From IMG/VR virus record IMGVR_UViG_3300015242_000042, positions 1 to 23,336 of that record: a stretch of DNA of 23,336 nucleotides; one strand, written 5' to 3'. The notes beneath the pieces are model-generated. The model did not search any database. It was not told the origin of the DNA and saw only the letters and a program-made list of their open reading frames with translations. The stretch comes from a virus. Within the stretch, counting starts at the first letter, position 1; each line of letters opens with the position of its first letter. Shown one piece after another: positions 1-23,336 of this stretch. A program made the translations under genes and the position numbers.

Positions 1-314
1 ACCAGGGCGAGGGTCTGCCAACAGGTGTATTCCTTGACTCACGAATCGTTAGAATCTTGGGTTATATGGTGCCAGATACTTTTATTCACCTGTTTGCAGA
101 CAATTATTGGAAGACGCTCGGTGAGGCTCTTGGGACTCTTACCTATCTTCCAGATGTTGACATGGAGCATCTGCACCCGTATGCTGGTAAGGCAGAAAAT
201 GACCAGACCTACGCGGAAGCAAACGCTGGACCTGTCTGGGAAAATGATGAGCGCGCATTTAATGAGTATGTTCAGCTCTTCCTAGCTAATGATGTGGAAC
301 GACTTAATGAGTAA
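1..314 (+). CDS. C-terminal end of a probable glycosyltransferase-like protein (5' truncated)
   Basis: The gene enters from outside the window; the open frame reads from base 3 to the TAA at 312-314, about 103 residues. It contains a motif-like stretch GYMVPDTFIHLFADNYW, followed by LPDVDMEHLHPYAGKAEND and an acidic WENDERAFNEYV end. This layout resembles the C-terminal part of phage glycosyltransferases that modify surface or virion glycans, but the nucleotide-sugar site lies outside the window, so the family call is tentative. The next gene starts inside its last codons (ATGAGTAA), which suggests translational coupling with the cytidylyltransferase, and a sugar- or glycerol-activating partner would fit. 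Confidence 0.45.
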   Translation, partial: QGEGLPTGVFLDSRIVRILGYMVPDTFIHLFADNYWKTLGEALGTLTYLPDVDMEHLHPYAGKAENDQTYAEANAGPVWENDERAFNEYVQLFLANDVERLNE

Positions 315-756
315 CGTCGTTTACACAGGAGGGACATTCGACCTGTTTCATGAAGGTCACGTAGAAATCTTGCGTGCCTGTAGAAGATTGGCAGGTTACA
401 CAGGAACAGTTGTAGTAAGTCTAAATACTGATGAATTTATTCAAAGATTTAAAGTTAATCTACCAATTCAGACGTATAGAGAACGTGAGGTTATTCTAAA
501 CTCATGTAAATATGTAGACTTTGTAATTCCAAACATTGGTGAAGAAAACTCAACGAAAACAATTGAAGATTGGAACTCAAACTTCAAGGAAATTGACGTT
601 GTTGCAATTGGTTCAGACTGGGCTGGTCGTGATTATTATGGTCAGATGGGTTTCACCAAGCAATGGTTGGATGAAAAAGATATTATGCTTATCTATGTAG
701 ATAGGCGAACTGGAATGTCCACCACTAAGATTAAGGACAAGTTGAGGAATGGGTAA
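307..756 (+). CDS. Cytidylyltransferase-family nucleotidyltransferase (TagD-like)
   Basis: This 149-residue protein has the class signature near the N-terminus, YTGGTFDLFHEGHVEIL, with the HxGH nucleotide-binding motif at residues 15-18, and STTKIK near the C-terminus, which matches the ISTTKI-type motif. Enzymes of this family transfer CMP (or AMP) to a phosphorylated alcohol such as glycerol-3-phosphate, giving an activated precursor for polymers or sugar decoration. I chose the ATG at 307 rather than 289 because the protein then begins right at the first beta strand and overlaps the upstream stop by 8 nt, a spacing seen again at 3092. The substrate cannot be read from sequence. The upstream glycosyltransferase-like gene hints at a glycan pathway. 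Confidence 0.8.
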   Translation: MSNVVYTGGTFDLFHEGHVEILRACRRLAGYTGTVVVSLNTDEFIQRFKVNLPIQTYREREVILNSCKYVDFVIPNIGEENSTKTIEDWNSNFKEIDVVAIGSDWAGRDYYGQMGFTKQWLDEKDIMLIYVDRRTGMSTTKIKDKLRNG

Positions 757-1246
757 TAGAAGGCTTGTATTTGTTGACTGTGAAACTACGGGCTTGGACG
801 CTAAGGCTGATAAGCTAGTAGAGGTCACTTATGCTGTAAACGAAGGAGAGCCAGTTACGCTCTTCTTTGGTGTCAAGAAGGTCCCGGCCTTTATTGACGA
901 CCTAACAAAGTTTTCCGAGCGCCGGGTTTATCTTGAGCCTGCTGCTACGGATGAGCAGATTGAAACCTTCAAGAAGGCACTAGAGAATCAGACAATGGTT
1001 GCTGGCAACCCCAAGTTTGATGTAGGCTTCCTTGAAGAGAACAATCTTTATACGGCGCACTATCGAACGCTTGATGTTCAGTCTTACGCCATGGCAAAGT
1101 TGAATCTTGATTTCATGCCGAGCATGCACCAGATTTTTGAGATGCTTAGCGAGCGTGGATATAAGTTCACTGAGCCTGACCACTCTTCTCGTAATGACGT
1201 TTTGTTCATGCGAGAGGCGTTCCTAGTTTTGAGGTATCAGATTTAA
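749..1246 (+). CDS. DnaQ-like 3'-5' exonuclease (DEDDh)
   Basis: The 165-residue protein shows all three exonuclease motifs: ExoI FVDCETTGLD with D10 and E12, ExoII NPKFDVGF with D91, and ExoIII H145-SSRN-D150. That makes it a DEDDh nuclease that removes nucleotides from 3' ends with two metal ions. There is no polymerase domain, so it is a stand-alone proofreading or nucleic-acid trimming enzyme. It starts inside the last codons of the cytidylyltransferase gene and its stop TAA shares its last A with the ATG of the kinase gene, so it is translationally coupled on both sides. Whether it acts on DNA or RNA cannot be told from sequence. Confidence 0.85.
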   Translation: MGNRRLVFVDCETTGLDAKADKLVEVTYAVNEGEPVTLFFGVKKVPAFIDDLTKFSERRVYLEPAATDEQIETFKKALENQTMVAGNPKFDVGFLEENNLYTAHYRTLDVQSYAMAKLNLDFMPSMHQIFEMLSERGYKFTEPDHSSRNDVLFMREAFLVLRYQI

Positions 1247-1800
1247 TGATTCTTATTGGACTAAGCGGATACGCTAGGTCAGGTAAGGATACGGCTGCCG
1301 AGGCTCTTTCGAGCCTCGGCTTTGTTCGTATCTCTTTCGCTGATAAATTGCGGGAATTCATCTATGAGTTCAATCCGACTGTATGGGCTACTAATGGCCT
1401 TAATGAAGACCTTCGCCATGTAATTGATACATGGGGCTGGGATGGTTACAAGAGCACGATTTGGGGAGATGACATTCGTCGTCAACTTCAAGTTCTCGGT
1501 ACTGAATGCGGCCGGAAGATTATCGGTGATAATATTTGGGTAGACGCACTTTTCGATAGCCTTTCTGAAAACAAGAAATACGTTATTGCAGATGTACGAT
1601 TCCCCAATGAGGCTATCGGTATCCGTGACCGTGGTGGTAGAATGTACCGTATCGAAAGAGAAGGTGTTGGCCCTGCCAATAACCACCTTTCAGAGATTGC
1701 CCTAGACCATTACGAATTCGACGGGTTTATTCACAATGATGGAACCGTAGAAGAATTCGAAAAGAGCGTAAGGAGGAAGGTCTTTGAAGGTAGGAGTTGA
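1246..1800 (+). CDS. Deoxynucleoside monophosphate kinase
   Basis: This 184-residue protein starts with a P-loop, GLSGYARSGKDTA, with K14 as the expected phosphate-binding lysine. The later IADVRFPNEA stretch is typical of phage dNMP kinases of the T4 gp1 type. The enzyme uses ATP to convert dNMPs, including those released from host DNA, to dNDPs, feeding phage DNA synthesis. The start ATG overlaps the previous stop (TAATG). Its 3' end contains a strong Shine-Dalgarno at 1771-1776 that serves the next gene. Kinase and 5'-nucleotidase side by side suggest control of the nucleotide pool. Confidence 0.85.
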   Translation: MILIGLSGYARSGKDTAAEALSSLGFVRISFADKLREFIYEFNPTVWATNGLNEDLRHVIDTWGWDGYKSTIWGDDIRRQLQVLGTECGRKIIGDNIWVDALFDSLSENKKYVIADVRFPNEAIGIRDRGGRMYRIEREGVGPANNHLSEIALDHYEFDGFIHNDGTVEEFEKSVRRKVFEGRS

Positions 1801-2353
1801 CCTTGATGGAGTCTGTTATGATTTTGCAGACTCCCTCAGGGAGTATCTAGTCAGGCATGGACTAGCAGAGAAGTACAGCATTATTCCAGGTGAACCAGAT
1901 AAATGGCATTTCTATCATGATTGGGGAATGACTACTGAAGAGTTCGTGAAGCACTGCAATGATGGTGTTGACGCTCGTATCGTTTTCGGTTGGGGTCAGC
2001 CAAGAGACCTGGCACCAAGCGCTCTGAGCTTTATCAGGAGCTTCGGTCATACAGTCCACATCATTACTGACCGACAGTTTGGTTTCACTCCAGAGGTTTC
2101 TCAGGAGGTCACAAAGTTCTGGCTTGACGGATACGGGGTGGAGTATGATACACTGACTTTCTCAGCAGACAAGACCTGTGTCGAGACTGATGTATTCGTT
2201 GAGGACAAGTTGGAGAACTACGACGCTTTGATTGCTGCTGGAGTAGACTGTTACTTGATTGACAGGCCATGGAATCAAGACCCTGGTGATAACAGGAAGC
2301 GAATCAAGAGTATTCAGGAATTCGCTACAATCGTTGCAAATATGTCTGTTTGA
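1784..2353 (+). CDS. 5'(3')-deoxyribonucleotidase-like HAD phosphatase
   Basis: The protein of 189 residues begins MKVGVDLDGVCYDF, the HAD motif I with the nucleophile D6 and the acid/base D8. IITDR in the middle gives motif II and VFVEDKLENYD near the C-terminus gives the acidic motif. This arrangement fits the NT5C family, which removes phosphate from (deoxy)nucleoside monophosphates. The start is TTG at 1784: AGGAGG at 1771-1776 lies 7 nt upstream and no ATG is near. The gene overlaps the kinase by 17 nt. Its stop codon lies in the -35 box of the next promoter. Confidence 0.8.
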   Translation: MKVGVDLDGVCYDFADSLREYLVRHGLAEKYSIIPGEPDKWHFYHDWGMTTEEFVKHCNDGVDARIVFGWGQPRDLAPSALSFIRSFGHTVHIITDRQFGFTPEVSQEVTKFWLDGYGVEYDTLTFSADKTCVETDVFVEDKLENYDALIAAGVDCYLIDRPWNQDPGDNRKRIKSIQEFATIVANMSV

Positions 2354-2378
2354 CTTTTTTAGTCAACCAGAATATAAT
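2350..2378 (+). promoter_or_regulatory. Sigma70-type promoter TTGACT-17-TATAAT
   Basis: TTGACT at 2350-2355 and TATAAT at 2373-2378 are 17 nt apart, nearly perfect consensus. The -35 box contains the TGA stop of the nucleotidase gene. It should drive the small-protein and terminase operon that begins at 2397; the start site would be near 2385. Confidence 0.85.
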
Positions 2379-2396
2379 TGACCTAGAAAGGAAGAT

Positions 2397-2573
2397 ATGC
2401 CAATTTACACTTACTGGTGTCAGTGCTGTGACGATGACCAAGAACGACTGACCAAGATTGATGAACGCGATTCGCAACGATGCGAGAGCTGCGGTAACCG
2501 ACTTGTTCGGGCTATCGATAGGCCAGGGGCAGTTTGGGCACCCACAAGCACAGGCGGAGGTATGAAGGTATAA
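2397..2573 (+). CDS. Small FmdB-like zinc-ribbon protein
   Basis: A 58-residue protein begins MPIYTYWCQCC and has a second pair CESCG about 25 residues later, so four cysteines can hold one zinc as in the FmdB/CxxC-CxxC ribbon family. Such proteins are common in phages and are thought to bind nucleic acid or act as small regulators; no exact role is known. AGAAAGGAAG at 2385-2394 is a good ribosome binding site. Its TAA overlaps the ATG of the next gene. It is the first gene behind the promoter at 2350. Confidence 0.75.
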   Translation: MPIYTYWCQCCDDDQERLTKIDERDSQRCESCGNRLVRAIDRPGAVWAPTSTGGGMKV

Positions 2574-2884
2574 TGGCACCTAGAACAAAGGCTACTGCAA
2601 ATCCAGATAGTTGGTGGCAGGGCGCGTACAAGACACATCCTGACATTGTTGCCGAATTCGAGTATGATTTCAACGGTGACTTGATGGTACCTGGTACGAA
2701 ATTCAAGGTAAAATACAATAGAGGTGAATTTAAGTTTCGCTGCTTTGCTAGGAACACTGTAACTGGTGCTACATGGATTGATGCAATTGAGGTAGGCTCA
2801 GCCTTCCGGTCATTCCGTGTGGAAATGGTTAAGGGTGTAGTAAAGCCAAGGCGCGTAAGGCGCAAGCGAACAAAGAAGGTATGA
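2573..2884 (+). CDS. Hypothetical protein with basic C-terminal tail
   Basis: I do not recognise this 103-residue protein. It has an aromatic start (DSWWQGAY), a central part rich in alternating hydrophobic residues (TKFKVKYNRGEFKFRCFAR, probably beta strands), and a very basic end, KPRRVRRKRTKKV, which could touch nucleic acid. The ATG at 2573 shares TAATG with the gene before it and was preferred to the in-frame ATG at 2534, which would add 13 residues lying inside the zinc-ribbon gene. It overlaps the following gene by ATGA. Confidence 0.65.
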   Translation: MAPRTKATANPDSWWQGAYKTHPDIVAEFEYDFNGDLMVPGTKFKVKYNRGEFKFRCFARNTVTGATWIDAIEVGSAFRSFRVEMVKGVVKPRRVRRKRTKKV

Positions 2885-3099
2885 GACGTTTTAATCTCGT
2901 TAGGAACGAAGATGAGTCCGGTGTCTCTGGCACCGGAACCGTCGCACAGGGTACAGAATTTGATGATGGTACATGTGCGATGAGATGGCTTACCGCCAAG
3001 GCTTCAACTGCTGTTTATGACAGTATCCGAGACCTAGAAGAGATTCATGGTCATGGTGGTAAGACAGTAATTGAATGGATTGACACAAATAATGTCTAA
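2881..3099 (+). CDS. Conserved-looking small phage protein of unknown function
   Basis: The 72-residue protein reads as a compact domain with a clear pattern: FNLVRNEDESGVSGTGTVAQG at the N-terminus, then FDDGTCAMRW and YDSIRDLEEIHGHGGKT. The glycine-rich start and the HGHGG turn are the sort of small domain found beside terminase genes in actinobacteriophages, but I cannot give a function. It is coupled to both neighbours: ATGA overlap upstream, and its TAA lies 8 nt inside the terminase small subunit gene. Confidence 0.7.
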   Translation: MRRFNLVRNEDESGVSGTGTVAQGTEFDDGTCAMRWLTAKASTAVYDSIRDLEEIHGHGGKTVIEWIDTNNV

Positions 3100-3631
3100 A
3101 GAAATCGAACTGCTCGATAGATACGAGCAAATCAATGCTGTTGCCCAGATGTATATCAAGGGTACAACCAGCCCCACTGTAATTGCTAGGGAGCTGGGAG
3201 TTAAGCGTGCTGACGCAATCGCTCTCATTACGGAATGGCGTGAAATTGCCAGGAGTAATGATGATATTCGTGAGCAGGCTTCTCAGGCATTGCAAGAAGG
3301 TATTCAGCATTACTCAATGATTACCGAAAGACTTTGGGAAACTGTTGAGCAGGCTGATGCCGCGTTCGATTACAAGACAAAGAATTCTGTACTAAAGAAT
3401 GTAGCAGACATTGAGGCCAAGAAGATTGATATGCTTCAAAAGGCCGGGTTGTATGATGATGCTGCTATTGGTGATGAACTTGCAGATATGGAAGAGAAGC
3501 AGGCTATCCTTATTTCAATTCTTAAGGAAGTAACTGCTGATTGTGACCACTGCAAATATGAAGTAGCTCGTAGGCTTGCCAAGGTAACTGGCAAGGTTGA
3601 GCCTGTGACGGTTTCTGGGGATGTTGTTTAA
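3092..3631 (+). CDS. Probable terminase small subunit
   Basis: The 179-residue protein lies directly before the large terminase and shares TAATG with it. Residues about 25-50 (YIKGTTSPTVIARELGVKRADAIALITEW) look like a helix-turn-helix, followed by long amphipathic helices that could oligomerise. This is the usual plan of small terminase subunits, which recognise the packaging site and feed DNA to the large subunit. A pair of cysteines (CDHC) sits near the C-terminus, which is unusual. I chose the ATG at 3092 over 3071, since the overlap with the upstream gene is then 8 nt. The call rests on position and fold pattern, not a diagnostic motif. Confidence 0.65.
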   Translation: MSKEIELLDRYEQINAVAQMYIKGTTSPTVIARELGVKRADAIALITEWREIARSNDDIREQASQALQEGIQHYSMITERLWETVEQADAAFDYKTKNSVLKNVADIEAKKIDMLQKAGLYDDAAIGDELADMEEKQAILISILKEVTADCDHCKYEVARRLAKVTGKVEPVTVSGDVV

Positions 3632-5436
3632 TGTCATCACTAGATTTCAATGACCTCCTCAATCTCCTTGATGGTGAGGATTTTGAGGAGCGTCCCGTCA
3701 CTATTGAGGAATTCGTACAGTCAGAAGACTATCTCGGATTGCCTCCGCTTTCTCATTACCAATACACGCTAATCAAAGCTTCTACGCAGATTTATAAGAA
3801 GGAAACTCTCTTCAATCTGTATGGCCCTATTGAGGGTGCAAAGAGATGGTCCCAGACCTGTAATGAGGTTATCTTCCAGCTTGGAAAGGGTTCCGGCAAG
3901 GACTACACATCCACCATTGCGTGTGCTTACATTGTGTATCTTTTGCTGTGTCTAAAAGACCCCGCCAAGTATTATGGCAAGCCACCTGGTGACACCATTG
4001 ATATTCTGAACATCGCCATTAATGCCCAGCAGGCTAATAACGTCTTCTTCAAGGGATTCAAGAACCGTATTGAAAGGTCTCCTTGGTTCATTGGAAAGTA
4101 CGAGCCTAAGGCTGGTCATTTCGCATTCGACAAGAGCGTCAACGTTTATTCAGGTCACTCCGAGCGCGAGGCTTGGGAGGGCTATAACGTTATGTACGTT
4201 ATTCTTGACGAAATTTCCGGTTTTGCTCTTGACTCCACATCTGGTAACGAACAGGCAAAGACTGCTGACGCCGTTTATAAGATGTATAAGGCATCCGTTG
4301 ACTCCCGATTCCCTGACTTTGGTAAGCTAGTCTTGCTTTCATTCCCCCGTTTCCGTGGTGACTACATTCAGCAAAGGTACGATGCTGTAATCGCTGAAAA
4401 GGAAACAGTTATCAGAAAGCACACCTTTAAGCTTGACCCGGAGCTTGAGGATGGAATGGAAGGAAATGAGTTCTCTATTGAGTGGGAAGAGGACCAAATC
4501 ATTTCCTACAAGATTCCTAGGGTATTCGCTCTAAAGAGACCAACTTGGGAAGTCAACCCAACCAGGGATATTGACGACTTCACGGTTGCGTTCTATAGTG
4601 ACCCCATCGATGCACTGTCCAGGTTCGCATGTATGCCACCGGACGCCATTGACGCGTTCTTCAAGGACCGTGCCAAGATTGAGTCAGCTTTTAACTCACA
4701 GTCTACGCTTAATGAGGACAACACATTCCGCCCCAACTTTTTGCCGGACCCTGAGAAAAGGTACTACATCCACGTAGACCTTGCCCGAGTACACGACCAT
4801 GCTGCCGTTGCTCTGGCTCACGTAGAAAAGTGGGAGCAGCGAAATATTGGTGGTAAGCTCACGGAGCCTGCTCCGGTTGTGGTTGTGGACCAGGTACGTT
4901 TCTGGACACCATCCAAGACCAAGAACGTAGACTTTACTGAGATTCGCGAATATATCCTGAGCCTCAGGAGACGCGGGTTCAATATCCGACTCGTTACGTT
5001 TGACCGCTGGGAGTCTGCTGACACCATGCAGTACCTCAACGAGAAGGGTATGAAGTCTGAACGTCTGTCTGTAGCAAAGAAGCACTATGAAGACTTCGCA
5101 ATGGTTGTTGCTGAAGAAAGAGTTGTCGGTCCTAGGATTGAATTGCTTATTGAAGAGCTTCTTCAGCTTAGGATTATGAAGAATGACAAGGTTGACCACC
5201 CTAGGAAGGGTTCTAAGGACCTTTCTGATGCTGTTTGTGGTGCAATTTATAATTCAATTGCTCATACTCCAAGAAATTTGGATGAGACAATTGAGGTTAA
5301 GACTCTTGAATCTGTTAGGCAAGAGGTTAAGAGGAACAGAATTGAAGAGTATGAGCAGTCTGGTGTGATTCGTCCTCCGAAGAGGAAGATTCCTCAGGAA
5401 CTTGAAGATTTTCTTGCCAGAATCTCCACAATCTAG
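3631..5436 (+). CDS. terL: Terminase large subunit (packaging ATPase-nuclease)
   Basis: The 601-residue protein has the two expected domains. The ATPase part shows a Walker A, GKGSGKD, at residues 85-91, and a Walker B ending in VILDE with D193 and E194. The nuclease part has an RNase H-type fold with HVDLAR (D383), TFDRW (D458) and KDLSDAV (D530, D533) as likely metal ligands. It pumps phage DNA into the prohead and cuts it at the end of packaging. Length is normal for the family. It overlaps the small subunit gene (TAATG), and the next promoter starts immediately after its stop. Confidence 0.95.
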   Translation: MSSLDFNDLLNLLDGEDFEERPVTIEEFVQSEDYLGLPPLSHYQYTLIKASTQIYKKETLFNLYGPIEGAKRWSQTCNEVIFQLGKGSGKDYTSTIACAYIVYLLLCLKDPAKYYGKPPGDTIDILNIAINAQQANNVFFKGFKNRIERSPWFIGKYEPKAGHFAFDKSVNVYSGHSEREAWEGYNVMYVILDEISGFALDSTSGNEQAKTADAVYKMYKASVDSRFPDFGKLVLLSFPRFRGDYIQQRYDAVIAEKETVIRKHTFKLDPELEDGMEGNEFSIEWEEDQIISYKIPRVFALKRPTWEVNPTRDIDDFTVAFYSDPIDALSRFACMPPDAIDAFFKDRAKIESAFNSQSTLNEDNTFRPNFLPDPEKRYYIHVDLARVHDHAAVALAHVEKWEQRNIGGKLTEPAPVVVVDQVRFWTPSKTKNVDFTEIREYILSLRRRGFNIRLVTFDRWESADTMQYLNEKGMKSERLSVAKKHYEDFAMVVAEERVVGPRIELLIEELLQLRIMKNDKVDHPRKGSKDLSDAVCGAIYNSIAHTPRNLDETIEVKTLESVRQEVKRNRIEEYEQSGVIRPPKRKIPQELEDFLARISTI

Positions 5437-5438
5437 GG

Positions 5439-5467
5439 TTGACACGGGGCTCACGCCCCGTTAAACT
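5439..5467 (+). promoter_or_regulatory. Promoter with a hairpin in its spacer
   Basis: TTGACA (5439-5444) and TAAACT (5462-5467) are 17 nt apart. The spacer is nearly filled by an inverted repeat, ACGGGGC (5444-5450) and GCCCCGT (5455-5461), with loop TCAC. Placed right after the terminase stop, the repeat could work as a transcript end for the operon above and as an operator for the promoter; there is no clear U tract. Confidence 0.75.
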
Positions 5468-5499
5468 AGAAATACATTAAATAATTGGTTAGCAAAGAG

Positions 5500-5739
5500 A
5501 TGAAGATTACTCTAGTAGATAATAATGAAGTATGTGAGTGCGTAGGAAAGCATATTCCTAAGCCTGCTAAGCTCTATCGAATTGACTATTCGGAGGGGTA
5601 TATTTTCGTATGCCCAACTGCCTATGCCAATCTGGTAAGCTTGGAAGAACAGTACGCAAAGTACGATGGTCTTCCGCCGGGTTCAGTAAGGAAGCACTAC
5701 TCCGAATTCACACATGCTCTCTACAAGCTCTTGACATAA
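5500..5739 (+). CDS. Small hypothetical protein
   Basis: I do not recognise this 79-residue protein (MKITLVDNNEVCECVGKHIP at its start). It has two close cysteines near the N-terminus and many tyrosines. The ATG at 5500 was chosen; a TTG at 5485 in the same frame would add five residues. Neither has a strong ribosome binding site, only AAAGAG touching the ATG. It is the first gene behind the hairpin promoter at 5439. Confidence 0.6.
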   Translation: MKITLVDNNEVCECVGKHIPKPAKLYRIDYSEGYIFVCPTAYANLVSLEEQYAKYDGLPPGSVRKHYSEFTHALYKLLT

Positions 5740-5765
5740 CAGTCATCAACAGTTAGGGTTTAGAC

Positions 5766-6035
5766 ATGGAACAACTTACTCCATCAGAAAAGTTCGAAGT
5801 TGCAAAGACTGGTGTTGAAACACTCAACCAGCTTGCACGTGACATGGAGGATATTGGCATTGGTGATGAACTTGAACATAAGGCAATCGGTATTTTGGCC
5901 GGGTCTTTGTTCAAGGCAATGAGAGTCCTTGACACCGCTGAAGCAAGAAGGTATGCTGAGGGCATCGCAGGAGCTTACAAGAACTACCTTGACCAACTAG
6001 ATGTACAAACAAAGCCTACTGGACAGTACCTCTGA
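5766..6035 (+). CDS. Small helical hypothetical protein
   Basis: The 89-residue product is predicted to be almost all helix, with runs such as EKFEVAKTGVETLNQLARD and a KAMRVLDTAEARRYAEG stretch. No known domain is visible. The ribosome binding site is weak (AGTTAGGG, 5750-5757). The stop TGA (6033-6035) lies inside the palindrome of the following promoter. Confidence 0.65.
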   Translation: MEQLTPSEKFEVAKTGVETLNQLARDMEDIGIGDELEHKAIGILAGSLFKAMRVLDTAEARRYAEGIAGAYKNYLDQLDVQTKPTGQYL

Positions 6036-6048
6036 GGTATGGTAGACT
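6020..6048 (+). promoter_or_regulatory. Promoter with inverted repeat in spacer, upstream of tRNA-Pro
   Basis: TGGACA (6020-6025) and TAGACT (6043-6048) are separated by 17 nt that contain TACCT (6027-6031) and AGGTA (6035-6039). It overlaps the end of the preceding gene and should drive the leader RNA and first tRNA-Pro. Confidence 0.65.
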
Positions 6049-6065
6049 GAAATTGCACGTTGAAG

Positions 6066-6148
6066 CTGGAAGTTCTTCCAGTGTATAGATATGCTGATTG
6101 ACTGTGATAAGGGGTGTGGACCTTACAGCCTGTTAAAGTCAGGCCACA
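6066..6148 (+). ncRNA. Structured leader with hairpin and pseudoknot before tRNA-Pro
   Basis: A hairpin (CTGGAAG 6066-6072 / CTTCCAG 6075-6081) is followed by a likely pseudoknot. TAAGG (6108-6112) pairs with CCTTA (6121-6125); TGTG in its loop (6115-6118) pairs with CACA (6145-6148); and an inserted hairpin GCCTG/CAGGC sits between. Several other tRNAs in this window have the same knot in front of them. Confidence 0.5.
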
Positions 6149-6162
6149 AGCTAGCAAAACGA

Positions 6163-6233
6163 ATGGGTGTAGTGTACTGGAAGCGCGCTGCATTTGGGAT
6201 GCAGTAGAGTGGGTTCGATTCCCATCACCCGTA
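6163..6233 (+). tRNA. tRNA-Pro(TGG), first copy
   Basis: Acceptor ATGGGTG pairs with CACCCGT, the anticodon stem is CTGCA/TGCAG with loop TTTGGGA, and the T arm is GTGGG-TTCGATT-CCCAT. It is 71 nt with discriminator A and no encoded CCA. The D stem (GTGT/GCGC) uses G-U pairs. Confidence 0.9.
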
Positions 6234-6245
6234 CTGGTTTGGGAT

Positions 6246-6274
6246 TTGCACTATAGTTCCGAATCGTATATACT
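6246..6274 (+). promoter_or_regulatory. Promoter for a leaderless HNH gene
   Basis: TTGCAC (6246-6251), 17 nt, TATACT (6269-6274). The expected start of transcription, 6-7 nt beyond the -10 box, is at the ATG of the HNH gene (6281), so the mRNA would have no leader. Confidence 0.8.
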
Positions 6275-6280
6275 ACAAGT

Positions 6281-6709
6281 ATGAAAACTTGTAGTAGGTG
6301 TAACGAAGAAAAGGAACTTTCAGAGTTTCGAAAGAGAACAAAATCTCCAGATGGTTTTTCTGTATGGTGTAGGCAATGTTTCGCTAAGTACGAGCATGAC
6401 CGTTACCAAAATGGTGACCGTGCTCGTAAAGAGAAGAACAAGGCAAACACTGTTGACAAAAACAGAAAGTCTTTGTGGGATTATCTGTCTACTCACCCAT
6501 GTGTAGACTGTGGGAATTCTGACCCTAGGGTGCTAGAATTTGACCATAGAGATGAACTTACAAAGAGTCACAATGTAACCGAACTATGGAACTACAGTTG
6601 GTCTAGAATTATGGATGAAATTAGCAAGTGCGACGTAAGGTGCGCAAATTGCCATAGAATCAGGACCCAAGAACAGTTCGGAACATGGAGATTTAATTTC
6701 GGGATGTAG
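6281..6709 (+). CDS. HNH endonuclease ending inside tRNA-Pro
   Basis: This 142-residue protein has an N-terminal zinc finger (CSRC ... WCRQC) and a C-terminal HNH domain. That domain has CVDCG, the FDHRD metal-binding histidine region, and RCANCHRIRT with the second cysteine pair. It fits free-standing, probably homing, HNH nucleases that nick or cut DNA. Transcription likely starts at the ATG itself, so no ribosome binding site is needed. The stop codon TAG (6707-6709) is T8-A9-G10 of tRNA-Pro, so the last ten bases of the gene are the first ten of the tRNA. The HNH gene at 15004 has the same arrangement. Confidence 0.9.
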   Translation: MKTCSRCNEEKELSEFRKRTKSPDGFSVWCRQCFAKYEHDRYQNGDRARKEKNKANTVDKNRKSLWDYLSTHPCVDCGNSDPRVLEFDHRDELTKSHNVTELWNYSWSRIMDEISKCDVRCANCHRIRTQEQFGTWRFNFGM

Positions 6710-6773
6710 CTCAGTTTGGTAGAGCGCGCCGTTTGGGGCGGTGAAGTCGCAGGTTCAACTCCTGTCATCCCGA
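6700..6773 (+). tRNA. tRNA-Pro(TGG), second copy
   Basis: Acceptor CGGGATG/CATCCCG, D arm GCTC/GAGC, anticodon loop TTTGGGG in stem CGCCG/CGGTG, T arm GCAGG-TTCAACT-CCTGT, discriminator A. It shares 6700-6709 with the HNH gene. It is not a recent duplicate of the first Pro tRNA: most stems differ. Confidence 0.95.
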
Positions 6774-6809
6774 CTTCCTGATAAATATGCCATGCAAAGG
6801 AAATGTACA

Positions 6810-7334
6810 ATGACTGACATAATGACTCGTGAGGAGCTAGTCCTTGCGATTGAGCGAAGAGATGGTTTAAACTGTTTCTTGTGCAAGGGACCTTTTTCAA
6901 AGGATGTAAACAATCCACTGTTTGAGGTGACCATTGACCACTGGTACCCACAGTCTATCGGTTTTGCTGAAGGCTGGACATACGAAGAGGTTAATGACCT
7001 TTCAAACTTGAGAAAGGCTCACAGACCTTGTAATGCTGCTAAGGGCGACTTGATTCCTAACCTTGATGGTACTCTCCCTGAGAGGCCAAGCAAGGATAGG
7101 ACAATCAGACTTCCACGGCCTATGTCATGTGATACTTGTATGAATGGTAGGATTCTTCTTATAGGAGAAACCTGTCCTGACTGTAATTCTGGACCACAAC
7201 CCAAGAATTCACCTAGAGCTACGCAGAAGCGACCAAAGGACTGTAGCCACAGTGGCATTGACCACTGCTGGATGTGTTTCATTGGTCATGTTCCTAGAAA
7301 GTCTGCGCTAGCTGTTATAATAACTGGAGAGTAA
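6810..7334 (+). CDS. HNH-type nuclease with extra C-terminal zinc sites
   Basis: The 174-residue protein has CFLCKG early on, the HNH core TIDHWYPQ, and NLRKAHRPCNAAKGD, which is the N..H..C plus KG ending of HNH domains. After it come two more possible zinc sites, CDTC...CPDC and CSHS...HCWMC, so the protein may bind nucleic acid through its C-terminal half. It follows tRNA-Pro by 36 nt and has a normal ribosome binding site (AAAGGAAA, 6797-6804). It thus belongs to the tRNA transcript rather than having its own promoter, unlike the other two HNH genes. Confidence 0.8.
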   Translation: MTDIMTREELVLAIERRDGLNCFLCKGPFSKDVNNPLFEVTIDHWYPQSIGFAEGWTYEEVNDLSNLRKAHRPCNAAKGDLIPNLDGTLPERPSKDRTIRLPRPMSCDTCMNGRILLIGETCPDCNSGPQPKNSPRATQKRPKDCSHSGIDHCWMCFIGHVPRKSALAVIITGE

Positions 7335-7696
7335 TGGCTTCTGGATGGGATTGGCCATCTGAGGAATACAAGGATGACCCCGAGAAACTAAAAATTCATC
7401 GTGAGCAACGAATGTCTCGGGGTTATTCTGTATTTGACTGGTGGTGCTTTGATACATATATTTCCGGGGTTATTGCTAGTGCCGTAGAGAATTTTTCTAC
7501 AGGCCATGGCTACCCTGGTGACTTTAGCAACATGGAAGAGTTCGAAGCCTTCTGCAAGTCAATCTATGAACCTCTTGCCTTCTATGCAAGTGACGAGTAT
7601 AGTAGATTGAAGTGGGTAGACCAAGAGCCAAAGTACATGGAGGCTGTTGAAGCAATGAAGAAGTTTGCTGAACGCCTCGGTTCTTGGTGGGACTGA
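7334..7696 (+). CDS. Hypothetical protein rich in Trp and Tyr
   Basis: I do not recognise this 120-residue acidic protein. It starts MASGWDWPSEEYKDDP, has FDWWCFDTYISG in the middle and ends LGSWWD. The many aromatic residues and the lack of a signal peptide suggest a folded cytoplasmic protein. The ATG overlaps the stop of the HNH-type gene (TAATG) with GGAG upstream, so it is coupled to it. Confidence 0.65.
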   Translation: MASGWDWPSEEYKDDPEKLKIHREQRMSRGYSVFDWWCFDTYISGVIASAVENFSTGHGYPGDFSNMEEFEAFCKSIYEPLAFYASDEYSRLKWVDQEPKYMEAVEAMKKFAERLGSWWD

Positions 7697-7697
7697 C

Positions 7698-7726
7698 TTG
7701 ACACCGACCCCAGTCGGTAGTAAGAT
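7698..7726 (+). promoter_or_regulatory. Promoter with spacer hairpin before tRNA-Gln/Trp
   Basis: TTGACA (7698-7703), 17 nt, TAAGAT (7721-7726). The spacer holds CCGAC (7704-7708) and GTCGG (7713-7717) around CCCA, starting 7 nt after the stop of the gene before it. Confidence 0.85.
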
Positions 7727-7740
7727 GGTAATACGCCTAA

Positions 7741-7798
7741 AGGAACCGGCTATTATGTTCCTCGTCAAATGCCTGTGACGACGTAACCACAATCAGGC
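7741..7798 (+). ncRNA. Pseudoknotted leader before tRNA-Gln
   Basis: Hairpin AGGAAC (7741-7746)/GTTCCT (7757-7762) is followed by TCGTCA (7762-7767)/TGACGA (7776-7781). Its loop contains GCCTG (7771-7775), complementary to CAGGC (7794-7798): a classical H-type pseudoknot ending 5 nt before the tRNA. Confidence 0.6.
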
Positions 7799-7803
7799 AA
7801 CTT

Positions 7804-7874
7804 TACTCCATCGTCTAATGGCAAGACATCGGTTTCTGGTGCCGAGAATTGAGGTTCGAGTCCTTGTGGAGTAG
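7804..7874 (+). tRNA. tRNA-Gln(CTG)
   Basis: Acceptor TACTCCA/TGGAGTA, D stem GTCT/AGAC, anticodon loop TTCTGGT in stem TCGGT/GCCGA, T loop TTCGAGT, discriminator G as usual for glutamine. Confidence 0.92.
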
Positions 7875-7887
7875 CTTGCAACAACAT

Positions 7888-7958
7888 ATCTCCGAAGTGT
7901 TACGGTAGCACGGTGGTCTCCAAAACCATAAGCTCAGGTTCGACTCCTGGCGGGGGTG
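7888..7958 (+). tRNA. tRNA-Trp(CCA)
   Basis: Acceptor ATCTCCG/CGGGGGT (with two G-U pairs), D stem GTGT/GCAC, anticodon loop CTCCAAA in stem GTGGT/ACCAT, T arm TCAGG-TTCGACT-CCTGG, discriminator G. Confidence 0.92.
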
Positions 7959-7986
7959 CTTGACTTCCGAAAGTTGGGGGTGTACG

Positions 7987-8079
7987 ATGATTAAACAACG
8001 TCTTAAGACAATCATTGATGGTCTGAAACTTGCTGTAGATAGATACAAGCGTAGAAAGACTATGAAGAAGATGAAATGA
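7987..8079 (+). CDS. Very small basic protein
   Basis: A 30-residue ORF (MIKQRLKTIIDGLKLAVDRY then KRRKTMKKMK) lies between tRNA-Trp and the first Y-like RNA. GGGGG at 7976-7980 gives a plausible ribosome binding site. It would form one amphipathic helix with a strongly basic tail, which could bind RNA. No family is known to me, and translation is not proven. Confidence 0.45.
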   Translation: MIKQRLKTIIDGLKLAVDRYKRRKTMKKMK

Positions 8080-8086
8080 GACAAGC

Positions 8087-8199
8087 TTTTCGGGTCGATT
8101 GGATAGGGTTATCTACTCAAATTAAATTGGTTAATTGACGCCTTCGGGCAACCCTTCGGCGGGTATAGCCGAATCTCCCTTCCACCACATATCCGAAAA
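8087..8199 (+). ncRNA. Y RNA-like element 1 (no tRNA module)
   Basis: The two ends pair: TTTTCGGGT (8087-8095) with ATCCGAAAA (8191-8199). Inside are the 5' loop CGATT, a second helix GGA.GGG (8101-8108)/CCC.TCC (8177-8183), and the 3' loop ACCACAT. The middle holds AATTAA/TTAATT and CGCC...GGCG hairpins instead of a tRNA part. It ends 3 nt before tRNA-Ile. The same core recurs four more times; the neighbouring Ro60 gene suggests a Ro-binding RNA. Confidence 0.6.
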
Positions 8200-8202
8200 C
8201 AT

Positions 8203-8277
8203 TGGGGTGTAGCTCGGTCTGGTTAGAGCAATCGTCTGATAAGCGATAGGTCGTGGGTTCGAATCCCACCTCCCCAA
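8203..8277 (+). tRNA. tRNA-Ile(GAT)
   Basis: Acceptor TGGGGTG/CTCCCCA with one T-T mismatch, D stem GCTC/GAGC, anticodon loop CTGATAA in stem ATCGT/GCGAT, T arm GTGGG-TTCGAAT-CCCAC, discriminator A. Confidence 0.92.
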
Positions 8278-8278
8278 C

Positions 8279-8415
8279 TTTGTGGGTCGTAGAATGTTGT
8301 TTATCCCGGAACCGGCTGTTAGGGGTTCGACTCCCCTCTGAGGACTTAATTGTCGTCGGTAGCTCAACGGCAGAGCACTGGTCATATTAACGATATTCGT
8401 ACCTATATCCACAAG
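8279..8415 (+). ncRNA. Y RNA-like element 2 with permuted tRNA-like module (anticodon CCG)
   Basis: Terminal helix TTGTGGGT (8280-8287)/ATCCACAA (8407-8414), loops CGTA and GTACCTAT, second helix GAATGTTG (8292-8299)/CGATATTC (8391-8398). Between them a tRNA 3' part comes first: ACCGG, CTGTT, then AGGGG-TTCGACT-CCCCT and CTGAGGA (8311-8344). Its 5' part follows: TCGTCGG, TA, GCTC-loop-GAGC, A, CTGGT (8353-8382). CTGGT pairs with ACCGG at all five positions and TCGTCGG with CTGAGGA at six of seven. The loop assembled from both strands would have seven bases, with CCG at the anticodon place. Confidence 0.6.
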
Positions 8416-8416
8416 C

Positions 8417-8539
8417 TTTATGGGTCGATGATGTTCGATTATCTTATCCGAAATTGAGCGGGCTAGGTTCGATTCCTACCTGTTGGGCTGGAGCGCTATG
8501 AAAGTAGCCGCCCATTCGAACTCGCACCATATCCATAAA
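8417..8539 (+). ncRNA. Y RNA-like element 3
   Basis: Terminal helix TTTATGGGT (8417-8425)/ATCCATAAA (8531-8539), loops CGAT and GCACCAT, second helix GA-GTTCGA (8430-8438)/TCGAACTC (8516-8523) with one bulged base. Inside is a T arm-like hairpin around TTCGATT (8468-8474), but I cannot find a matching acceptor half, so its tRNA part is degenerate or different. Confidence 0.55.
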
Positions 8540-8544
8540 ATAAT

Positions 8545-8631
8545 GGAAGAGCAATCCGATTGGCGACGGAACCTGTCTTGAAAACAGTTGAGGTGTAAAA
8601 GCCCTTGGGGGTTCGACTCCCCCTTCTTCCG
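8545..8631 (+). tRNA. tRNA-Ser(TGA)
   Basis: Class II tRNA with long variable arm. Acceptor GGAAGAG/TTCTTCC, anticodon loop CTTGAAA, T arm GGGGG-TTCGACT-CCCCC, discriminator G as typical of serine. Confidence 0.9.
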
Positions 8632-8652
8632 CTTTAAAACTTAAGGAGTAAC

Positions 8653-8832
8653 ATGACAGAGAATGTTGGTCCGAGTACATACCAGTTGGTCATGTTGCTT
8701 GCCATTCAGCGCAAGCCCATGTATCTTGGTACTGTTCCTCAGGCTGAGATTGACAGACGACGAGCGGCAAGCAAGAGAGCGCGACTACAGCGCAGAACAA
8801 ATAGAAGGCTTGACACGACTAGGCGTTCCTGA
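8653..8832 (+). CDS. Small protein with arginine-rich tail
   Basis: A 59-residue ORF with an excellent ribosome binding site (AAGGAG, 8643-8648) was recognised by hand. The N-terminal half is neutral (STYQLVMLLAIQRKPMYLGT). The C-terminal half is full of arginine and lysine (DRRRAASKRARLQRRTNRR), which looks like nucleic acid binding. No family is recognised. The gene lies between tRNA-Ser and tRNA-Asp. Confidence 0.7.
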   Translation: MTENVGPSTYQLVMLLAIQRKPMYLGTVPQAEIDRRRAASKRARLQRRTNRRLDTTRRS

Positions 8833-8846
8833 TAGTCTTAAAGTAA

Positions 8847-8872
8847 GAGGTTGGTGGTCCTCACAAAACCAC
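8847..8872 (+). ncRNA. Pseudoknot just before tRNA-Asp
   Basis: GAGG (8847-8850) pairs with CCTC (8859-8862), and GTGGT in the loop (8854-8858) can pair with ACCAC (8868-8872). It ends 5 nt before the tRNA. Confidence 0.5.
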
Positions 8873-8877
8873 ACCAT

Positions 8878-8952
8878 GCGCCATGGGACTGCTGGGATGG
8901 TCACTTCCCTGTCAAGGAAGACAACAGGCGGGTTCAATTCCCGTATGGCGCG
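8878..8952 (+). tRNA. tRNA-Asp(GTC)
   Basis: Acceptor GCGCCAT/ATGGCGC, D stem GACT/GGTC, anticodon loop CTGTCAA in stem CTTCC/GGAAG, T loop TTCAATT, discriminator G, the aspartate identity base. The variable region is slightly long (7 nt). Confidence 0.9.
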
Positions 8953-8978
8953 CTTTATTTTCAACAAAAGGAGTTACA

Positions 8979-9182
8979 GTGGCAAAGGTCAAGAAGTTCG
9001 ACTTGCGAGAGACCGATAAGCCTGGTACGCTGAATGCCGTAGTAAACGGTAAGTGGCGCGGGTTGGTTGAGAAGACAGGTCGTTCGGACTATGCACTCCA
9101 TCTTGGCAAGGATGATGTAACTAATTTCAAGAGCAAGAAGGCTCTTGAGACTTGGCTGCTTGAGAAGTGGCCTTCTAACTAA
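8979..9182 (+). CDS. Small hypothetical protein (GTG start)
   Basis: The 67-residue protein starts at GTG 8979, because AAAGGAG (8967-8973) sits 5 nt upstream and the longer frame runs back through tRNA-Asp. It begins MAKVKKFDLRETDKPGTL and contains VVNGKWRGLVEK and FKSKKALETWLLEKW. It is basic and mixed alpha-beta. Function is unknown. It precedes two Y-like RNAs. Confidence 0.7.
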   Translation: MAKVKKFDLRETDKPGTLNAVVNGKWRGLVEKTGRSDYALHLGKDDVTNFKSKKALETWLLEKWPSN

Positions 9183-9195
9183 ATACTTAAGCGTT

Positions 9196-9258
9196 CGGGT
9201 CGAAGATTTTCGGTTATCTACTTATGCGAAGAAAACACCGATTATCATCACATATCCG
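9196..9258 (+). ncRNA. Y RNA-like element 4 (minimal form)
   Basis: CGGGT (9196-9200) pairs with ATCCG (9254-9258). The loops are CGAA and ATCACAT. The second helix is GAT..TCGGT (9205-9214)/ACCGA..ATC (9237-9246), closed by a short apical part. It is about 63 nt, the shortest of the five, with no tRNA module. Confidence 0.5.
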
Positions 9259-9271
9259 TTCCCAAACTTTC

Positions 9272-9431
9272 AGCCCCTAATTATGTCGGGTCGGATGTTT
9301 ATCGGTTATCTTACTGCTAATAAGGAGTTCCGGGTTCGAATCCCGGCGGTTCCATTCTTGGGACTGTGGTGTAAATGGCAACACGTTAACCCCGATGAAC
9401 GCTGCTACATCCGTCAATATAATTAGGGGCT
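9272..9431 (+). ncRNA. Y RNA-like element 5 with complete permuted tRNA module (anticodon GCT)
   Basis: A perfect 12-bp outer helix (9272-9283 with 9420-9431) encloses CGGGT/ATCCG (9409-9413), loops CGGAT and GCTGCTAC, and helix GTTTATCGG (9297-9305)/CCGATGAAC (9392-9400). Inside, the tRNA 3' part comes first: anticodon arm TCTTA-CTGCTAA-TAAGG, AGTT, T arm CCGGG-TTCGAAT-CCCGG, acceptor CGGTTCC, A (9309-9354). Its 5' part follows: acceptor GGGACTG, TG, D arm GTGT-loop-ACAC, G (9360-9385). All seven acceptor pairs form (two G-U). The short variable loop does not fit a normal serine tRNA. Confidence 0.7.
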
Positions 9432-9458
9432 AAGCTTTTTCCAAAAAGGGAGAATAAC

Positions 9459-9638
9459 ATGTACGAGCGTAAGGCAGACCAGTCAGTTAACCTTGTACGG
9501 ATGGAGAATGACGATACCTACCGGATTGTAGAAGACCTTGAGATGCTTTTGCTCAAGGGTCACAAGAAGGTTATTTTCGAAAAGGCCCGCCGTGACAAGG
9601 GAATCGTTGGTAGTTTCTACATTCAGGTGGAAGAGTGA
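9459..9638 (+). CDS. Small hypothetical protein
   Basis: The 59-residue protein begins MYERKADQSVNLVRMENDD and ends GIVGSFYIQVEE. GGGAGAA upstream (9448-9454) is a suitable ribosome binding site, next to a CTTTTT/AAAAAG hairpin (9435-9440/9443-9448). It overlaps the following gene by GTGA. Charged, no transmembrane part, unknown function. It sits between the Y-like RNAs and Ro60. Confidence 0.7.
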   Translation: MYERKADQSVNLVRMENDDTYRIVEDLEMLLLKGHKKVIFEKARRDKGIVGSFYIQVEE

Positions 9639-10006
9639 TTCGAAATAGTTGGGGACAGAAGATTGAGGTTGGCACCTTCGTATATCGTGGTGCTAGGCTC
9701 GGAAACAGTTCCGATTACAAGGCGGGTGTGGTAGAGTCTATCAAGGATGGAAAGCCACGAGTTCGATGGCTGTACCGTTCAAATGGTAGATGGATTAAGA
9801 TTGACGGAGAGCGTATCCTTGTCCCCTATGTTTACGAGGTTGGTCGTGCTAGTCTAGGCGTACCTCCTCTTGAGAGCATCGTGGTTGCAGACTTTGACCT
9901 TGAACGTCTTGAGCGTTTGGCTGCTATCCATAAGGAGTTCCCAAAGGATATTGAGTTTACGGACATGGAAGATTATTACAACTTCCTGGACAACTACATT
10001 CCTTGA
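9635..10006 (+). CDS. Hypothetical protein with SH3-like N-terminal half
   Basis: The 123-residue protein starts at GTG 9635, overlapping the TGA of the preceding gene. Its first half (WGQKIEVGTFVYRGARLG, then AGVVESIKDGKPRVRWLYR) has the rhythm of a KOW/SH3-like beta barrel, which often binds RNA or protein. The second half is helical and acidic, ending MEDYYNFLDNYIP. The role is unknown; the position directly upstream of the Ro60 gene makes an RNA-related job possible. Confidence 0.65.
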   Translation: MIRNSWGQKIEVGTFVYRGARLGNSSDYKAGVVESIKDGKPRVRWLYRSNGRWIKIDGERILVPYVYEVGRASLGVPPLESIVVADFDLERLERLAAIHKEFPKDIEFTDMEDYYNFLDNYIP

Positions 10007-10012
10007 AAAATC

Positions 10013-10056
10013 TGCCGGGTTTCCGGCAAGCTTGCAATCCAATGCCCAAAATGGGC
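10013..10056 (+). terminator. Two hairpins between the small genes and Ro60
   Basis: TGCCGG (10013-10018)/CCGGCA (10023-10028) is followed by GCCCA (10044-10048)/TGGGC (10052-10056). Neither has a long U tract, so they may attenuate or protect rather than fully terminate. A third stem CGAAA/TTTCG partly covers the ribosome binding site of the Ro60 gene. Confidence 0.45.
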
Positions 10057-10078
10057 CGAAACGAAAGGAAATTTCGAA

Positions 10079-11710
10079 ATGACGAATTCTCTTGGCAAGT
10101 ATGCTGCTTCTCAGAAGCAGGCTAAGGTTGCCACTCCTCAGACAGAGCGTACCCCTGGTCGAACTGATGAGGTAAAGAACAACGCGGGCGGGTTTGTGTT
10201 CAAGGTCGATGAGAAGTCACGACTTGAGCGCTTCCTGATTCTTGGTACCGACAAGGGTACTTACTACGTTGGTGAGCAGAAGCTTACTGGCGAGAACGTC
10301 ACCTTCCTGAAGGAGCTTGTTCGTAAGAACGAGCGTCTGGTTGTGGACACCGCTGTTGACGTCTCTGTAAATGGTCGTGCGCTTAAGAATTCTCCCGCGC
10401 TGTTCGCTCTGGCTACGGTTATGAGCGAGGGTCAGGATAAGGCTTACGCCCGTGCGGCTGTGCAGAAGGTTGCGCGTACCTCTACTCACCTGTACGAGTA
10501 TGGTGATTACATCGAGTCTCTTGGTGGATGGGGTCGTGCAAAGCGACAGTCTATTTCTGAATGGTATGAGTCTAAGGACGCAAGTGACCTATCTTACCAG
10601 GCAGTCAAGTACCGTCAGAGGAATGGCTGGACGCACCGTGACCTCTTTAGGCTTTCTCACCCAAAGGGTGTTGACCGATACGTCGGTGACTTCATTCTTG
10701 GTAAGGAGTCTGAGGCTGTTGCAACGTTTAATGGTCCTGATTACATTGCGGGATTCAATGTTCTTAAGTCTGCACAGACAGTTAAGGATGTTCTGACTGC
10801 TCTTGAGCAGTTCCCGTATATGCCATGGGAGGCTATTCCTACTCAGTTCCTCAAGGAGCAGAAGGTTTGGAAGACGCTCTTCTACCAGGGTCAGCTTCGT
10901 GGTCAGGCTCTCGTTCGTAACGTCACTCGCCTAGCGCGAATGGGTGCGTTCGATGACATGGTTTTCGCTGCTGACTATGCTGCACGACTTGCGGATGCGG
11001 AAATGATTAGGAAGACTCGTCTTCACCCAATCAACTTCCTTAACGCTGTTGTTGTGCATCAGGAGGGTCAGGTTGACCGTAGGAATCAGGGCTATTGGTC
11101 AACGGGACGCAACAAGGATTGGAAGTCTAACGGAAAGATTGTGGATGCTCTCAATGAGGGATTCCACCTTGCTTTCAAGACTGTTGAGCCTGCTAACAAG
11201 CGAACTCTAGTCGCAACGGATGTTTCAGGGTCTATGACTCAGAACGCTATTGGACTGGACCTGTCTTGTGCTCAGGTTTCTGCGGCGGTTTCCATGACGG
11301 TTGCTCGTACTGAGCCTTACAGCGATATCGTTGGCTTCGCTACCGATATTCGTGACCTTGGTATCACTGCCAAGTCTTCTCTGACCGACGCAATGCGTAA
11401 GGTCCAGAGTTACAACTTCGGTGGTACTGATGCGGCTGCTGCAATTAAGTATGCTGACCGACAGGGAATTCAGGTTGACACCTTCGTCGTTATCACTGAT
11501 AACGAGACGTGGGGCGGAAGCCAGAAGCCTTTCCAGGCTCTTAAGCAGTACCGTCAGAAGACCGGAATTGATGCACGTCTTGCGGTTCTCGGTGTGGCGT
11601 CTACGGACTTCACTATCGCTGACCCTACGGACCGTGGTATGATGGACTTCGTTGGTTTTGATTCAAATGCTCCGAAGGCTCTCGCAGACTTCAGTGCTGG
11701 TCGAATCTGA
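10079..11710 (+). CDS. Ro60-like TROVE/vWA RNA-binding protein
   Basis: This 543-residue protein has the plan of Ro60 (bacterial Rsr). An N-terminal alpha-helical TROVE ring covers about residues 40-370; it includes the SHPKGVDRYVGDFILG and LPxQFLKxxxVW-like parts typical of the family. A C-terminal von Willebrand A domain follows, with a complete MIDAS: D381-V-S383-G-S385, T450 and D474. Ro rings hold 3' ends of misfolded or damaged RNAs in the central hole and bind Y RNAs on the outside; in bacteria Y RNA can connect Ro to a 3' exoribonuclease. Its own hairpin-rich leader and a terminator (11716-11742) isolate it. Five Y-like RNAs lie 0.6-2 kb upstream. Confidence 0.92.
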   Translation: MTNSLGKYAASQKQAKVATPQTERTPGRTDEVKNNAGGFVFKVDEKSRLERFLILGTDKGTYYVGEQKLTGENVTFLKELVRKNERLVVDTAVDVSVNGRALKNSPALFALATVMSEGQDKAYARAAVQKVARTSTHLYEYGDYIESLGGWGRAKRQSISEWYESKDASDLSYQAVKYRQRNGWTHRDLFRLSHPKGVDRYVGDFILGKESEAVATFNGPDYIAGFNVLKSAQTVKDVLTALEQFPYMPWEAIPTQFLKEQKVWKTLFYQGQLRGQALVRNVTRLARMGAFDDMVFAADYAARLADAEMIRKTRLHPINFLNAVVVHQEGQVDRRNQGYWSTGRNKDWKSNGKIVDALNEGFHLAFKTVEPANKRTLVATDVSGSMTQNAIGLDLSCAQVSAAVSMTVARTEPYSDIVGFATDIRDLGITAKSSLTDAMRKVQSYNFGGTDAAAAIKYADRQGIQVDTFVVITDNETWGGSQKPFQALKQYRQKTGIDARLAVLGVASTDFTIADPTDRGMMDFVGFDSNAPKALADFSAGRI

Positions 11711-11715
11711 CTAAA

Positions 11716-11742
11716 GAACCCCGCTCTAAAAAGGCGGGGTTC
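11716..11742 (+). terminator. Terminator behind the Ro60 gene
   Basis: GAACCCCGC (11716-11724) and GCGGGGTTC (11734-11742) form a 9-bp stem with loop TCTAAAAAG, 5 nt after the stop codon. The U tract is poor, as in many high-GC hosts. Confidence 0.8.
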
Positions 11743-11761
11743 AAGCTTGTAAGGAGACTAA

Positions 11762-12781
11762 ATGTACTATATGAATGGTTCCCTAGGTGGTGCCAAGGTA
11801 AATCTTGAATGCAAGATGAATTATCAAGAGATTCAAATTGACAGCTTCGCATCACCGAGTTATCAATTGCCCCTAGACAAGGAGTGGTCGCTTACCAGTC
11901 GATATGATGATACGGTAGCTACGGTGTCCATCAGGACAGCAGGAAATGATGACAGGCGTGTGGTTATTTCAACGCTCCTAGCTGGACTCAAGCTTATTGA
12001 GGACAGCGATATTTACTCCGCATCCGTTGCTGTCCTGGAAACGAAACTTGGTTTCCAGGTAGATAGAGATATTTCTTCAGATATTGCCCAGATTACTGAC
12101 ACAGTTCTTTGGAGTGATAGAGTTGAATATGAAATTTACATTGGCAAGATGGTCAATGCTAACTACTTGAAGGAACCAAAATTCCATCTTGAACACCTAA
12201 TCGACAAAGAGAAGATTAGAATCGTTATGGAAATTGAAGTCAATTATCAGAAACTAAAGGCTGCACTAGAAATTGATGAATTCGCCTGGAGTGCAGACCA
12301 ACATCAATGTCTTGAGTATTCCAAGCAAATGCTGCTGAAGGAATTTTATAAGAATAAGCCTGAACTTAGCTCTTACTTCTCGTACATGAAGTATTTTATG
12401 TATGAAGAAGAAATGAAGAGCATGTCACTTGAATCAAAACACATTGCTATGAGTGAATGGCAGTATGCTGGACAGACAAGTGAATTCATTATTGATGATG
12501 CGCCTAATGGTTATCAGGCATATAATCCGGGCGGGTATGTTAATTCTGCTGCCAGTATGCATCTCACTCCAAAGAGTAGTGAAGACCGTAGAGTAAAGCA
12601 GCTACCAGCACTTGATGAAATGGTAAAGCATCCGGTGACAGGGCAGACAGCAGCGCTTAGAAATGTTATCATTAACTTGAATGATGTTTCTAAGTGGACC
12701 AGGGAAGCAATTGCTGACTGGCTAGAGACTCTTGATATCGATATCTCATTCAAGACCAAGGAGAACAATGAACAAGATTGA
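11762..12781 (+). CDS. Large hypothetical protein
   Basis: I do not recognise this 339-residue protein. It starts MYYMNGSLGGAKVNLECKMN with a perfect ribosome binding site, AAGGAG at 11751-11756. The N-terminal half looks mixed alpha-beta, the middle is acidic and helical (KYFMYEEEMKSMSLESKH), and a flexible glycine/asparagine part (APNGYQAYNPGGYVNSA) precedes a helical C-terminal region with VRNVI-like stretches. There is no signal peptide. It shares its last 14 bases with the next small gene. Its place after Ro60 does not by itself imply a link, since a terminator lies between. Confidence 0.65.
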   Translation: MYYMNGSLGGAKVNLECKMNYQEIQIDSFASPSYQLPLDKEWSLTSRYDDTVATVSIRTAGNDDRRVVISTLLAGLKLIEDSDIYSASVAVLETKLGFQVDRDISSDIAQITDTVLWSDRVEYEIYIGKMVNANYLKEPKFHLEHLIDKEKIRIVMEIEVNYQKLKAALEIDEFAWSADQHQCLEYSKQMLLKEFYKNKPELSSYFSYMKYFMYEEEMKSMSLESKHIAMSEWQYAGQTSEFIIDDAPNGYQAYNPGGYVNSAASMHLTPKSSEDRRVKQLPALDEMVKHPVTGQTAALRNVIINLNDVSKWTREAIADWLETLDIDISFKTKENNEQD

Positions 12782-12974
12782 TGAAAAGGCCAAGGAGCTT
12801 GAGGACACCATCAATGAGATTGGTATGTCTGTTCTGACAGGCTACACTCTTGCTGATGCTATTCGTGAAGGCTCTACAGTTTCTACACAGGAGTATGGTT
12901 GGGGCGATGGTGCTACGGCATGCGCTCTCACCAGTGCGGTCATTGCTGCAAAGGCTCGTGGCTACGTCGATTGA
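12768..12974 (+). CDS. Small hypothetical protein
   Basis: The 68-residue protein (MNKIDEKAKELEDTINEIG at its start) was given the ATG at 12768, because AAGGAG lies at 12758-12763 inside the preceding gene. It has an N-terminal coiled-coil-like helix and a small C-terminal domain ending VIAAKARGYVD. The stop TGA (12972-12974) lies in the -35 box of the next promoter. Confidence 0.7.
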   Translation: MNKIDEKAKELEDTINEIGMSVLTGYTLADAIREGSTVSTQEYGWGDGATACALTSAVIAAKARGYVD

Positions 12975-12999
12975 CATGCGGCGGGTTGTGTAGTAACAT
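12971..12999 (+). promoter_or_regulatory. Promoter of the arginine tRNA group
   Basis: TTGACA (12971-12976), 17 nt, TAACAT (12994-12999). A palindrome CATAG-AAT-CTATG (12997-13009) starts in the -10 box and covers the expected start site. Confidence 0.8.
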
Positions 13000-13010
13000 A
13001 GAATCTATGA

Positions 13011-13044
13011 GGGGTTAAGGAAACCGTCTCCCCGCTGTTGACGG
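13011..13044 (+). ncRNA. Pseudoknotted leader before tRNA-Arg(ACG)
   Basis: GGGG (13011-13014) pairs with CCCC (13030-13033); CCGTC in the loop (13024-13028) pairs with GACGG (13040-13044). The tRNA starts 9 nt later. Confidence 0.6.
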
Positions 13045-13052
13045 AACCATCT

Positions 13053-13124
13053 GCTTCCGTAGGCTAATGGATAAACCAGGGTGCTACGAACGCTCAATTG
13101 TCGGTTCGAGTCCGGCCGGAAGCA
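13053..13124 (+). tRNA. tRNA-Arg(ACG)
   Basis: Acceptor GCTTCCG/CGGAAGC, anticodon loop CTACGAA in stem GGGTG/CGCTC, T arm GTCGG-TTCGAGT-CCGGC, discriminator A. A34 would need deamination by the host TadA to read CGU/CGC/CGA. Confidence 0.93.
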
Positions 13125-13125
13125 C

Positions 13126-13271
13126 GTTAGCGAGTGTCAGCCTAGAGTCAGTGAATCCCGTGGGTAGCATAAACGATGAAGCGATTCAGACCAAGATACA
13201 ATGTAAAAGGGATAGGCTATGCTACGGCTCCCGAGTAACTAGTAGGAGATAGGTTTCCAAAAAGCGCTAAC
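13126..13271 (+). ncRNA. Closed, multiply knotted structured RNA between two tRNA-Arg genes
   Basis: GTTAGCG (13126-13132) pairs with CGCTAAC (13265-13271) and closes the whole stretch. Inside, AGCCTA (13139-13144)/TAGGCT (13213-13218), GAATC (13153-13157)/GATTC (13183-13187) and GTAGCATA (13164-13171)/TATGCTAC (13218-13225) pair in a crossing order, so the fold would be a multiple pseudoknot. There is no open frame of note. It lies exactly between mature tRNAs (1 nt after one, 5 nt before the other), so tRNA processing would release it. Confidence 0.6.
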
Positions 13272-13276
13272 ACCAT

Positions 13277-13349
13277 GCCCCTGTAGAGTAATGGATAACT
13301 CAGCACTCTTCTAAAGTGTACAATGCTGGTTCGAATCCAGTCAGGGGTA
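13277..13349 (+). tRNA. tRNA-Arg(TCT)
   Basis: Acceptor GCCCCTG/CAGGGGT, anticodon loop CTTCTAA in stem GCACT/AGTGT, T loop TTCGAAT, discriminator A. Confidence 0.92.
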
Positions 13350-13353
13350 CGCA

Positions 13354-13521
13354 ATGACTGAACGTAAGATGACAGTATACTATGAGTCAGTGGGTTCAGA
13401 AAAGGAAGATGAGCTATTTGAAGTCATTCATAAATTCCTTTGTGCTAATCCAGAAGACGAGTCTGTTGAGTGTCCACTCTATGCGGCTACTTGGCAAGAC
13501 GTAGTTGAGGAAGAAAGCTAG
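13354..13521 (+). CDS. Small acidic hypothetical protein
   Basis: A 55-residue ORF begins four bases after tRNA-Arg(TCT), MTERKMTVYYESVGSEKEDE, and ends DVVEEES. There is no room for a normal ribosome binding site outside the tRNA, so it may be translated as a leaderless message once the tRNA is cut off. Its 3' end overlaps the next promoter. Confidence 0.6.
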   Translation: MTERKMTVYYESVGSEKEDELFEVIHKFLCANPEDESVECPLYAATWQDVVEEES

Positions 13522-13533
13522 CAATGCTATTAT
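13505..13533 (+). promoter_or_regulatory. Promoter for the RNase AS-like gene
   Basis: TTGAGG (13505-13510), 17 nt, TATTAT (13528-13533), overlapping the end of the upstream gene. The mRNA would start near 13540, just before the palindrome at 13547. Confidence 0.65.
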
Positions 13534-13546
13534 GGGCTTATGAGAA

Positions 13547-13576
13547 GTCCATATATGGACCCTCTTCCAGGAGGGT
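13547..13576 (+). promoter_or_regulatory. Two competing leader hairpins, one covering the ribosome binding site
   Basis: A perfect 14-bp palindrome (13547-13560, GTCC-ATATAT-GGAC) is followed by ACCCTC (13559-13564)/GAGGGT (13571-13576). The second stem pairs the Shine-Dalgarno AGGAGGG (13569-13575). The two stems share bases 13559-13560 and cannot both form completely, so the leader could switch translation of the RNase gene. Confidence 0.5.
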
Positions 13577-13579
13577 GAA

Positions 13580-14107
13580 TTGCCTAGAATGAAATATTTT
13601 TTCGATACAGAATTCCACGAGGATGGCGTCACAATTGACCTCATCTCGATTGGAATCATTTGTGAAGATGGCAGAGAATACTACGCTGTTTCTGGTGAAG
13701 CAGATTATCGGCGGGTTCATGAAAACAGTTGGCTAATGAACAACGTCATGAGTTCTATTGATTACGTAGTAGAGAAGTCCAACGGTCATCCCTATGATAC
13801 AATTAGACCAGTTGGAAGATTCGTGAAGACACGTAACAGAATTAGGGATGACATTGTCAAGTTTGTTGGCAACGATAAGCCGGAATTCTGGGCATGGTAT
13901 GCAGATTATGACCATGTTGCTCTCTGTCAGCTCTTTGGTAAGATGATTGACCTTCCTCACAATTTCCCCATGTTCACAAAAGATTTGCGACAGCATTGGG
14001 AGTATTGTGGTTCACCGGAGTTGCCAAAGCAAGCAGAAGGTGAGCACAACGCTCTTGCGGATGCCAAGCACAATATGCTAATGTGGAAGCACATGGAAAG
14101 TTGTTGA
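13580..14107 (+). CDS. RNase AS-like 3'-5' exoribonuclease (DEDDh)
   Basis: The 175-residue protein matches the actinobacterial RNase AS (polyadenylate-specific exoribonuclease, Rv2179c-like) plan. KYFFDTEFHEDG holds the catalytic D and E, LISIGIICEDGREYYAVS is the family's signature strand, FWAWYADYDHVALCQLFG carries the third acid, and EHNALADAKHN the H and last D. It degrades RNA from 3' ends with preference for adenylate. The TTG at 13580 has AGGAGG at 13569-13574 at good spacing; the ATG at 13589 is a possible alternative. A 3' exoribonuclease in the same phage as Ro60 and Y-like RNAs is noteworthy. Confidence 0.85.
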   Translation: MPRMKYFFDTEFHEDGVTIDLISIGIICEDGREYYAVSGEADYRRVHENSWLMNNVMSSIDYVVEKSNGHPYDTIRPVGRFVKTRNRIRDDIVKFVGNDKPEFWAWYADYDHVALCQLFGKMIDLPHNFPMFTKDLRQHWEYCGSPELPKQAEGEHNALADAKHNMLMWKHMESC

Positions 14108-14111
14108 GTGT

Positions 14112-14270
14112 ATGGAAAAGCACATTTTCTCTGTCTTGCTTCAAGTAGAAGTTGAAGCTTACAGTGAGGAAGACGCAGAAGAGGCCATGAAAGATTGCTT
14201 CGGAGAAGGTAGCGTCTGTGGCCTTACTGTGGTAGACTATGAGGTGGTTGACCATGATAGACTTGGCTGA
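14112..14270 (+). CDS. Small acidic protein
   Basis: A 52-residue ORF (MEKHIFSVLLQVEVEAYSEE first, then DAEEAMKDCFGEG) follows the exoribonuclease after 4 nt. The pattern of a beta strand, an acidic helix and another strand resembles small phage ferredoxin-like proteins of unknown function. GTTGAGTG is the only ribosome binding-site candidate. It overlaps the next gene by 17 nt. Confidence 0.6.
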   Translation: MEKHIFSVLLQVEVEAYSEEDAEEAMKDCFGEGSVCGLTVVDYEVVDHDRLG

Positions 14271-14457
14271 GCTAGAAAAGGCCGGGGTTACGGTCAGACA
14301 GTATTGTGGACTTGATGCAGAAGAAGGTGTAGGCTGTTCAGAAGAAGCCGTAGGTGAGGTAATCGCACAGCTTGAAGATGACGTACAGATTCCTGTGCCA
14401 GTCTGTCAAGGACACCTAGACTTGATTCGGTCAGAGTTTAATATTGAAGACGTTTGA
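14254..14457 (+). CDS. Small acidic hypothetical protein
   Basis: The 67-residue product starts MIDLAELEKAGVTVRQYCG and ends FNIEDV. The ATG at 14254 was selected because GAGGTGG lies at 14241-14247; an upstream ATG (14239) would put the start before this site. Two cysteines, very acidic, no known domain. The stop lies in the -35 box of the tRNA-Ala promoter. Confidence 0.65.
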   Translation: MIDLAELEKAGVTVRQYCGLDAEEGVGCSEEAVGEVIAQLEDDVQIPVPVCQGHLDLIRSEFNIEDV

Positions 14458-14493
14458 CAAGTAGTACGAACTCTTGCTATGATAGAAGAGTTC
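14454..14493 (+). promoter_or_regulatory. tRNA-Ala promoter with inverted repeat around the -10 box
   Basis: TTGACA (14454-14459), 18 nt, TATGAT (14478-14483). GAACTCTT (14468-14475) and AAGAGTTC (14486-14493) are perfectly complementary and flank the -10 box, so a regulator or DNA hairpin could act there. The tRNA starts 3 nt later. Confidence 0.75.
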
Positions 14494-14495
14494 CT

Positions 14496-14568
14496 GGGGG
14501 TGTAGCTCCAATGGTAGAGCAGCAGCTTTGCAAGCTGACGGCTGTCGGTTCGAATCCGACCATCTCCA
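14496..14568 (+). tRNA. tRNA-Ala(TGC)
   Basis: Acceptor GGGGGTG/CATCTCC, D stem GCTC/GAGC, anticodon loop TTTGCAA in stem GCAGC/GCTGA, T arm GTCGG-TTCGAAT-CCGAC, discriminator A. The usual G3-U70 alanine pair is present. Confidence 0.95.
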
Positions 14569-14603
14569 CTGGTCATACTTGACCTACAAAGGGGGTGTAC
14601 AGT

Positions 14604-14663
14604 ATGCTGTACACACTACTAGTAATTCTGGTAATCATCGTTATTCTGATGCTTATCTTCTAA
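14604..14663 (+). CDS. 19-residue membrane microprotein
   Basis: The reading frame MLYTLLVILVIIVILMLIF is one hydrophobic membrane helix with nothing else. AAAGGGGGTG (14588-14597) is a good ribosome binding site. It lies after tRNA-Ala and before a second membrane microprotein, suggesting a pair that acts at the host membrane, but no function is known. Confidence 0.6.
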   Translation: MLYTLLVILVIIVILMLIF

Positions 14664-14673
14664 GGAGGTAATC

Positions 14674-14763
14674 ATGAGAGGCAATGAGGTAGTATGGACT
14701 ATCGCAGGTATTCTATTCATCATCTGTCAGGTAGTCTGGCTGATTGACAACGTCAATCTCTGA
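14674..14763 (+). CDS. 29-residue membrane microprotein
   Basis: MRGNEVVWTIAGILFIICQ begins a single membrane span that ends at VVWLIDNVNL, with a short charged N-terminus. A consensus ribosome binding site AAGGAGG (14662-14668) sits 5 nt before the ATG and overlaps the stop of the preceding microprotein, so the two are coupled. Confidence 0.7.
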   Translation: MRGNEVVWTIAGILFIICQVVWLIDNVNL

Positions 14764-14777
14764 TGATAAGCTAATGT

Positions 14778-14968
14778 AACGGGTCAACACTCACTGCTTG
14801 CAAAGTGCCCCCTAGGCCAAGTGCACATGGTCCTAGCCATACAAGTCCTGTATGCGGTTCCTGGAGAGGGATACAACTCATGGACAAGCTTGGCTGGAAC
14901 GATATGAACCCCATCATATCCTACGAAAGTAGCCCGAGGGTTAGGGACCAGCGCTTACGTGGATGAGG
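14778..14968 (+). ncRNA. Structured intergenic RNA, about 190 nt without a gene
   Basis: No convincing frame is present. Strong local stems include CTAGG/CCTAG, CATACA/TGTATG, GTTCC/GGAAC and a perfect GATATGA/TCATATC. GGGTC near the start can pair with GACC near the end, closing the region. It ends at the promoter of the HNH gene. The fold is inferred by eye only. Confidence 0.4.
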
Positions 14969-14997
14969 TTGCCTTCTCTTAAACTCTGTGGTAAGAT
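14969..14997 (+). promoter_or_regulatory. Promoter for the second leaderless HNH gene
   Basis: TTGCCT (14969-14974), 17 nt, TAAGAT (14992-14997). As at 6246, the ATG (15004) lies where transcription should begin. Confidence 0.75.
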
Positions 14998-15003
14998 TAA
15001 GAC

Positions 15004-15348
15004 ATGGAGGACGATAAGAAGGCAGCCAAGGCAGCCGCTCAAAAGCGGTGGTACGAGAAAAATAAAGCAAAACATGTTGCTAATGTTTCTATTAGAAAGA
15101 AAATTGTAGTTGAGAGAGTTAAAGTTTTCGTCAAGGAATTGAAGGAAAGCAGTCCATGTACAGATTGTGGGAATAAGTACCCTTCATACGTTATGGATTT
15201 TGACCATCTCGGAGACAAGGAATATCAGATTGCCAATATGGTTCAAAGTGGCTACGATATTCCATCAGTACAGAAAGAAATTGACAAGTGTGAGATTGTT
15301 TGCGCAAACTGTCATAGAATCCGTACACATAACCGTATGGTTCGGTAG
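15004..15348 (+). CDS. HNH endonuclease ending inside tRNA-Lys
   Basis: The 114-residue protein has a lysine/alanine-rich N-terminal helix and an HNH domain: CTDCG, YVMDFDHLG and CEIVCANCHRIRTH. The C-terminal part is almost the same motif string as in the HNH at 6281 (CANCHRIRT), but the N-terminal finger is absent. The gene has its own promoter, probably no leader, and its TAG stop (15346-15348) is bases 8-10 of tRNA-Lys. The exact repeat of this arrangement suggests that these nucleases settle against tRNA 5' ends. Confidence 0.9.
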   Translation: MEDDKKAAKAAAQKRWYEKNKAKHVANVSIRKKIVVERVKVFVKELKESSPCTDCGNKYPSYVMDFDHLGDKEYQIANMVQSGYDIPSVQKEIDKCEIVCANCHRIRTHNRMVR

Positions 15349-15411
15349 CTCAGTCTGGTCGAGCGGAGGGCTCTTAACCCTTGGACGTGGGTTCGAATCC
15401 CACCCGAATCA
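15339..15411 (+). tRNA. tRNA-Lys(CTT)
   Basis: Acceptor GGTTCGG/CCGAATC, D stem GCTC/GAGC, anticodon loop CTCTTAA in stem GAGGG/CCCTT, T arm GTGGG-TTCGAAT-CCCAC, discriminator A. Its first 10 bases are also the end of the HNH gene. Confidence 0.95.
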
Positions 15412-15432
15412 CGTTAATCAAATAATAAAAAC

Positions 15433-15466
15433 ACCCCGGTTACTCAGTGGCCGGGGTTTTACTTTT
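15433..15466 (+). terminator. Intrinsic terminator after tRNA-Lys
   Basis: ACCCCGG (15433-15439)/CCGGGGT (15451-15457), followed by TTTACTTTT: the most classical terminator of the window. It lies only 20 nt before the vWA gene, whose ribosome binding site follows at once. Confidence 0.85.
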
Positions 15467-15476
15467 AGGAGAAAAC

Positions 15477-16280
15477 ATGTTCGGTCGTCGCAAGGCTGCT
15501 TTTGTTCCCGACAACACCAAGCGAGTTCTCAAGACCGTTAAGGTCGTTAAGCGAGACCCTTCTACTGCTGCTGCACCTGTTGACCTTATCAAGAAGGTCG
15601 GTGTTTCGTTTGAGAAGAAGGTTGAGTCTGCTGTCAATCTGAACAAGAATGTCAGTGGTCCTTCTCGCGGGGTTGTGTGGAATGTAATTGGTCTGCTTGA
15701 CGAGTCCTACTCTATGGACCCTTTCTTCTATGATGGTACGGTCCAGGAGATTGTTGACCGTGTTCTCGCATGGTCTGCCTCGGTTGACGCTGATGGCCTG
15801 GTGCCGTTTGGCGGGTTTGCTAACAGTCACGTTTGGCACGGAGACGTTGACCTGACGAACGTTAATAACGTCGTTGCTACAAACGGCTGGTCCCCTTGGG
15901 GTGGAACCAACCTTGCTGACTCTCTCAAGGCCATCCTTGACATGGTTAAGGACATGGGAGATGCTTGGCAGGAGAACCCCATCCTTCTATTCATTGTGAC
16001 GGACGGAATGCCTCAGAACCAGGCCCTTGTTAAGCAGTACATTCAGGAGCTTTCTCAGTATCCTGTCTTTATCAAGATTCTGCGGGTTGGGAATGACTCT
16101 GGTGCCAAGGCTTTTGTTGAAGACCTTGACAACATGGTTGGTGGTCGTCTTGTGGATAACGTTGAGGCTCCGGATGATGGTCTCCGCAAGGGGATGTCTG
16201 ACGATAAGTTCAACGCTGCCATGATTAACGACATGGACAAGTACGTCAATGAGGCAACTGCGGCGGGTCTGCTTAGTTGA
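15477..16280 (+). CDS. von Willebrand A domain protein
   Basis: The 267-residue protein has a basic N-terminal segment of about 60 residues (MFGRRKAAFVPDN at its start) and then a complete vWA fold with MIDAS: D75-E-S77-Y-S79, T144 in GGTNLADSL, and D176 in VTDGMP. The domain type is close to TerF/TerY-like vWA proteins of stress and phage defence gene clusters, which bind protein partners through a metal ion. There are no membrane or secretion signals. The ATG at 15477 has TTAGGAG at 15465-15471. It is the second vWA protein here besides Ro60. Confidence 0.85.
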   Translation: MFGRRKAAFVPDNTKRVLKTVKVVKRDPSTAAAPVDLIKKVGVSFEKKVESAVNLNKNVSGPSRGVVWNVIGLLDESYSMDPFFYDGTVQEIVDRVLAWSASVDADGLVPFGGFANSHVWHGDVDLTNVNNVVATNGWSPWGGTNLADSLKAILDMVKDMGDAWQENPILLFIVTDGMPQNQALVKQYIQELSQYPVFIKILRVGNDSGAKAFVEDLDNMVGGRLVDNVEAPDDGLRKGMSDDKFNAAMINDMDKYVNEATAAGLLS

Positions 16281-16305
16281 CAAGCACCTTCGGGTGTTGT
16301 AAGAT
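16277..16305 (+). promoter_or_regulatory. Promoter of the Met tRNA pair, with spacer hairpin
   Basis: TTGACA (16277-16282), 17 nt, TAAGAT (16300-16305). AGCACC (16283-16288)/GGTGTT (16293-16298) with a TTCG tetraloop fills the spacer. The -35 box overlaps the stop of the vWA gene. A leader hairpin GCGAC-GCAA-GTCGC follows before the tRNA. Confidence 0.85.
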
Positions 16306-16333
16306 ATAAGAACAAGGCGACGCAAGTCGCTGT

Positions 16334-16404
16334 GGCCGTATTGTGAAATGGCATCACGCTTCCCTCATAAGGAATGATTCCTAGTTCGATTCTAGGTACG
16401 GCTA
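16334..16404 (+). tRNA. tRNA-Met(CAT), elongator-type (or Ile2)
   Basis: Acceptor GGCCGTA/TACGGCT, D stem GTGA/TCAC, anticodon loop CTCATAA, T arm CCTAG-TTCGATT-CTAGG, discriminator A. If C34 is converted to lysidine it would decode AUA as isoleucine; this cannot be told from sequence. Confidence 0.88.
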
Positions 16405-16405
16405 C

Positions 16406-16481
16406 TGCGCGGTAGTGGAGTTCGGTTCCACGTGGGGCTCATAACCCTAAGACACCGGTTCGAATCCGGTCTGCGCCACCA
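16406..16481 (+). tRNA. Initiator tRNA-fMet(CAT)
   Basis: It has the two initiator marks: an unpaired first acceptor position (T1 against C72 in TGCGCGG/CTGCGCC) and three G-C pairs at the base of the anticodon stem (TGGGG/CCCTA). The loop is CTCATAA. It is the only tRNA here that clearly has a CCA end encoded in the DNA. Confidence 0.88.
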
Positions 16482-16503
16482 CTTCTTCAAGAGAAAGGTA
16501 AGT

Positions 16504-16674
16504 ATGGCAACGCCATATAAGATTGCCTACTCCCACGAAGAGAAGGCAAAAATCGACAAAGAACTCAAGGGTATAATGAAGAGTTCTGGAACTGATAAAA
16601 CTCACAAAATTAAAGTAGAACATAAGTTTGTGAAACATAAGCCACAATGGGAGTTCTATGTTGTACCTAAGTGA
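16504..16674 (+). CDS. Small lysine-rich hypothetical protein
   Basis: The 56-residue protein begins MATPYKIAYSHEEKAKIDKE and ends WEFYVVPK, with a very basic middle (HKIKVEHKFVKHK). AGAAAGG (16491-16497) is the likely ribosome binding site. It is probably a small nucleic acid binding or host-takeover protein, but no family is visible. Confidence 0.65.
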   Translation: MATPYKIAYSHEEKAKIDKELKGIMKSSGTDKTHKIKVEHKFVKHKPQWEFYVVPK

Positions 16675-16687
16675 CACGTCTTAAAAA

Positions 16688-16711
16688 CCTTCTACCGTAA
16701 AAAGTAGAAGG
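16688..16711 (+). promoter_or_regulatory. Hairpin that holds part of a ribosome binding site
   Basis: CCTTCTAC (16688-16695) pairs with GTAGAAGG (16704-16711). The second strand contains most of the Shine-Dalgarno AAGGAGG (16708-16714) of the gene at 16724, so translation may be limited until the stem opens. It may also stabilise the 3' end of the upstream message. Confidence 0.55.
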
Positions 16712-16723
16712 AGGTGTTGAAAA

Positions 16724-16840
16724 ATGCCAGGACCAATGTCCCGCCCAGATGGGCACAAGGAGACTGTACAGGAGCGTATCGCTCGTGGTAGACTTCTGAT
16801 GAACGGAAAGACCCCGAAGACTGGAAAGTCTTCAAAGTGA
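16724..16840 (+). CDS. Small basic hypothetical protein
   Basis: A 38-residue ORF (MPGPMSRPDGHKETVQERIA, then ARGRLLMNGK) with a perfect ribosome binding site AAGGAGG. It ends in a TPKTGKSSK tail. The stop lies in a GTGAGC/GCTCAC hairpin that separates it from tRNA-Phe. No function known. Confidence 0.65.
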   Translation: MPGPMSRPDGHKETVQERIARGRLLMNGKTPKTGKSSK

Positions 16841-16854
16841 GCTTAGCTCACTCT

Positions 16855-16926
16855 GGCTCTCTAGCTGAGATGGATTAGCGCTAGTCTGAAGAACTTGAGA
16901 GGCCGGTTCGATACCGGCGGGAGCCA
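16855..16926 (+). tRNA. tRNA-Phe(GAA)
   Basis: Acceptor GGCTCTC/GGGAGCC, anticodon loop CTGAAGA in stem CTAGT/ACTTG (one T-T mismatch), T arm GCCGG-TTCGATA-CCGGC, discriminator A. Confidence 0.9.
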
Positions 16927-16927
16927 C

Positions 16928-17116
16928 ATGATTAGTCGAGAAGAAGCGATTGAAGCTGTCGAGTCTCTTGACGGACTTCAGCCATCGTGGTATCGTGAGA
17001 TTCTGGAAAACGGACCGCAAGGCGATGAAGAATACACCCTACGTGGTGACGACCTTGGTTCGGTAATCTACTCAATAAGTGTTCTTAAGGAATACTTCAA
17101 CATTAAGGAAGATTAA
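16928..17116 (+). CDS. Small acidic protein starting 1 nt after tRNA-Phe
   Basis: This 62-residue protein (MISREEAIEAVESLDGLQPS at its start) has no space for its own leader: one C separates the ATG from the tRNA discriminator base. GGGAG in the acceptor strand could serve as ribosome binding site before processing; after tRNA release the message is practically leaderless. The sequence is helical and acidic with no known domain. Its TAA overlaps the ATG of the next gene region. Confidence 0.65.
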   Translation: MISREEAIEAVESLDGLQPSWYREILENGPQGDEEYTLRGDDLGSVIYSISVLKEYFNIKED

Positions 17117-17281
17117 ATGGGATTTCTCGGATTTGGCGGGAATAGCAAGGATACGTCCTCAACTCAGGATGACTCTACAGATGAAGAGAAGGCGGAACAG
17201 GCATTGAAGTTCCACACTGCATCTGGTAGGTTTGGTCCTGTAGGGAAGCGAGACAAGACATGGAAGACATCCGACGAGTAA
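17117..17281 (+). CDS. Small glycine/serine-rich protein
   Basis: The 54-residue product begins MGFLGFGGNSKDTSSTQDDS, then has a charged helix and ends KRDKTWKTSDE. It is probably mostly unstructured. It starts directly after the stop of the gene before it and overlaps the next by 22 nt, so it is kept as part of a coupled run. Function unknown. Confidence 0.55.
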   Translation: MGFLGFGGNSKDTSSTQDDSTDEEKAEQALKFHTASGRFGPVGKRDKTWKTSDE

Positions 17282-17475
17282 GTGATGAAGACCTGAATCG
17301 TCCTGGTCCAGGTTCCTCAACTGATGAACGTGCTGCTGAAGAAATCGGAATTCCGATGGAACAGCTTATCGAGATGATGGATATCTGGATGAAGCACGCT
17401 GGAGAAAACGCACGGGAACGAATGAGGCGACGCAAGGAACGCCTTGCCAACAAGGACAGAACGGTGGTAGAGTAA
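17260..17475 (+). CDS. Small helical, charged protein
   Basis: A 71-residue protein starts MEDIRRVSDEDLNRPGPGSS and continues as one long helix with EQLIEMMDIWMKHAGENARE followed by RMRRRKERLANK. The methionine/isoleucine pattern suggests a dimerising helix with a basic end. GGGAAGCGAG lies upstream. No family recognised. Confidence 0.65.
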   Translation: MEDIRRVSDEDLNRPGPGSSTDERAAEEIGIPMEQLIEMMDIWMKHAGENARERMRRRKERLANKDRTVVE

Positions 17476-17478
17476 AGC

Positions 17479-17631
17479 ATGACACCGGAACAGTATGAGG
17501 CATTCAAGACTCGTGCAGAAAATGCGGGTATCCCGATGAACTTGCCTCAAGTTACTAAGGAACGCAAGGAAGAGATTCGAAGGTATTTTCGAGAGAATCC
17601 ACCAGTTGACTACTTCGCTTTGATGAAGTAA
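17479..17631 (+). CDS. Small hypothetical protein overlapping a promoter
   Basis: The 50-residue ORF (MTPEQYEAFKTRAENAGIPM at its start) is basic and helical. Its last codons contain the next promoter: TTGACT is inside VDY and the TAA stop is the first half of the -10 box TAAGAT. It is coupled to the gene before it by a 3-nt gap. Confidence 0.65.
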   Translation: MTPEQYEAFKTRAENAGIPMNLPQVTKERKEEIRRYFRENPPVDYFALMK

Positions 17632-17634
17632 GAT
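17606..17634 (+). promoter_or_regulatory. tRNA-Tyr promoter with spacer hairpin
   Basis: TTGACT (17606-17611), 17 nt, TAAGAT (17629-17634). ACTTC (17612-17616)... GAAGT surrounds the spacer. It is followed by a GCCC-GAAA-GGGC hairpin before the tRNA. Confidence 0.8.
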
Positions 17635-17658
17635 AGTAGTATAGCCCGAAAGGGCAAT

Positions 17659-17739
17659 GGATGAGTTGAGCAGGTGGTGCGCTCAGCAGGCTGTAACCCT
17701 GTAGCTTCGGCATTGAAGGTTCGATTCCTTTCTCATCCA
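17659..17739 (+). tRNA. tRNA-Tyr(GTA)
   Basis: Class II tRNA: acceptor GGATGAG/CTCATCC, anticodon loop CTGTAAC, a 12-nt variable arm, T arm GAAGG-TTCGATT-CCTTT, discriminator A. Confidence 0.9.
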
Positions 17740-17765
17740 CTGTGGCCATAGCATAAAAGTAATGT

Positions 17766-17811
17766 TCTAGTTTGTGACACTAGAGAAGAGGGGGCGGTAC
17801 CCTCTGGTCAC
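17766..17811 (+). ncRNA. Pseudoknot with inserted hairpin before tRNA-Cys
   Basis: TCTAGT (17766-17771)/ACTAGA (17779-17784), with loop bases GTGAC (17774-17778) pairing to GTCAC (17807-17811), and an inserted AGAGGG/CCCTCT hairpin. The plan equals those before tRNA-Pro and tRNA-Asn. Confidence 0.65.
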
Positions 17812-17815
17812 CCCA

Positions 17816-17886
17816 GTCCTTATGTGCGAGAGGCTAGCAAGCAGTCTGCAAAACTGTGCACGTCGGTTCGAATCCGACTAAGGGCT
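17816..17886 (+). tRNA. tRNA-Cys(GCA)
   Basis: Acceptor GTCCTTA/TAAGGGC, anticodon loop CTGCAAA in stem GCAGT/ACTGT, T arm GTCGG-TTCGAAT-CCGAC, discriminator T, the cysteine identity base. Confidence 0.93.
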
Positions 17887-17893
17887 CGTGAAT

Positions 17894-18058
17894 ATGAACG
17901 ATGTTTCAATTGGCATGAAGGTACGTATTACTAAGCCTGGTGAACATAAAGAAAAGACTGCTAAGGTTATCAAGGCTCCAACAAGTAGCGGATTGACACT
18001 TGAGCTGAGGAACGGAAGGCAGATTGAAATTCCAGTCAGATTCGTAGAATCTGCGTGA
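17894..18058 (+). CDS. Small KOW/SH3-like protein after tRNA-Cys
   Basis: The 54-residue protein (MNDVSIGMKVRITKPGEHKE, then TAKVIKAPTSSGLTLELRNG) has the strand and turn pattern of a KOW or SH3-like barrel, with the GxxVRI start and closing RFVESA. Such folds often contact RNA or ribosomal proteins. It starts 7 nt after the tRNA with no good ribosome binding site. Two similar small proteins (18749, 22271) also follow tRNAs directly. Confidence 0.65.
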   Translation: MNDVSIGMKVRITKPGEHKEKTAKVIKAPTSSGLTLELRNGRQIEIPVRFVESA

Positions 18059-18063
18059 ATTTC

Positions 18064-18278
18064 GGCGGGGTTTCCCCGCAAGCTATGTATCCCCCACCTG
18101 GATACAGAAGGTGAGCTGAGGGTTTTTCGAAACCGTAGGCTAAATGAATTAGATTCAACCTGTGTAAGTGGAGCGGGTCTGTCCTAGTAGGCAGATTTAT
18201 CCAAGGATATAGCCCGTAGAAGCCTTGGCACCAGAGACTACAACGTACTAGCGTTGCTGGTGGTTCCGGTGAAAGACC
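18064..18278 (+). ncRNA. Structured intergenic RNA, about 215 nt without a gene
   Basis: A GCGGGG/CCCCGC hairpin is followed by an H-type pseudoknot: GTATCC/GGATAC with CACCT in the loop pairing to AGGTG. Further on are GGTTT/AAACC, CCAAGG/CCTTGG (crossed by CGGGT/GCCCG) and a long rod, CACCAG/CTGGTG, around CAACG/CGTTG. No frame of interest is seen. It is probably processed from the tRNA-Cys transcript. Confidence 0.45.
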
Positions 18279-18307
18279 TTGTCAGTCTCAGCCGGTTTTG
18301 TTATAAT
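18279..18307 (+). promoter_or_regulatory. tRNA-Asn promoter
   Basis: TTGTCA (18279-18284), 17 nt, TATAAT (18302-18307). It starts inside the end of the structured RNA before it. Confidence 0.75.
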
Positions 18308-18344
18308 GAGGGTATCCTACCTATATTTAAAATGGGAATGTTTA

Positions 18345-18414
18345 GCGACTAATCTAAGTTAGGGGCAGAGGCCCAGACCTTAGAGAATGGCCAGAGGATT
18401 GTTACCTCCGTCGC
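18345..18414 (+). ncRNA. Leader of tRNA-Asn: closed pseudoknot
   Basis: GCGAC (18345-18349) and GTCGC (18410-18414) close the region. Inside, CTAA/TTAG with loop TCTAAG (18353-18358) pairing to CTTAGA (18379-18384), and an inserted GGGC/GCCC hairpin. A CATGG/CCATG hairpin follows before the tRNA. Confidence 0.6.
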
Positions 18415-18461
18415 AAAAATAACTCAACATGGTTCCCCATGAACATGTAAAACTGGGGCAT

Positions 18462-18537
18462 TCTGGTAGGGCAACTATTGGCAGTTGCAACGAGCTGTTA
18501 ACTCGTCCCCCTGTAGGTTCGATTCCTGCTACCAGAG
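18462..18537 (+). tRNA. tRNA-Asn(GTT)
   Basis: Acceptor TCTGGTA/TACCAGA, D stem GCAA/TTGC, anticodon loop CTGTTAA in stem ACGAG/CTCGT, T arm GTAGG-TTCGATT-CCTGC, discriminator G. Positions 8-9 are GG, which is unusual. The 138 nt that follow hold only a GTGGG/CCCAC stem around AACC/GGTT. Confidence 0.9.
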
Positions 18538-18675
18538 CCGTTCGGACAGAATTTGAAGCGGATTTGATTCGGAACACGCATAATAACCATGGTAAAGGCG
18601 TGGAAAGATGATAGGATGTGGATAAAAAGCGTGGGAGGAACCGTAACAGGTTGCTATGCCCACCTCGAAGGACCA

Positions 18676-18747
18676 GCCTCTATAGTGTATTGGATAACAC
18701 GATGGTCTTCGGAACCATAGCGCCGAGTTCGATTCTTGGTGGGGGCA
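18676..18747 (+). tRNA. tRNA-Arg(TCG)
   Basis: Acceptor GCCTCTA/TGGGGGC, D stem GTGT/ACAC, anticodon loop CTTCGGA in stem ATGGT/ACCAT, T arm CCGAG-TTCGATT-CTTGG, discriminator A. Confidence 0.9.
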
Positions 18748-18748
18748 C

Positions 18749-18925
18749 ATGCCTACAGTAAATGTCGGAGATATTGTAAAGATTGTTGGTGGACAGCGTT
18801 CAGGGAATAAGGCTCAGGTCTTGAAAAACCTGAACGCTTTTGCTATTAAGGCCCGTATTGTCGGTGGAAAGCACGATGGAGAAATCCTAGACAACGTGCG
18901 GTATCCTGACTATAAGAAGGCTTGA
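18749..18925 (+). CDS. Small KOW/SH3-like protein starting 1 nt after tRNA-Arg
   Basis: The 58-residue protein begins MPTVNVGDIVKIVGGQRSGN with KAQVLKNLNAFAIKARIVGG behind it: the VGDIVKI start and a turn with GG are typical of KOW/SH3-like folds. One base (C) lies between tRNA and ATG, so it is probably translated from a processed, nearly leaderless message. The stop overlaps the -35 box of the next promoter. Confidence 0.65.
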   Translation: MPTVNVGDIVKIVGGQRSGNKAQVLKNLNAFAIKARIVGGKHDGEILDNVRYPDYKKA

Positions 18926-18961
18926 CAGCACTAAGTCGTAATGCTAAGATGAGGTTACGAC
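18922..18961 (+). promoter_or_regulatory. Promoter with inverted repeat around the -10 box
   Basis: TTGACA (18922-18927), 17 nt, TAAGAT (18945-18950). GTCGTAA (18935-18941) and TTACGAC (18955-18961) flank the -10 box, as at the tRNA-Ala promoter. Confidence 0.8.
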
Positions 18962-18968
18962 AAGCTCA

Positions 18969-19103
18969 CACAGAGGGTTCTGGGTGGTATGCTGGTTCGA
19001 CTCCAGCCTAGGTGATGGTCGCGTGCGGTTCGAGCCCGCGTTATAAAATATTGGGTCAAATAGGGTAGCTCCCGCCGGTAGGTTCGATTCCTACACCCTC
19101 TGT
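18969..19103 (+). ncRNA. tRNA-like RNA with three T arm-like hairpins
   Basis: A 10-bp terminal stem (CACAGAGGGT at 18969-18978 with ACCCTCTGTG) looks like an extended acceptor. Its 3' strand follows a perfect T arm GTAGG-TTCGATT-CCTAC. But instead of D and anticodon arms the inside has two more T arms, GCTGG-TTCGACT-CCAGC and TGCGG-TTCGAGC-CCGCG. It may be fused remains of several tRNAs or a new tRNA mimic; no anticodon can be assigned. Confidence 0.5.
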
Positions 19104-19108
19104 GTTTT

Positions 19109-19180
19109 GTCTCTGAAGTTCAACGGATGAACAAATCCCTCCTAAGGATTAGGCTGCTGGTTCGAATCCAGTCAGAGACA
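19109..19180 (+). tRNA. tRNA-Arg(CCT)
   Basis: Acceptor GTCTCTG/CAGAGAC, anticodon loop CTCCTAA in stem AATCC/GGATT, T loop TTCGAAT, discriminator A. Confidence 0.93.
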
Positions 19181-19181
19181 C

Positions 19182-19330
19182 TTGCAAGGAATGTTGGCTT
19201 AGAAGCAGCCATCATCTAAGGAGTGACAACCTGAGAGCGACCTGTAGTAGCCTCGCAAAGGTAGGGACTGGAATTGTCCTACGGGGAAACAAATAGTACC
19301 GTGTCTTTGGCGTAAGAGCACACCTTGCAA
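19182..19330 (+). ncRNA. Mimic of the 23S rRNA GTPase-associated centre (helices 42-44)
   Basis: Bases 19191-19215 match the 25 nt of E. coli 23S rRNA from A1057 to U1081, and 19310-19319 match 1091-1100 except one base. The adenines equivalent to A1067 (19201) and A1095 (19314), which contact L11-domain ligands such as thiostrepton, are kept. TTGCAAGG (19182-19189) and CCTTGCAA (19323-19330) close the domain as helix 42 does. An insert of about 84 nt (near 19225-19308) with its own hairpins, closed by TGACA/TGTC, replaces the tip of helix 44. No protein is encoded. Confidence 0.9.
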
Positions 19331-19334
19331 CATT

Positions 19335-19529
19335 ATGAAAACACGAAAAATGATTGGTGTCTACTTCGGCAGCAATAAGAAAAAGAATTGGGTTGGCTCT
19401 GCTCAGAATAAAAAGATGGTAGAGGCTCTTATTGAAGCACATATGGGCGCTACTGGCAGAAAGAGAAATGAGTACAAAACCTTTAATTATATGGATGACC
19501 CTGAGAAATTGAGTTCTCCATTCGATTGA
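19335..19529 (+). CDS. Small basic hypothetical protein
   Basis: A 64-residue ORF begins four bases after the rRNA mimic (MKTRKMIGVYFGSNKKKNWV at its start) and ends six bases before the tmRNA. It is lysine-rich with a possible helix MVEALIEAHMGATGRKR. There is no ribosome binding site outside the structured RNA. The location between two translation-linked RNAs is suggestive, but no function can be claimed. Confidence 0.55.
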   Translation: MKTRKMIGVYFGSNKKKNWVGSAQNKKMVEALIEAHMGATGRKRNEYKTFNYMDDPEKLSSPFD

Positions 19530-19534
19530 GACCT

Positions 19535-19801
19535 GGGGTAGCTTGGTTTCGACTTTGCAGGATAGTATATGAACGCAACCGTTCTTTGGTAAAAGAACTG
19601 AAACAGACCAAAACAATAGATGCAAACACTAACTTTGCTCTCGCTGCGTAAGTAGCCGGGTTTGTCGGTGACCTTGGAACAGAACACCGACTAGACAAAA
19701 TGTGTAGATAATGTGCAAGACCAGCAAGTTTGATTGACATGGTTGTGTAACGGTTATATGCTTGATAGTGAAGGACGCGGGTTCGACTCCCGCCTACTCC
19801 A
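19535..19801 (+). ncRNA. ssrA: tmRNA with tag ANTNFALAA
   Basis: The ends form the tRNA-like part: acceptor GGGGTAG (19535-19541)/CTACTCC (19794-19800), discriminator A, the tmRNA-typical TTTCGAC at the 5' side, and T arm GCGGG-TTCGACT-CCCGC. The resume codon is GCA at 19622; the tag frame runs to TAA at 19649-19651 and reads ANTNFALAA, ending in ALAA as host tags for ClpXP. Further stems between tag and 3' end would be pseudoknots. No CCA is encoded. The RNA would free stalled ribosomes and mark their products for degradation. Confidence 0.93.
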
Positions 19802-19817
19802 CAAGATAAGGAAGATT

Positions 19818-19997
19818 ATGAAGGTATCGAACCTCTATATCTACGGTACCAGTGAGTACCTACGTAGACTGGAAGAAGAGTACGTGTTCATGGGTAGACA
19901 GGTGAGGCTCGAAGATGGTAGGCTCATCGTATTCGCCCTTCCTCGCAGGCACAAGAAGAGTGCTAAGCCTGGAAAGAATCGCGCAAGACGACGTTGA
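19818..19997 (+). CDS. Small protein with strongly basic tail
   Basis: The 59-residue protein starts MKVSNLYIYGTSEYLRRLEE, behind AAGGAAG (19807-19813), 16 nt after the tmRNA. Its second half is a beta-like segment and the tail RRHKKSAKPGKNRARRR, which looks like RNA binding. The longer frame upstream runs through the tmRNA and was discarded. The stop overlaps the next promoter. Confidence 0.7.
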   Translation: MKVSNLYIYGTSEYLRRLEEEYVFMGRQVRLEDGRLIVFALPRRHKKSAKPGKNRARRR

Positions 19998-20023
19998 CAT
20001 TGTTCGGCCGGGTCTGCTAGGAT
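19994..20023 (+). promoter_or_regulatory. Promoter of a long structured RNA
   Basis: TTGACA (19994-19999), 18 nt, TAGGAT (20018-20023). The first bases of the RNA would be at the 9-bp stem that starts at 20031. Confidence 0.7.
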
Positions 20024-20030
20024 ATAAACG

Positions 20031-20481
20031 TTAGCCAGTACGAGATAGCTGAATAGGCGCTCTATAGACTGGCTAAGCTTAGTACCTTGTTTCAAACCAT
20101 ATGCTGTAAATCCCCCGAGTGGTCATGCACGACGGGGTTGGGCAAAATTTCCTGGCCAAGGGTGGTTGCAAGGTATAGACAGTTCGCACGTGACTATGAT
20201 ACTGTCTAAGTGTTGCTTGTAGATAACGAAAGGGGTCCGGGGTTCTGTGAACTGGCGCTCGGGTAGCCTGGCATGATACAAGTGGGGTCGAACCCATTCC
20301 ACCAAGAGTAAAGTTCATTGAGGTGGAGCAGGCAACAAGCTTTACAGCGGGCAGGCCAAACGCCCATAAGACAAGGTTCATGGCAATGAAGAAGAGTGGC
20401 ACCCATTTGGCAGGGTATAAAGTCACCGCCTGACAGAACCAGTGCTGTAAATTGTGAGGGTGACCGGAAACTCCCTCACAA
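20031..20481 (+). ncRNA. Long structured non-coding region, about 450 nt
   Basis: The region has its own promoter and many long stems: TTAGCCAGT/ACTGGCTAA (20031-20039/20068-20076), AATCCCC/GGGGTT (20109-20139), TAGACAG/CTGTCTA (20176-20182/20202-20208), TTCATTG/CAATGAA (20314-20320/20384-20390) and TTGTGAGGG/CCCTCACAA (20452-20460/20473-20481), the last perhaps a terminator. Between them is a T arm-like hairpin around GTCGAA (20287-20292). No convincing protein frame is present. Confidence 0.55.
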
Positions 20482-20509
20482 GCTTATCATTCGACTAAGG
20501 AGCTTTGAA

Positions 20510-20797
20510 ATGGCTACTGGCAAGGAGCGCGGTTTCAAGGACTGGAAGGGCTCCAAGGAGTTCCGTCGCAGTGCTCGCAACTTCGTTGAGTCTGAGACCA
20601 TTAAGCGTGGTCGCAAGAAGAAGAATACTCGCAAGTGGTGCAAGGGTGTTGATGGACGTAAGCACTCTCTTGCACTCTACAACAAGTACACCTTTACTCA
20701 CAACTACAAGTGTCTCAAGTGTGGTCGAGAGTTCTGGGGTCAGCTTAACCGAGATGACTTCGACTTCATTGAGAAGAAGTGGGAGGAAGTGAACTAA
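20510..20797 (+). CDS. Basic protein with zinc-finger-like motif
   Basis: The 95-residue protein begins MATGKERGFKDWKGSKEFRR behind AAGGAG (20498-20503). A basic patch (KRGRKKKNTRKWCKG) and a CLKC pair with another cysteine and histidines (RKH...THNYKCLKCG) could form one zinc site. It is likely a nucleic acid binding protein. The longer upstream frame lies in the structured RNA and was not used. Confidence 0.75.
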   Translation: MATGKERGFKDWKGSKEFRRSARNFVESETIKRGRKKKNTRKWCKGVDGRKHSLALYNKYTFTHNYKCLKCGREFWGQLNRDDFDFIEKKWEEVN

Positions 20798-20814
20798 AGT
20801 CTTAGTTGACTAGT

Positions 20815-20843
20815 TGGACATACAATCTTTCTCTGGTTATAAT
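20815..20843 (+). promoter_or_regulatory. Promoter TGGACA-17-TATAAT
   Basis: TGGACA (20815-20820) and a perfect TATAAT (20838-20843) with 17 nt between, placed after the zinc-finger-like gene and before the coiled-coil gene. Confidence 0.8.
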
Positions 20844-20875
20844 GGGTATACAATCCATCAAAGTTGGGAGGAATT

Positions 20876-21292
20876 ATGAGCGACACTTTCCTAGAACAAA
20901 TGGGATTTAAGTTCATTGCCGACCTTTTGACGGAAATCCGAGATGGCCAAAGAGGATTGGAGGTTACAATGGCAGACCTACAGACAGAAGTTCAGGAGCT
21001 ACGCGACGCGGTATCAGGCGTTTCAGCTCGTGTTGACGCTCTCGTTGGTCCACTCACGGACGCCGTTAGAGAGGCACAGGATGCTCTGGCAGCAGAAAGA
21101 GAGGCAGCAGCTAATCTTGCAGCAGCAGAGGACCAGGAAGACGTAGAGCAGAACCAGGCACTAGCCGATGCTAAGGCAGCAACAGATGCAGCACTAGCAA
21201 ATGCTCAGCAGGCAGCGGACGAGATTAACGCTGAGACTGATAGACTAAACTCTATCGCTCAGCCAGCAGCTCCAGAAGAGCCAACAGTATAA
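20876..21292 (+). CDS. Alanine-rich coiled-coil protein
   Basis: The 138-residue protein has a short N-terminal part (MSDTFLEQMGFKFIADLLTE), then one long heptad region full of A, E and Q (AVREAQDALAAEREAAANLA and following), and a proline-rich acidic end, AQPAAPEEPTV. It should form a trimeric or dimeric fibre-like helix and could be a structural or decoration protein. The ATG at 20876 has GGGAGGAA at 20865-20872. It has a strong promoter and terminator of its own, so it may be made in large amount. Confidence 0.75.
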   Translation: MSDTFLEQMGFKFIADLLTEIRDGQRGLEVTMADLQTEVQELRDAVSGVSARVDALVGPLTDAVREAQDALAAEREAAANLAAAEDQEDVEQNQALADAKAATDAALANAQQAADEINAETDRLNSIAQPAAPEEPTV

Positions 21293-21310
21293 TAACAAAA
21301 GAATAGCAAT

Positions 21311-21335
21311 GCCCCGCCAATTTGGCGGGGCTTTT
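21311..21335 (+). terminator. Intrinsic terminator
   Basis: GCCCCGCC (21311-21318)/GGCGGGGC (21324-21331) with loop AATTT and TTTT tail, 18 nt after the coiled-coil gene. Confidence 0.92.
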
Positions 21336-21349
21336 GCATTGGAGGAGAT

Positions 21350-21532
21350 ATGCTTAAATTCTATTCGATTGCTTGTGATGAGGCTGAGGCACTAAAGAAT
21401 TGCTATACTGGAAAGTATACTAATCAGCCATTCTGGACACAGCACAATACTCTAGTACCAATTTTGGCGCGAGTCAAGGAACTAAATCCAGAACTACCTA
21501 ATCTAAGAATCTATGTAGTCAAGGTAGGATAG
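21350..21532 (+). CDS. Small hypothetical protein
   Basis: The 60-residue protein (MLKFYSIACDEAEALKNCYT at its start) follows the terminator with the ribosome binding site GGAGGAG at 21341-21347. It has two cysteines and ends LRIYVVKVG; probably a small alpha-beta domain. Function unknown. The next gene begins 1 nt after its stop. Confidence 0.7.
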   Translation: MLKFYSIACDEAEALKNCYTGKYTNQPFWTQHNTLVPILARVKELNPELPNLRIYVVKVG

Positions 21533-21533
21533 A

Positions 21534-21809
21534 ATGTCAAAGAGCAGAAAGAAGTTCCTCTGTCTAGACTGTGGAGTTGATACAGGCAAGATAGGAGAGC
21601 ACTACATGCTTGTCGATGCAACGTGGTCCTTGACAGGACTTGGTTCGGTTGGTATGCTCTGTGTAGAACACGTTGAGAGCCGGATTGGTCGTCGGCTTGT
21701 TCCATCTGATTTCAACGACTCGTATTTGAATCGGGCACGTACTGGTATTATAAGCCAGAGACTATCAGATAGGATGAGACTAAATGGAAACCAACGAACT
21801 GGTAAATGA
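21534..21809 (+). CDS. Zinc-binding small phage protein
   Basis: The 91-residue protein has CLDCG near the start and CVEH around residue 43-46, a C-C-C-H set suited to zinc, joined by GEHYMLVDATWSL. The C-terminal half (FNDSYLNRARTGIISQRLSDR) is helical and basic. Similar small cysteine proteins are common in actinobacteriophages without known role. It overlaps the next gene by 26 nt. Confidence 0.7.
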   Translation: MSKSRKKFLCLDCGVDTGKIGEHYMLVDATWSLTGLGSVGMLCVEHVESRIGRRLVPSDFNDSYLNRARTGIISQRLSDRMRLNGNQRTGK

Positions 21810-22152
21810 ATTCTTGGTTAAGAGGTTCAAGAGTGAGGCACGGCTTTCATACTTCAATCGATATGACTACAAGAACAACTTTGTAAGTGAAGGTTACGAC
21901 AAGGAAAAGCACCTGGTAGAATGCGAGACAACTTCCATTCGGAACGTTGAATGCGAATGGTCTTGTGGTTGCTATTCTTGCTATACTCGTGATGATAGGT
22001 TTGACATGTCAGCACATGTAGGCTGTGATTGTGGCGTAGAAATGCGTTGGCGTTATGGCAGCATGTATGACCTTCCTGACTTCATCGAAGAGCTTGACGA
22101 GTATAAGAACAATGAAGTTTGCAGTCACAGCGATGATTGCGAACACTGCTGA
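21784..22152 (+). CDS. Cysteine-rich acidic protein
   Basis: The 122-residue protein has about ten cysteines in pairs (ECEWSCGCYSCYTRDD, VGCDCG, then VCSHSDDCEHC at the end), so it probably binds two or more metal ions. Residues before them are helical (MESSAGE-like similarity to no known family is visible). It is coupled to the preceding zinc protein by overlap. Its end holds the promoter of tRNA-Leu. Confidence 0.65.
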   Translation: METNELVNEFLVKRFKSEARLSYFNRYDYKNNFVSEGYDKEKHLVECETTSIRNVECEWSCGCYSCYTRDDRFDMSAHVGCDCGVEMRWRYGSMYDLPDFIEELDEYKNNEVCSHSDDCEHC

Positions 22153-22184
22153 ATCGTGGTAAACTAAAAGGACCCGAAAGGGTC
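22137..22184 (+). promoter_or_regulatory. tRNA-Leu promoter and leader hairpin
   Basis: TTGCGA (22137-22142), 17 nt, TAAACT (22160-22165), then a GACCC-GAAA-GGGTC hairpin (22171-22184) that stops 2 nt before the tRNA. Confidence 0.75.
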
Positions 22185-22186
22185 AT

Positions 22187-22269
22187 GCACATATGGCGGA
22201 ATGGTATACGCGCTAGCTTGAGGTGCTAGTCCCCTTCGGGGGTTGCAGGTTCGACTCCTGTTATGTGCA
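22187..22269 (+). tRNA. tRNA-Leu(GAG)
   Basis: Class II: acceptor GCACATA/TATGTGC, anticodon loop TTGAGGT in stem CTAGC/GCTAG, variable arm CCCC-TTC-GGGG, T arm GCAGG-TTCGACT-CCTGT, discriminator A. Confidence 0.93.
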
Positions 22270-22270
22270 C

Positions 22271-22459
22271 ATGTCTCTAAGAGTTGGTGACCAGATTGTG
22301 GTTGCCCAATTTGTAAAGAAGGGCATTGAGTATTCTGGAAGGCGGGGTATGGTAGAGATTACACAGACCCGCAACAGAATCACAGTCTTGCTATATAAGA
22401 CAAAGACAATGCCAGAATGCACAATCGACATGAAGCAAAATAACGTAAGGAAGGCTTAA
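22271..22459 (+). CDS. Small KOW/SH3-like protein starting 1 nt after tRNA-Leu
   Basis: The 62-residue protein (MSLRVGDQIVVAQFVKKGIE at its start, then RRGMVEITQTRNRITVLLYK) has the KOW/SH3-like start VGDQIVV and alternating strands. As at 16928 and 18749 just one C separates tRNA and ATG; no separate ribosome binding site exists. The stop overlaps the next ATG (TAATG). Confidence 0.7.
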   Translation: MSLRVGDQIVVAQFVKKGIEYSGRRGMVEITQTRNRITVLLYKTKTMPECTIDMKQNNVRKA

Positions 22460-22704
22460 TGAGTTTTATTCCATCGCGTGATGTCTTCGAAATGTCTGAT
22501 GAAGCCAGAGAATATGCAGACAATCTTTTTGATGAGATTGAGGCTGAGTACCTGGACCACTTTGCTGAAGATGAATTTGGCAAGGGCTGGACCTTTGAGC
22601 GGGTTCGTAATGAGCCTAATTACAAGAACTGGTATCCTGACATTAGTGGATATAGCATGCTAGTATATCTCATTAATCGAAAGGAATGGAATGCTGAGCA
22701 ATAA
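22459..22704 (+). CDS. Acidic hypothetical protein
   Basis: The 81-residue protein starts MSFIPSRDVFEMSDEAREYA and is acidic and rich in aromatic residues (YKNWYPDISGYSML). It is translationally coupled with the KOW-like gene before and overlaps the secreted protein gene by 14 nt. No family recognised. Confidence 0.7.
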   Translation: MSFIPSRDVFEMSDEAREYADNLFDEIEAEYLDHFAEDEFGKGWTFERVRNEPNYKNWYPDISGYSMLVYLINRKEWNAEQ

Positions 22705-23287
22705 GACAATGTTTATATTCGCCATGGTGCTTGTAATTCCTGCAACATTTTTGGCGGGTTCTGCTCAAGGTGCTACCCAAAAGACTTTGAATGCATATAC
22801 TACAGGGTACTCATACTTTGATAACACTCCACCTGGTTCGGCAACAATCAGCCATCCTGTATTGCATAAGAAGGCTGGTGGACAGGGTACCTACAAGAAC
22901 CCTGTGACGGTTGCAGTGGGCCACAGTATTGTCAACGGCAAGGATATTTTGGACTACCCCAAGGGGACCAGGTTCTATATCCCGAACGTTAAGAAGTATT
23001 TTATCGTTGAGGATACATGTGGTGATGGACCCAAGCCACAGAACGGTGCATGCCACAGCTTGACCAAGGCTCCCAAGGGTGTTACAGTCTGGCTAGACAT
23101 TTGGATTGGTGGTGAGGGTTCTACACGCAAGCAGGCTGATGACTGCATGTCCAAGGTGACAGATGGCAACGGAGCAATCCATAAGGCCATCTTGAATCCT
23201 GGCAAGGACTATGTTACAGTGAGTGGAGACGTTCTACTCAAGGGTAAGTGCCGTACTGGTTACGGAAATACTGCAAAGGTTAAGTGA
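22691..23287 (+). CDS. Secreted double-psi-beta-barrel (RlpA-like) protein
   Basis: The 198-residue protein has a signal peptide: MLSNKTMFIFAMVLVIPATF, then LAGSAQGA with likely cleavage there. The mature part has the pattern of RlpA/3D-type double-psi barrels: TGYSYFDNTPPGSATIS, a central TVAVGHSIVNGKDILDYPKG, YFIVEDTCGD with the key aspartate, and VWLDIWIGG. Four cysteines are likely disulphides. Such domains bind or cut peptidoglycan or other glycans, so it may act at the cell wall late in infection. AAGGAA (22681-22686) lies before the ATG. Confidence 0.8.
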   Translation: MLSNKTMFIFAMVLVIPATFLAGSAQGATQKTLNAYTTGYSYFDNTPPGSATISHPVLHKKAGGQGTYKNPVTVAVGHSIVNGKDILDYPKGTRFYIPNVKKYFIVEDTCGDGPKPQNGACHSLTKAPKGVTVWLDIWIGGEGSTRKQADDCMSKVTDGNGAIHKAILNPGKDYVTVSGDVLLKGKCRTGYGNTAKVK

Positions 23288-23336
23288 TGAGAAAAGGTAC
23301 TAAGGTTCAGATTTTAGACCGGAATCATCCTGAATT
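23287..23336 (+). CDS. Start of a gene cut by the window end (KOW-like)
   Basis: The ATG overlaps the preceding stop (TGATG). Only MRKGTKVQILDRNHPE is visible, a GxKVxI start as in the other small KOW/SH3-like proteins. Nothing more can be said. Confidence 0.55.
   Translation, partial: MRKGTKVQILDRNHPE

Follow-up and report, generated by a model that had tools for sequence, protein, structure and literature searches.

Predicted H-Type Pseudoknots in Front of tRNA Genes and Apparent Selection for Folded tRNA Leaders in Streptomyces Phages

Results

The tRNA Array of the Window

The window (the whole stretch of DNA that was analysed, 23,336 nt) was assigned by sequence comparison to a Streptomyces phage of the Loccivirinae (Stanwilliamsviridae). 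Most of the window was held in common with the phages Faust, Beuffert, Sham, and TunaTartare, with ~79–82% identity over the shared parts. ARAGORN identified 20 tRNAs and a tmRNA, and a tRNA-His gene was overlooked. The features discussed below are listed in Table 1. A gene for a Ro-like protein was located at 10079–11710, where relatives annotate Ro, and most of these phages carried Ro among their arrayed tRNA genes. A sub-threshold Rfam match to YrlA (RF02553) occurred at 8289–8409, and Y-like motifs were found in the same tRNA array. In the Rfam scan of the window, no family, riboswitches included, reached the gathering score over the knots. The leader comparison first took in the 60–180 nt preceding each orthologous tRNA of the window and of 14 further phages, and it was later widened to about 26 Loccivirinae and 17 sister-group loci.

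Table 1. Positions of leader folds, tRNA genes, and neighbouring features in the window.
Feature	Position	Strand	Details or basis
Candidate pseudoknot or nested three-way fold before tRNA-Pro	6108–6148	+	Common only to Faust, same sequence
TTGACA-N17-TAAGAT promoter ahead of tRNA-Gln	7700–7726, approximate	+	Promoter search of tRNA leaders
Predicted H-type pseudoknot, tRNA-Gln	7762–7799	+	S1 7762–7767/7776–7781, S2 7770–7775/7794–7799, linker 7800–7803
tRNA-Gln(CTG)	7804–7875	+	ARAGORN
Predicted H-type pseudoknot, tRNA-Asp	8847–8872	+	S1 8847–8850/8859–8862, S2 8854–8858/8868–8872, linker 8873–8877
tRNA-Asp(GTC)	8878–8953	+	ARAGORN
Predicted H-type pseudoknot, tRNA-Arg(ACG)	13011–13044	+	S1 13011–13014/13030–13033, S2 13024–13028/13040–13044, linker 13045–13052
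tRNA-Arg(ACG)	13053–13125	+	ARAGORN
tRNA-His(GTG) gene, encoded CCA	17742–17815	+	RF00005 43 bits; tRNA-His at the locus in relatives
Conserved cloverleaf-like RNA, itself containing a pseudoknot	about 18344–18437	+	14/24 pairs changed on both sides
Predicted H-type pseudoknot, tRNA-Asn	18427–18458	+	S1 18427–18431/18444–18448, S2 18435–18439/18454–18458, linker 18459–18461
tRNA-Asn(GTT)	18462–18539	+	ARAGORN

Leader Knots in the Window

An earlier note on this DNA had placed pseudoknots directly in front of six tRNAs. Three of them (Gln, Asp, and Arg) were genuine, those named for Cys and Asn had been misassigned, and that of Pro was only a candidate. The Gln knot was composed of S1 TCGTCA/TGACGA and S2 TGCCTG/CAGGCA, with AA as L1, an L2 of 0 nt, an L3 of 12 nt, and a linker of 4 nt; it was borne out by the leader shuffles (p = 0.005) and by covariation in orthologous leaders. 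The Asp knot (GAGG/CCTC and GTGGT/ACCAC) was recovered exactly where it had been drawn, with a shuffle p of about 0.08 alone and both stems covarying in related leaders. The Arg knot (GGGG/CCCC and CCGTC/GACGG) also held, with a shuffle p of 0.03 and covariation in both stems. These three knots ended 4–8 nt upstream of their tRNA. A further knot, which was absent from the earlier note, directly preceded tRNA-Asn (shuffle p = 0.03), and both of its stems covaried among Faust-type orthologues. The loops of the Arg (L1 of 9) and Asn (L2 of 4) knots of the window were not canonical. The Gln, Asp, Arg, and Asn leaders were thus modelled as genuine H-type pseudoknots.

The pairs drawn before tRNA-Pro were present in the window, in a sequence that was nearly identical in Faust and found in no other phage. 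The 3′ strand of S2 can instead close a competing nested three-way fold, which was the MFE structure (−13.8). Moreover, the candidate knot ended 14 nt from the tRNA.

The structure attributed to tRNA-Cys (17766–17811) turned out to be the anticodon arm, T arm, and 3′ acceptor strand of tRNA-His(GTG), which tRNA-Cys followed with zero spacer. The Rfam tRNA match of 43 bits covered 17742–17812. The cloverleaf, the GTG anticodon, C73, and the orthologous position of a tRNA-His were all found, and in the first relatives examined among the Loccivirinae, tRNA-His(gtg) was annotated or found at the His locus. The T loop of the window gene (GGCGGTA) and its D-loop without GG were non-canonical; those of the orthologues were canonical. 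A degenerate tRNA as the source of the knots was considered and held only for this case. Structure calls in tRNA arrays must first rule out overlooked tRNA genes.

The structure drawn at 18349–18384 as the Asn knot was one arm of the separate conserved cloverleaf RNA. A twister-like ribozyme was tried for this RNA and rejected: the conserved UAA after P1 was suggestive, but the inner hairpin loop was short and variable and the strands did not appear to fit. The earlier note had also described one strand order for all the knots, with an extra hairpin inserted in three. This description was wrong, as the three consisted of the tRNA-His gene, an arm of another RNA, and a fold open to two readings.

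Covariation in Related Leaders

Covariation was evaluated with one structure per alignment, and 500 shuffles and structures slid by 1–3 columns were used as controls. The paired cells amounted to 97.7% for Asn (8 Faust-type leaders), 95.9% for Gln (10 leaders), 98.4% for Arg (7 leaders), and 89.6% for Asp (4 leaders). Pairs changed on both sides numbered 4, 5, 3, and 6, respectively, and were distributed over both stems in each case; the sequences were related, and these counts were not independent events. The covariation score was matched by 0/500 shuffles at all four tRNAs, counts that were inflated by relatedness and by alignments trimmed around knots first spotted by eye. Hence, the both-sided changes and the slid structures, which scored lower, were relied on. 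The window Gln leader was too diverged to align and lay outside the Gln set; its knot therefore rests on its shuffle p of 0.005 and on knots in the corresponding position of most relatives.

Each of the two crossing helices at Asn, Gln, Arg, and Asp was thus conserved through compensatory change, and the proposal that structure was kept rather than sequence was supported in both stems. The earlier note had named loss of the pairings in close relatives as contrary evidence. The pairings at Gln and Asn were kept in most relatives, whereas those at Arg and Pro sometimes gave way to another structure. Judged from these alignments, the leader fold itself seems to be selected in this family of Streptomyces phages with dozens of tRNA genes.

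Knot Frequency Compared With Chance

The knots were scored with a crude energy model of nearest-neighbour stacks and a fixed knot penalty, and the 3′ end had to lie no more than 12 nt from the tRNA. A score above that of 95% of the dinucleotide shuffles made from the same leader was reached by 24.5% of the 155 nonredundant leaders from Loccivirinae and by 16.7% of the 203 from the sister group, whereas the corresponding values for control regions were 6.7% and 8.1%. Knots with canonical loops and a linker of 2–5 nt occurred in 18/155 Loccivirinae leaders (0.3 expected, 62-fold) and in 8/203 leaders of the sister subfamily (0.4 expected, 20-fold); both cut-offs were set after the first results, and the tail probabilities are optimistic. 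The non-tRNA control regions were near expectation (14 vs. 12.0 and 13 vs. 7.8). The knot frequency was therefore far above that of dinucleotide shuffles and above that of the non-tRNA controls, contrary to the equal frequency in shuffled sequence that the earlier note had set against its own proposal.

The linker measured 2–5 nt in 80% of the Loccivirinae leader knots compared with 34% in shuffles, the loops were canonical in 41% compared with 10%, and the A excess of L3 was 0.28 compared with 0.07. The short L1 and L2 and the A-rich L3 of H-type pseudoknots were thus found in the Loccivirinae set; the L3 A excess was not seen in the second subfamily. The nested MFE usually beat the knot under a generic penalty, and the energy of a single sequence is no proof of a knot. 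In a held-out Wilnyevirus pair, a knot occurred at Pro (p = 0.005), and none was found at Gln or Asn. Outside the family, canonical knots preceded 2/19 tRNAs of mycobacteriophage Dandelion (0.14 expected). These knots are suggestive only, Dandelion being the sole phage behind the outside-family view, and its relatives, being either too similar or impossible to align, offered no basis for covariation. In phage T5, the tRNAs abut each other or ORFs.

Promoters, Spacers, and Exchange of Structures

Strong TTGACA-N17-TAnnnT promoters were found in 100/264 tRNA leaders and in 1/264 shuffled ones, and the structure started about 3–4 nt past the predicted transcription start. The leaders at tRNA promoters were the more strongly structured, with mean z values of −1.19 and −1.58, whereas the leaders at the phages' other promoters gave −0.31 and −0.40. 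The first pairing was similarly early at the other promoters but without the stability.

At Arg, the type of structure changed between phages: a knot was predicted for the window, Beuffert, Limpid, Francob, and Gilson, a hairpin for Faust, Sham, and TunaTartare, and a three-way junction for Stigma, Belfort, and (by eye) Moab. BillNye and Circinus, which belong to the Loccivirinae, had a simple hairpin instead of a knot before Gln. A near-identical knot preceded tRNA-Asn in Limpid and Annadreamy and, in BillNye, tRNA-Arg(TCG); hence, the knot was not tied to tRNA identity. H-type knots are one frequent solution beside hairpins and three-way junctions. The folds were demonstrated computationally, as were their covariation, placement, and swapping.

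The 17 tandem-tRNA spacers of Loccivirinae were filled by knots and hairpins, with a mean z of −2.6 and 5 knots against 0.7 expected. The 28-nt Gln–Trp spacer of Stigma and the 30-nt Leu–Val spacer of Ankus consisted almost wholly of one knot each. The folds at Ala, and those at Lys in Muntaha and BillNye, had their pairing partner within the predicted promoter and therefore exist only in read-through RNA. The regions downstream of tRNAs were likewise structured. Furthermore, the predicted mispairing between leader and tRNA came to about 4.2 expected pairs with native leaders, compared with 7.4 with shuffled ones (P about 1e-21).

Discussion

Proposed Role of the Leader Folds

Pre-tRNA leaders are usually viewed as short throwaway sequence. 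The reading that we prefer, at a probability of roughly one half, is that the leaders and tandem spacers would be selected as compact self-contained folds that stop 2–5 nt short of the mature tRNA and act as an insulating, shielding spacer. We infer that the fold acts by being a fold and not by its sequence. It would keep the leader off the tRNA while both are transcribed, leave RNase P a short linker free of pairing, and hinder 5′-side nucleases until RNase P cuts the leader away. A knot may suit a leader of 25–35 nt in that nearly all bases are tied up and long loops are avoided. RNase P requires a short free leader; hence, the 2–5 nt linker fits this model. The lower mispairing also fits insulation without singling it out because any self-structured leader mispairs less. 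Moreover, the knot was kept at Gln and Asn across strongly diverged leaders in most phages having them. This conservation hints at a knot-specific role and counts against a generic-fold reading. The read-through-only folds at Ala and Lys and the structured regions downstream of tRNAs also weigh against the preferred reading.

A second reading, which we consider rather unlikely, is that the knot or hairpin occupies the triphosphate terminus of a short primary transcript and would there block the entry of RppH, RNase E, or RNase J. Strong promoters lie directly upstream, the structure follows the predicted start closely, and 5′ roadblocks are known to protect downstream RNA from the 5′ exonuclease RNase J1 and to stabilise it (review, PMC3997798). 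However, like folds fill the tandem-tRNA spacers and the read-through-only positions, the first pairing at other promoters comes similarly early without the stability, and the starts are predicted only. The suggestion in the earlier note that the knots protect the 5′ end of the precursor is plausible, but protection of that end only is weakened by the knots inside tandem tRNA transcripts.

Control of RNase P appears improbable: a fold from about −3 to −6 would slow or position the enzyme and thereby time tRNA release. The narrow linker of the Loccivirinae knots agrees with such a role, whereas the structure type was interchangeable at some loci. A protein such as the phage Ro as the reader of the knots, as the earlier note had proposed, is very unlikely. 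It is true that most of these phages carry the Ro gene within the array, but no sequence was common to the knots, and the Ro-type motif GGGTCGA..GGTTATC was seen by eye elsewhere in the array. Furthermore, whole-record searches found no Ro homologue in Muntaha, BillNye, Circinus, or Annadreamy, and leader knots were present at Pro in the first three and at Gln and Asn in Annadreamy; hence, the knots do not require Ro as their reader. Accidental pairing, tRNA segments mistaken for knots, or common descent without constraint does account for the Cys structure, and Pro is unsupported, but such an origin is scarcely credible for the set as a whole in view of the covariation in both stems, the 62- and 20-fold enrichments, and the control regions near expectation.

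Beyond the spacer reading, a broader proposal is put forward tentatively, and we rate it as rather less probable. A sequence-free, transferable knot module might mark the tRNA 5′ boundary in tRNA-rich actinophages and act as a roadblock or timer of maturation. It would be a new kind of pre-tRNA leader that arose repeatedly, perhaps also in unrelated mycobacteriophages. Phage leaders selected for fold without sequence would amount to many natural, interchangeable leader structures, which would be useful for testing how a folded leader influences RNase P, the folding of the tRNA, and the decay of RNA in actinobacteria.

Comparison With Known Systems

No account of pseudoknots as tRNA leaders turned up in a literature search of limited coverage. 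H-type RNA pseudoknots are known from the T4 gene 32 leader, from frameshift elements, and from riboswitches of the preQ1-I type. The phage knots resemble them in the two crossing stems and, in the Loccivirinae set, often in an L1 of 1–3 nt, an L2 of 0–1 nt, and an A-rich L3. In contrast, the phage knots are located 2–5 nt before tRNAs and not before a reading frame, and they have no conserved sequence or ligand site. A riboswitch was rejected given the lack of an Rfam match in the window and of any shared sequence.

Bacterial Y RNAs (YrlA, RF02553) have Y-like counterparts in the same array, but the knots lack a Ro-binding motif and a tRNA-like module. A Y RNA or Ro ligand was rejected because the Ro-binding helix motif was absent from the knots by inspection and the knots were kept in Ro-less phages. 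The theta ribozymes are HDV-like, pseudoknotted, and situated beside phage tRNAs (PMC10879173). These catalytic RNAs lie downstream of the tRNA, are proposed to make tRNA 3′ ends, and form a nested double knot, whereas the leader knots are simple and lie on the 5′ side. An HDV-like or theta ribozyme was rejected on the basis of the wrong tRNA side, the wrong architecture, and the lack of an Rfam ribozyme match in the window. The leader folds are similar to the 5′-terminal stem-loops and roadblocks that stabilise bacterial RNA in being near the 5′ end and independent of sequence (PMC3997798). They differ from these roadblocks in that they also occupy internal tRNA spacers and are presumably removed by RNase P.

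Conserved RNA Structures Among the tRNA Genes

The cloverleaf-like RNA had changes on both sides at 14 of its 24 pairs when 13 phages were compared; GT(T/C)AGG and AGAATGGCC were invariant. A pseudoknot was present in this RNA, in which the loop of the last hairpin was paired with the 3' linker. No convincing match was obtained in the Rfam search, and the scan of viral contigs retrieved four phages, all of the same group and none other. Several pseudoknots seemed to be present in the RNA that follows tRNA-Cys, for example one that combines GTATCC/GGATAC and CACCT/AGGTG; the copy of this RNA in phage Faust had no match in Rfam. Farther along, about 470 nt (20026-20500) downstream of a strong promoter-like site were without an obvious gene and had numerous apparent stems.

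Features in the window and in the Dandelion record
Feature	Position	Remark
Five Y-RNA-like Ro motifs	8093, 8282, 8421, 9198, 9286	GGGTCGA..GGTTATC; by eye
ARAGORN "tRNA-Pyl(cta)"	13277-13350	
Inverted repeat	14463-14495	tRNA-Ala leader, around -10 box of predicted promoter
tRNA-His gene	17742-17815	
Conserved RNA without CDS	about 18080-18320	roughly 250 nt; 3' of tRNA-Cys in relatives
Conserved cloverleaf-like RNA	18344-18437	upstream of tRNA-Asn
Textbook H-type pseudoknot	L067 (Mycobacterium phage Dandelion) 16963-17001	GGGC/GCCC with GTCTCGC/GCGAGAC

tRNA Genes Missed or Probably Misnamed

The tRNA-His gene, which the earlier note took for a pseudoknot, was not called by ARAGORN in the window. 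Its T loop was abnormal (GGCGGTA) and its D-loop lacked GG, whereas both were normal in the orthologues; the gene may be divergent or inactive. The gene called "tRNA-Pyl(cta)" very probably encodes tRNA-Arg(TCT): the anticodon becomes TCT when read with a 7-nt loop, and several related phages carried tRNA-Arg(tct) at the matching locus.

Promoter Folds, Ro Motifs and a Distant Pseudoknot

The arms of the inverted repeat changed in a matching way among relatives, and in Muntaha and BillNye a pseudoknot likewise overlapped the tRNA-Lys promoter. Such promoter-overlapping folds could form in read-through RNA only.

The Ro motifs lay among the tRNA genes, and a YrlA match at 8289-8409 was below threshold. 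In StarPlatinum-type phages, one such motif began exactly at a predicted promoter start, ahead of a tRNA. The pseudoknot of Dandelion, a tRNA-rich phage of a different group, ended 3 nt upstream of tRNA-Arg(ACG).

What the first reader, a model, noticed from the sequence alone, without database searches (positions are those of the whole stretch)
8279..8415. Second permuted tRNA-like module, broken in the anticodon loop
Here the 3' half (8311-8344) again precedes the 5' half (8353-8382). The anticodon stem forms between them (CTGGT/ACCGG, 5/5) and the acceptor nearly so (6/7). The helix that leads to the Ro-type core leaves exactly from the anticodon loop, and the loop bases of both strands add up to seven with CCG in the anticodon place (Arg). 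It thus differs in break point from the module at 9272, which suggests that permutation arose more than once or moved.
Basis: partly seen in the sequence, partly recalled or inferred. Interest (0 to 1): 0.82.

Follow-up and report, generated by a model that had tools for sequence, protein, structure and literature searches.

The report
Phage Y RNA with tRNA-mimic module
A Streptomyces-type phage carries, just upstream of its own gene for the ring protein Ro, a small non-coding "Y RNA" whose middle part mimics a transfer RNA with its halves in swapped order; this is a genuine, conserved and mostly unannotated RNA, but it belongs to a class already known from bacteria.

Summary
At 8280-8414 the 3' half of a tRNA-like fold (8311-8344) precedes the 5' half (8353-8382). 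The two are joined by a capped acceptor stem and tied together by a 5-bp anticodon-type stem that opens into a Ro-binding-type stem. Eighteen distinct relatives (Streptomyces phages and virus contigs) keep the layout, with compensatory changes in the acceptor, T, D and anticodon stems. The best unconstrained fold of the window copy shows the same layout (one acceptor mismatch), and shuffled sequence almost never yields it. It lies between tRNA-Ile and tRNA-Ser, 1.7 kb upstream of a Ro60/TROVE gene. It is a phage Y RNA of the YrlA kind. A break at the anticodon stem is the normal YrlA layout in Rfam, and bacterial Y RNA is already described as a circularly permuted tRNA. The "loop of seven with anticodon CCG (Arg)" is not conserved and should be dropped. 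The claim that the module near 9272 has another break point holds: there an intact anticodon arm with canonical U33 and purine 37 is kept. Both layouts occur widely in phage and bacterial Ro loci; their order of origin is unresolved. Verdict: new member of a known kind, with an under-described second layout beside it.

The parts
8280..8414 (+). Y RNA (YrlA-type, 'type A' layout), the finding
   Evidence: Ro-type core at both ends, tRNA-like module inside; 18 distinct relatives align; Rfam YrlA 30.9 bits at 8289-8409
8284..8305 (+). 5' strand of the Ro-type core (GGGTCG...TTATC)
   Evidence: five copies in window, 0.05 expected by shuffling; GGGTCG invariant in 19 rows
8405..8410 (+). 3' strand of the Ro-type core (ATATCC)
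   Evidence: conserved across relatives and paired with the 5' end in the fold
8311..8315 (+). anticodon-stem 3' strand (ACCGG)
   Evidence: 5 bp with 8378-8382; five covarying forms among relatives
8321..8337 (+). T arm
   Evidence: TTCGA loop invariant; stem covaries at pairs 1-3
8338..8359 (+). capped acceptor stem (8338-8344 with 8353-8359, loop 8345-8352)
   Evidence: 18-19 of 19 rows paired at every position, both-side changes at all seven pairs
8362..8376 (+). D arm with GG in the loop
   Evidence: 19/19 paired, both-side changes at two pairs
8378..8382 (+). anticodon-stem 5' strand (CTGGT)
8092..8194 (+). further Y-like RNA (Y1), no tRNA-like module
   Evidence: same core at both ends, syntenic in Faust and Sham
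8422..8534 (+). further Y-like RNA (Y3), T arm only
   Evidence: same core at both ends; syntenic copies in relatives
9197..9257 (+). further Y-like RNA (Y4), short stem-loop
9288..9412 (+). Y RNA with the second layout ('type B'): intact anticodon arm just before the T arm at 9330, capped acceptor, D arm
   Evidence: fold z -5.5
10079..11710 (+). Ro60/TROVE protein gene
   Evidence: Pfam TROVE 6e-35, vWA_Ro60 7e-56; DVSGSM in the vWA domain invariant in 7 rows
8203..8278 (+). tRNA-Ile(gat), directly upstream of the Y RNA
   Evidence: ARAGORN, Rfam; same neighbour in relatives
8545..8632 (+). tRNA-Ser(tga), directly downstream of the Y RNA pair
   Evidence: ARAGORN

Best explanation
The element is a phage-encoded Y RNA of the YrlA kind. 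Its two ends pair into a stem with the core that the phage's own Ro (Rsr) ring protein would hold. The other end is a tRNA mimic in circularly permuted order (T arm, capped acceptor, D arm), tied to the Ro stem through the anticodon-stem position. Shown by sequence: the fold, its conservation and covariation, its place near Ro inside a tRNA array. Inferred from known Y RNAs: it is made from the tRNA-array transcript, trimmed by tRNA processing at the flanking tRNA-Ile and tRNA-Ser, bound by the phage Ro protein, and its tRNA-like end tethers a tRNA- or RNA-handling enzyme (in Deinococcus the partner is the exonuclease PNPase) so that Ro steers that enzyme during infection. The confidence given is for the identity as a Ro-associated Y RNA with a tRNA-mimic end; tethering of an effector is about 0.6, PNPase in particular about 0.4.
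For: Core repeated five times in 1.3 kb upstream of a Ro60 gene. All four helices keep pairing in 19 rows with compensatory changes: acceptor at 7/7 pairs, T at 3, D at 2, anticodon stem in five forms CTGGT/ACCGG, GCAGT/ACAGC (one mismatch), GTGGT/ACCGC, GCTGA/TCAGC, ATTGC/GCAAT. Rfam YrlA aligns full length, E 2.8e-4 in the 1.8 kb searched, and aligns to the syntenic copies in eight further phages at 30.8-41 bits. Co-occurrence: among 19 actinophage genomes, Wakanda, Muntaha, BillNye and Ankus lack TROVE and have 0-1 forward cores, while the Streptomyces phages with TROVE have 4-6, except Mandalore with 1; in Wakanda, Muntaha and BillNye tRNA-Ile and tRNA-Ser lie 3 nt apart. The same T-acceptor-D module occurs near Ro in many bacteria. 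Layout and PNPase tethering: PMC8394870, PMC4726728.
Against: Score is below the Rfam gathering cut-off (30.9 against 69), though none of 15 bacterial Ro loci tested reaches it either. The same YrlA model also rings weakly in 7 of 14 control genomes in a genome search. Annadreamy keeps six cores but has no TROVE gene. No expression, binding or processing data; the effector is unknown. Two Ro-bearing phages, ET08 and FuzzBuster, show few matches to this exact core pattern (0 and 1), so the co-occurrence test fits Stanwilliamsviridae best.
Confidence: 0.88

Rival explanations
1. A circularly permuted tRNA gene: the transcript is spliced and ligated so that the two halves give a working tRNA-Arg(CCG).
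Against: The seven loop bases were picked; orthologs have other bases and 7-23 unpaired bases there, no U33, no CCG. Ends pair into a conserved Ro-type core. Bacteria are not known to have the splicing endonuclease this would need (established knowledge).
Confidence: 0.02
2. Two unrelated decayed tRNA halves that happen to lie in reversed order.
For: The locus lies in a dense tRNA array with many tRNA-like pieces.
Against: Conserved as one unit with covarying pairs in 19 rows from two phage subfamilies and virus contigs; no close normal-order copy in the window (nearest tRNA 64% identity, below the 67.5% median nearest-neighbour identity among the window's tRNAs); chance 0.005 modules per shuffled window.
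Confidence: 0.02
3. A Y RNA whose tRNA-like end acts mainly as a decoy for host tRNA-cutting defence nucleases or tRNA-modifying enzymes, with Ro as a stabiliser, not as a tether to PNPase.
For: The phage carries about 20 tRNA genes, a usual answer to tRNA-cutting defences (established knowledge). Competitive inhibition of an anticodon nuclease by YrlA was proposed for Salmonella (PMC7790460). The second layout here keeps U33/R37 anticodon arms with varied anticodons.
Against: This module (type A) has no anticodon loop; no data on any nuclease in this phage or its host.
Confidence: 0.2

Closest known systems
YrlA, bacterial Y RNA (Rfam RF02553; structure 6CU1 from Salmonella)
   Same: T arm, capped acceptor, D arm in that order; closing helix in the anticodon-stem place leading to a stem made of both ends; encoded beside a Ro60 ortholog; circularly permuted relative to tRNA (PMC11472068)
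   Different: phage-encoded, inside a tRNA array, in a set of five Y-like RNAs; 30.9 bits against a cut-off of 69; different core sequence (GGGTCG...TTATC/ATATCC)
Deinococcus Y RNA in RYPER (Rsr, Y RNA and PNPase)
   Same: Ro ortholog plus Y RNA; the proposed way of working
   Different: the PNPase link is not tested here; the partner in Streptomyces or its phages is unknown
Circularly permuted tRNA genes of archaea and red algae
   Same: 3' half before 5' half
   Different: those are processed into working tRNAs; here no conserved anticodon and a conserved protein-binding-type stem at the break
tmRNA
   Same: tRNA mimic that lacks a normal anticodon arm
   Different: no tag reading frame; the window's own tmRNA is elsewhere, at 19535-19802

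Membership tests
Bacterial/phage Y RNA with tRNA-like domain (YrlA kind) | encoded near a Ro60/Rsr ortholog | tested here: met
   TROVE and vWA_Ro60 at 10079-11710, 1.7 kb downstream
Bacterial/phage Y RNA with tRNA-like domain (YrlA kind) | 5' and 3' ends paired in a long stem with a conserved core | tested here: met
   fold and invariant GGGTCG / ATCC columns
Bacterial/phage Y RNA with tRNA-like domain (YrlA kind) | permuted T arm - capped acceptor - D arm module | tested here: met
   covariation over 19 rows
Bacterial/phage Y RNA with tRNA-like domain (YrlA kind) | binds the Ro protein; carries D and pseudouridine; tethers an effector such as PNPase | not testable with these tools
   reported for other species (PMC8394870; PMC4726728)
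Rfam RF02553 (YrlA) as curated | score at or above the gathering cut-off of 69 bits | tested here: not met
   30.9 bits, full-length alignment; orthologs 30.8-41 bits. It is filed with the Y RNAs as a kind, not with this model
Circularly permuted tRNA gene | conserved anticodon and 7-nt loop across the join | tested here: not met
Circularly permuted tRNA gene | joined, charged tRNA product | not testable with these tools
   needs RNA from infected cells
tmRNA | match to a tmRNA model over its length, with a tag-coding frame | tested here: not met
   only short T-arm hits in this region; real tmRNA at 19535-19804

The most novel reading that the evidence does not exclude
Ro-associated Y RNAs of phages and bacteria come in two interchangeable tRNA-mimic layouts: one broken in the anticodon loop (type A, this finding) and one that keeps a complete anticodon arm with U33 and a purine at 37 and is broken between the D and anticodon arms (type B, window 9288-9412). 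One phage deploys both, so that its Ro particle presents two different tRNA faces, the second readable by anticodon-recognising enzymes or nucleases.
Probability: 0.35. Interest if true: 0.6.

Novelty: new member of a known kind. Interest (0 to 1): 0.42.

Why it matters
Phage Y RNAs next to Ro are largely unannotated: most relatives examined show nothing at these places, and a few copies were entered as tRNAs. With covariation support, the set becomes a usable model for what phage Ro particles do, since natural relatives without Ro and Y RNAs exist. Having two tRNA-mimic layouts in one genome makes the question of which tRNA-reading partner each one recruits directly testable.

Tried and rejected
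Arg anticodon and split loop of seven: rejected on orthologs. Permuted tRNA gene giving a working tRNA, and decayed tRNA halves: rejected as above. A normal-order copy of the module in the window: none close; the rest of this phage's genome is not held (G000 is a 23,336-base fragment). MAFFT alignment A2 misplaced the anticodon 3' strand by one column in some rows, so pairs were counted on a segment-by-segment alignment in a script; one row there (L023) has a 4-nt variable region and counts as unpaired at some anticodon positions. Ro-tree labels for layout are incomplete because identical modules were collapsed and many loci were unlabelled; only the statement that both layouts lie on both sides of the deepest supported split is used. 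The promoter/terminator scan gave nothing specific to the element. The primary papers (Chen 2014, Wang 2018, Sim and Wolin 2018) are not held; whether they already describe the second layout could not be checked.

Full report
What was checked. The window is a fragment of an uncultivated phage (a virus record of 23,336 bases). By DNA and by its Ro protein it is a relative of Streptomyces phages such as Faust, Sham, Gilson and Blueeyedbeauty (Stanwilliamsviridae, Loccivirinae). The finding lies between tRNA-Ile (8203-8278) and tRNA-Ser (8545-8632). The Ro60/TROVE gene starts at 10079.

The observation. A script that looks for the whole permuted layout finds two modules on the + strand of the window, at 8321 and 9330, and none on the other strand. 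In 1000 dinucleotide shuffles it finds 0.005 per window, and none with a full anticodon stem. The unconstrained best fold has the same energy as the fold with these helices imposed (-44.6 kcal/mol; z -2.6 against shuffles).

Conservation. The same element lies directly after tRNA-Ile in Faust, Gilson, Sham, Blueeyedbeauty, Limpid, TunaTartare, Beuffert, SparkleGoddess, Annadreamy and Moab. It also lies there in Boydwoodruffvirinae phages (Paradiddles, Braelyn, Targaryen, Tribute), where the flanking tRNA-Ile has another anticodon. Further copies are on IMG/VR contigs. Over 19 distinct rows the acceptor pairs in 18-19 rows at every position, with both-side changes at all seven pairs. The T and D stems covary too. 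The anticodon-type stem occurs in five forms, among them perfect GCTGA/TCAGC and ATTGC/GCAAT. These rows are related by descent, so counts of sequences are not counts of events. Still, the five forms lie in different clades. A decayed pair of tRNA halves would not behave like this.

What it is. Both ends carry a core (GGGTCG...TTATC and ATATCC). The 5' core occurs five times in the window, where 0.05 is expected by shuffling, and all five lie between 8092 and 9310. Such cores with the T-acceptor-D module lie near Ro genes in many phages and bacteria: 94 distinct modules, each with a core-like stretch upstream. The Rfam family YrlA (bacterial Y RNA) aligns over its full length at 8289-8409, with 30.9 bits and E 2.8e-4 in the 1.8 kb searched. 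It also aligns to the copies in Faust, Gilson, Sham, Blueeyedbeauty, Moab, Braelyn, Targaryen and Tribute. All of these are below the curated cut-off of 69 bits. None of the 15 bacterial Ro loci tested reached it either, so missing the cut-off says little. In the Rfam model the order is T arm, capped acceptor, D arm, with the closing helix where the anticodon stem would be. So a break at the anticodon is the normal layout of YrlA. The solved bacterial Y RNA 6CU1 superposes on tRNA as a circular permutation (PMC11472068).

Ro and Y RNAs go together, with one exception. Among 19 actinophage genomes, Wakanda, Muntaha, BillNye and Ankus have no TROVE match and 0, 0, 1 and 1 forward core matches. 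The Streptomyces phages with TROVE have 4-6, apart from Mandalore with 1. In Wakanda, Muntaha and BillNye tRNA-Ile and tRNA-Ser are 3 nt apart. Annadreamy has lost the Ro region that its close relative Limpid keeps, yet has all six cores; this looks like a recent deletion (inference).

The anticodon claim. But those bases are chosen from two strands. In relatives the unpaired stretch between the anticodon stem and the next helix totals 7 to 23 bases, has no CCG and no U33, and in Paradiddles is followed by an extra hairpin. The Arg reading is dropped.

The second module. There an intact hairpin CTTA-CTGCTAA-TAAG sits just before the T arm at 9330, and the Ro stem enters between the D arm and this hairpin. 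Among 94 modules, 35 have a two-strand anticodon stem with at least 4 of 5 pairs (type A; for 5 of 5, 19 seen against 1.1 when partners are shuffled). Thirty-four have a local hairpin with a seven-base loop (type B), against 4 to 20 for loops of other lengths. Only two have both. In 25 distinct type B arms with a single possible register, position 33 is U in 23 and position 37 a purine in 24, as in true anticodon loops, while the anticodons vary. On a quick Ro tree both layouts occur on both sides of the deepest supported split, so the layout appears to have changed more than once. Labels are incomplete, and the direction, and whether the change was a new permutation or only a re-pairing of the same strands, is open. 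A re-pairing is the simpler idea: the bases before the T arm can pair either locally or with bases after the D arm.

How it most likely works. By analogy with Deinococcus and Salmonella (PMC8394870; PMC4726728; PMC7790460), the basal stem binds the phage Ro ring. The tRNA-like end would hold a partner, which in Deinococcus is PNPase. In this phage the RNA pair at 8279-8544 fills the whole space between two tRNAs, so tRNA end processing could free it (inference). A decoy role against tRNA-cutting defences is a rival, more natural for the type B module because that one keeps an anticodon arm.

Novelty. From memory, Chen et al. 2014 reported Y RNAs near Ro in many bacterial and phage genomes, with a tRNA-like domain in at least one per species; that paper could not be read here. 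The finding is therefore a new member of a known kind. The presence of two layouts, one with an intact anticodon arm, is the part that may be under-described.

Noticed in passing
window 9288-9412, paired flanks 9272-9284 / 9419-9431: The second permuted module sits inside a long stem: a 13-bp inverted repeat extends the Ro-type stem; fold z-score -5.5.
   Followed up: partly
L006:2978-3039, L007:3268-3340, L005:7623-7692: Y-core RNAs entered as tRNAs in GenBank: Sham tRNA-Ser(cga), Blueeyedbeauty tRNA-His(gtg), Paradiddles tRNA-Ser(tga) all overlap a GGGTCG...GGTTATC core.
   Followed up: partly
L012 (Annadreamy): Keeps all six Y cores but has no TROVE gene in the whole record.
   Followed up: partly
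L114:3708-3813 (Nocardia flavorosea, next to Ro): Match above the gathering score to RF01656, a nematode small RNA family (stem-bulge type, related to Y RNAs).
   Followed up: no
L002:2080-2235 and L006:1349-1505: manA-like RNA (RF01745; 46.3 and 38.8 bits, cut-off 55.2) after tRNA-Gln in Faust and Sham; not listed in the window.
   Followed up: no
window 13277-13350: ARAGORN calls tRNA-Pyl(cta), but the 7-nt loop reads CTTCTAA, that is anticodon TCT (Arg), as annotated at the corresponding place in Faust.
   Followed up: partly
L002 record (NC_070783.1) at 97494 and similar places in relatives: A further Y core about 29 kb downstream of the cluster in most Loccivirinae genomes.
   Followed up: no

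Follow-up and report, generated by a model that had tools for sequence, protein, structure and literature searches.

What does a copy of a ribosomal functional centre do in a phage genome? The question is raised by a short element in a virus record (IMG/VR IMGVR_UViG_3300015242_000042; the whole stretch of 23,336 nucleotides analysed here is called the window), which holds the GTPase-associated centre of 23S rRNA (GAC; 1054-1105, H43/H44). In E. coli 23S numbering, positions 19182-19224 of the window correspond to 1048-1090, and 19310-19330 to 1091-1111. The element, its parts and its two RNA neighbours are as follows.

19109-19181, plus strand: tRNA-Arg(CCT), called by ARAGORN and Rfam; directly abuts the 5' end of the RNA
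19182-19330, plus strand: whole GAC-mimic RNA gene, 149 nt, supported by a held-out covariance model and family covariation
19182-19189, plus strand: closing helix, 5' strand (1048-1055); pairs perfectly with 19323-19330, family covariation
19191-19215, plus strand: H43 (1057-1081), 25-nt exact match to E. coli 23S
19216-19220, plus strand: 1082-1086 loop, with a C1082-G1086 version of the rRNA 1082-1086 pair
19221-19224, plus strand: GAGU, 5' side of H44 (1087-1090); A1088 is present for the U1060-A1088 contact
19225-19305, plus strand: inserted domain, 81 nt, with a covarying basal stem GACA (19225-19228) / UGUC (19302-19305)
19306-19309, plus strand: UUUG linker, constant in the phage family and absent from rRNA
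19310-19322, plus strand: 3' part of H44 (1091-1103), with A1095 at 19314 and the phage-specific A1101 at 19320
19323-19330, plus strand: closing helix, 3' strand (1104-1111); pairs with 19182-19189 and covaries
19535-19802, plus strand: tmRNA, tag ANTNFALAA, called by ARAGORN and Rfam; next RNA gene downstream

A preliminary description, made from the letters of this DNA, had reported a long exact 23S match, a matching H44 strand further on and a new closing helix, placed between a tRNA and the tmRNA, and all of this was confirmed. With E. coli 23S rRNA, the longest identical stretch measures 25 nt (1057-1081, 19191-19215), and the second rRNA-like half (1091 onward) begins at 19310, 95 nt past the end of the exactly matching first half. 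H44 is indeed opened, being interrupted between 1090 and 1091 by the 81-nt domain, and both adenines pointed out earlier, A1067 (A19201) and A1095 (A19314), are present in this copy. The top of H42 is exchanged for an arbitrary closing helix of 8 perfect base pairs (TTGCAAGG/CCTTGCAA, 19182-19189/19323-19330), in the register of the rRNA pairs 1055-1104 and 1054-1105. No other 23S sequence lies near the window RNA, the flanks are tRNA and phage ORFs, and the element is not part of a 23S gene. The Rfam model LSU_rRNA_bacteria gave only a weak local match below the gathering threshold (19.5 bits, E=2.6e-4), and folding the sequence by itself yields nothing out of the ordinary (z=-1.4).

Comparison with other phages shows that the element belongs to a structured phage RNA family, in which the secondary structure of the GAC and its known long-range pairs are preserved. 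When a covariance model (R1) was trained on 36 phage elements with the window left out, window positions 19180-19331 scored 79.7 bits (E=1.2e-20), which bears out the earlier judgement that the match is beyond chance. For covariation we used 83 members that are less than 90% identical in the core. By APC-corrected mutual information, the top 14 of all column pairs are exactly predicted pairs (z 4.9-20.9), namely those of the closing helix from 1047-1112 to 1053-1106, the base of H43 (1057-1081 and 1058-1080), 1082-1086, and four pairs of the insert basal stem. The 1082-1086 pair alternates among U-A, C-G and A-U (z=14), and the insert basal stem, which is always kept, covaries as i+1 to i+4 with i-1 to i-4 (z 6.5-18). 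Among the 36 members, 90.4% of paired cells can pair, against 66.7% in shuffles and at most about 55% in slid controls, and double changes number 231 against 84 in shuffles. De novo folding with RNAalifold recovered the same core, and the pairing of H43 and H44 with the closing pair 1055-1104 is present as in the 23S GAC. The long-range partner U1060 is found in 117 of 117 members, and A1088 in all 83 of the ungapped set, which was pre-filtered on GA at 1087-1088. Elsewhere in the family the inserts range from 51 to 365 nt with differing folds, and neither an Rfam match nor a shared motif or partner was found for them. The RNA is best regarded as non-coding, since a sense frame is open throughout in only 7 of the 83 elements.

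The family to which the window RNA belongs is undescribed and spans more than 120 contigs, which is a lower bound. The search of phage and rRNA records that had been suggested earlier thus revealed a widespread phage family and not a peculiarity of a Streptomyces-type phage. Besides obvious host-rRNA contaminants, BLAST against phage records found mostly unannotated intergenic sites in unrelated phages: Aeromonas 4_4572, Cronobacter GAP32, Pectobacterium CBB, Serratia BF, six Erwinia SNUABM phages and Kaldavass, together with Xanthomonas XbC2, XaC1 and XacN1 and Pseudomonas pf16, UNO-G1W1, Milchi and Astolliot. Gram-negative bacteria are the hosts of most identified carriers. Ten copies found through the rRNA-like 5' half all go on to an insert and then to UUUGGCGUrrnAGCrCAC, which is absent from 23S. 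Scanning IMG/VR with TTTGGCGTRRNAGCRCACC gave at least 119 stretches; among all loci collected, the 5' half lies upstream of the 3' pattern in 123 of 132 sites, and the covariance model picks up several of the remaining 3'-pattern sites (L019, L104, L113). Two copies, in tandem or far apart, occur in L119, L022 and the contig shared by L057 and L124. The family is strongly concentrated in phages. Among 84,980 genomes of bacteria and archaea, the 3' pattern matched 60 times, about the chance expectation from its length, and the 13 matches with a true 5' half are probably prophages or phage contigs. Plasmids were considered as carriers and rejected, the best 20 of 522 plasmid matches spanning only the rRNA-like half, as expected of plasmid rRNA operons. 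The preliminary description knew of no such phage RNA, and no described counterpart was found in Rfam 15 or in the open PMC papers searched. In Rfam 15, the window and the loci of 12 relatives gave only tRNA and tmRNA, the sub-threshold LSU match and, away from the element itself, a handful of chance matches that also stay below threshold.

The copies differ from rRNA in a consistent manner. Compared with 27 distinct bacterial 23S sequences, phage copies have G1054-C1105 where 23S has A-U and A or G at 1101 where 23S has U, and they also have in common U1090, the UUUG linker and an insert placed between 1090 and 1091. Several 3' positions are fixed by the IMG/VR pattern, so that invariance there is no evidence; the named phages, however, were found by BLAST without the pattern, and the UUUG linker and A/G1101 are common to them, as is G1054-C1105 to most of them (three have A-U). 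These fixed phage-specific characters point to one origin of the family, and their presence in the pattern-independent phages makes repeated capture of host rRNA unlikely.

Members of the family tend to lie in phage tRNA arrays. The window holds about 20 tRNA genes, and 3' processing of tRNA-Arg(CCT) could release the 5' end of the window RNA; a 64-aa ORF lies between the RNA and the tmRNA. Across the family, a tRNA or tmRNA gene is no more than 100 nt away in 41% of members, and every one of the 299 tRNA/tmRNA genes found up to 2 kb from a member shares its strand. Association with tRNA genes is common but not necessary, because the GAP32/CBB/BF jumbo-phage group has no tRNA within 2.5 kb of the RNA; altogether, 40% of carriers have no tRNA gene within 2 kb. 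Genes downstream of members are unrelated small ORFs or tRNAs, with no ribosomal protein gene under control as in a ribosomal protein leader. The nearest relatives of the window phage, Stigma, MeganTheeKilla and Annadreamy (Stanwilliamsviridae), lack the RNA. Absence from all related phages, together with lack of a transcript, had been proposed as grounds for dismissing it; the absence is real for these relatives, but it does not dismiss the RNA, since the family recurs in unrelated phages. In Stigma (L196, about 830-930) and MeganTheeKilla (L197, about 865-950), a different conserved element of about 80 nt, with arms GGCCCGTC...ACGGGCC, occupies the same site between tRNA-Arg CCT and tmRNA. 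Because the nearest relatives lack the RNA and two of them have another small RNA-like element in its place, the GAC RNA behaves as an exchangeable cassette.

The tRNA region of the window has further features of its own. A tRNA with a CTA anticodon (13277-13350, plus strand; tRNA-Pyl by ARAGORN) is a possible amber suppressor in a phage array, and Rfam adds a tRNA missed by ARAGORN between tRNA-Tyr and tRNA-Cys (17742-17812, plus strand). A vWA TerF-like protein (PF10138) is encoded at 15447-16280 (plus strand). At 18969-19104 (plus strand) lies an RNA-like element that was not called as tRNA, closed by the stem CACAGAGGG/CCCTCTGTG and bearing three hairpins that resemble T-arms (GGTTCGACTCC, GGTTCGAGCCC, GGTTCGATTCC); it has a relative in the corresponding position of Streptomyces phage Stigma (L196) and is possibly a tRNA-like or Y-type RNA. 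A phage Ro60 homologue with TROVE and Ro60 vWA domains (10079-11710, plus strand; PF05731, PF25045, phrog_850) is its possible partner.

What the family conserves, and what it lets go, bears directly on function. Invariant in the 83-member set are G1059, U1060, G1063, C1072, C1079, A1084, A1085 and A1088; among these, the tertiary-core positions of the 5' half (1059, 1060, 1063, 1072, 1079, 1084 and 1085; invariant or nearly so) are not fixed by the pattern. In contrast, 1067, 1068, 1070 and 1096 are variable in phages and constant or nearly so in 23S. Position 1067 is A in 68 members, G in 11, C in 3 and U in 1, so that 15 of 83 are non-A, whereas all 27 bacterial 23S sequences have A. Position 1068 is G in 67 and A in 16, 1070 is A in 66 and G in 17, and 1096 is A in 61 and G in 22, while A1095 is kept in 77 of 83; 1095 and 1096 are restricted to A or G in the pattern set. 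We take the loop tips at 1067, 1068, 1070 and 1096 to be thiostrepton and EF-G contacts, A1067 being the key one for thiostrepton. It looks as if selection acts on an L11-binding fold off the ribosome and not on drug or factor contact. In addition, 25% of members have A at 1061, and folding and L11-binding work on the 58-nt GAC has used its U1061A form (PMC10161774).

On this basis, our best explanation, which we put forward tentatively, is a non-coding phage RNA, encoded on its own, which reconstitutes the L11-binding GAC off the ribosome and acts as a decoy for host L11, so blunting either RelA/(p)ppGpp signalling or the function of L11. By analogy with the isolated 58-nt GAC, which binds L11, the RNA probably binds host L11 as well. 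The L11 gene was found in none of 50 carriers (control 14 of 14), and the partner would therefore be the host's. As a decoy, the RNA would leave less L11 for host ribosomes, and L11-poor ribosomes would enter a relC-like state, uncharged tRNA no longer activating RelA; phage translation would then not be shut down by (p)ppGpp during a tRNA-depleting infection. That the benefit is such a relC-like sparing of phage protein synthesis is possible, and we hold it with more doubt than the binding itself. Keeping L11 off ribosomes would allow translation to run on when tRNAs are short, which fits the company of tRNA genes. Against the L11 decoy, the insert in H44 could hinder L11 binding, and to matter beside tens of thousands of ribosomes the RNA would need a high copy number as well as a supply of L11 that either exchanges or is freshly synthesized. 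The 40% of carriers without a nearby tRNA gene also count against it.

A second rRNA-like copy was found when rRNA was compared with the carrier loci, namely a 71-nt ungapped match to 23S 2110-2180 (L1 stalk, H76-H78) at three loci.

L033 1641-1711, minus strand: L1-stalk mimic on a 409.5 kb contig
L265 4444-4514, plus strand: L1-stalk mimic on a 412.8 kb contig
L266 388-458, minus strand: L1-stalk mimic on a 104.9 kb contig

Each adjoins tRNA-Arg(ACG) on the same strand, and compensatory changes are seen between L033 and L266 (GGCGA/UCGCC versus GGUGG/CCACC). The L1-stalk mimic was not found in named phages, and two of its three carriers, the L033 and L266 contigs, also have the GAC RNA. L1 and L11 are encoded in one operon, which L1 represses through an rRNA-like site (PMC10931766). 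Since the same phages copy two ribosomal protein sites, a strategy of ribosomal protein decoys is favoured over drug binding. It is thus possible, though doubtful as a generalization, that large phages use free-standing copies of rRNA domains, of the L11 site widely and of the L1 stalk in some, as baits for peripheral ribosomal proteins of the host, which would remodel its ribosomes and keep the stringent response off during infection. As a separate observation, 25 of 27 bases at L017 403-429 (plus strand) match the 16S 530 loop (E. coli 515-541); this match is unique in IMG/VR, lies on the strand opposite to the tRNAs, and is possibly chance or contamination.

Several other explanations were weighed against the L11 decoy. 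The GAC fold may merely dock the RNA onto L11, or stabilize the RNA, with the variable insert as the effector that brings another RNA or protein to L11. A nearly constant core with an always-kept basal stem, beneath inserts of different size and fold that match nothing in Rfam, is what such a scaffold would look like, but the inserts have no common motif or partner and some are only about 50 nt, and we consider this rather unlikely. Because insert size and sequence vary so much, the inserted domain may nevertheless carry a second function beside L11 binding. The RNA might also protect the ribosome by drawing off a toxin, a defence nuclease or another host enzyme that reads the 23S GAC. Phage tRNA arrays may serve to replace cleaved tRNAs, and both the location with such arrays and the retention of the entire GAC fold would suit this idea; yet the relaxed positions (1067-1070, 1096) are just those exposed in the loops for such enzymes to recognize, and no defence nuclease is known to us to cleave the GAC, which makes the idea improbable. 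The same relaxation at loop tips touched by EF-G counts against a factor-surface mimic that titrates translational GTPases (EF-G, IF2) or RelA directly, even though the GAC is half of the factor-binding site. Two long inserts do have a 12-13-nt sarcin-ricin-like match, but the best shuffled sequences match as well, the GAGA loop is not kept, long-range pairing is open to these bases too, and most members have nothing like it. We therefore discarded sarcin-ricin-loop mimicry in these inserts (L126, L059), and direct titration of factors is in our view a poor candidate. A long-insert class of about 300 nt (L126, L059, L068, L076) exists, with an AGUA/GAA motif that is sarcin-ricin-like in two members; searches of the inserts for other 23S or 16S pieces gave nothing above the null.

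The preliminary description had listed, among possible roles, a sponge for thiopeptide antibiotics made by Streptomyces, and this role is now very improbable; of the roles it listed, titration of L11 and dampening of RelA are still the best candidates. Thiostrepton does bind between L11 and H43/H44 (PMC9998046), and the window copy keeps both A1067 and A1095. However, the named carriers infect Gram-negative bacteria, the RNA is missing from near relatives among Streptomyces phages, and across the family neither adenine is constant, 15 of 83 members having lost A1067 and 77 having A1095; an L11-binding RNA is favoured over a drug sponge because the L11-binding fold is kept while the loop tips are relaxed. 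As for an assembly error joining host rRNA, some phage records do contain plain 23S contaminants (Pd_22F, OR84xxxx, phiDP), but members of the family share G1054-C1105, A/G1101, the UUUG linker, the insert and the closing helix, covary, and sit between phage genes. An artefact is thus refuted, and we give it practically no credence.

If large phages do use copies of rRNA domains as decoys, imitation of the ribosome would be a new kind of phage counter-regulation, and a conserved copy of a ribosomal centre in many unrelated phages would be a new viral route onto the host ribosome. The family was overlooked because it is intergenic and scores under rRNA thresholds. It adds an rRNA-like class to the phage 'translation kits' of tRNAs and tmRNA, and it offers a handle on whether phages must disarm L11/RelA signalling. 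In addition, its natural variants could serve as L11 ligands.

Compared with the 58-nt L11-binding domain of 23S rRNA, the phage RNA has the same secondary structure, the pairs 1060-1088 and 1082-1086, the closing-pair register and, in most members, A1067 and A1095. Unlike it, the phage RNA is free-standing, with H42 replaced by an arbitrary helix, relaxed loop tips, G1054-C1105 and A1101 in place of A-U and U, and UUUG with a 51-365-nt domain between 1090 and 1091. Racr anti-CRISPR RNAs are phage RNAs that mimic CRISPR repeats; they resemble the role proposed here in that a phage RNA imitates a host RNA to catch host proteins, and differ in target and origin. The T4 stable RNAs rnaC and rnaD are likewise phage RNAs of unassigned function beside tRNA genes, but they are not members of the family, since the whole T4 genome gives no match with model R1. 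Leaders of ribosomal protein operons, such as the L1 site in the rplK-rplA mRNA (PMC10931766), also copy the rRNA site of a ribosomal protein, whereas the phage RNA is viral, stands alone, has no conserved downstream gene, and copies the site of L11, which is not the regulator known for its operon. EBER1, which interacts with L22 (PMC4645642), comes from a eukaryotic virus and does not copy a ribosomal functional centre, yet it is, as the phage RNA would be if it binds L11, a viral non-coding RNA directed at a ribosomal protein.
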